From Tetradesmus obliquus (lineage: Eukaryota; Chlorophyta; Chlorophyceae; Sphaeropleales; Scenedesmaceae), in contig CP126204.1 in the NCBI GenBank assembly GCA_030272155.1, positions 744,001 through 808,000 on the forward strand: a stretch of DNA of 64,000 nt. Direction: 5' to 3'. The notes beneath the pieces were generated by a model that was given only the letters and a program-made list of their open reading frames with translations, did not search any database and had not been told where the DNA came from. The stretch's first letter is position 1. Each line of letters starts with the position of its first letter. Below are positions 1 through 64,000 of this stretch, in pieces. The position numbers and the translations under genes were made by a program.

Positions 1-1119
1 TCATGGCCCCACATGGACACACAGTGCGCCTAGGGAAGAGGCAAGCAACGCAGCGGCGGCAGACAGAGGAGCACAGAGGAAGACGCAACACGAGGCTTGG
101 CAGATGACTATGATGGTACAGAGGCTGGATTTGACCATGTTGGTGTGGTGGCGTCACACTGCTGTGCTTGCTGTCATGGTGCTGGCTGGATTTGCATAAG
201 GCACAACCAAGAAGAGCCACTGGTGCCCTTGTCCCAAATGATTTGTGCATCCGATCCTCCAATCGTTGTGCACTTGCATCTGGCCGTTCCTGCAACTGCG
301 TCAAGCCGCGAGGCCCCGCAAGGGCCCCGCAAGGGCCTACCTCGTCAATAACAAAGCGCGCCAGCAGCCCGCGGCCCCGCAGGTCCTGCAGCAGCCCGCG
401 CAGGCTGTCGCTCTTCACCAACTGCTCGGGAGTAACGTAGAGCAGCTTCACACTGGGCCGGGCCTGGGCGGGCGACAGTGGGACGGTGTGACAGCAAGGC
501 AGTGAGGCAGTGGGACAGATGGGACAGGGGGACAGCAAGGCAATGAGGCAGAGGATGTGAGGCACAGAAACGTTTCAGCAATAGGCCAGTGGCCCAGTGA
601 TGCAGCGGGACAGTCAACCAGCCAGCATTGCACACTGCTGAGCAACTGCAGGGATGTGGTCATGATGATGCCCTCACGCACCCAGGCACGGCACGGCGCT
701 GTGCACACGTGTCGTGCAGCATTTGCGCCTCACCTTGCGCCTCACCTTGCGCCTCACCTCCCGCTTGACTGCTGCGCTCTCCTCTGCCGAATGCTGGCTG
801 CTGAGGAAGCTGGCCGGCAACCTACCACATGTAGCCACCCACCCTCTAAAGCCAACGGCCCAGTGGACAGCGATGCAGTGGGACAGTCAATCAACCAGCA
901 GCATCAGTGCAAACTCTGCTCAGCAGAGGCAGTGATGCAGACGTAACAAAACCATCATGCAGCACCACACTGCAAACAAACAAGCCCTGCAGCTGCTGCC
1001 GCTCACCTTGCGCAGCTCGCGCTTGACTGCCGCGCTCTCCTCTGCCGACTGCTGGCTGCTGAGGAAGCTGGCCGGCACACCGCCACGCGGGCTCAGGCAC
1101 AGCCCACGCACCTGGACAG

Positions 1120-1180
<61 letters not shown>

Positions 1181-2426
1181 GAGGGAAGGACCGCATATGT
1201 GAAGCGACTTCAAAAAAGTTTTGCATCCTGTGTAGCGTTGTGGTGATGTGCTGTAACATCTACAATGGAATGCAGCATGAATGCACGGCAGAGACCCTGC
1301 TGTGTGCATCACACAGTGCCACAGAAGCGAAGCACGCTGCCACTACTCAACAGACAGCATATGCAACAGCAACAGTGACAGCAGCAGCAGCAGCAGCAGC
1401 AGCAGCGCTCACCTGGTCCTGCATAAGTGACAGCAGCGGGCACACCACCACAGTGACACCCCTGCAGATCACAGCAGGCAGCTGCATGCACAGCGAGCAC
1501 ACGGCAGCAGGAGCAGGAGCAGCAGCGGGAGCAGTACTGGTCAGGTCAACAGACCGTTGCAGTGGCTGGACAAGCCCCAACCAAGGCAGGCAGCAACATA
1601 ACTTGTGACTGCAAACTACGGCCACCGACATAAACAGCAGCATATGGCTATGCCCTGCCCTTGCACTGATGCGCACAGGCAGTGCTGCTCTTGCAGAGCG
1701 GTGATCAGTACACTGCCAGTAAAGTTGGAGGTCATTGCTGTGGCGATGTACACTGTATCTTGCTGTGACACAAACAACCATGGTACACATATGGTGCATT
1801 CATGTTGGCAGACAACAGAAACTAGATAACAGATCCCCACCTGGTAGCACAGGCTCTTGCCGCCTCCCGTGGGCATCAGGACAAACAGGTCCCGCCCTGC
1901 AACCGCCTGCATCACGATGGCCTTCTGCTGCGGCCTAAAATCCCGGTGCCCAAAGACCTTGAGGTTGACCAAGTCAAACTTGTCCAGCTGCTCCTCGTCA
2001 GCGGTCAACGGGGCATTCCAGGGAGCAGTAAGAGCAGCAGCAGCAGGCGAGAGGCCTGCATAGCCGCCGTTTGCTGCTGGTCCTGCAAGTGTTCCTGCAA
2101 GTGATCCCATAAAGCCAGCGCTGCGTGGCACATGCTCCTGCTGCTGCTGCTGCTGCTGCTGAAGGTGTGCTAGCGGCCCTTTCAGGCCAGCCGCGGGCGT
2201 TGAGAACATCCCAGCAGGACCATTGGCTGCTCGGCTGCCAGCTGCTGCAGCACCAGCAGGCGTGCCAAAGTTGGTCACACGCCCCAGGGGCACTTGAGAC
2301 AGCACATGCTGCTGCTGCTGCCGCTGCTGCAGTTGAGTGTTGCTCCCTGCTGCTGCTGGTGTTGCTGAGAAGAACATCTCCAGTTTGGCCTGGGAGCTGT
2401 CATGCTTTGCCGCACTGCCCCTGCCG

Positions 2427-2465
<39 letters not shown>

Positions 2466-3605
2466 ACCGGCACCTTTGCGCTGCTTCGCTGGCTGCCCTT
2501 GCTGCTGCTGCTGCTGCTGATGTTGCCAAGCCTGCTGCTGCCGCCTGCACCACTTAATCTTCCCCGGCCTACACCTGCAGTGCCGCGGCCTGCAGCAGCA
2601 GCTGCTGCTGTCGTGTTATCAACAACAAAGCAGTCAAGCTCCGATGGGGCTTGATCAGCCTTATGCATGCTGCCTTCGCCAGCAGCAGCAGCAGCTGCAT
2701 CCTCGTCACTGCTGCACTCATCACAGCCCTGCAAGACCCTGCTCCTGTGCCGGGCAATGAGTCCTGCAGGGTCGCTGCTGCAACCTACTGCGCCACGCGC
2801 TGCTGCTGCTGTTCCTGCTACTTCGCAGCTGCGCCGCAGCCGCTTGCGCTGGTTGTGCGGCTGCTGCTGCTGCCGCTGCTGCTGCCAGTCGCTGCCGTCT
2901 GCTGCATAGTCACTGTCGCGAGCGTCGTCTTCAGTGTCGTCAGCAACAGCATCATCATGCTCTGATAAGCTATCCATATGCTGCTGCTGCATCTGCTGCC
3001 GCTGCAGTGCTGCTGCTCCTGCTGCTGCTGCCGGACGCTTGCGAGACGCTGCTGCTGCTGCTGCTGCACTGCCTGCAGGAGAAACATGTGAATGGCCACG
3101 GTATGCAGGCGACCCACAACAAGCAATATGCATGCTTGCCGGCTGGGCGATGATAAAGGGGTTGACACATCGTGCATGCTGGCAGGGCTTACTTTACAGC
3201 AGAGCAGCTGCTGCTGCCTGTCTTGCTTGCCAACAAACACAGCATGCTGAAGGATCGCTGTGTCTGCTATGCAACGGAATGTTGATAATCGTCGCGGTGC
3301 CGTTCAATCAAGCACAGCTAACATGATGACATAATCATGGGCGGTGAAACGTCAGCTCAAGGCTCACCTTTTGGTGGTGGTGCTGCTGCTGCTGTATGTG
3401 AGTGCTCGCGTGCAGCAGCAGCTGCATCAGGCGGGTGCGTAAAAAGATAATCCACAAAGGAATTGAGGCCCTGCTCCACGCTGAGGCTGGCAGCCTTGCA
3501 GCCATTCTGACGCGCAAAGCCCACGAGAGCTGCTGCTGCATGGCTGGCATCTATTCCCATGTCCTGCACAGCCAAGACGAGTGGGTGCTGCGTGTTCAGC
3601 TTCAT
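1..3605 (-). CDS. RecQ-family ATP-dependent DNA helicase, N-terminal part (cut by window edge)
   Basis: Exons in transcript order: 3605-3368, 3072-1841, 1481-1413, 1111-1007, 463-341 and 29-1 (continues outside). All junctions have GT/AG borders and agree in phase. RecQ enzymes unwind DNA 3' to 5' at stalled forks and recombination intermediates in the nucleus. Exon 1 encodes a UBA-like segment ([20 protein letters not shown]). Exon 2 is a long Q/A/S-rich linker that ends in the RecQ motif 0 ([10 protein letters not shown]) and Walker A (MPTGGGKS). Later exons give motif Ia ([10 protein letters not shown]), a block with [10 protein letters not shown], then LLYVTPEQL and the DEAH box, which is split by an intron as FVIDE / [10 protein letters not shown]. 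The usual Q of CVSQWGHD is M here. The C-terminal helicase half, RQC and HRDC regions are outside the window, so the RecQ subtype is open. The start codon is the first in-frame ATG of exon 1 and is not otherwise proven. Confidence 0.88.
713..935 (-). repeat. Partial copy of RecQ exon 4 inside the following intron
   Basis: Bases 750-825 repeat the 3' part of the exon at 1007-1111, including its donor: the stretch reading CGCTCTCCTCTGCCGA and GCTGGCTGCTGAGGAAGCTG recurs. The donor-side words (tgcgcctcacct) are themselves triplicated at 723-762. A separate intronic duplication links 575-625 with 855-905. Confidence 0.75.
1122..1179 (+). repeat. (CAG)n microsatellite, CTG on the transcribed sense of RecQ
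   Basis: About 19 CAG units. On the minus-strand transcript this is a (CTG)n run that lies just upstream of the acceptor at 1112-1113, in the place of a polypyrimidine tract. Confidence 0.95.
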
Positions 3606-4382
3606 GGCAGCTGCAGCTGCAGCTGCTGCAGCAGAAGGGGTGTGTTGTGCTGGTGTGCTGCTCTCCTGCTGTGCGTGCTGTGCTGCTGCTGGGGTGGTCA
3701 GCCCTCATTCTACATGCTTTGCTTCACTGCAGCGTTATACTGCAGTAGCTGAAGCTTGCTGTGAAACGCTTGCTAACAGAGGTGCTAGCAGCAGCAAAAG
3801 TTGAGGAAAGGGGTGCATGCAGTAGCGATAAGTTCGTAGCAATGTCACAAAGCACTGTTCACAACGAAGACACCAAACGACAGGAACAACGGGTATTGTT
3901 GTCATAATATGCCACAGAAGTTCTGCCGATGGCAGCGTTAAGCCAGAAGAAGACGAGGCGGTAGGATTTAAAAAGAGAAATGACAGGCCCTTGCCGAGCT
4001 CGACGAATGTATGCCCCATCTGGATATACAAATGAGTATGGTGTAGTGTTTGTTACGGCGAGATCACTGCACGTACACAAGCTGTGCATGTCCTGAGCGT
4101 GCATCACGTTTGTATCTGCCATCACAATAGCACCGCGCTGATTCACACCCGCACCGCGTGGTGTTTATCCTTTAAACGGCGTACCCGGAATATTTGCCCG
4201 GCTTGGGTGGTGCATGGCGCCCTGACTTCACAGGCAGCACTGCCCAGCAGCAGCAATGTTCACAGTCCCTACAGTAGCCCTGAACTGCTCCCACCCTCTT
4301 GGCGCCACTTGGTCTAGCTAAGCAGCAGCCAACCAGGAAGCACCTCAGTACTCGTTATTAGTGTTAGCATTAAACCAGCACC
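3606..4382. promoter_or_regulatory. Divergent intergenic region between RecQ and POLE2
   Basis: The two start codons face away from each other over 777 bases, so promoters and 5' UTRs of both genes must lie here. The segment has lower repeat content than the flanking introns. I see no convincing coding exon and no TATA box I would defend. An additional 5' exon of POLE2 cannot be excluded. Confidence 0.45.
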
Positions 4383-6327
4383 ATGCAGCAATCAGGCAGG
4401 GAGTACCTGAAGGGCCTGCAGTCCACTCTGGCAGAGGCAGGGCTGCAGGGCGCACTGCAGGCTGGCGGCTTCAAAGTGCTGCTGCAGTATGTGGCAGATG
4501 TGCAGGGTGACCTGGATGTGGTGCATGCCATCCTGGAGCAGCTCAAAACAAGTGAGTGACATGCAGTGCAGTGCATGGAAGCAGCACATTAGATTTGCAT
4601 CACTGTCCAAGTGCAGCTGCCGCCTGTCTTGCCGGACATATTGTGATGATGTGCTGTAGGCAGGGATGTGGCAGTGTATCTGCCGGAACACGGCATAGCA
4701 CCTGTTGGGCGTGGCAGTGCAGCAGCAACGATGGCAGTTGCGACAGTGAGAGCAATGGCAGGATGCCTTGCAGTGCAACGCACCAGCAGCACAGGCAAGC
4801 ACATGCCCTGCACAATCCAGCCACCTAGCTCATCCTGTTGCGCCAGCCTACATAGCACGCATGTGCAGGACGCCAGCTGATACCACACACAGCATGCCTG
4901 CCTGTTGAGCATCAAGGTGGTCAGGCAACATCAAGCCTTCATGCTTTTGCTGCTTTCGCTGCCGCCGCTGCTGCTGCTGCTGCAGGCATGGATGAGCAGG
5001 GCACAGTCAGCCAAGCCAGCGTGGAGGCAGCAATACAGCAAATTGCAGGAGGAGGCAGCAGCAACATGCCGCAGCATGTGACTGTCATAGATGCCTTCCA
5101 GGTGCGACCTGCTTCAGGCCAGCGGGCTCTATGTTTGACAGATTGTTGCCCTTTGTGTGGCAAAACGCGTCGCCTGCCGAACATACAGTTTGCACAGGCA
5201 GCTGCAAGCAGCAGGCGCGTGGCTAACGACGTGTTGATGCTGAAGTGCCTTCCTGTAGGCAAGTGCACATGAACGGCAGGCAGCAACATTGACTGCAACA
5301 GCAATCTCCATATGTGGATGGCAGCTGCTGCCAGATTGGTAACTGTTCAGTGCATGTTTCAATTCGTGGTGTCACGTGTCAGGTGCCTGCCGTACTGTAT
5401 GTACTCGAGCAGGTGCCGCGTGTGCGGTATGATGCCATACACAAGCGCCTGGTTGAGGACAACAGCAGGCCAGCAACGCTGCAGGCGCCCCCAGAGGTGC
5501 GTGCAAACACGCCAGCATCAGCAGCAAGCAACTGCAGCCAGCAACTGCAGCCAAGCAACTGCAGCCAAGCAACTGCAGCCAGCAACTGCAGCCAGCAACT
5601 GCAGCCAGCAACTGCAGCCAGCAACTGCAGCCAAGCAACTGCAGCCAGCAACTGCAGCCAGCAACTGCAGCCAGCAACTGCAGCCAAGCAACTGCAGCCA
5701 GCAACTGCAGCCAGCAACTGCAGCCAGCAACTGCAGCCAAGCAACTGCAGCCAGCAACTGCAGCCAGCAACTGCAGCCAGCAACTGCAGCCAGCAACTGC
5801 AGCCAGCAACTGCAGCCAGCACCTGCCCCTGGCAGCCAGCAGCTGCTCTTGCAAGCACGCTGCACTGCTGCATTCCTACGGCTAAAAGCCAGGAGCTTGT
5901 GCTGGATTAGGCCTTGCAGCTTGGCATGTCACTGCTGGGACGTTAGCACATGAGCAGCGCCTGCCAAGGACTTCCTGTTGGAGCGTAGAGCAGTGTGGAT
6001 CTCGCTTCAACACGATGGCAGTCGCGCAGGGCGCCAGATGACTGCAGAAATACATGCAACACCTCGCTTGGCTGCTGAAGCTAGTGTCCAGGCTTCGGGC
6101 CTTGCGAACGGGTAGAACATGCCAATGCTGACTGCCATTCAAGTCGAGATATACATGTCTGCTGCATTCATCGGCAGGGATTGAACTGCATCTATTGTAT
6201 GGTATATATTCCTTCACACCGTACTGCAGGAGAAGGTGCGGCTGGCGCAGGCGCGCTTCAACCTGCTGTACCAGCGGCTGCGGCGCAACGCGCTCTTCGC
6301 GCCAACCAACCCGGTGCGCGCATCCGT

Positions 6328-6364
<37 letters not shown>

Positions 6365-7238
6365 CTTTATAGCTAGGGAGCAGTGTTCATGCTATGCCTG
6401 GGCCCAACAGCAGTAAAACACCACCGACTTCAGCAGCATTGCAGGCACCACAGCCTGGTTTGCCAGTTGCACAGCCCCTTATCAGCAACAGCACGCTCTC
6501 TTTCACTATGTTGACATTGCTGCCACCGCATGCTGATGGTCTGCCGTCGTCGTACTGCGCAGGCGCTGCCGTCTGGCCAGCCGCACGCGCAGCTGACAGA
6601 GCTGACAGGCTTGAAAGGTGCCATCACTTGACGTGTCACCTGCCTCATGTGCTGTCACTGTTCCTATTATCATCATTGGTGTGTTGCAGGCGCTGCCGTC
6701 TGGCCAGCCGCACGCGCAGCTGACAGAGCTGACAGGCCTGAAGGGCGCCGCCACATCAAGTGTTACTTGCCTCATGCTTTACTGCTTTTATCAATGTTGT
6801 TGTCAACGTTATTTCCATGTGTTGCAGGCGCTGCCGTCTGGCCAGCTGCACGCTTAGCTGACGGAGCTAAAACGAAAGCGCACAGTCACATCACATGCCA
6901 CTTGCATCGCGCTCTGCTGTTGTTTTCTGCTCTCTAGGCGCTGCCGTCTGGCCAGCCGCATGCGCAGCTGACTGAGCTGACAGGACTGAAGGGCGCCATT
7001 GGGCAGCGCTGCATCGTGATGGGCGTCATCAGCAGCAGCGAGGAGGGGGCCACGTGCATCGAGGATGAGGGCGCAGTCGTGCCGCTGGACCTGAGCAATG
7101 CCAAGACCACAGGCGGCCTGATCACAGGTGTGTGGCCGCAAAGATTGGGCCAAGCGTGACATGCTGATAGTGAAAGAAGGTGTGCCGAATTCGGGCTGCA
7201 CTGGTCACCATGTGCCATGTTGGTGACGAGTGTAGGTC

Positions 7239-7288
<50 letters not shown>

Positions 7289-9555
7289 ACTGCACGCCAT
7301 GTAAATGACACCGCTGCTGCTCAATCTGCTGGTGTACTGCGGCTGCACCGCTCCTGCAGAGAACTGTGAGGTGGTGGCGCAGGGCGGGATGGGTGGTGAC
7401 GGCGTGTTCCAGGTGCAGCAGCTGCTTGGATCGTTACGTAGGCCGACTCACAGCTACGTCGCGCGCACTGCCGCTGCTCTGTTGTTGCTGCACCGCCTGC
7501 AGAGAACTGCGTGGTGGTGGCGCAGGGCGAGATGGGCGCTGATGGCGTGTTTGTGGTGCAGGAGCTGCTGGGCAGCTTGTGTCAGCCAACTCACTGCTGC
7601 TGCTGCATGCTGCTGTGCTGCCGCTGCAGAGAACTGCGTGGTGGTGGCGCAGGGCGAGATGGGCGCTGATGGCGTGTTTGTGGTGCAGGAGCTGGGCTTC
7701 CCCGGCTGCGAGCGGCGCAGCGAGCTGCCAGCCACAGCCAAGGTGGGTGCAGGGCAGGGCTGAGGTGCCGATGCAATGCCGCCTGGCGCTGTTGCCAGTG
7801 TACACCGCGTGGCATGTGCATGTAAGGTATCCAGCAGGCGCATCAACACGGTCACAAACACCTGCTAGTGAGCCAGGCCAGAAGCCCGAATCTGTTGCCA
7901 CACCTGCTGATGCCGCCCCTGCCTGCTGCATTTGCTGCTGCCGCTGCTGCAGAAGCTCAATTTCTTTGGTGCTCCGCTGCTGAGCGCTGAGCAGCAGGCG
8001 CGCATGGAGCTGGCTGAGCTGGATGCACAGGTGAGGGTGAGGGTTCAAGGTGAGGAGCGGCCAGCATCGTGTGTGTGTTGGCTTCTGTCACCTGTGAAGG
8101 TGCTCTGCCAGTTGCAGAAAGACTCTGGCAGGACAGCTATCGAGTACAGAGCTGGCTGAGCTTGGCGCGCAGGTGGGCAGCGCACAGCAGGCAGTGCGGG
8201 CAGCATATCTGTCGACTTCAGTTGTCTGCTGTAGTGTAACGTGGCAGTAATATCGGCAGCAGGTATGCTGCTTCTGCGGGGCCACGTGTGCTGCTGTGCA
8301 TCTGTAGTGGATGGGTCGTACTGATTTGCTGGGAGTGTTTCGCTGCAGGTCGACCGACTCGTGTTCCTGGTTGATGTGTGCTTGTGCTGCTGTGCTGCTC
8401 CTCTTCTTCTGTGCTGATGCATTGCTTATGTGCTGCTCATCTTGATGGCGCAGGACGACCGCATCGTGTTCCTGGCCAATGTGTGGCTGGACAGGCCTGA
8501 CACCTTCGAGGCGCTGCACACGCTGCTCAGCGGTGAGCTTCGGAGTCGGAAACACAATGGCACCGGCTGTGTTAAATCCCACAGTGCTACGCAGCAGCTA
8601 GCAACACGCGCAACAGCTGCACAGCAGCTGCCGCTGTATTGTGGTTTGTCTGTGCTTAAACGTGGCACTTGGGCACTCCCCTGACCTGCTCAGACTTTGA
8701 ACCCTGAACCTTGTGCACTGCCTTGCTGCCTTCACACCGCACTGCTGAACCCCAAACTCCCCAGGCTTCCAGGATGCGGGCACCATCCCCTCAATGCTGG
8801 TGTTCATGGGCAACTTCAGCGCAGCAGCAACGCCCGGCAGCGCTGACGCGGACTATGTGGGGCTGCGGGAGGGCTTCACACGCTTGGCGCGGCTCATTGA
8901 CACATACGCAGCCATCAAGGTGGGCTGATAGGTTGCAACACTTATGCCAGGCTCACATTTAAGCTTGATCAGTAGTAGTTTCATGCCTCAGAGAGGGCTT
9001 TGAGCGCCTGCAATGGCCGATTGGTGCCTACGCAGCCACCAAGTCAAGCCTTTCAGGCCATCCTTCTAACACACGTGTCCCCTGTATGCGCTGTATCGCG
9101 GTGTGCAGGAGGGCAGCCGATGCGTGTTTGTGCCCGGCCCGCATGACCCGGGGCTGGGGGCCATCCTGCCGCAGCCGCGCCTGCCCAGCTACTTCACCTC
9201 CGAGTTGCAGGCGGTGCTGCCCAACGCGGTCTTCGCAACAAACCCCTGCAGGTGAGGTTGTTGGTACATAGTAGCCAGCTGTCATGTATGGTCGTGATGA
9301 CATTATGCGTGCATACGTGTGTGTCGGGTTGCAGGGCACACGCCTGGTGCCAAGCAATAGCTCGAGTGATTGGTGGGTAGCAGTGGCTTTGTTGTGTGGC
9401 AATCTGCAACATGCGCGTGGCTGTTTGGATGCCAGTGCCCAAACAACACTGCAACTGCTGGCTGCTCTTTGCACGCTGCGCAGACTCGCACACTCCAGCA
9501 ACTTGTGTGGCAGCTTGCTGTGGCTACCTGCCGCCTGGTTGCTCTTGGCACGCAA

Positions 9556-9595
<40 letters not shown>

Positions 9596-9654
9596 GCCAC
9601 AAGGACTAGGTCACACTTCTGTACACCTGCTATGGTTTGAAAGTTGGGGCCCCG

Positions 9655-9689
<35 letters not shown>

Positions 9690-9800
9690 GGCTCCACCTG
9701 CTGCTGCTGCAGGATCAAGTACTTCAGCAAGGAGGTGGTGGTGTTCCGCTACGACCTCATGAAGCACATGCGGCGGCGCTGCCTGCTGACACTGCCAGGT

Positions 9801-9845
<45 letters not shown>

Positions 9846-10219
9846 GGTGATGGCAAGGCAGCATGACAGCAACAGGCCCATGCACCGCAGGTCAGCAATG
9901 AGCAGCAGTTTATATCACACATGCAAGCTGTGCCTTGCACCATACAATGACATTTGCTATCTCTCTTTCCTTGCTGCCTCCCCTTTCCTGCTGCAGACGA
10001 CATCGCAGATAGCCCGGATGCATTGTTCGAGCAGCTGGCCCTCACAGTGCTGCAGCAGTCCACGCTGTGTCCGCTGCCGCTGGCGGTGCAGCCTGTGCAC
10101 TGGGCGCATGACCACGCGCTGCAGCTGTACCCGCTGCCACATGCGCTGGTGCTGGCGGATGCTAGCCCGCAGGCCAGCCTCAGCCATGAAGGCTGCACGG
10201 TGTTCAACCCGGTGAGCGC

Positions 10220-10256
<37 letters not shown>

Positions 10257-10775
10257 GTCTGTGTGGTGTGCGCACTGTGCAATGCATAAGTGTGCAGTTA
10301 CACGTGAAGTGTAAGGCTGCTCAGGGTGGTGTGTAGAATGTGGCTGCTGCTGCACAGCGAAAGGCATGAATGTGGTTGGTGCGTTGCAGTTGTATGGCAT
10401 GCTTGCCATGGCCACCAACACTAGTGCTGTTTGCATGCAGCTTCCTGCACTCATTCACATCGCTTTCCTGGAACTTAGCTAGGGGGCAGTCACACCGCCC
10501 TGGTTATGTATGTCTGCTTCACAATGCCTTTGTTCACAACAGCTAATGTGCACTGCATGTCTGGCTTGCATGCATGCCCCAGCATGCTTCAAACAGCTGA
10601 TTGTGCCACCAACTTGTGTTTGCAACTGCCGCTGGCCTGCTGCTGCATGCTGCAGGGCTGCCTACAAGAGCGCAACTTTGCAGCATACATGCCCATCCAG
10701 GATGAAGTAGAACCTTCCTGTTTACCAGGCTCGGGGCCTGACGGTCGAGAAGACACCGGCGAAGAAGATGACTAG
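4383..10775 (+). CDS. POLE2: DNA polymerase epsilon subunit B (POLE2/DPB2), complete
   Basis: Exons: 4383-4551, 4986-5101, 5383-5496, 6230-6313, 6938-7127, 7630-7742, 7953-8030, 8454-8532, 8765-8919, 9109-9251, 9713-9798, 9997-10211, 10656-10775 (TAG). The product has 553 residues, compared with about 530 in the family, and every junction is phase-consistent. This is the non-catalytic B subunit of the leading-strand replicase, which holds the catalytic subunit in the replisome. Family marks seen: VIDAF followed by the conserved P in exons 2-3, an OB-fold region in exons 5-6 (QRCIVMGVISS, VVAQGEMG), FFG in exon 7, and the phosphoesterase-like core in exons 8-12 (IVFLANVWLD, MLVFMGNF, FVPGPHDPG near residues 373-381). 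B subunits are known to have lost phosphatase activity. The C terminus is acidic (GREDTGEEDD). The first 56 residues are less conserved, so the start is the least certain part. Confidence 0.93.
5525..5820 (+). repeat. 13/14-base minisatellite in POLE2 intron 3
   Basis: About 22 tandem copies of AGCAACTGCAGCC, some with an extra A giving a 14-base unit. It lies wholly in the intron between exons 3 and 4. Open frames through it (NCSQQLQP-type proteins) come from the repeat itself. Confidence 0.95.
6316..6366 (+). repeat. (CAG)n run just after the POLE2 exon 4 donor
   Basis: About 12 CAG units begin roughly 15 bases downstream of the donor at 6314. The run is intronic; reading through it would give a short polyglutamine tail. 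Confidence 0.9.
6560..6872 (+). repeat. Three echoes of the 5' edge of POLE2 exon 5
   Basis: The acceptor plus the first 45-65 bases of exon 5 (GCGCTGCCGTCTGGCCAGC and onward to the ACAGAGCTGACAGG stretch) occur at about 6560-6622, 6686-6752 and 6826-6872, before the full exon at 6938. The copies are partly degenerate (the third reads GCACGCTTAGCTG) and run into unrelated intron sequence. No donor follows any of them. Confidence 0.92.
7241..7288 (+). repeat. (CTG)n microsatellite in POLE2 intron 5
   Basis: About 16 units of CTG on the sense strand of the intron between exons 5 and 6. Confidence 0.95.
7357..7575 (+). repeat. Two echoes of the 5' edge of POLE2 exon 6
   Basis: Copies begin at the acceptor (CTGCAGAGAACTG) at about 7357 and 7497 and run 65-75 bases through the stretch encoding VVVAQGEMGADGVF before diverging. 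The second copy is nearly identical to the true exon at 7630. The first is more diverged (GGGATGGGTGGTGACGGC). Confidence 0.92.
8112..8375 (+). repeat. Echoes of POLE2 exon 7 (3' edge) and exon 8 (5' edge)
   Basis: About 8148-8174 repeats the end of exon 7 with a donor (GAGCTGGCTGAGCTTGGCGCGCAG then gtggg). About 8345-8380 repeats the acceptor and start of exon 8 (GTGTTCCTGG). Both are degenerate, and each lies on the side of the exon whose edge it copies. Confidence 0.75.
9553..9843 (+). repeat. Cluster of CTG and CAG runs around POLE2 exon 11
   Basis: CTG runs occur at about 9558-9594 and 9657-9689, ahead of the exon 11 acceptor at 9711. A CAG run at about 9801-9842 follows its donor at 9799. 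Long single-residue open frames here are artefacts of the repeats. Confidence 0.9.
10219..10255 (+). repeat. (CTG)n run after the POLE2 exon 12 donor
   Basis: About 12 CTG units start within ten bases of the donor at 10212. Confidence 0.9.
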
Positions 10776-11116
10776 GAGTTGCTGCCAGGATTTGCTGCTG
10801 CTTAGAAAAGGTTACTGGTGCACGCTTTTCATTCATTCCGCTGTGGCAATGGGTGGTTATTGCCAACGTTGGGATCAATGCAGCGCACGTGCGTTGTCTG
10901 GCGAGTTTGGTCGTCCCGGAGTCAAACCTGCGGCATGTACCACCGGTGTCTGCTGGCCTGCCCAACCTATGTCTCATTGCTGCTTGTTCGCACGACATCT
11001 GTTTTCAATGCAATTTGCGTTTATCGTTGCCAGCGACAAACCAACGTACAGAAAGGCAATTGGTGTCGAGCATTCTCAACCTTGTCTCGAGACACAGCAG
11101 CACTGCCTTGCAAGCC
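10776..11116 (+). other. Short gap between POLE2 and the next gene
   Basis: These 341 bases must hold the POLE2 3' UTR and the promoter/5' UTR of the downstream same-strand gene. I saw no TGTAA signal in it, so the POLE2 polyadenylation site is unresolved. Confidence 0.4.
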
Positions 11117-13934
11117 ATGGGCAGCCTTCTTCCTGGCTGGGATGAGCGCGCGCCTGGTGTGGCGCCTAGGGGTGAGCGTTGAGCTGGCCTGTAGGTCAAT
11201 CGCCAGGGGATGCTGACTGTAAGCAGCACGTAGCCTGCCTTAGTTGATGTCCGTGTTTGGTGACATAGTCTGATCGATGGGTGTTATGATCGGATAAGGT
11301 ACATTCAAGGCGCGGAATCGGTGCTGGGCGTCGTACGCTGTACAGGGCGCAGCAAACTTAGCAGCTGCACGCATTCACCGCTGCATGATTGCTGAACGTT
11401 GACAGGTTTTGAAGACTACAGCGACCATGAAGAGGAGCTGGGCTACTTTGCAGCCTACAGCAAGATGAAGAAGTGAGTGCACAGCAGGGGCGTGCAGGGA
11501 AATTGAGGCATACCGAGTTGATGTGGCCTAGCTATTCACGCTAATATGGGTACTCAACGGACGTAGGATGCATGCCAGGCAGGGATATCCCTTTCAAACT
11601 CAGTCCACCTGCTGTGTCATGGCATTGCTGAGCAGCGCTGCTGCCGCTATCCCATCAGATGTCGCCGTGGCTGTGTAAACATTACTTTATAGATGCAACA
11701 GCATCTGGCTATAGGTTGATCCTACAACCATTCACAACTTGTAAAGTGAGCAGGCCTTACACTCACTTGGACTGCCAGCCTATACCTGCGTTAGTCCACA
11801 AGCAGCACCTGCCAGCATGCTGCCTGTGTGCATGCTGTTGGGGCCCTGCAACCAGCAACCACACGAATGCCCCTCACTTGCCATGTTGCTACCTGCAGGG
11901 GTCCTGACACTGCTGCTGCTGCTGCTGCTGCAACAGGGAGCAGAAGGAGGCGGGCGAGCTGTCCCGCACCAGCATGCCGCTGAGCAGGCGCAACTCCATG
12001 CCTGTCAGCCTGGGCAGGCGCAGCATGCCGGCGGCCAAGGACGATGGTGCGCAGCCGCCACCATGCAGCAGCTTGCTAGCCTTGCTTGTTCTCTGTAGCC
12101 CCTGATGTGTTGTGTGTTTTGTATGTTTTGTGTTGGGGACAAATGTTTGCCCATCATGAGCATGAAGAGCAGCGGACAGCAGCAGCAGGGCGATGCTGGC
12201 CCCGCACACACTGGTGTTTCTTTACCCTGCACATCCAACGCGTCGCTGCGCATGTTTGTGCTGTCCTGCAGTCCCCACCAGCCACTCCTTCAGCCACTCC
12301 TTCAGGGAGTGCTTCAACGTTGGCTCTTTCCAAAGGCACCTCCAAAGCTGACGTTGCATGCCTATGTTGTCCTGCAGGCCCGCTGTTCCCTCCCAAGCAT
12401 CTCCTCAGCCACTCCGTCAGAATGACTTCTGGGCTGGGCGCTCTCAAGGCAATCTGAAAGCTCACGTTGCATGTTTGTGTCAATTGTTTTTGTCCTGCAG
12501 GCCCGCTGTCCCCCACCAGCCACTCCTTCAGCCACTCCCTGAGGGAGACCTCCGGCTTTGGATCCTTCAAGGCACCCCCAAAGCTGCAGCGGCTGGCCAG
12601 CATGCCGGTGACAGCAGGTGACTATGTTACGTTGGATACGTCATAAGGCAAAGACAATGATCCAATATGTTGTGCTGCAGGTCTGTAACATTGCATGGGT
12701 GCTGGCCGGCATGCCGGTGACAGCAAGTGAATATGGCAGTGCATGCTGCTGTGCCTCCACGGGATGTGTATATGCAACAGCATGGTCTGGCTGTGCATGG
12801 GGTCAAAGGCACGGGTCCATAAGAACAGCTGTGACAAGGGCCACAGCACTTGCGCACTAGTACTGTACATATGCTGTATATGCCAGGCGCGAAGCAGCGA
12901 GTTGTGCTGGCAGCGCACGGACATGCCAGAACCCAGAACCTGTATCTGTCGGTCTTTGCTGCTGCGTCTGACGCGCGTGAACGCAAACGTTACATGCTGC
13001 TGCAGGCGAGCGCTTTGAGCTGCCCTCCCCCAAGGGCCTGCAGAGCCCCCGGGTGAGCAACAGCAGCAGCAACAGCAGCAGCAGCAGCAGCAGCTGCGGA
13101 ATGTACTGACTCAGGACGATAGGTTTGTCATGCATGGGTGCGGCGGCGGTCGTGTTACAGAACTGAACAAGTGCAAGAGCACTAGCGTAGAAGTCACACG
13201 GGCAGCTGCAACTTTGCTCATCATGCACTTGTTGCAGCACACACGCTGCCGGATGCTTGCAGGATTGCTGCGCACATTGTCCATCTGCAATGCATCCCAG
13301 TACCATCTCCACTCACACTTCCTGCTGCTGCTGCTGCTGCTGCTGCCGCAGAGCCCCGGGTCTGGCCAGCTCAGCAGCTCGCCCTTCTCACCCAGCCTGG
13401 AGGCCTACAAGACAAAGCACGCAGAGCGCGAGGTGCAGTGGTGAGCAGCTGTGCCTGCAAGTACGGCTGCCGTTGTGCAGCATGCATGCATACATGCACT
13501 CTTGCTGCGCGTTGCAATAAGAATCGATGCATTCAGAGGTTGCACCAAGATGAAGCAAATCCGCAGGCCGACAAATGACAAATGACGTAACAGATCCTTG
13601 CATTGCAGATCACTGCTGAGCTTCAGCATTTGCATGAGCTTCCTGCTGTCGTTTACACCACCCCCAAGTGCTGCAACCTTGCTTTTAAACCATCAAACTT
13701 GAATCCTGCCTCCATTTGTACGCCAGGTGGCGCAACTTTGACTCTGCGGCGCTGAATGAGATGCCAGATGTGCCCCATGAGAAGGACAGGGCGTACACGC
13801 CACAGTACAAAGTGGCGGGGCAGGCGCTGCACTACCGGGGCTTGGCAGAAGGTGACGAGGCAGCAGCAGCAGCAGCAGCAGCAGGCGATGATCACCATGA
13901 TGATGTGACTGGGGGAGAGGCGCTGAGGGGATGA
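11117..13934 (+). CDS. Conserved plant/algal protein of unknown function, 230 residues
   Basis: Exons: 11117-11171, 11406-11472, 11937-12046, 12501-12617, 13006-13052, 13352-13440, 13727-13934 (TGA), all phase-consistent. The N terminus begins MGSLLPGWD. Exon 2 is acidic then basic (YSDHEEELGYFAAYSKMKK). The middle is Ser/Arg-rich with repeated RRNSMP / RRSMP / LASMP-type words that look like possible phosphorylation sites. The end has VQWWRNFDSAALNE and a polyalanine/Asp-His tail. From memory, land-plant proteins of unknown function share the MGSL..GW start and a WW....ALNEP-type end, which suggests one family; no search was possible. No signal peptide or membrane segment is evident. The function is unknown. 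Confidence 0.72.
12268..12445 (+). repeat. Two echoes of exon 4 of the 11117-13934 gene
   Basis: Each copy starts with the acceptor word TGTCCTGCAG (about 12263 and 12370) and carries the CCCACCAGCCACTCC- or CTCAGCCACTCC-type stretch, then diverges before the full exon at 12501. Both are frame-disrupted relative to the real exon. Confidence 0.8.
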
Positions 13935-16900
13935 GGGCTGCTGCTGCTGCTGCTGCACCTGTGCTTGCACAGGTGTGTGGCGCTGCAATCATGCAATCAT
14001 GCATGCTGCTGCAGTTGCCAGAGGCGTGTGGCTTAAATAGTATAGCAGTGCTGCAGCGGTTGCATTTGTTGAATAGCTTGTTCTGTACGATTTATTCAGA
14101 GCGCTGGGTGCTGCAGCAGTGGCAGTGTGAGCTGTTGTTGCCACAGTATGTAGTACTTGCACTGCAGCACTCCCTGGGGCGTGCAGGATGTGTTGAAATG
14201 CTGCTCAGCTGCGTGCCGGCAGGACCGCCTGCCTCATGCATGTGGCTGCTGCTGTTGCTGACATCTGCTGCTTGCCTGTGTCACTGCTGCGGTTTGCTGC
14301 CACGCAGAGCCCTCTTCTGCTGTGGAAGCGTCCTGACGAGGCAGCGGCACGGCAGTGCCGCGTGGGATCGTGCGGCGTGGCCTTGCATATGCTTGGTTTC
14401 AAGTTATGACACCTCCAATGCTTGTTTTGTGTATAAGCATCATGAGGGACTCCCTTCAGATGTTTTGATTTGTGTGTGTGGCGCATGCTTGTCGCAGCAA
14501 AAAAACAGCAGCAGCACGCAGGCTGCCGTGTTACAGTATACAATGTTTTGAGCAGCGAGCAGAAGGCTGTGAGCACTGCTGCTGCACAGTTTTGTGTAAC
14601 GCTGCCAAGGCAGCTTGCAATGCCAGTTGGATGTGGGCTGAGAGGTGTGCTGTGATGCCCGCAACATGACGACTGGCTGGACTGTTATGATTGCTGCTGT
14701 CTGTCAATGGATGCTGTGACGTTTAGGTTCTTGGTTATGCGGAGATGGAAGGCATAGTGTGTGTAGAGCATCGAAATGCACTGCTGTGACACTTTGTAGA
14801 GGCATGCTGCTGAAGCGCGTTTTCAGCCCACCTGGCAAAAGGTACTGGGTGATACCTCAGCACCAAAGTGTGCTGGCCCATCGGCATGCCTGATGCAAAG
14901 CCTTGCATGGATGCTATGAGCATTGCATTGTTGATGCTATGAAATGCACAAAAGCACGCAGGCATGGCTGCTGTTATGGCGGTAGCGCATGTCAGCGTAC
15001 CAAAAACACGTGTTTTGTGTAGGAGCAGTAGCGCTTCCGGTGGCAGTTGTGAGCAGCTGTTGCAGCTGCAATGCCTTGGGTGCATGCCTAGGGCTGAGTT
15101 TATTGTGTGCATTGTTGGATTGTGTGTGCATTGTCAGGCTGTGTGCATACTGTTCTGCAGGTTCAGGGCTGGTGCAGGCTGCGCTGCTTGCTGCCGTCAC
15201 GCTAAGTCCAAAACAACCAAATGTGATCGCCAACATATGAAGTGCGGCCCAGCACCAGTTCTGAAGAGCTTGTGTGTGTAAGCTTGTGTGTGTGCCGGTG
15301 GTGCATCAAAACGGAGCCTAAGTGTGCTCTGCTGTGAGTGACCATATGGTCAAGGGACATATACAGCGCTTGGTTGCACTAAGCCCCACAGGAGGCTATG
15401 ATTGCACCACCACCTTCTTTCCGCCTGCTGCCTCAATGTTTCCATGGGTTTTAGGGTGAGTCAGTCGGAGTTCTGCATAGCTACGGTCCTTTCCAGCCTC
15501 TTACAACATCCTGCCGCCGCTGCAGCGTAGCAGCAGCAGCCTTGTGCAAGCAACTTCTGTGCGGCACTCCAGTTTTGCCTGTGGACTAGCAGTTTTTGCT
15601 CGTTGCATCCCTTTTTGTGCCCCTGGTGCGTGCGTGGCAGCATTGTACGTGTATACAAGGCGGCAGTTTGCGCCGTCTTTTCAGCGGCTGCCGGCGCCCT
15701 TTCTTTTGTAGTCCTACGATTTTGCTTTTTTTGCGGTTTTTCCGTTCCCCGCGTAGGTGTGATGAACCAGCAGGTTCCTGCACTGCAGTAGTGTGAGGCC
15801 ATGACAGTTTTGTGCAGCGATGTTACTGGGTTCTGTTGTGTGGGGTTGAGCCGTATGTTGAGCATGGGTGGCTGTTGACATGCATGCATGCAGCGTCTTT
15901 AGCACATTGCCATTGACAGCTAGCATGGCAAGCGCTTGCAGGCTGGTTCTAAAAAGCCATGTGTGCAGGCGGGCAGCAGCATGGTATGTGTGGTCTGGTT
16001 TTTGTTGCGCCTGTAGCTGTCTTGCGGTGTTGCGCACCTTTACTCTTGTTGCTTTCATGAGCCTCAACGGTGGCTCGTTCATCGCTTCAAGGCTTGCTGA
16101 CGGTTGAGTTTTAACTGGTTCTTCATGTTGCTTTGCTTGAGCTGCAAATGCTCTTTGGCTTGCAGGATCAGCGGTACTTTGGTCAGGGTATGCTGTTGGC
16201 CGTTATGCTGGGGCAGCGGGTTGGCGGTAGCTTGTGGAGGAAAGGCCTCACTGCTGACAGAATGCTGTCGTTTTGGACATTGAAGCATGGTAACAGTTAT
16301 GAAGTACTACTTAGTAAGGTCTTCATCTTCCAGAGAAGCTGCTGTTTGCTGGCTGCTGTTACCATCGCCAGAAATGCCATCAGAACAATGGCTGAACATG
16401 CGGATTGTTTTACTTGAGCAGGCCAGCAAAACAGCTGTATCCAGCGGCACCTGCAGCCGTAAAGCGCGCAAGTGCCAGCGCAGCACTGCAGTTCATGGCA
16501 ACGCAGCTGCTGCAGTCAGCTGCGCTGCGTAGCACTCCAAGCCATGCGACCATGACTCATCACCCCATGCAAAATGACGCATTGCAAACACAAGACGCAT
16601 ACAACCCCTACCTATGCCACACACTGCACACAGAGATCAGTTCTGTTCTAAAATCCTGCACATAGAGACACACCCTACCTGAGCTACCCACAGGCTCTTG
16701 AAACCCTGCAGCGCCATTTTTGCCCAACTGCCCAACGCATCTGCTGGTAGCAGCCTTGTGCAGCTTTGTGCAAGCACAGGGCAACACCGCACGACTGCTG
16801 TCACCCTCAACACACTCGCATAGCTGTCAGCCGCCTGGTATGCCAAAACACCAAACACTGCTCGACTGCAATGCTGCAGGTGTAGTACGAACACACGCCA

Positions 16901-17205
16901 TGCATATGATCTTTGGCCGCCCGCAAACAAAATGGAGTGAAACTGCACAGCTCTAGCACGCAAGTTGCCCAAGTGTTGGCATGCTGAAGGAATCAATCGT
17001 GGCCGCCGTGTGTCTGTGTGTCGCACAGCAGCGCTGCGCACTCAGAGCCAACAAAGATGCTTGTCCTGGCAAGTGCATTTGCAGGCAAACATTTTTTTAC
17101 GCCTATCTTGCAAGGCCCTGCAGTGCACATTTGCAGCGTGACTGTCAGGTGTATGAAATTCAAGAGCAAAGCGTGCACTGCTCTTTTGCATGCAACAGCA
17201 GTGGC

Positions 17206-17280
<75 letters not shown>

Positions 17281-18499
17281 GCGCAGCTGCTGGTATTGGT
17301 GATAGGTTTGTGCGGCAAGGCAACATGTTGCAGTTGCTCTCGGAGATGCATACCACAACCCAGAATCAGCCTTATAGAGGCACAGGTCTTGCTATGGCTG
17401 TCATTGTAATAAAATGATGATGACAAAATGGGTGATCGGGTCGGTAAAGGCAGCAGCCATGATGCTGATGCATGCAATGGCCTGGTTGGTGTGACAGCTT
17501 GGTGAAAGCAAAACAGACAATGTAATTGTGCGAAACACACAGCACATTGGAAACAAACACCCCAATAACCATCTGTATGTCGCACAGGCAACATACTCCC
17601 ACATGATCTGGTGTGCACTTATTGTACAGGCAGCACACAGACAGCAAAGCTGTTTATGCGCAGCAGCATCCTGCAGACCGCCACTGGGCGGTCGACTGTT
17701 GTGTTGTGTAGCACTACACGCCAAAAAGAACACAGACACAATGGTTTGACTCAGCACATGGAAAGCCACTGCAGCATTAGGCTGCTTAAACTTGCAGGAA
17801 ACATGCCGCATGGCATGCAGCAACCACCTTGGCGTGCTCAGAAGTGTGCTTGCCCTTGGACAAAGCAGCGGCTGCAGAGAATGAAATGATGAGCACGTCT
17901 GTTATGGTCACTTGCCCCACAAAACCATCTTGCTGGGCATGCACAACGGCACTGAGCTGTGAAAGTGCAGTGCCCTTAGCTACCAAACACAACCGTGTCA
18001 GCTCGGCGGTCAGCCACAAACCACACATCAACATGTCAGCAGTGTGTAGTGGCGAATTTACCACAGACCAACAGCCTGCATGACATGTGTCGCGCGCGCT
18101 TGTGACAGACGCACCCAGTGACCCAACAACACAACAATGTTGGCGAGGGATTGCCGCTACCACCAAACGGTGCATTGTAGTTCAGCAATCCCTGCCCTCC
18201 CATGCTAACCCTGTTCTGCAGAAAGTAAGTGGCACACCTACTCATTCCAAGCACATTATCCTCTTGCCGGCAGCATGCAGATGCCATGCCGAGCTGCTGT
18301 AGCTATTACCCACGCCCAAAACTGCAGCAGACATACCTGCACCCGTTGCTAGCTTGCTCCCAACCCTCGCATCCCACCTTATTCCCCAGAATGGCTGCCA
18401 CCCGCACCTCTCCAGCACACACCAAAAGAAGCCAAAGTCACAGCTGCATCACCCACCCCCATCACGCTGCAAAAAAACACTGTTAATAACATGTTATGC
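13935..18499. other. Region without recognisable genes
   Basis: About 4.5 kb with no splice-consistent family match on either strand. It probably includes the long 3' UTRs of the two convergent flanking genes; a TGTAA word occurs near 14597. It contains a (CTG)24-like run at 17208-17280 and TGCATG-rich sequence. Open frames here (for example plus-strand 13931-14551) have biased Cys/Leu/Ala composition and no domain I know. Confidence 0.5.
17208..17280 (+). repeat. (CTG)n microsatellite, about 24 units
   Basis: The longest uninterrupted CTG run in the window that is not inside a modelled intron. Confidence 0.97.
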
Positions 18500-18689
18500 T
18501 CACACATCATTTTCCCACTCGCGCTTGGCGAGGCCTGCTGGCTGCTTGGGCCTCCATGAGCGGGCCATGGCAGCAACCTCGTAGCCAGTTGCAATGGCAG
18601 CAGGGCCGTTGCCCATGCCTGATACTGCTGCGGAGTTGGCGGCCACATCTGTGAAAGCCACGCTGCCCTTGTTCCTCACGGTGCCTGCA

Positions 18690-18733
<44 letters not shown>

Positions 18734-19322
18734 CACAGGAGGGCAGCAGAGGAAGTCATGTCAGCAGGCTGAGTTGCTTCATCAGTTCAGTGCTGATGCT
18801 TCAGTTGCTGAAAGAAGCAGAAATCCATCAGGGGCTGAGCTTAACACATGCCACTTGCGTACGGCCGCAAAACAGGCGCAAATGCTTGTTACTTTCTTCA
18901 CAAACACAGCAGGGTCTCATTGGTGAAACTCGTGGGATTGCAAAGCGCAGCAGCCAGGCTACCAGCATACATGTAGGGTGCAGCTGCAGCAGCAGCCGCG
19001 CGCACGCACACATACAATGTTAAGACCTAAACCAAATCAGCAGCAGAAGCAGTAGCAGCGGCACTCACCTGGGCGGAAGGCATTGGTATTGGACGACACA
19101 GCAGCCCTGCCTGCAGCAGTGTGGGCCACGCTTGTCCCGGCAGCAGCCCTAGCTCCCTGGCCCGTTGCAGCAATCACCTCACGGCCCAGCACCACATTGG
19201 CCTCACCAGCCAGGTTTCCTGCAAGGCGGTGGGCGCAAGGCGTTTGCAGGAACGTAGGTGAGAGGTGCGTATCATACAAAGCAGCAGCAGCAGCAGCTGA
19301 CACAGCAGCAGCAGCAGCAGCC

Positions 19323-19356
<34 letters not shown>

Positions 19357-20154
19357 CAATGTGATGCTGGACAACAGCCACATGCGCTTGTGGGGCAAGG
19401 CCATGTGTATGGTCGATATAACGTAGTGTGATTGGACCAAATGTTACAGCCCTTCACTGCTCTGGCTGTGCGTCGGCAAACACAGCCCTGCCTCACCTGC
19501 ACGGACTGCTGCATTGCCTGCCGGCAGGTTTGTCGCTCCCACTGAGATAGGGGAAGGCACCTCGCCGCTTGTGGTGATGGCCCCTGCAGGTGAAGCAGGT
19601 AAAACAGGCGCGACAAGCGAGGTCTGGGGGGAAGCCAACAAGCTGCTTAGTTGCTGTAAGCCAGGTACCAGAGCGAGCAGCAGGACTGCCTTACTGGCAG
19701 GCAGTGTGCATGTGACGGGCCCGCAAGCCATCGCGCTGCACATGTGCACTGCTGCAGTCTTTGTTGCTGATGTTACGGTTGGATCTGCCAGGCCGACACA
19801 CTGCCGCACGTTGCGTGACTAGCGCTGCGTAAGGCAGCATGGACCGCAGCTCGAGCTGAGCTGCTTGCAGCTTCCTATTCTACCAGGTGTCTGTGGTGGC
19901 GTATGCTGCATGAACACACCGTGTAACCCCTCTATCTATCTGAACAGCATCTCACCGGCAGCGTAGCGGACACCCTTGAAGCCTGCTGCAGCACCTGCCT
20001 CAGCCTTGTCCGCCAGTGCAAAGAGGCCCTTTGGGGTCTGGCCCTCGGTGGTGGTGTAGGTGGAGGGGTCCTGGCGCAGCAGCCTGGCGCCCTGGCACAG
20101 CGCGGCAGAGCCTGCAGGGCGACCTGGCGTCCTGTGTAGCAGCAGCAGCAACAT
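18500..20154 (-). CDS. Protein of unknown function, Ala/Gly/Thr-rich; 5' end uncertain
   Basis: Exons in transcript order: 20131-19956 (or from an in-frame ATG at 20154), 19583-19497, 19218-19069, 18684-18500 (TGA). The three internal junctions all agree in phase 1. The predicted product is about 200 residues, rich in A, G, T and V, with words such as TTTEGQTPKGLFALADKAEA, PISVGATNLPAG, VVLGREVIAATGQG and FTDVAANSAAV. The C terminus is basic (SWRPKQPAGLAKREWEND). The composition and repeated AATG/GNA words vaguely recall seed-maturation (SMP/LEA-type) proteins, but I cannot support that assignment. If 20131 is a true acceptor, at least one more upstream exon ending in phase 2 is missing. No membrane segment is evident. 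Confidence 0.6.
18691..18729 (+). repeat. (CAG)n run abutting the acceptor of the minus-strand gene
   Basis: On the transcript it is (CTG)n ending directly in CAG at the last-exon acceptor (exon begins at 18684). Confidence 0.93.
19281..19352 (+). repeat. Interrupted CAG tracts in an intron of the 18500-20154 gene
   Basis: CAG runs at about 19281-19297, 19305-19320 and 19324-19352, interrupted by ctgaca and ccg. They sit upstream (in transcript sense) of the exon beginning at 19218. Confidence 0.85.
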
Positions 20155-20894
20155 CAGCAGCCAGCAGCAGAGCAGCAGAAGCAGAGCAGAAGGCAGGGGG
20201 TTGTGAGCTTCAAGTTGTCTGGTGTTGGTGCAGGGATGTGTTGCAGGGCATGCGCATGTTGGAGTGCTGGCTGGCTGGCTGATAGTTCTGTAAATGCTGA
20301 TTTGACCGCTGCAGCAGCCTGGTCATGTTGGTGTGCAATTGAGGTGCCTGCAGGCATCGTGGCTGCTCAAACGCTTCTTCCCTGGGGGCATTACTGCTGG
20401 CATGTCACTGACAAGCTGTTCTCTGGTCATAATGAGTCGAAACTCTAGGAGTTATCTGCTTGTGCCACATGCACTGGACGAAAAGCCATCGCTTTGCAGC
20501 TGCGCTGACCCTATTTAAAAGTTGAGGACAGCAGGCAAAGCATGCATGCCCCATGCCCTGCTGCTGCTGCTCAATGGCAAGAAGCCCCAAACCAGCCAGT
20601 CTGCTCACCAAGCAGCAGGCAAAGCATGAATTAGATTCTCTAGGTCATGGTGGATTGATGTTTTGATTGATTCGACGCTGCAGGAAGACAAGAAAGCACA
20701 GTCAAAGTCAGCACGCCACCTGGGACATCGATACGAGAGTGCCGCCTAGAACGGCAACGAAACGCCACATTTGGACTGTTATAAAAAAAACATTCAGGTT
20801 GAGTAAAATCAGCAGACGAGGAGTGGCCGTGCACAAGCAGTAAACTTCATGATGGCGGGTGGGTACATGCCATGACGCTGCTGCTTGCGTGCAG
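20155..20894. promoter_or_regulatory. Divergent region between two genes of unknown function
   Basis: This stretch separates the minus-strand gene ending near 20154 and the plus-strand exon at 20895. It should hold the 5' ends of both, and probably undetected first exons. A [16 protein letters not shown] word at 20780-20790 could be a TATA element on the plus strand. Confidence 0.35.
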
Positions 20895-21386
20895 GAGCTG
20901 CTGCAGCTGAATGCAGCGCTTACAGGGATGCTGCAAGGCGAGCGAGTAGCGCCAGGCTCAGCTGCTGCCAGCTGGCAGCCAAACTTTGCGGCTGCAAGGC
21001 TGGCGGCGGGCCTGCGGCAGCAGCAGCAGCAGCCGTTAGCAGGGCCAGCAGCAGCCGCTGGAGGGTTCCCAGGAGCTCCAGCAGCAGCAGCAGCAGCAGG
21101 CCCAGCAGCAGGTGGTGGGAACAACGCAGGGGGAGCACCCCTGCAGCAACAGCAGCAGCAGCAGTGGCCGTTATTCAATCCTAGTCTCGGTGATGTCAGC
21201 AACCACATTGTCGACGTGTCGCCGCTGCTGCAGCGCTACCCTGGCATGCGGCTGGGCGTGCCTGCCAGGCTGCAGGAGTGCTGGATGATGGTCAACCCTG
21301 GGCGGCAGGGCAAGTTGACCGGCAGCTTCAACCCACTGCAGGACGTTGACTGGACAGCACAGGCGTACGGCGCTGCTGCACAGTAG
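20895..21386 (+). CDS. C-terminal exon of an unknown Q/A/G-rich protein
   Basis: An acceptor (gcgtgcag) at 20891-20894 is followed by an open frame to TAG at 21384-21386, 163 residues. It begins ELLQLNAALTGMLQGE (a short helical stretch), continues through a Q-, A- and G-rich linker, and ends in an ordered-looking part (NHIVDVSPLLQRYPGMRLG, RLQECWMMVNPGRQGKL, DVDWTAQAYGAAAQ). There is no in-frame ATG between the exon and the preceding stop at 20850, so at least one upstream exon is missing. A plus-strand TGTAA at 21830-21834 may mark the 3' end. The family is not recognised. Confidence 0.55.
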   Translation, partial: ELLQLNAALTGMLQGERVAPGSAAASWQPNFAAARLAAGLRQQQQQPLAGPAAAAGGFPGAPAAAAAAGPAAGGGNNAGGAPLQQQQQQQWPLFNPSLGDVSNHIVDVSPLLQRYPGMRLGVPARLQECWMMVNPGRQGKLTGSFNPLQDVDWTAQAYGAAAQ

Positions 21387-22469
21387 CTACTGTGCAGCAG
21401 CGAACAGTGCTCGAAGTATGGGACACGTGTATGGATGTACAGGGCTGTGTCTCAGCAACAGGTTTAATGCTACAAGCATCCGGAATGCTGGAGTCAGCTC
21501 CTGTTACAAGTGCCTACTGGCAGATTGCAAGAGTGGGCCCTTGCGAGCAGGAGCCCTTGCAAGCTTGAGCAGCTCGTGTTGAGCCCTTGCCCTTGTGGTT
21601 CAGTGTAGCATAGGCGCATGTGAGCTGAATCCTCTATGGTTTAGCCAGCTTCCGCTACTGTGATGCGGCATGATTCATGTGTTGCAGCTACATGCTGCTG
21701 GTCTGAACAGTTCAGCCAAGTTGGTGCGGCGTGCCATGTCATACACTGCAGCAGCACACAGCCTGTTGAGCTGCCAGTCAAACGGTTTTGACATTGTGCG
21801 ACTGCCATCAGCGGCTGGCCATGGGTACTTGTAACGGCAAGTAACTCAAGATGGGTCAATCATCCGCTTCATAACAGTTTCCGGTGAAACCTTGTTACAC
21901 TTCAGCGGAGTCACATGCACATTCTGCCGGTGGGTGCGGCAAGGGTTGCACACTGTCACACTGCAACAACGTCAGGCCTGCACAGCACAGGCTGAACTCA
22001 ACTGCCTCCAACATCCACTCAACACATCGTGCAGGGACTTCAGCTTGCTAGCTGCCAGCTGGCCTGCAGTGGAAACCCCAGCAACTAGATGCTTTTCAAG
22101 CCCACTCCACACATCGTGCATGTCACACCTTTTGCCAAAACTCCTGCACAGCACTGTATATATGTACAGATTCACAGCTCACAGTCCAGGTTAGGAGAAT
22201 CTCCGTCTAGATCGCTCAAGGTCTCTGATCCCATACATTTTAGGACCCCCTCACCCTTACATCACTCCAGGATCTTCTCCTACATGATGTGGCAATGCTG
22301 CTGCTGCCGCCGCTGCTAGCCACCCTGAACCACGATGCCCCCCTGCTGCTGCTGCTGCCTGCCTGCCTCACTGCAGGGTCTCGGTCTGCAAGGTATGGCT
22401 GCGCTGCTGCAGCAAATGTGCTGCTGCCAGCAACCCTTAACCCCAGTCAACTCCTGCTGCTGGTCACCT
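21387..22469. other. Convergent 3' flanks, no gene seen
   Basis: This lies between the plus-strand gene ending at 21386 and the minus-strand RAD50. I found no supported exon. The reverse-strand TGTAA word at 22257-22261 is a candidate RAD50 polyadenylation signal and would make a 3' UTR of about 670 bases that contains the terminal echoes. Confidence 0.4.
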
Positions 22470-22926
22470 CCTTCACTCCAGGTTCTCCTCCTGTGCAATG
22501 TGGCTGCGCTGGTTGTGGTCCTTGGTGATGTGCCACAACCACCACTACCCTCCAATACCCTGCTGCTGCTGTTGCTGCCGATCTCACTCCATGATCGCCT
22601 CTTGCGCGATGTGGCGCCCCTGCTGCTGCAGCTGCTGCTGCTCCTGCTGCTGCTGCTGCTGCCAGCCACCCCTCGCTAAACACCACACACAACCCCTCAC
22701 TCCAGGATCTCCTCCTGTGCGATGTGGCTGCGCTGGTTGTCGTCCTTGGTGATGCGCCACAGCCACCGCTACCCTCCAAGATCCTGTCACTGCTGTTGCT
22801 GCCGATCTCACTCCATGATTGCCTCCTGCGCAATGTGACGCCCCTGCTGCTGCAGCTGCTGCTGCTCCTGCTGCTCCTGCTGCTGCTGCTGCCAGCCACC
22901 CCTCGCTAAACACCACACACAACCCC
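22470..22926 (-). repeat. Echoes of the RAD50 last exon beyond its stop codon
   Basis: The C-terminal coding stretch, from the GCGCATCACCAAGGACGACA part to the stop, recurs downstream at about 22690-22765 and, more diverged, at about 22465-22545. Shorter pieces (catgatygcctcytgcgc) occur at 22588-22612 and 22815-22838. The copies sit in tandem units of about 220 bases interleaved with CTG/CAG-rich sequence. All lie after the true TGA at 22927-22929, so they are untranslated. Confidence 0.85.
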
Positions 22927-23624
22927 TCACTCCAAGATCTCCTCCTGCGCGATGTGGCTGCGCTGGTTGTCGTCCTTGGTGATGCGCCACAGCCACTCCG
23001 CATGCGTCCGCGTGCCGATCAGGTGCGCAAAGTGCTCATCGTGCGTGATGACCAGCAGCTGGAAGTTGTCCTGGCCGCTGCGTGAAGCCATCAGGGCGCG
23101 CAGAGAGTCGGCAAGGCTCGCGCTGTTCTCTGCAGAACGAATGTGAAATAGACAGCAGTGCAGCAGCAGCAGCGCCTGGGTGTCAGAAAATGCTGATTAT
23201 CCAGTCAGCAAGTGATTTGGACGGTCATGTGATGGCCTTCAATGTTTGAAAAATGATCAGGTGCGAAAAGTGCTTGTCGTGCGTGATGACCAGCAGCTGG
23301 AAGTTGTCCTGGCCGCTGCGGGAGGCCATAAGGGCCCGCAAAGAATCTGCCAGGCTCGCGCTGGTCTCTGCAGAAATGACAGGGGGCAATGCAGGTGGTG
23401 CAGCAGCAGCAGCAGTAGCAGCAGCAGCGCGTATGGTTGTGAATTTCAACAATACACAGTAAACAGAGGTGAAAGGCAAACACACGCCGTTGCCGACATG
23501 TGTTTGGCTTGTGTGATGACAAGCAGCTGGAAGTTGTCCTGGCCGCTGCAACATGCCATCAGTGCGCGCAGCGAGTCTGCTAGGCTTGCGCTGTTCTCTG
23601 TGTATTCAGATGTGCGCAGGCAAC

Positions 23625-23665
<41 letters not shown>

Positions 23666-26600
23666 GGGGCATCTACTCCATCCAGCTCACATTCGTAATG
23701 GGCTATGGCATTTGGCCACAGTACAAACCAACCATAGGAAAAGGTTGGGCTGAAAAACATGTGCCATTGCAATGCAGAAACGTTGCTGGCAGAGGTGGCC
23801 TGGCGCCTACTGCAGTGCAGCGCACTAGGCCCAAACTTGGAAATTGCTACTGCATCCAGCTCACATTTGTAATGGGCTACGGCATTTGGCCACCGTACAA
23901 ACCAAACATAAGAACAGGCTGGATTGAAAGACATTTGCCATTGCAATGCAGAAACTCTGCTGGCACAGGTGGCCTGGCGCCTACTGCAGTGCAGCGCACT
24001 AGGCCCAAACTTGGAAATTGCTACTGCATCCAGCTCACATTCGTAATGGGCTACGGCATTTGGCCACAGTACAAACCAACCATAAGAACAGGCTGGATTG
24101 AAAGACATTTGCCATTGCAATGCAGAAACTCTGCTGGCAGAGGTGGCCTGGCGCCTACTGCAGTGCAGCGCACTAGGCTTGAACCATAAAAACTGCTACT
24201 CCATCCAGCTCACATTCTTAACGGGCTATGGCATTTGGCAACAGTATAAACTGACCTTTAAAAAAGGTGAGATTGAAAGACATTTGCCATTGCAATGCAG
24301 AAACTCTGCTGGCAGAGGTGACCTGGCGCCTACTGCAGTGCAGCCCACTACGGCAAAACGAGAAACTGCTACTCCATCCAGCTCACATTCTTCATGGGCT
24401 AGGGCATTTGGCAACAGTACAAACCAACCATAAGAAAAGGTTGGATTGAAAAACATGTGCCATGGCGATGCAGAAACTCTGCTGGCACAGGTGACCTGGC
24501 GCCTACTGCAGTGCAGCGCACTAGGCCCAAACTTGGAAATTGCTACTGCATCCAGCTCACATTCGTAATGGGCTACGGCATTTGGCCACAGTACAAACCA
24601 ACCATAAGAACAGGCTGGATTGAAAGGCATTTGCCATTGCAATGCAGAAATTCTGCTGGCACAGGTGGCCTGGCGCCTACTGCAGTGCAGCGCACTAGGC
24701 TTGAACCATAAAACTGCCACTCCATCCAGCTCGCATTCTTAATGGTCTGTGGCATTTGGCCACAGTACACACCATCCATAAGAAATGGCTGGATTGAAAA
24801 ACATTCGCCATTGCAATGCAAAAATTGTGCTGGCAGAGGTGACCTGGCGCCTACTGCAGTGCAACGCACTAGGCTCGAACCACAAAGATTGAAAATCATG
24901 TGCCACTGCAATGCAGAAACTCTGCCAGCAGGGGGTGGCCTGGAGCCTACCACACTGAAGCACTTGTGCTGCTGCGCATGCAGTTCGAGCTGGGCAGCAG
25001 CCTCAAAGCTGCTCACCACCACACAGTGCCATCACCCATTGACCACCAGCTGCACTCAAGCTCTTACAAATAGTTTGAAAATAACATGCTGTGACTATGC
25101 TGAGAGTTCTGGAGAATGCGCATTGATAGCCGCAGCGATTCAGGCAGACACGTGCGCTGCTGCGCATGCAGTGCGAGTAGCAACCTCAAAAGCTGCTCAC
25201 CACCACACAGTGCCATCACTCATTGCCCCGCTGCACGCAAGCTCTTACCATTAGCTTGAAAACAACATGCAGTGACTATGCTGGGAGTTCTGGAGAATGC
25301 GTATTGATAGCTGCAGCGATTTCCAGGCAAAAACGTGTCCTGCTGCGCATGCAGTGCAAGTAGCAACCTCAAAAGCTGCTCACCACCACACAGTGCCATG
25401 AACCACTGCCCCGCCGAACACAAGCTCTTACAAAAAGCTTGAAACAACATGCAGTGACTATGCTGGGAGTTCTGGAGAATGCGTATTGATAGCCGCAGCG
25501 ATTCCCAGGCAGACGCGTGCGCTGCTGCGCATGCCGTGCGACCTGGGCAGCAGCCTCAAAAACTGCTCACCACCACACAGTGCAATCACCCACTGCCCAG
25601 CTTCAGACAAGCTCTTACACATAGCTTGAAAGTAACATACAGTGACTGTGCGCAGGGTTCTAGAGAATGCGTATGGATAGCCGCAGCAGACACGTGTGCT
25701 GCTGCGCATGCAGTGCGAGCTGGGCAGCAGCCTCAAAGCTGCTCACCACCACGCAGTGCCATTACCCACTGCCCAGCTGCACACAAGCTCTTACAAATAG
25801 CTTGCAAATAACATGCAGTGACTATGCTGGGAGTTCTGGAGAATGCGTATTGATAGCCGCAGCGACTTTCAGGCAGACATGTGCGCTGCTGCGCATGCAG
25901 TGCGAGTGACGACCTCAAAAGCTGCTCACCACCATGCAGTGCCATCACCCACTGCCCAGCTGCACACAAGCTCTTACAAATAGCTTGAAAGTAACATGCA
26001 GTGAGTTTGCTGGGAGTTCTGGAGAATACGTATAGATAGCCGCAGCGATTTTCAGGCAGACACATGTGCTGCTGCGCATGCAGTGCGAGCTGGGCAGCAG
26101 CCTCAAAGCTGCTCACCACCACGCAGTGCCATTACCCACTGCCCAGCTGCACACAAGCTCTTACAAATAGCTTACAAATAACATGCAGTGACTATGCTGG
26201 GAGTTCTGGAGAATGCGTATTGATAGCCGCAGCGACTTTCAGGCAGACATGTGCGCTGCTGCGCATGCAGTGCGAGTGACGACCTCAAAAGCTGGTCACC
26301 ACCACACAGTGCCATCACCCACTGCTCAGCTGCACACAAGCTCTTACAAATAGCTTGCAAATAACATGCAGTGACTGTGCTCAGGGTTCTAGAGAATGTG
26401 TGTTGATAGCCGCAGCGATTTCCAGGCAGAAACGTGTCCTGCTGCGCATGCAGTGCAAGTAGCAACCTCAAAAGCTGCTCACCACCACACAGTGCCATCA
26501 CCCACTGCCCAGCTGCACACAAGCTCTTACAAATAGCTTGAAAGTAACATGCAGTGAGTATGCTGGGAGTTCTGGAGAATACGTATAGATAGCCGCAGCG

Positions 26601-29600
26601 ATTTTCAGGTAGACACATGTGCTGCTGCGCATGCAGTGCGAGCTGGGCAGCAGCCTCAAAGCTGCTCACCACCACGCAGTGCCATTACCCACTGCCCAGC
26701 TGCACACAAGCTCTTACAAATAGCTTGCAAATAACATGCAGTGACTATGCTGGGAGTTCTGGAGAATGCGTATTGATAGCCGCAGCGACTTTCAGGCAGA
26801 CATGTGCGCTGCTGCGCATGCAGTGCAAGTGACGACCTCAAAAGCTGGTCACCACCACACAGTGCCATCACCCACTGCTCAGCTGCACACAAGCTCTTAC
26901 AAATAGCTTGACAGTAACATACAGTGACTGTGCTCAGGGTTCTAGAGAATGCGTATTGATAGCCGCAGCGATTTCCAGGCAGAAACGTGTCCTGCTGCGC
27001 ATGCAGTGCAAGTAGCAACCTCAAAAGCTGCTCACCACCACACAGTGCCATCAACCACTGCCCAGCTGCACACAAGCTCTTTCAAATAGCTTGAAATAAC
27101 ATGCAGTAACTATGCTGGGAGTTCTGGAGAATGCGTATTGACAGCCGCAGCGATTTTCAGGCAGACGCGTGCGCTGCTGCGCATGTAGTGCGAGCTAGGC
27201 AGCAGCCTCAAAGCTGCGCACCACAACACAGTGCCATCACCCACTGCCCAGCTTCACTCAAGCTCTTACACATAGCTTGAAAGTAACATACAGTGACTGT
27301 GCTCAGGGTTCTAGAGAATGCGTATTGATAGCCGCAGCAATTTTCAGGCAGACGCATGCGCTGCTGCGCATGCAGTGCGAGCTAGGCTGCAGCCTAAAAG
27401 CTGCTCGCCACCACACAGTACCATCACCCACTGCCCAGCTTCAGACAAGCTCTTATAATTAGCTTGAAAATAACATGCAGTGACTATGCTGAGAGTTCTG
27501 GAGAATGCGTATTGATAGCTGCAGCGATTTCCAGGCAAAAACGTGTCCTGCTGCGCATGCAGTGCAAGTAGCAACCTCAAAAGCTGCTCACCACCACACA
27601 GTGCCATGAACCACTGCCCAGCTTCAGACAAGCTCTTACAATTAGCTTAAATATAACATGCAGTGACTATGCTGAGAGTTCTGGAGAATGCGTAGTGATA
27701 GCTGCAGCGATTTCCAGGCAACAACGTGTCCTGCTGCGCATGCAGTGCAAGTAGCAACCTCAAAAGCTGCTCACCACCACACAGTGCCATCACCCACTGC
27801 CCAGCTTCAGACAAGCTCTTACAAATAGCTTGAAATTAACATGCAGTGACTATGCTGAGAGTTCTGGAGAATGCGTATTGATAGCCGCAGCGATTTTCTG
27901 GCAGACACGTGCGCTGCTGCGCATGTAGTGCGAGTCGCAATCTCAAAAGCTGCTCACCACCACACAGTGCCATCACTCATTGCCCCGCTGCACGCAAGCT
28001 CTTACCATTAGCTTGAAAACAACATGCAGTGACTATGCTGGGAGTTCTGGAGAATGCGTATTGATAGCTGCAGCGATTTCCCGGCAAAAACGTGTCCTGC
28101 TGCGCATGCAGTGCAAGTAGCAACCTCAAAAGCTGCTCACCACCACACAGTGCCATGAACCACTGCCCAGCTTCAGACAAGCTCTTACAATTAGCTTAAA
28201 TATAACATGCAGTGACTATGCTGGGAGTTCTGGAGAATGCGTATTGATAGCTGCAGCGATTTCCAGGCAAAAACGTGTCCTGCTGCGCATGCAGTGCAAG
28301 TAGCAACCTCAAAAGCTGCTCACCACCACACAGTGCCATCACCCACTGCCCAGCTTCAGACAAGCTCTTACATATAGCTTGAAATTAACATGCAGTGACT
28401 ATGCTGAGAGTTCTGGAGAATGCGTATTGATAGCCGCAGCGATTTTCTGGCAGACACGTGCGCTGCTGCGCATGTAGTGCGAGTAGCAATCTCAAAAGCT
28501 GCTCACCACCACACAGTGCCATCACTCATTGCCCCGCTGCACGCAAGCTCTTACCATTAGCTTGAAAACAACATGCAGTGACTATGCTGGGAGTTCTGGA
28601 GAATGCGTATTGATAGCCGCAGCGATTTTCAGGCAGACGCGTGCGCTGCTGCGCATGCAGTGCGAGCTAGGCAGCAGCCTCAAAGCTGCGCACCACAACA
28701 CAGTGCCATCACCCACTGCGCAGCTTCACTCAAGCTCTTACACATAGCTTGAAAGTAACATACAGTGACTGTGCCCAGGGTTCTAGAGAATGCATATTTC
28801 AGCCGCAGCGAGTTTCAGGCAGACGCATGCGCTGCTGCGCATGCAGTGCGAGCTAGGCTGCAGTCAAAAAGCTGCTCACCACCACACAGTGCCATCACCC
28901 ACTGCCCAGCTTCAGACAAGCTCTTACAGATAGCTTGAAAGTAACATGCAGTGAATATGCTGGGAGTTCTGGAGAATGCGTATTGATAGCCGCAGCGATT
29001 TCCAGGCAGACGCGTGCGCTGCTGCGCATGCAGTGCGAGCTAGGCAGCAGCCTCAAAGCTGCGCACCACAACACAGTGCCATCACCCACTGCCCAGCTTC
29101 ACTCAAGCTCTTACACATAGCTTGAAAGTAACATACAGTGACTGTGCTCAGGGTTCTAGAGAATGCGTATTGATAGCCGCAGCAATTTTCAGGCAGACGC
29201 TTGCGCTGCTGCGCATGCAGTGGGAGTAGCAACCTCAAAAGCTGCTCACCACCACAAGTGCCGTCACCCACTGCCCAGCTGCACACAGCTGTTATAAACA
29301 GCTTGAACGTAACATGCAGTGACTATGCTGGGATTTCTGGACAATGCGTATTGACAGCCGCGCACTAGGCCAAAACCATACAACTGCTAATCCGTCCAGC
29401 TCACACTGGGTTAATGGGCACCAGCATTTGGCCACAACACAAACCAACCATAAGAAAAGCTTGGAATAGAAGAGAATTGCCATTGCAATGCAGAAACGCT
29501 GGCTGAGGTGAGCTGGCGCCTACTGCAGTGCTTACCACAGTGAGCGCACTCGGCCAAAACCATAGAACTGCTACTTCAACCAGTTCACATCCCTGAAGGG

Positions 29601-32128
29601 CACATACATTTGGCCACAATACAAACAAACGATTTAAAATGGTTCGATCGCAGGTATGTACGATAACTGAAGTCTCACCTGCGTCCAGGTTTGTCGTGGG
29701 CTCGTCCGCAGTTCAGGCAGAAGGTCTCCGCCAGCGCCAGTCGGATGATGAGGCGAGCCGCACACGTTCGCAACAGACACAAGCAGCCTCTGCAACTGCA
29801 AACCATGCCCCACACTACAGCCCAACTCAATAGCCCAGCATGCACGCGCCACACCTCCAGCCCTTACCTGCGTCCAAATTCGTTGTAGGCTCGTCCAGTG
29901 CGAGGATGCCGCAGTTGTGGCAGAAGGTCTCCGCCAGAGCCAGGCGGATGATGAGGCAGGCCAGCACCTTCTGCCCGGCTGAGCAGCGCCCGCGCATGTC
30001 CAGCTCTACGCCACCATTCACCATGACCACCCTGCATACATGTGCATCAACTGAATTGTAAGACTCGGTGGGCTGACAACCACATGATAGGAAGGCCAGC
30101 ACCTTCTGCCCAGCTGAGAAGCGCCCGCGCATGTCCAGCTCGACGCCACCATTCATCATCACCACCTTAGCGCCACCCTAGCTACCCTATAGGGCAGGCC
30201 TGCGCAGCGCAATGCAGATGTGGCACTGATATGCTTGTGCACTGTATTGTAACGAGCAGAGCAGCGGCCGCAAATGCCCAGTGAGGCAGCCGCAGGACAG
30301 TCGCAGGACATGCCTCATTGGCAGCTGACGGAGCGACATTTGCCTTCTCACCTGTGGTTGTAGCAGCGCGCCGCGCCCTCGGTGTCCCCTTTAATTGGTA
30401 TGTAGTGTATGTCCTGGCCGCGACAAGCAGGGATAAGCATGCAGGCTCAAGCACAACGGGTACACGCAAAAGCGCCATACTAACGAGGCTTCACACCTGT
30501 AGTTGTATGAGCGCGCAGTGCCCTCTGCATCTGCTTTAATCTGGATGTAGTCGATGTCCTGGCCGCGGTACGTCTTCTGCCACATCTCCTTCACGATCTT
30601 GTTGATGTCTGCCATCTTGCCTGGCAGCAGCAGCAGCAGATGTAGAATTATACCAGGATCACCAGCCTACTTTACCAGACACGCCGATACGCCTGATCAA
30701 GCTGCTGGTGTCAGCGGTGCCAACATGTTTATGATGTCACATGATGCAGCAGAAGACATATTGTTGATTATTGGCGGGGCCCGTAGGTGCTACTTAAGCG
30801 GACGTTTCGAAATGTGGCATGTTGCTACTGTCGTTGTTTTCGCAGCGCAGCTTCGATTCGTAACATTATTGTTGCTTTTTAATAAAAATTAAATACATGA
30901 GGTCCCTGCCACATTGATACGCACCATCGTATGGCCTGAACGCATTGAATCACACTTGTGTGTTTCGTGCTGATTGAATGAAGTCGATATATCTTTCTCA
31001 AATTGTGGTCAACTTTACGCAACATTGCGTTCCGTGCGGTCAAAGCCCACTTAAAGCGACTGGAAAAAGCTAACTTCCTGTATACGCAACAGAACGCCCA
31101 ATGTATACCGAACCAAAGTTTCATGATATAACGTGTAGAACGTATTCCACAGGATGGCTAGGGGAAAAGCGCGTTGACACCAAAGTTCGAGACATGGGTC
31201 TGTTGGAACTCTCGCTGTTCGGCGTGCTGACTAGGCACTGGAAATGCTGCTTTACAGCTGCAATAACTTGAAACAGCTGTTGAACAGCAGCCACTGCTGC
31301 TTATGTGTACTATCATGTACCACCATTGCGTTCGGCACTGTATGTGCTGCCGTCGTGCTTCCTCATGAATCAAAATATATTTGATAAGCTATCAAGAGCT
31401 ATTAAACGCTAAGCGGTATCTTTATTTTAAGCAGTCATAATGTCGCGGGTGACACTGCACAGCTTGCCATACATGCGTGTCGAACACAGTGGTGGCGCTG
31501 CCGGTTTCGAATAAAAACAAATTGGCTATCATTTGGCGTGGCTGATTCGATATCGCTGCATTGATCATGTTTCGCTGGCCGCGGACTCAGCTAGCCACGT
31601 CAGCACAAGCTCTGTCATCTTGTGCAGCTCTAGGGGGGGGGGGGGGGGGGTAAGGTAGGGGGGAGACCAGGGTCGAAAGAGAGCTGGCTTTAACCCTTAA
31701 GCTAGGCATCCTCTTCTTCTGGTGGTGGCCGCATATGCCTTTGCTTGACACCAACTGTAACAAGCATTCTTATGCTTACACCCCCTAGCTTCACTACTGC
31801 TGCGCTTTATCAACTGCATCACAACTTGCAGTAGGGCCCCGCCGAGTGACAGCGTAGCCTATTATTGATATGTTGGATTAGACATTACTTCAACCGATTT
31901 AATTATTTTCATTATCAGCGCACCCGTGTGGAAGGCCAGCAGCGCGCGCTCCAGCGCCTTGTGGTACTTGTCCAGGTCGGCAGCAGCCATCTCAGTGGTC
32001 TTCAGCTACAGGCAGGGAGCATTGGCAGCAGCAGCAGCAGCAGCAGCACACATGAGGGTGTTTCAGCACCTTGTGGTACTTGTCCAGGTCGGCAGCAGCC
32101 ATCTCAGTGGTCTTCAGCTGCGGCAAAA

Positions 32129-32183
<55 letters not shown>

Positions 32184-32695
32184 CACGCGTTCATGTTACT
32201 TGTCCAGTTCGGCAGCAGCCATCTTGGTGGTCTCCAGCTGCGGCGGCAGCAGCAGCAACGTCTCAGACTGCTTCAGCACAGATTATTGCTCCGGCTGGCT
32301 CCTCTGTTGAGCTGCCAAGGCACCGCGCATGCAATGTGTCAGCTGTGCATGTCCTCCTGCTACACTAGCAGCTGCTTCAGTTACAGCACCAGGCGCTCCT
32401 CAATGAGCTGCCGGCGGCAGCTCGCACGCATCACAACATACCCAGGGTGACGTCTGACATTAAATGACATGTAACTATCCTGTAACTATCCTTTTTCAAA
32501 AACATCTACTAACAAAAGAATCTACTATCCTGTAACTATCCTAAAAATCTACTATCCTGCAACTATCCTCTCTCAAAAACATCTGGGGTCTCATATCGCG
32601 TGATATGTTTGGGCGTACCTCGATGAGCTGCTTGCGGTAGCGCGCGTGTATCTGCGCGTACTTTGGGTCAGCCAGGGAGCGCTTGGAGGCCTTCA

Positions 32696-32728
<33 letters not shown>

Positions 32729-35700
32729 GGCAGCAGCACAGGGGTACGAATTTCAGATCAGCAACAGTCAAGAAGCACAGTCAGTATCATGACGATTGTG
32801 ACACATAGGCACACATCACGAATGCCACAGACAAGCCACCGCATGTACACACTGCAACACACGCCCGCCAAGTCCGCACCTGCTCCAGCCTGCTGATAAT
32901 TAAGCACTGCATCCAACCGACGCGCTGGTGCGCCTTGCAGACTGCCTCTCCGACCTACAGATTTTACTCAAAAGATACAAATCTTATGAGATACGAAGTG
33001 ACACATCAGCTGCTGCCCCACCTGCTCCAGCACCACGCCCAGGCTGCCCTGCCTGGTGTCCCGGTGCCGCTGCGCTGCCTGACATCAACAGTTAAGTTCG
33101 CACATCTGAACAAAACAACATGTCATGACACACAAAGTAACACATGGGCTGCTGTCCCACCTGTTCCAGCACCACGCCCAGGCTGCCCTGCTTGGTGTCC
33201 CGCTGCCGCTGCGCCTCTTTTGCGGCCTCCTCTGCTGCTGCCCGGCCCGCCTGCAGCTCGTTTCGGTCGCCAACCTGCAGCAGCAAGCAGGCAGCAGCAG
33301 CAGCAGCAGCGGCAGCAGCAGCAGCGGCAGCAGCAGCAGCAGCAGCTAGCAGACATCAGGGCTGATCACAGTGAGGGGCTGATTTTGAAGCTTCAAGTGG
33401 CGACCAAACTAGGCAGCAGCAGTCAAGTAATCATCTTGACACCAGTACCTAGCCCCAACAGTCCGAAGCAAGCATACTGAACATGCAGCAACGATGCCTG
33501 TACTTAGATACTGCACGGGTGCTGCCGAATCTCCGAGACTTCATGCATCTTACACGTTGTGTTGCAACGCACACAGCTGCCAAACTGCAAAACAAAAATA
33601 AGTCAACGCCTCCCACCTGGCCTATCTGCTGAGTCAGCGTCCCAATCTGCTGCTGTAGCTGCTCTGCCTGCCGCTTGGTGGCTCTGTAGTCGATGACGGC
33701 CTCAATTGTCTTGACCAGGTTTTGATTTTCTGCCACCTTGGCTGCCGACTGGTCCAGCTCCTGCTGCAGCGACATAATTTCCTGCAGGGTACAGGTACAG
33801 GCACATATGAGCATGGTCAACAAAACATAGGCCAGCTGCAGTGACGCCACCTGCTGCAGGGCATCAGCAGCAGCAGCAGCAGCAGCGGCATCAGCAGCGG
33901 CAGAGCAACAATTTAGTTGAGAATGCTATGTTCTGTGTGACCCAGGTTTTGGTTTTCTGCCACCTTGGCTGCTGACTGGTCCAGCTCCTGCTGCAGCGAC
34001 ACAATCTCCTGCACAGCGGCACAGCAAAAAACAGTGTTCTCAGAACGTCAATCTGAGCAAGGTAATGAGCGGCAGCAGCTGAGCCTGACTGGTGCAGATC
34101 CTGCTGCAGCAGCACAACCTCCTGCAAGGTGCAAGCACCAACACAGAATCAAGTGGCACAGCAGGCACAGGGTGTATCATGGTTGTGCGAGTTGTGAGCG
34201 GTACGTTTAGCCACCTTGTCTGCTGACTGGTCCAGCTCCTGCTGCAGCGACACGATCTCCTGCAGGTAGAGGGGCGAGATAGCGGCGCAGTAAAACGCCT
34301 GAACAACATCTGTTGAAGTTCAGCAGCTGAGCCTGACTGGTCCAGCTCCTGTCGCGGCGACACTACCACCTGCAGGGGGCACAGGAACATACACAACAAC
34401 ACAGGTTCTGGTGAGTTGTTCTGGCTATGTTGACACTTTGATGAACAACATCAGCCTGACTGGTCCAGCTCCTGCTGCAGCGACACGATCTCCTGCAGGA
34501 ATGCAGGTAGCGGCACCGTACCAAACTTTCAGACGAGGTGCAGGTAAGTGCAAGCCAACAGCCAGAGCAGCACAGGTGCTGCTAAGCTGCCTACGCCACC
34601 AGACCACACCACAGCACGAGTGTCTGCATGATGAAGCACCCTGCAGCATTGTAAGCTGCACCTGAGCACCGCCATACTAGCAAGGCATTTATTCAGACAC
34701 ATGCACACACACACGTGGATGCACACGCACCCTGTTGCAGGCGTCTCGTTTGTCTTTCAGCTCCGCCAGCTGCTGCGTCAGCTGCGCCATCTGCGCCTCC
34801 TTCTGCTCAGCGCCGTAGCCCTCCACCAGGCGCTGCTTGGCGGCATAAGCTTCTTCTGCAGCAGACAACTCCCTGCAAGGTATGGACACAGGACATTGAA
34901 ATGGTTGCTGAGCAGTGATCATCCAGGCATTGCTTGGCAGTATGCGCCTCCTCGGCTGCAGACAGTCCTCTGCAATACAGAAAGCTTGAACCACAGCCCT
35001 AGATACACAAGCGTGTCACGGCTGTTACTTCACCTTGCCGTCTGTCATGCACCAGCCAGCACACCCGAGTATGCAGCCTAGCCCCTCCTGGTGCTGCAGG
35101 CCGCTGCTGTTTGCTGCGCAGATGCAGGAGAAGCTCCCTCGAGGCAACAGCTCCAGCTCAAACATTACAACCAAACAGCCCTCACTTGAGCTCGGCCTGC
35201 TTGGCGCGTTCAGCAGCCAGCTGCGTGGCGCGCATCACACCACACTGTCCGTAACAGTCCGACATTGAGCCCCGAATTGAAACCATTAATGAGCTTGAAC
35301 CTTGAGTTCTGCCTGCTTTGCTCCTTCTGCTGCCAGCTGTGTCGCCCGCATCGCGCCGCGCTGTCATTGACAGTCCAAGGTTAAAGCCCAATTCAAACCA
35401 TTATGCACCATTATTGAGCTTGAACCTTACTTGAGCTCTGCCAGCTTTGCTCCTTCTGCAGCCAGCTGCGTAGCCCGCATCGCGTCGCGCTGCGCCAGCA
35501 GGCCGTGCCGGGCTGGCACACACAGCATGCACTTCAAACAGCCTCAGACTTCAAATGAGATTGCAGCCGAACCAAAATGCTCACTTGAGCTCCGCCTGCT
35601 TGGCTCCCTCGGCTGCCAGCTGCGGGGCCCGCATCACACCACGCGGTCCATAACATTAAAACGTTGGCAACCCCACATCCAAACCCTTTTGAACATCAAA

Positions 35701-36304
35701 CTTACTTGAGTTCTGCCTGCTTGGCGCCTTCTGCGGCCAGCTGCGTGGCCCGCATCGCGTCGCGCTGCGCCAGCAGGCCGTCCCTGGCCTGCTGCGCGGG
35801 GCCCACACGCGCCTTTGCCGCCTCGATGTCACTCCGCAGCACGCCCATCTGCTCATCTGCCGCCTTGAGCTGCGTGCACAGAGAGCAGCAGCATTTTGGC
35901 ACACACAGACAGCAGTGAGAAGCAGCAGCGCTGAGTGCCTTGGTGCATGCAGTGTTCCCATCTGCTCATCTGCCGCCTTGAGCTGCGTGCACGAACAGAA
36001 CGCATTTTGGGACACTCAAGTGGCAGCAAGCAGCAGTGCTGTTGCAAGCTGTTGCGGGCACAAGCAGACCGTGTGCTGTGTGTTAGCGTGCGTGTAGGAG
36101 CACGTGTTGGGCATGTTGCAGCGCCTGCATCATTCCCTATCGTTTCCAGGCATAGAGTAAAGAAGAAGGCATTTTGTTCTTTAGCAGTTAATTGCCAGCG
36201 CACCTGGCTTTGTGTTTCCAAGCGCGCCCGGTTGGCCTGCTCCGCCTTGCGCAGCTCCTCACGCGCCGCCGCCAGCTGCTCACTCAGCCGCATGCGCTCA
36301 TCCT

Positions 36305-36364
<60 letters not shown>

Positions 36365-37490
36365 GCAGAGGTGCATGATCAACAACATGTGCAGCCGCCA
36401 GCTGCTCACTCAGCCGCATGCGCGCTCGTCCTGCAGCAGCAGCGCCCATAGAGACACACAGGTTGGCAAGCAGGAGAAGCTGCAGCATGCACACAGCTGC
36501 AATGCATGTGTGCTTCACGGACCAGCCATTTGCGGAGCATCTGAAAGGAATGTACGCCGGCAGCAGCATACCTGTCAGCACCATGATGCTGTAGTTACGA
36601 TTTGATGTGCTATTCTATGAAAATGATACAAAATGGCCCACGAAGTGTGCTGCTGCCTTGATGTGCAACACGTGCAGCCTGCATGTGCACCTTGACCCCG
36701 CCCTGGCGCCTGTTGAGATCCTCGCAGACTCCGCCAACGCATTAAAACACGCAGCAAAGACAGAGACAGGGCTGCTGCATGGCATGCGACACCCTCTGCC
36801 CGCGCACCTTGATCCTGCCCTGGCGCCTGTTGAGGTCCTCGCGGGCTGCATCAGCCGCGCGCTGCTGCCGCTCCAGCTCAGCCAACTCAGCATCCAACTC
36901 CTCAACCTGCGGCAGCAGCAGCAGCAACAGCAGCAGCACAAACCCAGTATGGTGCGAAAGACTGTACCTTAACCTCAACGCAACCTGCATGCTGCCAGCA
37001 CAGCGTACAGCCCCGCCAGCTCAGCATCCATCTGCTGTACATGCAGCAGCACGCCAGGCAGGTGGGAGCAAGTAACTGGCTGATGTTGTCAGCACACTCA
37101 TCACAAGCACGCTGTCACCAGAACGCTGCCACCAGCACACGCTTGCTGCAAGCACGCTGGTGTCATGGCTGCAGCCGCACCTGCCGCAGCTGCTGTGCGC
37201 CGCTGGCTTGTGCTGCGCGCTCTGCTGCCGCGTCTGCCTGCTGCTTGAGATCATCCACCTCAGCCGCCTGCTTGGCGATAGACCAGCCTGCATCAAATCA
37301 ATCAGATAACATCACAGCGCTGGTGTCAGAGGTTGTTGGCCCTGGAATGTGGTTGTGTTGTTAAAGAAGCAGAGGCTGATGTTGAGCCCAGTCTGCCGTT
37401 ATGATGTCCTTGTCACAGCCCGTGACAGGCACGGTTGTTAGCACGATGGGCAGGCACGCTTGCTGTCCGTCGTTACCAATTCATTGTGGT

Positions 37491-37535
<45 letters not shown>

Positions 37536-40500
37536 GCCTCACCTGCATCTGTGACGGCTCGCCGCAGGGAGGTCAGCTCCACATCCAGCAAGTTGGCCTC
37601 CTCATGCAGCGACTCCACCTGCGGCAAACAAGTGACGAAGTTATAACAGTTGACTAACAGCTGATAACAGTTGTGTGAAATTCACTGTTGGTGTGAGCTC
37701 CACATCCAGCAGGTTAGCCTCCTCGTGCAGCGATTCCACCTGCGGCACAAGCAACACAACTTGAAGTTCAAAAACAATAAACACACACCAGAGCCGCATG
37801 TGCACACCACAGTACTGATATGGACGGAACAACCCAACGCTGCACACATGCTCTGCCTGGCTGTTGTGCACCCACCTACTGCAATGTTTGCACCACACTG
37901 CCGCACCTGCATGCTAAAAAACACATCAACTGATCCTGTTGCGCACCTGCTCAGCTTGGCTGTCGTGTTGCGCCTGCACCTGCTGCTCCGCTGCCTTTGT
38001 TGCGTCCATGCTACATGGAATGATATACACATGCCATTCCTGCTGCGCACCTGCTCGGCTTGGCTGTCGTGCTGCGCCTGCGCCTGCTGCTCTGCAGCCT
38101 TTGTTGCCTCCATGCTGCCCTGCAGCTCGCGCAGGCCTGCCAGATCAGCCAGGTGCGCATTGAGCCCATTCAACTGCCTATCCAACTCAGCAATTTCCTG
38201 CAGTGATGTGGGGAAATGGGAGCAAGATTAAAGTCAAGTTTGGGTTGCGGCCAGCCCAGCTCAACAATCGCCTACAAGGGCAGCGGTATGCGGCAGCACT
38301 ACGAGACCTGAGCAAACGTGACACTGTCATTTTTCAAATGTGTGAATTGCTGCTGCCCTGCAGCTCGCGCAGGCCTGCCAGGTCAGCCAGGTGCGCGTTG
38401 AGGCCGTTGAGCTGCCGGTCCAGCTCGGCTATTTCCTGCAGTGGTGGTACATGAGTGTGAGGCACAATCACGCATAAGCCAGCAGTATATGGTTTTTTGG
38501 GAGAACTGCAAAATATTGGTCAAGTGGCAGGCCTGCTGAATCAGCCAGGTGCGCGTTGAGGTCGTTCAGCTGCCTGTCAAGCTCGGCGAACTCCTGCAGG
38601 CGCATCACATTCCATTGGCTGGTGAGGCATCAGCAGCAACTAACAAGTTGACAGGTGCACCCTTGCTTGCTGCTCTATGCGTACGATAGCGCGTGGGCAA
38701 GTGCAATGCTGAATGCATTACAATATGTTCTGCCGGGCCAGGGCCTTCAGCTGCAGCGTTGCCAACCGCACCTGCTCGTACATGGTCCTGCGGGCGGGCA
38801 GCTCCTGCCGCTGCTCCTCCACATAGCTGACCATCTCCGCTGCAGGGCAGGGGCAGGCAGCAGCATGTGACAGCACGTAAATTAACAACACTCATACCAC
38901 CTGCAGATGGCGCAAGCGACAATCTGAGCAAGGATTTGAGCAAACTTAGTCAGGCCAAAAACATACATGGTTCAGCATAACAGGACCATCACAAATGCGC
39001 GCATTGGTTTGGACTCGTGGTGCAGCGGCTCACCCAGCACCTCGTCATTCTCGAATGCCCTGTTGCAGACCAGGCAGCACAAGGACATCAAGCTAGCAGC
39101 AGGAATTTGAGGTACAAGCAACAACGGCTCACCCAGCTCCTCGTCATTCGCGAAGGCCCTGTTGCACACCAGGCAACCCACCAACCCAACAGCTGGCTCC
39201 TCATGCAGATTCCTGCGACGAATCCTCCACCAACAACAACAACTGCAGCTGTGTCACATACTCACCCAGCTCCTCGTCAGTTGCGAAGGCCCTGTTGCAC
39301 ACCAGGCATCTGAATCACCATACACCTGCTTGTCATGGCACCTTACTGACCAATCAAGGTGGTCACACACTCACCCAGCTCCTCGTCATTTGCGAAGGCC
39401 CTGTTGCACACCAGGCACCTGAATCACCATACACCTGCTTGTCATGGCACCTTACTGACCAATCAAGGTGGTCACACACTCACCCAGCTCCTCGTCATTT
39501 GCAAAGGCCCTGTTGCACACCAGGCACCTGCACTCGCGCTGGCCATCCTCCAGCACCATGCCCAGCAGGTTGTTGAAGGCTGAAGACTTCTCCATGCGCC
39601 TGAAGGCCGCGTTGCGCACCTGCACATCAGTATGGAGTAGGGGTGCAGGCGTCAGGGATCACAGAGCGCAGGGTTGTTCACCTGCAGAGCTTGAGGTTGT
39701 GTGCTTCAAGCAACGCCAAAGTTGTCAAGATCCATTGTTCCTCGACCTGCAAGGCTTAGGGGTTTCTTGACATGAAAGGTCCCACATATGCAAAGCGTGG
39801 GATGGTGGGAGCGGTGATGTGGCAGGGTTTGGGGAGCCAGCAAACAGCCGTCCGCACACGGCCCCCACAATGTCCAGCTGCTGCACCGACAGCTTGAAAG
39901 CAGTCTCCACTCATCTGCAGCCAACCACACTGCGGCTAATACTATACTCAAAAAACGATGACAAACACAGCACCAACCCTTTCCAGCTGCTGCACTGCCA
40001 GCTCGTAGGCAGTCTCCACATCGTCCCCATGAAGAGCATCGAGCACAGGTTGATCCAGGGCCATGCTGATGCTGCCCACAGCGCGCCGCAGCTCGTGCCG
40101 CAGCTCTTGACAGCGAGCCTCAGCCGCCACACGCTGCCGCCGCTTAGAAGCCAGCTCGCCGCTGCATGCAGTGCATTGAACAAGAGGAGATGTGCAAAAA
40201 CACACGGTGAGAGAGGTGGTTTGAAAGGAATAAACGTAGTGCAGTAGCCAAACGCACCCTCTAAAAGGTCAGGCAAAGGTTTTCATTTCATTTCATGTTA
40301 AAGTGATGCAGCTCGTGCCGCAGCTCCTGGCAGCGCGCCTCAGCCGCCACACGCTGCCGCCGCTTAGAAGCCAGCTCGCCGCTGCATGCAGTGCATTGAA
40401 CAAGAGGAGATGTGCAAAAACACACGGTGAGAGAGGTGGTTTGAAAGGAATAAACGTAGTGCAGTAGCCAAACGCACCCTCTAAAAGGTCAGGCAAAGGT

Positions 40501-43500
40501 TTTCATTTCATTTCATGTTAAAGTGATGCAGCTCGTGCCGCAGCTCCTGGCAGCGCGCCTCAGCCGCCACACGCTGCCGCCGCTTGGAGGCCAGCTCGCC
40601 GCTGCATGCAGTGCATTGAAGTAGAGAAGATGTGCGGAAACATACGCTGAGAGAGGTGGTTTGAAAAGAAACAAGAAACATAGTGCAGTAGCCAAGCGCA
40701 GCCTGAAAAAGGTCAGGCAAAAGTTTTCATTTCAAATGGATGCAGCTCGTGCCGCAGCTCCTGGCAGCGAGCCTCAGCCGCCACACGCTGCCCCTTTTTA
40801 GAAGCCAGCTCGCCGCTGCGACAAGGTTAACAGTTACCAAAAGCATAATATATGTAAACAGCAGCGCAGTTGAAGGGGTTGTAGGGAATGTTGGAGGTCA
40901 GCTCGCCGCTGCAGGCAGGGCAGCACGGCAAACAGACAGGGAGGGTCCAAAATACCGTTGTCTTATGATAAGGGGGAGGAGAGTGTGCAGCGGCCAAGCA
41001 CCTACCCAGCACGCCATGATGGGCTGGGACATGCAGAGTGGACGCACAGCATGCACAGCACAGCTGCACACAACACAACACCACCTCATACACTCTGCCT
41101 GCCTTCGCTGTCGCCGCCGCAGCTGTGCCTCCATGCCTTGCAGCTGGCTACTGTTGTATAGCAGACACCAACAATGCAGTTCAACATGGTGCCAAACACT
41201 GTCGGAATGTAACGCATCCTCCAACCTCGCCGCGCCAGCTCAGCCTTCATGTCCCTCAAATGCCAACTGCACACAGTACAACTACACACAGTACATCACT
41301 ATAAACCACACGCAGCCTCAGCACCCGCGCCCCGCCAGCTCAGCCTCCATACCTCTCAAATGCCAACTACACACAGCACATCACTAAACTCCACACGCAC
41401 CACCAGCCTACCTGCGCCTCGCCAGCTCCGCCTCCATGTCCCTCAGCTGTGTGCTCTTGCGCTTCACCTCCGCCTCTCGCGCCCGCAGCGCCGCATCAGC
41501 CAGCCGCTTCAGCTGCAGACGAAAGAACGGCAGCACACGAAGCAGTGAGCAGCATTGAGCAGAAGTGCAAAGCATGCATGCCTAACGCGCCCGCAGCGCC
41601 GCATCAGCCAGACGCTTAAGCTGCAGGAAGCAGGGCAAAACATGGGTGAGTGAAAGGCAGTGGGCAGCATTGGCAGAAGTGCGATGCATGCCTGCCTCAC
41701 GCGTCCGCAGCGCAGCATTCGCCAGCCATTTTAGCTGCAGGCCGGTGAGCAACGAGCAAAGTGATCATAACAAAGCACGCTGTCGCCTGCAGTGTTGCGT
41801 CTTTTGCTGCGGCCCTTCACGCACCTCTGCGCCATGTGGCAGCGGCTGCGGGTTGCCAGCCAGCTCAATCAGCTGCCGCGCAGCAGACCCCTGCAGCAGC
41901 CCCTCAAGCCTGTCACATCAATCCTACACCCTGCAGCTTATCAACATGTACGCACCTCTGCGCCGTGCGGGTTGCCAGCCAGCTCAATGAGCTGCCGCGC
42001 AGCAGCACTTTGCATTCCACAGCACATAAATTTGACACATCAGACATGCAGCCTATCAACGTGTTCGCACCTCTGCGCCGTGGGGCAGAGGCTGCGGGTT
42101 GCCAGCCAGCTCAATCAGCTGCCGCGCAGCAGACCCCTGCAGCAGCCCTTCAAGCCTGTCACGCGCAGCCTGCAGCGCATTGCTCGCCAGCCGGGCGCGG
42201 CCCGCAGCGTCACCAGCCATGATGACTCTGTCGCGCTCCCCGCGCAGTGCCGTCATGTCTGCCGCCAGCCGCTCCAGTGCCGCCTTCTGCTGGGCCAGCT
42301 GCGCCTCAAAGTCCTGCCGGGCTTCTTCACCCTTGCGCGCCTCCAGGCGCCTGCAGCGTGTGACACAACAGCCAAACTTGTCAACAAATGTGTATGAACA
42401 AGCAGTATCATGTACACTGAAGTCGTGGAGTGCCTCCTCGCCCTTGCGCGCCTCCAGGCGCCTGCAGCGTGTGACACAACAGCCAAACTTGCAAACAATT
42501 GTGTATGCACAAGCAGTATCATGTACACTGAAGTCGTGGAGTGCCTCCTCGCCCTTGCGCGCCTCCAGGCGCCTGCAGCGTGTGACACAACAGCCAAATG
42601 TGCAAACAAATGTGTATGAACAAGCAGTATCATGTACACTGAAGTTGTGGAGTGCCTCCTCGCCCTTGCGCGCCTCCAGGCGCCTGCAGGGCCAGACAAA
42701 AAATGCAGTCAGGCACACACATGCATGCTAAGAACAGACAATATGACATGAGTTTCGCGCGCTCCCGCGTTTTTTGCCCTTCCTTTTGAGAGAGGATAGC
42801 TACATGTGGGTCCTGGCACCATGAGGAATGAGCCACAACAGGTTGACAACAGGTCTGAGACCAGAAAAGGAGAGTGAGCACCGTAAAACACACCGCACAC
42901 CCTTGAGCACTTTGTCACTTTGAGCCTCCAGTTGCCTGCAGGAATGACGCACATGCGTGAAATTGGCTCATACACGAGCACGAAACTTTGGGTGCAGTCA
43001 TATGAGCAGGTCAGAGGCATGGCGTGTACCTAGCACCCTGGCAAATTTCTGCGTACTTTAAGTTCTGCGCACTTTCAAAACTTGGGCCTCCGCGGGCGCC
43101 TGAGCGAGGTGATGATGCAGCCAAGGCCACACATGCGGATGGCTGCCATGTACAACCTCAGCCTGAGGTTTGGCAGGTCAGGCGTACGCTGCACATGCAA
43201 AAGCACACATCCTGCAACCGATTTGGTGAACACGCCCCTCACCTGCAGAGGTCCTCCTCCTGCAGCTTCAGCTCTTCAGCCTGGTAGGGCACTGCCGACA
43301 TCGCCACAACCTGCAGCAGCAGCAGCAGGAGGTGCAAGTAGCTCAAGTCATATCCATAAAACCCACCTTCAGACTGGCAGTCGTAGCTGAGGCAAGGCAT
43401 GCAGCCTTCAAAGCCAGTGGGCGCGTGGGCTGGGTCAGGCAAGCTGCATTTGCCATGAGCTGCATGCATGTCCCTGTTCGAGATAAAACAATATTGTGCA

Positions 43501-46500
43501 AGGCACTACAGTGCGCACAAGCAACACAAAGCAATAAAGCACATGTGAGCAGACACACCGCAGCACACACATACATACATGTCAAAGCACAGAACCTGAT
43601 GCATAAAACTACCGGATTTCTTTACAATCAGCTATGTGCTGCGCCACACCTGCTGCTGCAGGTTGTCCCGCCGCGCCTGCAACTGCCGCAGGTCTGCCGT
43701 CTTGAGCGCGCCCTGCTGCTGCGCGCGTGCCAGCTCAGCGTTTGCAGCGTCAATGCGGCCAGCGACATCGGCCTCCTGGGCCCTGCGCACACAGCAAAAA
43801 CAATGTACTTGATGGTTAAGGATGCGAGAAATGATGTGTTCACTGGAAGTTGTAGTCCTGAATCTCACCATCCCTCACAGATACGGCAATTGCCCGCATT
43901 CCCGCAATTTCCCGCATTTGCGCAAAGTTTACATTTACGGCAATTCCCTGCAATACCCCGCATTCCCCAGAACTTTCTGCATTCCCCGCAATTCCCTTGA
44001 TTGCCGGCAAGGCCCGCAACCCGCCATCCCCATTTATGGGAATTCCCTGCACTTCCCGCACTCCTTGCAATTTTACGCATTTCCCGCATTTCCCACAATC
44101 CCCAAATGTAGGGCAATGCCCTGCATTCCCCAATACTTTTTGCATTCCCCGCACTTCCCTTAATTGCCGGCAGGCCCGCAACCCGCCATCCCCGCACTTA
44201 CGGCAATTCCCCGCGTTCCTGCGATTTCCCGCATTTCCCGCATTCTCCGCAGATTCTGCCATCCACAGAATTGAGGCTAACCGCATTTCACAGAACTTTC
44301 TGCATTCCCCGCAATTCTAATTAATTGCCGGCAGGCCCGCAACCCGCCATTCCCACACTTGCGGCAGCTCACCGCATTTTCTGCATTTCCCGCATTTCCC
44401 GCAATGTCCTGCAACTTCCTGCAATCCCCGCATTTCCCGCGATCCCCAAACTTAGGGCAACTCCCCGCAAGCCCCAGAACTTTCTGCATTCCCCGCAATT
44501 CTCTTGATCGCCGGCAGGCCCGCAGCCCGCCATCCCCCCACTTACGGCAGTTCCCCGCATTCCCGCAGTTCCCCGCATTCCCGCATTTCCCGCATTTCCC
44601 ATTCTTGCAATTTCCCGCGATCCCCACAATCCCCAATTTAGGGCAATGCCCTGCACTGCCCAATACTTTTTGCATTCCCCGCACTTCCCATAATTGCCTG
44701 CAGGCCCGCAACCCGCCATCCCTGCACTTCCGGCAGTTCCCTGCATTCCTGCAATTTTCCGCATTTCCCGCATTCTCCGCAGATTCTGCCACAGATTTGG
44801 GGCTATTAACCGCACTCCCCACAACTTTCTGCATTTCCCAAAATCCCCCTAAATTGCCGGCCAGCAACCCGCCAATTCCCCACTTGCGCGGTAGCTTACC
44901 GCATTTCCCAAATTCCCGCATTTCCCGCAATTCCCTGCAATCACCGCATTTCCCGTGACCCTCAAATTCAGGGCAAGTCCCCGCAAGCCCCAGGACTTTC
45001 TGCATTCCCCGCAATTCTCTTGATCGCCGGCAGGCCCGCAGCCCGCCATCCCCCCACTTACGGCAGTTCCCCGCATTCCCGCATTTGCCGCATTTCCCAT
45101 TCTTGCAATTTCCCGCGATCCCCACAATCCCCATTTAGGGCAATGCCCTGCACTGCCCAATACTTTGTGCATCCCCCGCACTTCCCTTAATTGCCGGCAG
45201 GCCCGTAACCCGCCATCCCTGCACGTACGGCAGTTCCCTGCATTCCAGCAATTTTCCGCATTTCCCGCATTTTCCGCAGATTCTGCACTCCACAGATTTG
45301 GGGCTATTAACCGCACTCCCCACAACTTTCTGCATTTCCCAAAATCCCCCTAAATTGCCGGCCAGCAACCCGCCAATTCCCCACTTGCGCGGTAGCTTAC
45401 CGCATTTCCCAAATTACCGCATTTCCCGCAATTCCCTGCAATCCCCGCATTTCTCGTGACCCTCAAATTCAGGACAATTCCCCGCAAGCCCCAGGATGTT
45501 CTGCATTTCCAGCAGTTTCCTTGATTGCCGGCAGGCCTGCAACCCGCCATCCCCCCACTTACATGAGTTCCCGCATTTCCCGCATTTCCCGCAATGCCTG
45601 CAATTTCCCGCATTTCCCGCAATTCCCACAATCCCAAAAATTAGGGCGATGCCCTGCATTCCCCAATATCACTTTGTGCATTCCCCGCAATTTCCCTTGG
45701 TTGCCGGCAGGCTCGCAACCCGCCATTCCCCCACTTGCAGCAGCTCACCGCATTTCCTGCATTTCCCTCATTTCCCGCAATCCTGCCACCCTTCCACAAC
45801 ACCACAAATTTTTGGCAGCTTTCACAATCGCACCTGCGTGCCTCCCGCATGGCGGCCACCTCTCCCTGCAGCGCCGCCTGCCGCTGCTGCCACCCTTCCA
45901 CAAAACAACAAAGAGCTTTTGCAGCCTTTACAATCGCACCTGTGTGCCTCCCGCATGGCGGCCACCTCTCCCTGCAGCGCCGCCTGCCGCTGCTGCCACC
46001 CTTCCAAAAAGCCACAAAGACCTAAAGCAGCTTTCACAATCGCACCTGTGTGCCTCCCGCATGGCGGCCACCTCTCCCTGCAGCGCCGCCTGCCGCCTCC
46101 TGAGCTCCCCAAGGAATGCATCCAGCGCAGCAAGCGGCAGCACCACGCCCGCCTCAGATCCTGCTGCTGCTGCTGCTGCAGCAGCCCCTGGCAGCCTGAT
46201 GCCTAGCTTGGCTGCTGTGGCAGTCACGAACGCGTCGCGGTCCGCCACGTTGCTGCTGTGAGCCTCTGCTGCTGCCTGCAGCCGGCTGAGCTGCTGCTGG
46301 GCCTGCGGGGCGAGGTTTTGTGCATGATTTTCAGTTGCAATTGCAGCATGTTCGCAGCCAAGCGGATGAGCATTGCAGAGGTGTGGGATGCGACAGGGTC
46401 GTTACAGCAAGCTGGTGCAGAGCTTGGATACCAATTCTGAGGAACCCAGCTATTAACGTTGCATACCTTGCACTGTCGCTGACAACAGGATGGCAGCCTC

Positions 46501-46717
46501 AATAGCTGCAGCGTGGCTGAATTGCTGTTGCTGCTGTTGCTGCTATTGCTGATGGCATCGCAGCAGATCATGCTTAGCTGCTGCCACCTCACCTGCTGCA
46601 GCCTGTCCTTGTAACTGGCTGCATCCATCTTCACGCTGACCCTGCACCGCTGCTGATCTCAACAGTGTAGCTGCAGTCTTGCCAGCTGCAGCTCTACACC
46701 ATCTTTTGCTGCTGTAG

Positions 46718-46750
<33 letters not shown>

Positions 46751-46881
46751 ATCGCACATTTTAGGATCGTAATGCCGCCTCACCTGCTGCAGCCGGTCCT
46801 CGTAGCTGGCCGCGTCCATCTGCTTCACGCGCAGCTCATTCACGCGCGACTCCCGCCTTGACGCGCCCTCGGCATCAGTCT

Positions 46882-46921
<40 letters not shown>

Positions 46922-49900
46922 TAGCAGGACCAGGCAGGCTGTGAGACAGTGAGCATGCACGGGCTGACGGCACACGCGTGGCCAGCTTTTCATAGGTCAA
47001 CAACTTGCTGCAGCCGCATCTACTGCACTGACTGACGACACAAGTTCTGCTGGAATGACGAGGTGCCCACAAAGCAGTTAGCATACCCACCTGCTTCAGC
47101 TCCTGCAGGAAAGCGTCAAACTCAGCGTCACTCTCCTCAAAGTCTCCGCCATTACTCATGTACCGCTCTTGCCTCATTCTTTACGCACCTCGCCATGCCT
47201 TCTCACTCTTTTCTCACCTGCTTCAGCTCCTGCAGGAAAGCGTCCAGCTCAGCGTCACTCTCCTCAAAATCTCCGCCGTCCAGCCGCGACAGCTTTTCAG
47301 ACGCGGCAGCAGACAGCACCTCCAGTTGTGCGCGCAACTGCAGCGCCAAATCAAAATGCAGCAAAAGCAGGCAAGGCAGAGACGGGCATGCAGGCCTGGT
47401 CAACAGCGGCGGGGCCCAGCACCATCAGCTGCGCGTGTAACTAATTCAGGTGCAGCAACAGCTAATGACAAATCAGTGCGGGCCTCAACCCTCAGCGGCA
47501 AACACGCCATACAACAGCATACAACACATAGACTGCTAGCACTGCTCAGCTGCTCTACCATGTCAGCAATCGCCACAGTCTAGTTGCTGAGCCATTGCTG
47601 CTGCAGCAGTGCCCTGGGGCTTCCCCCAGCATGCATGTGTCCCCCTCACCCTGCGCAGCTCCTCCATAACGTCAGCAATCGCGTCCAGCTTACAGCGAGT
47701 CCTGTGTTTAGTCATGTATGAGCTGCTTATGTGAACGAACATCTACAAACAACTGTGTGCGCCCGCCTCACCCGGCTCAGCTCGTCCACCACGTCAGCAA
47801 TCTGGTCCAGCTTGGCATCCATGGCAGCCACCTCAACTGCATGGCCGTCAATGGCGGCCTGGCAGCAGCAGCAGCAGCAGCAGCAGGAGAAGAGTTGGGC
47901 AGTCAGCCAGTAGCAGTATTGCTGCCAAGGGCTCCACCATAAACAGTGCATGTGTTGTGCGACAGATGCATGTGCTGTGCATGTGCTGTGCGACAGATGC
48001 ATGTGCTGTGCATGTGCTGTGCATGTGCTGTGCATGTGCTGTGCATGTGCTGTGCATGTGCTGTGCATGTGCTGTGCATATGCTGTGCATGTGCTGTGCA
48101 TGTGCTGTGCGACAGATGCATGTGCTGTGCATGTGCTGTGCATGTGCTGTGCATGTGCTGTGCATGTGCTGTGCATGTGCTGTGCGACAGATGCATGTGC
48201 TGTGCATGTGCTGTGCGACAGATGCATGTGCTGTGCATGTGCTGTGCATGTGCTGTGCATGTGCTGTGCATGTGCTGTGCGACAGATTCGCCCTGGCGCT
48301 GCGCACAGGTTGTACCAACAACAGCAACACATGATATGATGCAGAAGTACAGCAACAGAGGCACCTGCAGCGCCTGGATGTTGGCGTGCAGCCGCTCAGC
48401 CTTGACGCTGCCAGCAGCAATGTCGGCCCCAAGCGAAGCCGCCATGTCCTTGTGCCTCAGCGTGTCCAGCTTCACACAACAGCACTAGACAACCACAAAC
48501 AACAATGCGCCACTGCGTACCTGCAGCTGCTGGATCTAAATCTACCGGGAATCAAACTCAAACATGTCAACAGCAGAACAACAGCATTCTGACAACCGAA
48601 GACAATTCGCCGTGCAGCGCACCTGCAACTGCTGAATGTCTGCGTGCAGCCGCTCAGCCTTGGCGCTGCCGGCTGCAACATCAGCGCTGAATGAGGCCGC
48701 CATGTCCTTGTGGCTCTTGAGCGTGTCCAGATTCACACAACAGCAACCACAATCAACGATGCGTCACTGCGTACCTGCAGCTGCTGGATCTCAGTCTGAC
48801 GGGAGTCGAATCCAGCCTTTAATAGCAAAATAAATGCATTCTGACAACCGAAGACAACTTGCAGTGCAGCGCACCTGCAACTGCTGGATGTCTGCGTGCA
48901 GCCGCTCCGCCTTGGCACTGGCGGCAGCGATGTCAGCACTGAAGCTGGCTGCCATGTCCTTGTGGCTCTTCAGCGCGTCCAGTGTCACAATGCTACATGT
49001 AAACAGTACAATTAACCACGCGCCACAGCGTACCTGGAGCGGCTGAATCTGAAACAGGTAGGAACGAGAACCGTCAACAGCACAAAGAATCCATCTGACA
49101 GCGTAAGACAGCGTGCCATGCAGCGCACCTGCAGCTGCTGAATGTCTGCGTGCAGCCGCTCCGCCTTGGCGCTGCCGGCTGCAATGTCAGCGCTGAAACT
49201 GGCCGCCATGTCCTTGTGGCTCTTCAGCGTGTCCAGCTTCAGCCGCATTTCCTTCACCTCTTGAGTCTTCTCCAGACGCAGCTTGCGCAGCGTCTCCAAC
49301 GCCTGCGGCAGCGGTGTAGGGATAGCGGCAGCGGGAGAGCAGCAGCAGCAATATCAGCACTGAACTTTGTGTTTTGTGCAGGCGCAGCTTGCGCAGCATC
49401 TCCGATGCCTGGGTGTGGCAGCAGGGGCGGCAGGGCGGCAGCGGCAGCAGCGGCAACAGCGGCAGCAGGAAGGTGGGCGGGCAAGCGTGCACGCGGCATC
49501 CACCAACACAGAGGAGTGTAGGAGTAATCGAGGTGTGTTGCCTACATCATATACACACTCCTCGCATGCATGCTGGTGTGCATGCAGATGTCAACGACGC
49601 AGCGGCAGAAGTGAAGCTGTGGCGACATGCCGCAAAGCGACATCCCTGCGGACTCCTCCCTGCTCTGCATGCAGCGTGGCACAGATACCCACATGCAGAA
49701 CTGACCGCAGGTGTTGGTGCATGCGTCGCGCGTACCTTTGTGTACTTCGTTGCCGCAAAGATCTCGTCAAACTTCTTTTTGATGGTGGCGCCGTCAGCCA
49801 GCGGCCAGTTTGACTCCTCCTGGTGCACAAAGATGACATTGTCCAGCACAGCCTGCGGCGCATTCGAAAGTAATCAAGCGACGTGACATGTGACAGGTGT

Positions 49901-51546
49901 ATCACTGTTTGAAAGCGTCGTCAGCCAGTCGCCAATTTGACTCCTCCTGGTGCACAAAGATGACGTTGTCCAGCACGGCCTGCGCCGCTTTTTAAATTCA
50001 AAGCGTTGTATCATGTGACAACCTGTGTAACAATTTGCGAGCGCCGCCAGCCAGGGGCCAGTTTGACTCCTCCTGGTGCACAAAGATGGTGTTATCCTTC
50101 ACGGCCTGCGGCATAGTTTGCAACGAGGCAATGTAACATGTGACAGGGCGTGAATCAGTTTGCAAGACGTGCATGATGAGTGCAGAGGATAATCACAGTA
50201 AGCACATGCATTGTCAGAAATCACTGTGCTCACGCCCACGAGGCTAGGCACCATGGCGTTGATGTCAGAAGCAAACACAGAGATGCCATAACAACATCCA
50301 AGTGTGCACACGTACACTCTGCCTGCTCAGGAGCAGACCAGCAGACTGGTGTCTGCTGTACCACCTGCCCACCTTGCTGACTCCCATGCGGCTGGGCTCC
50401 ATGGCTTTGATGTCACAACATACAAACAAATGCCAAAAACTCTCCACGATGCCCCTTATACTATGGCTGCCCACCTTGCTGACCCCCATGAGGCTGGGCA
50501 CCATGGCGTTGATGTCAGCGCAGCGGTACGTGACCGCCTCCTTGGCGTGCGTGTCCTTGTTGTACGTCTGCAGCGTGGCGTCCAGCGTCTTGAACTGCAG
50601 CGTGGCCTTCTTTTGCACGTTCTGTATGCAGCAATGCAGCAGTAAAGATAACAGCGAAGGCAGTGAGGCACAGCACAAGCAGTGTGTAGTGCCCAAAGTC
50701 TTGAACTGCAGCGCCGCCTTCTTTTGCATGTTCTGCAGATGAAAAGAGCAGTAAACAAACAATCAAAGCAGTTAGGCACATAACAGGTGGGCATTCGCTG
50801 CCTGCGCACCTAAAAGGAGCGCATCAACACAAAGGGCATCTGCGTGCTGTTGGTGCCTATGAGCAGATCAAAGGGCTGTCTCAACAAATGCGTGTGGCTG
50901 CCTGCTACGCACCTGGAAGGAGCGCACCACCATAGGGCATCTGCGTGCTTGTGATGCATGTGAGCAGATCGGTAAGCAGTTTACAACATAAGCCTTGGCA
51001 TGGCTAGTCAACAGCACCGCAGCCTGCTGCGCACCTGGAAGGAGCGCACCACCACAAAAGGCATCTGTGTGCTGTTGGTGCTTATGAGCAGATGAAGGAG
51101 CTGTCTCAAAAAAGTAAGTGCCGCTGCCTGCTACGCACCTGGAAGGAGCACCAGCACGAAGGGCATCTGCGTGCTTGTGATGCATGTGAGCAGATCTATA
51201 AGCAGTTCACAACATAAGCCTTGGCATGCCAAGTCAGCAGCACCGCTGCCTGCAGTACACCTGGAGTGACCACGAAGGGCATCTGCGTGCTAGTGGCCAG
51301 TCCATCAGCAGCTCAAAGCATATCCATCTGCATGCTACGCACCTGGAAGGAGCGCACCACCACGATAAGGCATCTGGGTGCTGGCGTTACAGTGACTGCT
51401 GGGTAATCCAGAGTGAAGGAGTGCAACATATGAAGGCAGCGCGCACCTGGAAGGAGCGCACCACCACAAAGGGCATCTGCGTGCTGGTGCGCAGCCGCAG
51501 CTTGATCTGAGCCTTCACCTCGCTCTCGCCAGCAACCTGGGGCAGT

Positions 51547-51601
<55 letters not shown>

Positions 51602-53017
51602 GCAACAGCAGCAGCAGCAGCAGACGCAGCGACAGCAGCAGCAGCAGCAGCAGCAGCAGCGGCAGCAGCAGCATACGCAGCGGCAGCAGCAGCATACGCA
51701 GCAGAAGCAGCAGCAGACGTGTCAACATGACAGTTGGGTGCGCAGCTGCAGCTTAACCTGCGCCTTTACCACGCTCACGCCAGCCACCTGAGGCAGCGGC
51801 AGCAGAAGCGTGAAGAAGAAGCACATCATCATGCATGCCTCCACCTCGCTTTTGCCGGCGACCTGGAGCCAGGCAGCAGAGGCGGGAACAGCAGCAGAGG
51901 CGCAAGCGCCACAGTCCACGCCATGCAGAGGCGCAAGAAATCATGCAATGCGCACAAATAAATGACGTGAGAGAAGTTTGATGTCCCACTGCCTGCGCCT
52001 GGCTGCTGATTGTACTGGCTACTGGCTGCTGCTGCTTACTTGATTGTTGACTTGCTGTGTCGGATGCTTGACTCTTGCGCGTGCTGCATTGCTGTTGTGC
52101 CTGCTGTTCTGCTGTCGCTGGAGTTTTGTGTCTGCTGCTTGAGCGCACCTGCTGGCTGCTGAATGGTTGTGTCTGCCGCTCAACCACTGCATCTGTGGAT
52201 TGAGAGGCTGTGGCTACCCTGGCCTGTACTGCTGCCTCCTATCCTGCAGTGCACCTAGGACTCCTGAAACAGCACCCGTTTGCCTAGGGCCAACACCATG
52301 TAATTAACTGACTGTGCCTGCTTGCTTGACTGTGTCCGCCGCTTGGCTGTTCACCCCTGCTGCTCAACTGCCGCATGACTGCTGCTTGCTGGGCTGGTAT
52401 TTGCCACAAGAGCCGATACAGCTGCTTCTAGAATGCGCCACACTCAGGATGTAACACACTTGTTGCTGCCTGCGGCCCACCTTGGGATCCATCACCCAGT
52501 TGCAGCACCAGGCCATCACCTTACTGTGCCTGCTGCTGCTTTCAACGCTCTTGTGCCTGCTGCTTATGCATTTGATGCCTGCTGCTCATACATTTTGCGC
52601 CTGCTGCCTATACACTTTATGCCTGCTGCTTCAAGGCTTGGCTGCTCAAACACTTTGCGCCTGCTGCCTCACTGCTTTGCCAGCAGCGCACCTTGGGGTC
52701 CATCATTGAGTTGCAGCACCATGCCATCTTCTCACTGTTCCTGCTGCCGCTTAAACAAACAACACTGCGCCTGCTGCTTATGCATTTGATGCCTGCTGCT
52801 TATACATTTTGCGCCTGCTGCCTATACACTTTATGCCTGCTGCTTCTAGGCTTGGCTGCTCAAACACTTTGCGCCTGCTGCCTCACTGTTTTGCATGCTG
52901 CGCACCTTGGGGTCCATCACCCAGTTGCGGCCGTTACCGCCAATGTTAGGCGGCATCTCGCCCGTGCACGCCTGCCGCAGGCACTCGATGACGGTCTGGG
53001 CGGCAAAGCATCACGCC

Positions 53018-53050
<33 letters not shown>

Positions 53051-53401
53051 TGAGGCGCTACAGCCAGCTGGTCACTCACAGCTGGCTGCACAACACAAAC
53101 ACAATGCTTCATTTGCCACTACCCAAGAGCAGCGTGCATCACCTACACATGCCCCTTGATTGCTGCTACTGCTGCTGCTGCTGCTGTGACCTGCATTTCT
53201 GGTGTCTATAAACTGTTTTCATGCACACACTACTTCCACCAGCAATATGCCAGCTATCTACAGTAGCCGTGCACACTTGCAGGGCATGCTGCGCACCGTT
53301 TTGCCTGCTCCGTTGGAGCCCACGATGAGTGTGAGCGGCTTGTAAAACTCTATTACGTTGTTGTTGTCGGGACTGAAGCTACGGATGCCCTTCACGAGCA
53401 T
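22927..53401 (-). CDS. RAD50: RAD50 double-strand-break repair ATPase, 31 exons over 30.5 kb
   Basis: Exons (transcript order): 53401-53297, 52995-52906, 51536-51447, 50621-50475, 49852-49736, 49302-49129, 47858-47772, 47337-47218, 46879-46784, 46302-46046, 43782-43650, 43310-43243, 42350-42071, 41512-41412, 40161-39978, 39619-39484, 38839-38772, 38197-38051, 37618-37543, 37287-37181, 36906-36808, 36302-36204, 35869-35706, 34872-34731, 33781-33617, 33274-33161, 32696-32619, 32005-31924, 30620-30497, 30031-29868, 23129-22927. These total 4,017 bases and 1,338 residues (family about 1,310), with every junction in phase. N lobe: MLVKGIRSF, Walker A GSNGAGKT split by intron 1, [18 protein letters not shown]. 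Long coiled coil, then zinc hook CLVC near residues 715-718, then the returning coil. C lobe: YRGQDIDYI, signature CSAGQK, Walker B / D-loop [12 protein letters not shown]-loop [11 protein letters not shown]50 tethers and senses broken DNA with MRE11 and NBS1. A possible acceptor directly before the ATG suggests an extra 5' exon. The exon 15 donor (GTTGGT) is weak. Confidence 0.93.
23265..23605 (-). repeat. Two echoes of the 5' edge of RAD50 exon 31
   Basis: Copies at about 23265-23380 and 23500-23605 contain the acceptor region and the stretch encoding [12 protein letters not shown] and [13 protein letters not shown], then break off. The first differs from the true exon mostly at single bases; the second has CAACATGCCATC in place of the GCGTGAAGCCATC-type bases. 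Both lie upstream (in transcript sense) of exon 31. Confidence 0.92.
23630..23664 (+). repeat. (CAG)n run at the edge of the 174-base satellite
   Basis: About 12 CAG units separate the exon 31 echoes from the first satellite array. Confidence 0.9.
23675..24960. repeat. 174-base satellite array, about 7 copies
   Basis: The word TCCAGCTCAC recurs at 23681, 23855, 24029, 24204, 24377, 24551 and 24725, giving a period of 173-175. Units share GGCATTTGGCCACAGTAC, CATTGCAATGCAGAAAC and GGCGCCTACTGCAGTGCA. It lies wholly inside RAD50 intron 30. Open frames across it on either strand are repeat artefacts. Confidence 0.97.
24961..29355. repeat. Satellite array of about 183-base units, about 24 copies
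   Basis: Unit marks are CTGCTGCGCATGCAGTGCGA, CTCACCACCACACAGTGCC, CAAGCTCTTACA and AGTTCTGGAGAATGCGTAT. The last recurs with spacings of 176-188 (for example 25111, 25292, 25474, 25662, 25838). Longer blocks recur as sets: nearly identical segments start near 25690, 26066 and 26619, about two and three units apart, so the array has higher-order structure. It sits in RAD50 intron 30, unrelated to the 174-base unit apart from length. Confidence 0.97.
29360..29640. repeat. Diverged 174-base satellite units on the far side of the 183-base array
   Basis: Words of the first satellite return here (GTCCAGCTCACACTGGGTTAA, CATTTGGCCACAACACAAAC, CCATTGCAATGCAGAAACG, GGCGCCTACTGCAGTGC) in about one and a half degenerate copies. 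The 183-base array is therefore flanked on both sides by the 174-base family. Confidence 0.85.
29683..29765 (-). repeat. Echo of the 3' edge of RAD50 exon 30
   Basis: Repeats the part encoding RLALAETFC...[10 protein letters not shown] with its donor, but with a deletion so that the Walker B part follows directly after the GCGGAGACCTTCTGCC part. It lies downstream of exon 30 in the transcript. Confidence 0.88.
30088..30172 (-). repeat. Echo of the 5' edge of RAD50 exon 30
   Basis: Copies the stretch encoding [23 protein letters not shown], including the ABC signature region, with TTCTCAGC in place of TGCTCAGC. It is followed by intron sequence. It lies just upstream of the true exon 30. Confidence 0.9.
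30345..30430 (-). repeat. Echo of the 3' edge of RAD50 exon 29
   Basis: Repeats the stretch encoding GQDI.YI.IKADAEG.AR.YNYR plus a donor (CTCACCTG on the plus strand) between exons 29 and 30. It is diverged at several codons. Confidence 0.88.
30621..31923. other. AT-rich island, RAD50 intron 28
   Basis: Unlike all other introns, most of this 1.3-kb intron lacks CAG/CTG runs and exon echoes and is visibly AT-richer (for example AAAATATATTTGATAAG at 31371-31387 and TTTTTAATAAAAATTAAATA near 30877-30896). It holds an 18-base G run. No transposase or reverse transcriptase frame is seen, so it may be an inserted element remnant or simply different intron sequence. Confidence 0.6.
31633..31650 (+). 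repeat. Homopolymer of 18 G
   Basis: An uninterrupted G run followed closely by GGTAGGGGGGAG. It may be a G-quadruplex former or an assembly-sensitive site. Confidence 0.95.
32055..32245 (-). repeat. Two echoes of the 5' edge of RAD50 exon 28, with a CAG run
   Basis: The stretch encoding [16 protein letters not shown] with its acceptor recurs at about 32060-32120 and 32190-32243 (the latter reads [13 protein letters not shown]). A CAG run of about 17 units (32131-32182) separates them. Confidence 0.92.
32697..32737 (+). repeat. CAG run abutting the RAD50 exon 27 acceptor
   Basis: In the transcript it is (CTG)n ending at the CAG acceptor of exon 27 (begins 32696). Confidence 0.9.
33010..33085 (-). 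repeat. Echo of the 3' edge of RAD50 exon 26
   Basis: Repeats the part encoding [15 protein letters not shown] plus donor, about 140 bases downstream of the true exon end at 33161. A fragment of the same edge (CTGCTCCAGCCTGCTG) sits near 32880. Confidence 0.85.
33940..34500 (-). repeat. Five echoes of the 5' edge of RAD50 exon 25
   Basis: The stretch encoding [13 protein letters not shown] with its CTGCAG acceptor recurs at about 33945-34015, 34080-34125, 34205-34268, 34330-34378 and 34455-34500, period about 125. The copy nearest the exon also repeats the AENQNLV part (reading AENQNLG-like). The more distant ones are shorter. Confidence 0.93.
34922..34978 (-). repeat. Echo of the 5' edge of RAD50 exon 24
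   Basis: Repeats the acceptor and the stretch encoding [13 protein letters not shown] (here [13 protein letters not shown]) upstream of exon 24. Confidence 0.85.
35180..35645 (-). repeat. Four echoes of the 3' edge of RAD50 exon 23
   Basis: The stretch encoding [17 protein letters not shown] plus a donor (TTACTTGAGC or TCACTTGAGC on the plus strand) recurs at about 35182-35240, 35300-35365, 35428-35515 and 35580-35640. The copy at 35428-35515 is longest and includes [10 protein letters not shown]. Period about 130-150. Confidence 0.94.
35950..35998 (-). repeat. Echo of the 5' edge of RAD50 exon 23
   Basis: Repeats the acceptor and the stretch encoding LKAADEQMG upstream of the true exon start at 35869. 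Confidence 0.9.
36306..36440 (-). repeat. CAG run and echo of the 5' edge of RAD50 exon 22
   Basis: CAG runs (36307-36366) abut the exon 22 acceptor as (CTG)n in the transcript. Beyond them, 36390-36435 repeats the acceptor and the stretch encoding [11 protein letters not shown], with a base change that gives GACGAGCGCGCATGCGG. Confidence 0.9.
36678..36738 (-). repeat. Echo of the 3' edge of RAD50 exon 21
   Basis: Repeats the stretch encoding [13 protein letters not shown] with donor (here [11 protein letters not shown]) downstream of the exon end at 36808. A weak copy of the exon's 5' edge is at about 37012-37045. Confidence 0.87.
37493..37535 (+). repeat. (CTG)n run after the RAD50 exon 19 donor
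   Basis: About 14 CTG units on the plus strand, CAG in the transcript, beginning ten bases after the donor of exon 19. Confidence 0.93.
37685..37748 (-). repeat. Echo of the 5' edge of RAD50 exon 19
   Basis: Repeats the acceptor (CCGCAG) and the stretch encoding [16 protein letters not shown], nearly base for base. Confidence 0.93.
37860..38012 (-). repeat. Echo of the 3' edge of RAD50 exon 18
   Basis: About 37943-38012 repeats the stretch encoding [20 protein letters not shown] with donor (here [25 protein letters not shown]). A shorter copy of the very end lies near 37855-37880. Confidence 0.9.
38350..38602 (-). repeat. Two echoes of the 5' edge of RAD50 exon 18
   Basis: Copies at about 38355-38445 ([27 protein letters not shown]) and 38530-38600 ([20 protein letters not shown]), each with its acceptor CTGCAG. 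The first is nearly perfect in protein terms. Confidence 0.93.
39010..39425 (-). repeat. Four echoes of the zinc-hook exon (RAD50 exon 16) 3' edge
   Basis: The stretch encoding [15 protein letters not shown] with its donor recurs at about 39030-39076, 39128-39175, 39260-39308 and 39370-39418. The two copies nearest the exon belong to a 109-base tandem unit (39309-39417 and 39418-39526) that is almost identical. Each copy encodes the CxxC hook core but lacks an acceptor. Confidence 0.95.
39838..39912 (-). repeat. Echo of the 3' edge of RAD50 exon 15
   Basis: Repeats the stretch encoding [13 protein letters not shown] (here [13 protein letters not shown]) followed by GTGGGG, downstream of the exon 15 end at 39978. 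An in-frame TGA directly before the copy argues that it is not used as coding sequence. Confidence 0.8.
40165..40920 (-). repeat. Four echoes of the 5' edge of RAD50 exon 15 in tandem units of about 220 bases
   Basis: The stretch encoding [25 protein letters not shown] with acceptor recurs at about 40305-40385, 40528-40605 and 40738-40818, and as a short piece at 40885-40912. The intervening intron sequence is duplicated too: GAGAGAGGTGGTTTGAAAGG and AAAGGTCAGGCAAAGGTTTT occur in each unit. Units starting near 40087 and 40311 are almost base-identical. Confidence 0.96.
41095..41365 (-). repeat. Echoes of the 3' edge of RAD50 exon 14
   Basis: The stretch encoding [12 protein letters not shown] recurs at about 41325-41362 and 41222-41262, and in weak form near 41108-41145. 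They lie downstream of the exon end at 41412. Confidence 0.85.
41580..41745 (-). repeat. Two echoes of the 5' edge of RAD50 exon 14
   Basis: The acceptor and the stretch encoding [12 protein letters not shown] recur at about 41586-41625 and 41698-41738 ([12 protein letters not shown]). Period about 112. Confidence 0.93.
41815..42015 (-). repeat. Two echoes of the 3' edge of RAD50 exon 13
   Basis: The stretch encoding [28 protein letters not shown] plus donor recurs at about 41817-41912. A shorter copy, about 41950-42010, has a 12-base deletion in the QPLPH part. Confidence 0.94.
42410..42695 (-). repeat. Three echoes of the 5' edge of RAD50 exon 13 in 110-base units
   Basis: The acceptor and the stretch encoding [11 protein letters not shown] recur at about 42435-42466, 42550-42580 and 42660-42692. 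The intron part (GTGTGACACAACAGCCAAA, CAAGCAGTATCATGTACACT) is copied with them. Only the first 40 or so exon bases are included. Confidence 0.95.
43855..45795. repeat. Satellite of about 157-183-base units made of a 9-base word, about 11 copies
   Basis: The mark TTGCCGGCAGGCCCGCAACCC recurs with spacings of 157-183 (near 44005, 44167, 44328, 44510, 44693, 44856, 45026, 45195, 45357, 45527, 45700). Between the marks, CGCATTTCC and GCAATTCCC words are strung together. It fills most of the 2.3-kb RAD50 intron 10. Minus-strand open frames ([14 protein letters not shown] proteins up to 285 residues) are products of the repeat. Confidence 0.96.
45828..46012 (-). repeat. Two echoes of the 3' edge of RAD50 exon 10
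   Basis: The stretch encoding [16 protein letters not shown] plus donor recurs at about 45832-45895 and 45938-46003 in units of about 108 bases (shared intron words CAAAGA and GCAGCYTTYACAATCGCACC). Nearly identical to the true exon end at 46046. Confidence 0.96.
46580..46645 (-). repeat. Echo of the 3' edge of RAD50 exon 9
   Basis: Repeats the stretch encoding [14 protein letters not shown] plus donor, about 200 bases downstream of the true exon end at 46784. Confidence 0.92.
46881..46921 (+). repeat. CAG run abutting the RAD50 exon 9 acceptor
   Basis: (CTG)n in the transcript, ending exactly at the acceptor CAG; exon 9 begins at 46879. Confidence 0.95.
47088..47158 (-). repeat. Echo of the 3' edge of RAD50 exon 8
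   Basis: Repeats the stretch encoding [21 protein letters not shown] plus donor; two codons differ from the true exon. Confidence 0.95.
47550..47702 (-). repeat. Echo of the 3' edge of RAD50 exon 7
   Basis: About 47647-47690 repeats the stretch encoding [13 protein letters not shown] plus donor. A fragment (ATGTCAGCAATCGCCA) recurs near 47560. Confidence 0.85.
47946..48290. repeat. 11-base VNTR with interspersed GCGACAGAT
   Basis: About 28 copies of CATGTGCTGTG, interrupted five times by the word CGACAGATG. It lies in RAD50 intron 6. It gives open frames in all phases on both strands (CAVHVLC or CTAHAQHMH proteins), which are artefacts. Confidence 0.97.
48360..49045 (-). repeat. Three long echoes of the 3' edge of RAD50 exon 6 in units of about 255 bases
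   Basis: The stretch encoding [35 protein letters not shown] plus donor recurs at about 48363-48475, 48619-48735 and 48868-48985. The intron part that follows (GCGTACCTGCAGCTGCTGGATC) is also repeated at 48515, 48770 and 49030. Confidence 0.96.
49376..49415 (-). repeat. Echo of the 5' edge of RAD50 exon 6
   Basis: Repeats the stretch encoding [11 protein letters not shown] next to a CAG-like acceptor (ccaggcatcgg on the minus strand), upstream of exon 6 (start 49302). Confidence 0.85.
49915..50115 (-). repeat. Two echoes of the 5' edge of RAD50 exon 5
   Basis: The stretch encoding [20 protein letters not shown] with its GCAG acceptor recurs at about 49920-49985 and 50045-50110. The first is almost exact (one codon gives R for P). 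The second reads [19 protein letters not shown]. Period about 125. Confidence 0.96.
50226..50425 (-). repeat. Two echoes of the 3' edge of RAD50 exon 4
   Basis: The stretch encoding [13 protein letters not shown] plus donor recurs at about 50232-50265 and 50368-50415 ([14 protein letters not shown]). Confidence 0.93.
50695..50745 (-). repeat. Echo of the 5' edge of RAD50 exon 4
   Basis: Repeats the CTGCAG acceptor and the stretch encoding [13 protein letters not shown] upstream of exon 4. Confidence 0.94.
50804..51395 (-). repeat. Six echoes of the 3' edge of RAD50 exon 3
   Basis: The stretch encoding [11 protein letters not shown] plus donor recurs at about 50806, 50910, 51031, 51134, 51255 and 51338, each 35-45 bases, in units of about 100-120. 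Alternate units pair by flanking sequence: CTGTTGGTGCYTATGAGCAGAT in two and CTTGTGATGCATGTGAGCAGATC in two. The array may therefore have grown by duplication of two-unit blocks. Confidence 0.96.
51541..51718 (+). repeat. Compound CAG tract before RAD50 exon 3
   Basis: About 19 CAG units (51545-51600) followed by interrupted CAG/CGG/CATACG stretches. (CTG)n in the transcript, ten bases from the exon 3 acceptor. Confidence 0.94.
51725..51880 (-). repeat. Two echoes of the 5' edge of RAD50 exon 3
   Basis: The acceptor and the stretch encoding [17 protein letters not shown] occur at about 51735-51790. The shorter VAGKSEVEA copy occurs at about 51838-51870. Confidence 0.92.
52470..52905 (-). repeat. 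Tandem 216-base duplication with two echoes of the RAD50 exon 2 3' edge
   Basis: The donor plus the stretch encoding WVMDPK (N.MMDPK in one) recur at about 52474-52510 and 52688-52728. The 170 bases of following intron, with GCCTGCTGCTTATACATTTTGC and CTTGGCTGCTCAAACACTTT, are duplicated alongside. Confidence 0.94.
53017..53050 (+). repeat. CAG run before RAD50 exon 2
   Basis: About 11 CAG units, (CTG)n in the transcript, 20 bases upstream of the exon 2 acceptor. Confidence 0.93.
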
Positions 53402-55168
53402 CTGCAACAGCAAGCCAAAGGAAAAGGTCACACAGCTGCTGCTTTTGCTGCTACTGCTGCAGCCATGGTAGCAGCGAGAGCTACGGACGCGTGCGCCCGG
53501 TCCCTTGCCTTTTCTATAGTACACATTGCTTCGATCCCGGCCTGCTGGCCTTGAACAGCAGCACCACGACGATCTAGGAGCACTCCAAGGCAACCTGTTG
53601 CAGTAGTGAGCCTGCTGGCATGTGTTGACTAACAGGTACGTCGATTTTCCATTGGTATAGTGTTACATTTCATTAACTATGCGAACGCTCCGTGCTGGCT
53701 GGCCCTTGGCGCCAAGGGCAGATTCAAGCAAACAGCGTCATGAGTTCAGACCAGCAACGCCAGCAAATGGCACCATGTCAACAAGTATCAATGTTTAGTT
53801 TAGCATGATTCTTCTTTGTCCCTGCAAAGTATGCCCCTGCCTGTCATGTGGCATCATGGCATGATACGTGCTGTGCTACGCGGCGTGCTGGAGGGGGGAG
53901 GTTACTTACAGCAGCATGCTGCTGGCACTAGCATCTTAGCACCGCGTTACTACCGTACAAATTCCTAGTCATCTAGTGAACAACGTAGTTGCCTGTGCAC
54001 ACCGTGTAACCCCTCTTCTTCTTCATCTAGTGAAGGCTTTTCGTGTTGTGTATATCATGCCCTGTTTGGTTGGTGATACTGTGCTTGCAAGCACCAATTG
54101 GGTTGTTGCACAGAGTGCCTAAGGCAGCCGCTGTCATGCAACCGCAGCGCAGCATCAGGTCCAAAGAAATGTGCTACAACTGAAACCACCAAGCGTCGGA
54201 TTCGGCCTGAAGGCTTGTGCATAATTTGCTCAGGAGAATGAGGAAAGAGTATGTTGACCGAGGCATTGACCAGCCAGTCGACAGCTCGAACACGTTACAC
54301 GTTTGTGGGTGCCACCAGTACCTCACTTCGAACCATCATGCCGAGCCGACGGCATGATTGCGCTGTATGGCATGTGATGGCACAGCAGCAGATCCGTTGC
54401 CACATGTCCGCTGCAGATGCTGGCAGGTCAGCTAAGAAACATGATGGCGGCTGTACGCCTGCATCCAAGTGCACGAGTCACACTGATATAAATGCCAACT
54501 GGTCAGCAAGCGCCATATGCACATGCATCATACACGGTAGCAACAAGTGCATGTGCCCGCTGCACCGCAGCCATGCACCGCAGCAGTCAGGTGCTGCGTT
54601 GCAGCATGCACCGCAGCCAAGCCACTGACTCAGTCACACTGAGAGCTTGCTAGCGATTGCAAAACTTATGCAACACACAGCACCAAAACCGAACACTCTC
54701 GAACCTTACCTTGACCAGCTGTCAACTGTTGCTGCTGACAGCGTGCTAGCAACACAGCAGGGCAGCTGCTGTCTTGCCGCGCCTGCCTAGTCGCCAGCCG
54801 TACAGTGTGCCTGCATGCCTCAGCACCAACAGATAGACGGGAGCCAGCTTTCAAGTGCCTCCCTTCTATCTCCAGCCATCCTGCTGGTGCTGCCGCACCA
54901 GCTGCAGCAACTGCAGCAGCGCTGCTGCAGGAAGCCAGCAGCAGCAAGCACCAGCTGCAGCAGCGCTGCCACACCAGCCATCCAGCTGGAGCTGCAACAC
55001 TAACTGCAGCAGTGCTGCTGCAGGAAGCACCAGCAGCGCTGCAGCGGCCAGCACCAGCCCAGCTCAGTGTGGCCCCATCACCAGCATAGCCAGCATCACC
55101 AGCCGTGCCATGCACATGTTCAACATGTGTCGAGCACGTGTGCATGCTGCTCCAGCAAGCGCTGGAGT
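53402..55168. promoter_or_regulatory. Region between RAD50 start and the 3' end of the next gene
   Basis: Both neighbours are on the minus strand, so this holds the RAD50 promoter and 5' UTR plus the 3' UTR of the Tho1-like gene. The sequence TTGCTGTTGCAG directly before the RAD50 ATG looks like a splice acceptor, so a non-coding or short coding first exon may lie here. CAG/CTG-rich, TGCAGC-dense sequence fills 54900-55165. No other gene was recognised. Confidence 0.4.
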
Positions 55169-58100
55169 TCACTTCTTCTCCTTCGCAAACCGCTCCAGAC
55201 GCGCCTGCAGGCAGCAGCAGCGGCGGCAGCAGCAGCGGCGGCAACAGCAGCAGCAGCAGCATGATCAGCCTGGTTGAAAGAAGCACTCGCACTACTCTGA
55301 CATAACACAAGGCAAGCAGCGGGGTAACACAATTCACAAAACCAAGCGCATGTGTGCGCATCGCACTCGCCGACAGCATGCCAACCAGCCAGCAGCACCA
55401 ACAGAGCCAAGGGTGTACCACACACACACCACACCACAACCCAGAACAAAGCAGCCAGCGCTAACAAACACCGTGCAGCTGTCCACCCGCACCACCTCCG
55501 GCCACATAATATTTGTTGATAGCGGCACAGCGCCCGCACCTTTTTCCGCGCGTCGTCATCTGCTGCGCTGGCCGGTGCTGCGATCGGCTTGCCAAACTTG
55601 GCGGCGCGCTTCTTGAGCAGCTCGGGGTCCTTGGGGTCCTTGCCTGCAGGGTGACAGCATGACGATCAGGAAAACAAGGACTTAATGACAGGAAAATCGA
55701 ATTGTTATCAACATTCAAAGATTTCTATTTGGCGCACATGTCAGCAGCTCGAGTCCTTGGCGTCCCTGCCTGCAGGGTGGCACCATGACAAATTGTTCAA
55801 TTCAACTTTTAGTTCTAAACTTTCGGGCACATGTCAGCAGCTCGGTCCTTGGGGTCCTTGCCTGTGTGCATACTGAACAGCACAACCATTTCCTACTTTC
55901 AACAAGATGAGTGAGTTGTTGGCCAGCCAACATGCATGCACGGGTTTGGCACTATACTATACTACACTGAGCTGAGGGCGCTATGGCATGAAAATGCATG
56001 TGCAAAGGATGCAGGCTTCATCGCCTTGATGCATACTAGTAAGGTGATAGATTCGTAAGGCAGCGCCAGGCACAAACATGCATGCATCATCGCAACCGCT
56101 ACAGCGCTGCAGGCGCCAGCGGCACCGCGTCGCTGTACCAGAGGCAGCTCCAGCTGGGCACCACGTGACAGCCCAGAGTACTGCGCAGCCCAGTACTACT
56201 GCGTGACTGACAAGCCATGATCGTAACAGCCCAGCGCACCTGCTGTGAGTGGCTTGCCAAACTTCTTCTCCCGTGCAGACATCTTGTCTGGGTCTGTCAG
56301 CTCCACCTGCGGCACAACCAGGATGCAGCAGCAGCAGCAGCAGGAGCAGGCAGGTCGAGTCACATGCACACAATCAGCTACATGCAGCGGCCTAACTTCC
56401 TAGCACGCCAAGCTGCACGATGTCGCCGTTTGATGACACATGTCTGGGTCTGTCACCTCCACCTGCGGCACACACAAACATGGATGCAGCAGCAGCGCAC
56501 AGCTCAACGCATGCTACATGCTGGAACGTCGTTTGAGCCAGGAGCATGTCCTTTCAGGGCGCGAAGCTGCACGCTGCCGCAGCATGCACAGCAAAAAAAC
56601 AGACTGCAAATGAACACAAAGCTACCGAACCCCGTGCCGCAAGCCGCTGCTGCCCAAGAACCAGCTGCAAACAACCTGCTGTGCAGCAGCTCACATTTGC
56701 ATGCTGTTCTCAGGCAGTGCAAGCGCAGCGGCAGGTCAAGCAGCTGTCTGCGCAGGTGAGCAGGGGATACATGAAAACAGTGTGTGATGCCAGCTGCTGC
56801 ACAGTGATCATGTGAGTGCGAGGCAAGGCAAGCTCAGCGGCAGGTCAAGCAGCTGTCTGTGCAGGTGAGCCGAAAACAGAGCACTTGATGACGCCAGCCG
56901 CTGCACAGCTGTTATAACACACCTTGTCCAGTGCCAGCCGCTGCTTCTCCTTCTGCGCCGCCAGGTGCTTGGGCAGATTCGCACATGACACGTCATCCTT
57001 GTCATTATAACACAATATCAAAGTCAAAGTAACGCACCTTGTCCAGCGCCAGCCGCTGCTTCTCCTTCTGCGCCTCTAGCTGCTTGCTCAGATTCGCACA
57101 TACATGTCATCCTTGTCGTTATAACACAATCGAAAAGTCAAAGTAACACACCTTGTCCAGCGCCAGCCGCTGCTTCTCCTTCTGCGCCTCCAGCTGCTTG
57201 CGCAGCTTCTCCAGCTTTGCTTTGTCTGCCTCGCTGCAGGTGCCGTACTTGATGCCGCGCTCCAGCACCTTGACCTGCGGGCAGATTGGATTGTCACATC
57301 AGTTATGTAAAAATGTTTGTCACATCAGTTATGTAAAAATGTTTGTCACATCAAGTAGGCTCAGCGCGCTGTGCCGGCCTCAGAGCAAGTGCCATACTTG
57401 ATGCCGCGCTCCAGCACCTTGACCTGCAAAGGAGACAGTGCCAGAAAGACAAATGTTCTGAGAAAGGGCAAGCGCAGATCACCACACCCCTTTTTACTGG
57501 CATAAATGCGTTCGAGCAGCTGTTGCTGAACCCGCAGCTAGCTGTCATATCGCTGCTGCTGCTGCTGCTGCTGCAGTAACTAGCCTTCTGTTCACAGTAT
57601 GCCCACCTGCTCCTCTAGCGTCTTGTCTGCTGCCTTGCCGCCACCCGCTGCCTTGGCCGCAGGTGCTGCAGCAGCAGTGCCAGCTGCAGGCTGCAATGTT
57701 TTAACACCAAGCAGTTACAACAGATGACAACCAGCAGAGAGGCAACGTGAGTGTTTCTGAAAAGCATGGGAGACTGACAAGGGCCCAACGGAACATGATA
57801 GGTGGCTGCAGTCAAACAGTAGCTGCGACAGGGTAGACGCAGCTCTTGCTACTGCGCATGTGCGCATGTCTGTGTGCTGTGTTGTGCTGCCCCTGGGACC
57901 CTTGTGATGCATGCAGCTCACAAGACCAGTTTAAGCAGCTTCTGCAGCTGCAGCTGCAGCACAAAACACTTTCATCATCTGCGATGCAGTTGCTAAGTGA
58001 CTGATGCTTGCTGACTGCTTGGTGGTCGCTGTAAGTCAAACTGTTCCTATCATCCTGCAAGGGGAGCTCCTGCAAGTACTGCCTAACAGCCGGATGATCT

Positions 58101-59859
58101 GACTGCTGACTGATCAGCTGGAAATCCTGGTGCTGCTGCGCACCTTGATCCCGAACCTGCAGGGCAACAGAATGCCGCAGCAAGGAAACGTCATGAGACC
58201 ATCACAGATAGCACGGAATGACAGCGCTGCGCACTAAGCAGCCTGAACTTGATGATGTGTGCAGCTGTTTGATGCACAGCTGCTGCCCCGTTTGGCACGC
58301 GCTGTCATTGCTTGCAAGGTGGCAGAGCACCTGCAACAAAATAACCCATGCAAGCCGGGTGCTGCTGCCACCGATACACCATGCGGTTGCACTTGGCTGC
58401 TGCTGCTGTTGTCTGAGCTGCTTCGAGCATCTGCGCCGCCACCGCTGCTCATACTGCTGCTACGCTGCTTTCAAGCTTGGCAGCTCACTTGGCTGCTGTC
58501 ACAGCTGCTGCAGTCACCTTTGCCGCTGCCTCTGCTGCTGGCACCACTGCTGCTGCTGCTGCTAACGCTGCTGCCACTACCGCTGCCTTACTCGCTGCTT
58601 ACATGCTCATCAGCTCATTTGACTGCGCGCAGCTGCCTCTGCTGCTGCTGCTGCTGCTACTGCGCTGCTTGAGGCCAAAAGCTCACTTGGCTGCGCGCAG
58701 CTGCGCGCGCTCCGCATCACTCAGCGCCTTCACGCCGACTATGTTGGCCTTCTTTTCCTCAACCTGCGGAGGCACAGCAGCAAAGACACAAGCAGCAATG
58801 ACACAAGCAGCAATGACGCAAGCAGCGATGACACAAGCAGCAACAGCACTGCAGGGCAGGTGTCATGCTGACTATGTTGGCCGTCTTCTCCTCGACCTGC
58901 GCAGGCACAGCAGCAATGACACAAGCAGCAATGGCATAAGCAGCAATAACACTGCGGGCAGTTGTCGTGTTGAATGTGCCTGCTTTCTTTTCCGCGACCT
59001 GTGTAGGCGCAGCTTATGCAGCACATGCATGTGTTGTTGCAGTGATCAAGCAGCAACATGCTTGCAGAGCCGTCATCCGTGCCTGTCGGTACGCGGGAGG
59101 CCGCAGCGTGCATGCAGCTTACTGCTCTGGAAAGCAGCTCTACAATGTTGTGTGTGCCAGCCTGCAGTGCTTGGATGCCAACACTCGCAGGTGAGTGTGC
59201 ACATGCGCCTGGCTGCACATGTGCTGCTGATGCACACGCGCGTGCACAAGCCTGAACTATGTGTGGAGGGCTGATACCAGCAAACTGCCTGATCACTCCC
59301 TGAGCTGAGGAATCAACTTTTATATGCAGTTGCTGATGCGCAGCATGCGCAACCAAGGCTTTCCCCTCTGTGAGTAGTGTGCTGCTGTAGTATCAGAGGC
59401 ATGCTGCGCAACTGCTGTACTGCTGGAAGCCTTCAGCGCAAGGTGCAGTGCCACCATTGGCTCCCGACAGTTACTACTTGCGTGTATATGCGGTCAGCAC
59501 TCGCCTTCTTGCCTTCCAGAGCGAACACGATTGAAGCGTGCTTGCCTGAGGCAGCTGCTGCGTCTGCTCCAGCAGCAGGCGCTGCTGCCTCCTCTGCTGC
59601 CGGCTCCTCAAGCTCATCTTCTAGCCCGGCATCATCGGCTGCTGCTGGGTCTGCTGACACAGCAAGGATGGCAGCTACGAGTTCATCCTTCTTGCCCGTT
59701 GCTGCAGCTCCCAACTCCTTTGCTATCTCCTTGAGATCCTAAAAATACGCAAGACTAAGATCAGATGCGATCGTGCGTTCCGGGCTGCCGGTGACAGGGA
59801 AGCAGCAGCAGGCGCACTTTCACTGTCTTGGCCTTCAGCTCCGCTTCTGTGTACACCAT
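55169..59859 (-). CDS. SAP-domain mRNA-export protein, Tho1/SARNP/MOS11-like
   Basis: Exons (transcript order): 59859-59818, 59738-59505, 58763-58687, 58156-58144, 57690-57607, 57274-57152, 56306-56240, 55643-55540, 55204-55169 (TGA). The product has 259 residues, with all junctions in phase. The family binds nucleic acid through an N-terminal SAP domain and works with the TREX/UAP56 mRNA-export machinery in the nucleus. The SAP helices are seen in residues 2-40 (YTEAELKAKTVK, DLKEIAKELG...GKKDELVAAIL), followed by an acidic Ala/Glu linker. The later part repeats the basic (A/K)xRFGxP-type motif of the family: AAKFGIK, EKKFGKPL, RAAKFGKPI, ARLERFAKEKK. Exon 4 is a 13-base microexon supplying KFGIK. 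Exon 2 seems to end at a GC donor (AAG then GCGAGT), the only choice found that keeps frame. A Lys-rich coil (EKLRKQLEAQKEKQRLALDK) is in exon 6. Confidence 0.82.
55740..55866 (-). repeat. Two echoes of the 5' edge of exon 8 of the Tho1-like gene
   Basis: The CCTGCAG acceptor and the stretch encoding GKDPKDPELL recur at about 55742-55780 (with changes giving GRDAKDSSC-like) and 55832-55865. They sit upstream of exon 8 in the transcript. Confidence 0.85.
56430..56475 (-). repeat. Echo of the 5' edge of exon 7 of the Tho1-like gene
   Basis: Repeats the CCGCAG acceptor and the stretch encoding VE(L/V)TDPD upstream of exon 7. Confidence 0.82.
56725..57095 (-). repeat. Tandem intronic duplications with two echoes of the exon 6 3' edge
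   Basis: The stretch encoding QKEKQRLALDK plus donor recurs at about 56930-56975 and 57035-57085. Further downstream in the intron, the word GGCAGGTCAAGCAGCTGTCTG occurs twice (56731 and 56838). Period about 105. Confidence 0.9.
57385..57430 (-). repeat. Echo of the 5' edge of exon 6 of the Tho1-like gene
   Basis: Repeats the TGCAG acceptor and the stretch encoding VKVLERGIKYGT upstream of exon 6. Confidence 0.92.
58865..59012 (-). repeat. Two echoes of the 5' edge of exon 3 of the Tho1-like gene
   Basis: The acceptor and the stretch encoding VEEKKANIV recur at about 58870-58902 (VEEKTANIV) and 58972-59005 (diverged), separated by ACACAAGCAGCAATG-type microrepeats. Confidence 0.88.
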
Positions 59860-60887
59860 GATGATAAATCCGGTCGTGGTGACCACTATTAAGCGTTTGA
59901 CAGCGACAGACAAGCAGCCGGGACTCTGGTGTCGGTAGCTGGAAGTTCAACTGTATGCCAACAACAGCAAGTTTGCTACAAGAAGCCTGCAGCTTACACA
60001 CGTCCTGTCTTACTGCTTTGACATCAACGTCACATACGTTTTGCAGACAATGTGCTGTCACGGCACTGCCTGCCAAAGGCTGTCTCTGTCATTTGCAAGA
60101 ACCCTGTTGCTGCCACTAAACACTTGCTGTTCTGCTGCAGTCTGAATCAGCTTTCTGGTATTGTTGCTGAATTCCCTGACCCAGGTCTCTGTCTGCGATG
60201 CATGCCACAAGGTGCAACCCAGTGGCGCAAGGCTAGGTGAGACATGTACAAGACACCCAACCTCTGTGGGTACCACAGGTCAGCATCAGTAGCAGTACAA
60301 TACGGTTACTCCTCTGCTATGCTATGCACCAAGGGCTGCAGTCAACTGCCGGCCACCCAAAACTGTAGCTCAGTCACAGTGCTGCACCGCCGCGCTGTGA
60401 CACCTCTCCACAACCTGGCAACTCTGAGTCGGGAGTCCTGAAGTTGCCCAGCCATGGAAGCATAGAAGCAGTCTGCACAAGATGTATGATCAAGAGCACT
60501 TGCAACTTGCTCCGGTGACTGGCACGGCAACACCTGAAGCTGGCCATGGAAGCACTGCACAGATACTGGCTGACCAGCAGGTAGCATGTTGCAGCTCAGA
60601 GCTGCGCTCAGACAGTAACTCGACAGAATTTTACCCCGTTCCACACACTCAGCCACAGAGCGCCACATGCACAGGAAATGCATTTCTGCACACAGCATTA
60701 GACAGAGTGGTTTTAGGTTGGAAGGTCTTACTGCTAGCTCTGATCAAGTGAGCCAGCGACGCTGCCAAAGATGGAAGTGAATGCAAGGAAGCAAAGGCAT
60801 GCAAGACAAGTGCATGCAGCGCCCAGCATGCAGCAGCAAGGGACCATGACAGCATGATGTGCTGCTGAAATAAATGATCCAGGGTAT
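59860..60887. promoter_or_regulatory. Divergent region between the Tho1-like gene and the MYND gene
   Basis: About 1 kb between a minus-strand start and the first supported plus-strand exon. It must contain the Tho1-like promoter and either the MYND promoter or undetected upstream MYND exons. There is no CAG/CTG run and no echo. Confidence 0.4.
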
Positions 60888-61244
60888 ATGCAAGCACTCC
60901 AGAAGCTGCAGATCAGCTGGGCTGCGATGCAAGCTTCGGCTCAGCAGCTGGCGGCAGACGGCGAGGATGCTCATCCGGCAGCCTGTCCTGCTGCTCAAGT
61001 GGGGCAGCATTATCAAGCTGCTGTAAAGTTGTGCAGGGCGCTGGCAGCAGCAGCACCAGTGCCTGCGCTGTGCAACAATCCCGGCTGTGAGAACCTGGCT
61101 GGAGTGAGCGAGGCAGCAGCTGCAAGCAAGGCGTGTGCTGGCTGCCGCTGCCGTTATTGCAGCGCTGCCTGCCAGACCGCCGACTGGAAGCGGCACAAGC
61201 ATGCATGCCGGCGCATGGCTGCTGCTGGTGTGACCTGTGGTTGA
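60888..61244 (+). CDS. MYND zinc-finger protein (single exon or last exon)
   Basis: A 118-residue open frame with TGA at 61242-61244. The C-terminal half has the MYND pattern: CNNPGCENL, then a Ser/Ala loop, CAGCRCRYCSAACQTADWKRHKHAC. This supplies the Cys/His ligands of two zinc sites. MYND domains bind short proline-containing peptides; in green algae many proteins carry one at the C terminus. The first 50 residues are helical and Ala/Gln-rich. Because such proteins are usually longer, this may be the last exon of a larger gene, for which I found no upstream exon. A TGTAA word at 61317-61321, 73 bases after the stop, is a good candidate polyadenylation signal. Confidence 0.75.
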   Translation: MQALQKLQISWAAMQASAQQLAADGEDAHPAACPAAQVGQHYQAAVKLCRALAAAAPVPALCNNPGCENLAGVSEAAAASKACAGCRCRYCSAACQTADWKRHKHACRRMAAAGVTCG

Positions 61245-61316
61245 GTCTGTGCATTACATTGCTGTGGTCGCCTGCAAGGGCTTTTGCAGCTGTCCATCTG
61301 TGTGAGCCCATTTGTC

Positions 61317-61321
61317 TGTAA
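61317..61321 (+). terminator. Candidate TGTAA polyadenylation signal of the MYND gene
   Basis: TGTAA is the usual green-algal poly(A) signal, and here it follows the stop codon by 73 bases. Confidence 0.55.
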
Positions 61322-62573
61322 CATGGCTTGCGGGTGCGCTGAAGGCATCATGGCTAGATCAGTTTGCTCAGTAGATGTTGTGCAAAATCCACAGGCTGCT
61401 TGGACTGTGCCACCGTGGACACCCCAAACGTGACATTTACACGCCAGGGATGGTGACATGCCAACAGGCGCCTCATGTGGCCTGTGGGCTGGGGGTACGT
61501 TGCCGCGTTGCCAGTTTGCATCGCCCCCTTGAACGTGTAAGGAAGCATGCAGTTAACTGCCCATTGCCTCAACCACACTACAGCCATGCTTTATGAGAGC
61601 ATACAAAACACGGAGGACTCGGCTGGGTTTGCAGCAGCAGCAACTGAAACAGTAAGTATGCAACCACTGAACATGTCACCCCCGCCGCATCTGCAGGCCA
61701 AATGGTAGGCCCTTGCATCAGTGGGCTGAGACCAAACATTGCATTACATACAGTTTACAGAATGGTGTTCACTAGATCTGCCTGAACAGACAAAAACACG
61801 GATGACACAGTGCAGCATCAGCAGTATGCTGCTGGATAGTGCGGCACAAAAGCAGCCGTACGTCCCGCAGCGCTGTGCAGCTAGTGCCACTAGTAGGCTA
61901 CTAGCCAGTAGCACCCAAAGATGAACGTAGCACATCTATGACAGTATTGCTGCCTCCGAAGCAGGACCGAGTCGGTCCCGGTTACCAAGTTTTGTGGTTG
62001 ACATGCCAGGTGCCTGAGCACCACCCAGCACATAAAATGTGCCTGCATAAGCCGTCAGCCGCTGCTAGTGGCCTGCTTAAAATGAGACTACACATGACTC
62101 CTATCCCGTGTGCTGCATGTAACACAACATGCTACACCTCGATTGCTTCAAACAGGCCACCCCTTGCACAAGCACCTCAAACATACCTCAAGTTGCTCAC
62201 TCAGGCTGAAGCGCATTGTGCCTTAATGCAGCAAACGTACAAAGGTGTGCCCCTGGCAAGCAAATTTGCCCGGCAGCAACTGCGAAAGCCTTTCTGCCTT
62301 ATTGTGTGGTGTATTACTAATCACAGTGGCATTGGAACACATTTTGGCTGAGATAGATTCAGATACACCCAGCACTGGCCAGGATGTATAGACAGGCTCA
62401 AAGATACAGAGGATTGCAGCATACACATACAGATCATGCACAATCAAACGTGCCATAAGCTTGAACACTGAGCTGCTGTGATGCTGCATGCACAGGGATG
62501 CAACACTTCCACAGGATGAAATGACTGAGATGAAGAAATGAAACAGACTGCTGCAGCGCTGCCCTCGTGCATC
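61322..62573. other. Convergent intergenic region, no gene seen
   Basis: It lies between the 3' ends of the MYND gene (plus) and the kinase gene (minus). Only short, compositionally random open frames occur on both strands, and I see nothing else of note. Confidence 0.5.
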
Positions 62574-64000
62574 TCAGAAAGACAGCTGCTCAGTGGACAA
62601 ACCATGCTCCTGCAGCTGCTGCTTGCCGCTTGCGGTCCCAGCAAGCAGCACCTGCACCTCAACACAAGCAACCTCTTCCTCTTTGGCGGCTCCAGCAACC
62701 TGCTCATCAGGCTGCTGCTCATCCTCTGTATGTCGCTCATCATCCAAATCAGAATGCAGAATGCAGCTAGCACCAGCGCTGTCTGCAACAGCAGCACCAG
62801 CTGCAGGCCTGTCCTTAGCCAGCCTGCTGCCACTCCTGCTGACAACTCCTGCCAGCACTGCTTCAGCTGCCTGCCCAGCTGCGACAGCTGCTGCCTGCTC
62901 TGCTGCTGCCTGGTTCTGTTCAGCCTGCCCGTCCTCTTCCTGGTGCGCCTGCAGCAGCTGCTGCTGCATTGGTGGGAAGTACCAGCTGCTCTTGAGCCGC
63001 GAGCCAATGCGGCCCAGCACAAGCTCCTGCAAGCGGCAACACCCAACACACTGTGTCACAGCTGTGTTTGTCACATACACACAGACGCTGATGCAGCAGG
63101 CACGTGCATGAGGCAAATCATCAGCTGATGCACACAGTACATCTAGCTACCACGCAGGCTGCTCAAACTCCTTCTCTGCCATCGGGGTTGCATCAAAGCA
63201 TAAGCCGAACCAAGCGCGGCCCCACCCGCACCTGCAAGCCCAGCGCAGACTTTCGCCGCAGCATCCCTCCCAGCAGCTGCGGCTGCACCAGCCCACTGGC
63301 AGCCCTGCTGCCCACGCCATCTAGCGCTGCATCTGCGTCCTGCGCTGCCGCCCTGCCGTGTTCACACTGAACTTCAAGGCCAGCCAGGAAGTGCTCCACC
63401 AGGAACTCTGGCTCCCGCGCCATCCTGAAGAAGCGGAAGCCCAGCAGCTCAGCTGCGGAGGGCCGCTGGCTGGGGTCCTTGCACAGGCAGGCATCCACCA
63501 CCTCCTTGAAGCACTGCAGCGACACAGCACACACAGAGAAAGGGCAGCAGTGATCAGTATCGTCTCATAAGTTCCATGTCATTGTGCTGGACCATTTGCT
63601 GGACTACAGGCAGGCATCCACCACCTCCTTGAAGCACTGCAGCGACACAGGAGCACGTTGGCAGTGGTGGCAGCGATGAAAAGTCGGCAAAGCCAGTCAT
63701 GCGGCACTAATCTAGGATTTGAGTGTGGGCTGGTTCTTGCAAAGCTCCATGTTAACATGCGCTTCGAGCAGCACAGCAGAGTTCACACGGTGCTGGCCGA
63801 AGAACTCATTGGTTTTAAAGAGTGTCCTGCAAAGTTCATGGTCAGCAGCAGTGGTGTGTCACGCAGTTGAACTGGGGGATACTAGAGTACTGCACAGCAG
63901 CAACTTGATAGTCACCTTTGAGAAGTGCTCGTCCAGGCTGGGTGGCGGGTTGTTGATGGTGTCCATCAGCACCCGCATGGGGTGGGCGCGCGACAGCGGC
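62574..64000 (-). CDS. STE20/GCK-type protein kinase, C-terminal part (cut by window edge)
   Basis: Exons (transcript order): 64000-63916 (starts outside), 63513-63232, 63026-62574 (stop), junctions in phase 0. The first visible exon reads HPMRVLMDTINNPPPSLDEHFSK. The next reads CFKEVVDACLCKDPSQRPSAAELLGFRFF, the C-lobe end with the invariant Arg of subdomain XI, then REPEFLVEHFLAGLE. The order and spacing match the OSR1/SPAK/FRAY-like branch of germinal-centre kinases, including the plant BLUS1 group, which phosphorylate Ser/Thr of target proteins. The last exon is a Q/A/E-rich tail of about 150 residues starting ELVLGRIGSRLKSSWYF. The ATP site, catalytic loop and DFG lie outside, so activity cannot be judged. 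Confidence 0.8.
63598..63652 (-). repeat. Echo of the 5' edge of the kinase exon 63513-63232
   Basis: The acceptor and the stretch encoding CFKEVVDACL recur exactly (GGCAGGCATCCACCACCTCC then TTGAAGCACTGCAGCGACAC), upstream of the true exon. Confidence 0.95.

What the first reader, a model, noticed from the sequence alone, without database searches (positions are those of the whole stretch)
22470..53401. Exon echoes: RAD50 introns are filled with partial tandem copies of the neighbouring exon edges
Directly visible: 25 of the 31 RAD50 exons have one or more partial copies of one edge (30-120 bases) in an adjacent intron, about 65 copies in all, usually in units of 100-260 bases that include intron sequence. 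The gene needs 4.0 kb of coding sequence but covers 30.5 kb. Partial exon duplication occurs elsewhere, but I know of no description of a gene where nearly every exon border has been tandem-duplicated repeatedly. It suggests a local mutational process, such as replication slippage or microhomology repair, that acts on short tandem segments and survives only where splicing still finds the intact exon.
Basis: partly seen in the sequence, partly recalled or inferred. Interest (0 to 1): 0.92.

Follow-up and report, generated by a model that had tools for sequence, protein, structure and literature searches.

The report
Exon-edge copies filling algal introns
In the green alga Tetradesmus obliquus, the introns of the DNA-repair gene RAD50 (and of some other genes) are packed with nearby partial copies of the neighbouring exon edges, mostly displaced by about 100-150 bases, and in two genes these copies surprisingly still look like constrained protein-coding sequence.

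Summary
The window is Tetradesmus obliquus; RAD50 lies on the minus strand with 31 exons. At 36 bits or more there are 65 exon-edge copies, all in an adjacent intron or just 3' of the last exon, none in other introns, none inverted; 25 of 31 exons have one at 30 bits. It is not special to RAD50: a tryptophanase gene has 15 copies at 10 borders, all adjacent, and other loci show coding-like copies. The displacement has a characteristic size: median 124.5, 125 and 126 bp in RAD50, the rest of the window and 17 other stretches. A third of copies (24 of 72) share intron flank with their source, and TRF finds nine arrays running into real exon edges, so local tandem duplication is well supported. 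The surprise: copies differ from exons mainly at silent sites (tryptophanase: 5 of 399 zero-fold, 25 of 101 four-fold; p 2e-7 against a dead copy; RAD50 p 7e-5). Pooled other loci do not show this (p 0.27). Best reading: recurrent short direct duplication across splice sites, kept on the intron side by selection on splicing, with arrays exchanging sequence with functional exons; the exchange step is inferred.

The parts
22927..53401 (-). RAD50 gene, 31 coding exons, 4017 nt CDS including stop, 30 introns totalling 26458 bp
   Evidence: splice model; homologues; intron total; Pfam AAA_23, SbcC_Walker_B
52467..52928 (-). TRF array, period 214, running from the 3' edge of exon 2 into intron 2 (exon 2 has no copy at 40 bits but has one at 38 bits or less)
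50814..51384 (-). 6 copies of the 3' edge of exon 3 in intron 3; TRF array period 226 at 50802-51265 (copies only)
50698..50732 (-). copy of the 5' edge of exon 4 in intron 3
50227..50415 (-). 2 copies of the 3' edge of exon 4 in intron 4
49915..50088 (-). 2 copies of the 5' edge of exon 5 in intron 4; TRF array period 127
49367..49403 (-). copy of the 5' edge of exon 6 in intron 5
48365..48982 (-). 3 copies of the 3' part of exon 6 in intron 6; TRF array period 254 at 48361-49241
47650..47691 (-). copy of the 3' edge of exon 7
47091..47150 (-). copy of the 3' edge of exon 8 (95% over 60 nt, intron flank not alignable)
46593..46636 (-). copy of the 3' edge of exon 9
45834..45990 (-). 2 copies of the 3' edge of exon 10; TRF array period 106
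42420..42683 (-). 3 copies of the 5' edge of exon 13 in intron 12; TRF array period 111
41825..42005 (-). 2 copies of the 3' part of exon 13
41580..41727 (-). 2 copies of the 5' edge of exon 14
41228..41258 (-). copy of the 3' edge of exon 14
40308..40815 (-). 3 copies of the 5' edge of exon 15 in intron 14; TRF array period 220; the nearest copy (40381) is a mosaic
39873..39910 (-). copy of the 3' edge of exon 15
39034..39421 (-). 4 copies of the 3' edge of exon 16 (the exon with the CLVC zinc-hook motif, motif recalled); TRF array period 109
38351..38587 (-). 2 copies of the 5' part of exon 18
37947..38012 (-). copy of the 3' part of exon 18
37693..37739 (-). copy of the 5' edge of exon 19
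36691..36725 (-). copy of the 3' edge of exon 21
36391..36423 (-). copy of the 5' edge of exon 22
35957..35982 (-). copy of the 5' edge of exon 23
35186..35635 (-). 4 copies of the 3' edge of exon 23
33957..34485 (-). 3 copies of the 5' edge of exon 25
33022..33060 (-). copy of the 3' edge of exon 26; the protein model of the other T. obliquus assembly takes in a 19-residue copy of this edge as coding
32064..32237 (-). 2 copies of the 5' edge of exon 28; TRF array period 112
30352..30422 (-). copy of the 3' part of exon 29
30084..30166 (-). copy of the 5' part of exon 30 (ABC signature exon, motif recalled)
23255..23597 (-). 2 copies of the 5' part of exon 31 in intron 30
22473..22766 (-). 3 copies of the end of exon 31 including its stop codon, 3' of the gene and outside any intron; TRF array period 224

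Best explanation
Short local direct duplications recur in this genome, displaced mostly by about 100-150 bp or multiples of that (shown). When one crosses a splice junction, the copy nearer the exon body stays the real edge and the outer copy lies in the intron with its own splice signal (shown as anatomy). Copies that would disturb the exon or its splicing are removed by selection, so only outward copies on the right side survive (inferred from the total one-sidedness). Arrays then grow, shrink and recombine with the real edge, giving mosaic units (seen at exons 13 and 15). Because exon-derived blocks keep being exchanged with, or were recently taken from, functional exon versions, most of their differences from the exon have passed the protein filter, so they look coding-constrained although they are not in the protein (inferred, the weakest step). 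The duplication step itself could be break repair or slippage (not tested).
For: All 60 copies lie next to their own exon edge, none elsewhere or inverted; same in a second gene, 15 of 15 adjacent within its 10-kb locus. Median displacement 124.5, 125 and 126 bp in three separate sets. Intron flank shared with the source at p<0.01 in 19 of 57 RAD50 and 5 of 15 tryptophanase copies, against 0 of 60 and 2 of 60 controls. TRF, run blind to exons, finds nine arrays (periods 106 to 254) that run into real exon edges, exons 2, 5, 6, 10, 13, 15, 16, 28 and 31. Mosaics: the nearest exon 15 copy has an intron flank identical to the exon's over the first 100 aligned columns but carries the silent variants of an older copy; two of three exon 13 copies match the flank at 93-95% yet the exon block at 83%. 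No near paralogue was found that could be the source (for RAD50 only 304 residues of the head regions were searched).
Against: Two thirds of copies have no detectable intron-flank homology, some with exon blocks 95-98% identical, which plain tandem duplication plus neutral decay does not give. Four-fold divergence near 0.2-0.25 means exchange must be rare relative to mutation, yet the silent-site bias needs effective protein-level selection; both together need a very diverse population or a recent union of diverged alleles (my reasoning). Against the latter, the other T. obliquus RAD50 protein differs at only 7 aligned residues. The pooled other loci fit neutral copies (ratio 0.40, p 0.27).
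Confidence: 0.5

Rival explanations
1. Ordinary tandem duplications across splice junctions that decay neutrally; nothing but mutation plus selection on splicing.
For: Geometry, TRF arrays, shared flanks in a third of copies. Stops (5 of 53 ungapped copies) and net frameshifts (4 of 60) do occur in RAD50 copies. Single-copy borders in RAD50 are only marginally off (ratio 0.26, p 0.053) and pooled other loci fit (ratio 0.40, p 0.27). Singletons in multi-copy arrays (41 of 565 zero-fold, 27 of 151 four-fold) allow it if older copies include stretches of exon lineage.
Against: Silent-site bias: tryptophanase 5 of 399 against 25 of 101 (p 2.1e-7), RAD50 39 of 1046 against 51 of 260 (p 6.5e-5), with a CpG weight allowed for. 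Near-identical exon blocks with unrelated spacers in 4 of 9 printed pairs.
Confidence: 0.25
2. The copies are directly functional coding sequence, used as alternative exon edges or cassettes in some transcripts.
For: The silent-site bias in tryptophanase is strong; most copies keep an open frame (48 of 53 ungapped in RAD50) and splice signals, and an unconstrained gene finder takes many as exons, 60 instead of 31; one copy is coding in the protein model of the other assembly.
Against: Copies have one splice site only, and by eye the inner ends mostly lack a fitting partner site; copies include ABC and PLP-enzyme core sequence whose insertion should break the protein (inference); stops and frameshifts in RAD50 copies; the copies past the stop codon of exon 31 show no codon bias (5, 3, 4 changes by codon position); the copy annotated in the other assembly differs from the window's at 4 of 19 residues.
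Confidence: 0.12
3. The copies came together with the exons from diverged functional alleles (hybrid or hyperdiverse population) by unequal recombination, so their divergence accrued while both were working exons.
For: Copy-copy and copy-exon divergences are alike (four-fold 0.28 and 0.21 uncorrected; zero-fold to four-fold ratio 0.18 and 0.16); mosaics exist.
Against: The two other T. obliquus RAD50 proteins listed have only 7 and 4 aligned mismatches to the model, the second over 1271 of 1338 residues; several distinct copies per exon need several donor alleles.
Confidence: 0.2
4. Assembly artefact (collapsed or mis-joined haplotypes).
For: No reads could be examined here.
Against: Copies are 70-100% identical with graded divergence, up to six per exon with shared array spacers; the protein of the other assembly carries an exon 26 copy of the same length at the same place.
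Confidence: 0.04

Closest known systems
Short tandem duplications by break repair (Vaughn and Bennetzen 2014, rice: seen only as a reference-list entry, the paper is not held; Schimmel 2021, PMC8355091: abstract and passages)
   Same: Short local direct duplications described as common in natural genomes
   Different: Here they recur at most exons of a gene, pile up in arrays, have a characteristic 100-150 bp displacement, sometimes with unrelated spacers; the mechanism was not tested
Intron gain by tandem duplication (Rogers AGGT model; potato RdRp case, PMC4974935; Drosophila cases, PMC2891723: passages seen)
   Same: Tandem duplication of intron-exon or exonic segments inside genes
   Different: By my reading of that model the new intron carries the downstream edge at its start and the upstream edge at its end; here, in all 7 RAD50 and 3 tryptophanase introns that hold both kinds, each copy lies nearest its own exon
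Introners (PMC9860276, passages seen)
   Same: Repeated sequence inside introns on a genome scale, in algae among others
   Different: No shared element: flanks of different exons are not homologous (0 of 60 and 2 of 60 at p<0.01); the repeated part is the local exon
Tandem exon duplication with mutually exclusive splicing (recalled)
   Same: Coding-like exon copies in neighbouring introns
   Different: Copies are partial; at 16 of 41 borders (12 of 31 in RAD50, 4 of 10 in tryptophanase, my reading) the nearest displacement is shorter than the exon, so there a whole exon was not copied
Minisatellites in introns (recalled)
   Same: TRF arrays, periods 106-254
   Different: Units contain exon edges, and the exon part keeps codon structure

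Membership tests
Local tandem duplication array | direct orientation and adjacency | tested here: met
   60 of 60 adjacent at 40 bits, 0 inverted
Local tandem duplication array | head-to-tail unit containing both exon part and intron part | tested here: inconclusive
   flank shared at p<0.01 in 19 of 57 and 5 of 15, nine TRF arrays running into real exon edges; not detectable in the rest
Local tandem duplication array | neutral decay of the extra copy | tested here: inconclusive
   not met in tryptophanase (p 2.1e-7) and RAD50 (p 6.5e-5); RAD50 single-copy borders p 0.053; pooled other loci p 0.27
AGGT tandem-duplication intron gain | intron begins with a copy of the downstream exon edge and ends with a copy of the upstream edge | tested here: not met
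   RAD50 introns 3, 4, 13, 14, 18, 21, 29 (7 of 7 holding both kinds) and tryptophanase introns 2, 3, 4 (3 of 3) have the opposite order (coordinates)
Introner | many copies of one element across genes | tested here: not met
   flank comparisons between different RAD50 exons; spacers were not searched against the genome
Mutually exclusive exon duplication | whole exon with both splice sites copied | tested here: not met
   all copies found are partial, one edge each
Retrocopy of mRNA | joined exons without introns | tested here: not met
   at 40 bits no exon matches the neighbourhood of another exon, so no copy joins two exons at that sensitivity
RAD50 | N- and C-terminal ATPase halves and CxxC zinc hook | tested here: met
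   Pfam AAA_23 and SbcC_Walker_B, CLVC in exon 16 read directly (the Pfam zinc-hook model was not among the matches); full-length homologues

The most novel reading that the evidence does not exclude
Introns of this alga hold an exchangeable reserve of exon edges: partial exon copies that stay under protein-level selection because recombination keeps moving them into and out of the working exon, so that introns act as a template library for exon edges. A single duplication process with a typical step of about 125 bp would build it genome-wide.
Probability: 0.22. Interest if true: 0.92.

Novelty: new variant of a known kind. Interest (0 to 1): 0.78.

Why it matters
If generally true, it shows intron growth in a eukaryote driven by repeated short duplication of exon edges with a characteristic step, in enough independent copies to read the mutational process directly. 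The silent-site bias of copies that ordinary splicing should not use is a sharp puzzle about how selection reaches intronic DNA. It also shows how gene prediction can pick up false exons here (60 instead of 31). Two 17-piece assemblies of the species and several further strains are listed in print (PMC12571836, passages seen), so the question can be settled.

Tried and rejected
Paralogue as source of the copies: searches with tryptophanase (whole model) and RAD50 (304 of 1338 residues, head regions) found no near second copy; a tryptophanase-like locus on C5 is only 33-47% identical (only the best candidates are scored by that tool). Whole-exon duplication later truncated: rejected where the displacement is shorter than the exon (16 of 41 borders); elsewhere not excluded. 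CpG hypermutability as the cause of the silent-site excess: non-CpG sites alone still give ratio 0.20, interval 0.14-0.28; intron mismatch rates by base are 0.070-0.092. Alternative seamless splice route through AG|GT: read by eye, possible for few blocks only, not counted. Gene conversion alone: by my own reasoning it gives a ratio near 0.5 or more, so it is not sufficient. My first reading that the copies are under full constraint was weakened by the lineage-resolved counts and the other loci. Codon-phase test on local repeats: L025, L026 and RAD50 positive (z 6.0, 4.9, 5.2), L023, L024 and the window outside RAD50 not (z -1.1, 0.6, -0.2). One search failed on a start-coordinate error and was redone.

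Sampling limits: of 60 ten-kilobase stretches asked for, 20 were given, all on contigs C1 and C2; one (L018) reads all N and was dropped, and L011 and L022 (satellite-like) were left out of the pair counts and of the sample. So 'genome-wide' rests on C1, C2, C14 and scattered gene loci. The gene finder was trained on codons of RAD50 itself. Tryptophanase copies were counted from 36 bits, RAD50 copies from 40 bits.

Full report
What the window is. It lies at C14:744001-808000 of a genome of 104.66 Mb in 17 contigs. RAD50 on the minus strand was modelled with a small splice-aware gene finder of mine; left free it chose 60 exons, many of them copies, and with copies barred by hand it gave 31 exons. 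The best protein match is a Tetradesmus obliquus hypothetical protein, OEZ85_004263, on a contig of 4,714,560 bases, while the window's contig has 4,804,715, so that protein is from another assembly. A passage of PMC12571836 lists T. obliquus assemblies of 104.70 Mb (GCA_030272155.1) and 100.30 Mb (GCA_030272055.1), 17 pieces each; that G000 is the first is my inference from size. Exon order and content are supported by collinear relatives, one of 53% identity from a contig of only 4,933 bases.

Is the pattern real? Yes. With microsatellites masked, 60 copies reach 40 bits, all beside their own exon, none in other introns, none inverted; 57 of 60 touch the exon edge within 8 nt. At 36 bits there are 65, still with none far; at 30 bits 72 adjacent and 5 far, 25 of 31 exons. 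Shuffled introns give means of 3.0, 5.05 and 5.9 hits at 40, 34 and 30 bits, of which 3 are, by my reading, the unshuffled copies beyond the gene. Local direct repeats within 1.5 kb cover 45% of exon bases, 62% of intron bases and 11% of the rest of the window.

Is RAD50 special? In degree, not in kind. Nineteen readable ten-kilobase stretches on C1 and C2 have a median local-repeat cover near 4% and a mean near 15% (0.143 over all 20, the masked one included); ten-kilobase pieces lying mostly in RAD50 have 32-67%. Two high stretches (L011, L022) are satellite-like. Others carry coding-like copies in what look, by recalled motifs, like a SNF2 helicase, a magnesium transporter, a tryptophanase and an aldo-keto reductase, and 4 of 19 SMC/RAD50-family hit loci have a local repeat inside the matched exon itself, two of them being the same place (L005 and L037). 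A kinesin on C2 shows about the same profile stretch (262-289) four times within 735 bases; among the 135 kinesin matches listed this is the clear case. The tryptophanase gene was checked properly: Pfam Beta_elim_lyase, homologues at 83% and 76% from two named Scenedesmus and 86% from an unnamed source, eleven exon blocks read against them, 15 copies at 36 bits or more at 10 borders of 7 of 11 exons, all adjacent, none inverted, within its ten-kilobase locus.

Anatomy and size. The nearest-copy displacement has median 124.5 bp in RAD50 (n 58), 125 in the rest of the window (n 18) and 126 in 17 other stretches (n 81); 57%, 78% and 60% fall in 100-150 bp, while the satellites do not. TRF, blind to exons, reports nine arrays that run into real exon edges, with periods 106, 109, 111, 112, 127, 214, 220, 224 and 254, and one of copies only, 226. 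Beyond the splice consensus, the intron flank of copy and source is related at p<0.01 in 19 of 57 RAD50 and 5 of 15 tryptophanase copies, against 0 of 60 and 2 of 60 for flanks of different exons. So a part are plain tandem duplications across the junction. For the rest the flank is not recognisable even where the exon block is 95-98% identical. Of nine near-identical pairs that I printed from outside RAD50, two are tandem or nearly so; the other seven have spacers of 52-83 bases, unrelated to the matching flank in four (L013, L023, L025, L026), weakly like it in two (0.72 against 0.60 and 0.64 against 0.56 for shuffles), and alike only by CAG repeats in one. Either the flank has been replaced, or the block has been homogenised, or the event copies a block at a distance.

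The unexpected part. Differences between copy and exon sit at third codon positions: 63, 38 and 187 at positions 1, 2 and 3 over 60 copies. Zero-fold divergence is 0.040 and four-fold 0.248 after correction, ratio 0.16, interval 0.12-0.22. Using one copy per border: RAD50 39 of 1046 and 51 of 260 (p 6.5e-5), tryptophanase 5 of 399 and 25 of 101 (p 2.1e-7). These p values treat sites as independent. Results the other way: RAD50 borders with a single copy give p 0.053, 36 coding-like pairs from other loci give ratio 0.40 and p 0.27 (that set includes a repeat protein and pairs whose frame is only guessed), and singletons in multi-copy arrays fit neutrality if old copies include stretches of exon lineage. 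RAD50 copies do carry stops (5 of 53 ungapped) and net frameshifts (4 of 60). In tryptophanase the exon 5 copy and the downstream exon 6 copy differ almost only at third positions; the upstream exon 6 copy has several amino-acid changes as well, but at two of them it keeps residues that the three relatives have and the working exon has lost.

How it most likely works. Shown: local, direct, one-sided, step near 125 bp, arrays, and mosaics in which a copy joins the flank of the exon to the block of an older copy (exon 15 copy at 40381, two of the exon 13 copies). Inferred: a recurrent short-duplication process; removal of copies that disturb splicing; exchange between array and exon. The exchange idea has a quantitative weakness that I could not resolve: silent divergence of 0.2 or more means exchange is rare, while effective selection on copies needs it frequent or needs diverged functional alleles to have been joined. 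Direct use in transcripts would explain the bias most simply, but one-sided splice signals, core enzyme sequence in the copies and stops speak against it.

What is in print. Eight searches of the open library were run. Listings and passages gave tandem-duplication intron gain (PMC4974935, PMC2891723), introners (PMC9860276), break-repair duplications (PMC8355091; abstract and passages) and T. obliquus genome statistics: mean intron 462 bp and 7.8 introns per gene in UTEX 393 (PMC5966456, passages). Looking for intron, tandem repeat and exon in PMC7590803 and for intron and tandem in PMC12571836 returned none. I found no description of this pattern within those searches; most subscription papers are not in the library.

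Noticed in passing
window 23673-29361 (intron 30, 6738 bp): Long satellite arrays, periods 174 and 183 (with a 370 double period), fill most of the largest intron of RAD50.
   Followed up: partly
window 43958-44781 and around (intron 10) and 47946-48280 (intron 6): Degenerate arrays of GGGAAATGC-like units (periods 163 and 186) and an 11-bp minisatellite (TGCATGTGCTG) inside introns.
   Followed up: no
L025 (C2:7500001-7510000): A tryptophanase-like gene; beyond three algal or unnamed relatives the named hits near the top of the list are archaeal (Bathyarchaeia, about 68% identity). If it was transferred, its copy-laden introns are later gains, which would date the process.
   Followed up: partly
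G000 C5:6654504-6657781: A second, diverged tryptophanase-like locus (33-47% identity) whose matches show only small overlaps of query range, no copy-like repeats.
   Followed up: no
window 33022-33078 against P0001: The RAD50 model of the other assembly includes a 19-residue copy of the exon 26 end as coding; the window's copy of the same length differs from it at 4 residues, while the rest of the aligned protein has 7 mismatches.
   Followed up: partly
L011, L022 (C1:4500001-4510000, C2:4500001-4510000): Low-GC stretches (0.49, 0.48) dense in direct repeats of mostly 300 bp step or more, with some inverted ones; possibly centromeric or transposon arrays.
   Followed up: no
window introns near acceptors: CTG/CAG trinucleotide runs adjoin several splice acceptors; they could seed misalignment.
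   Followed up: no
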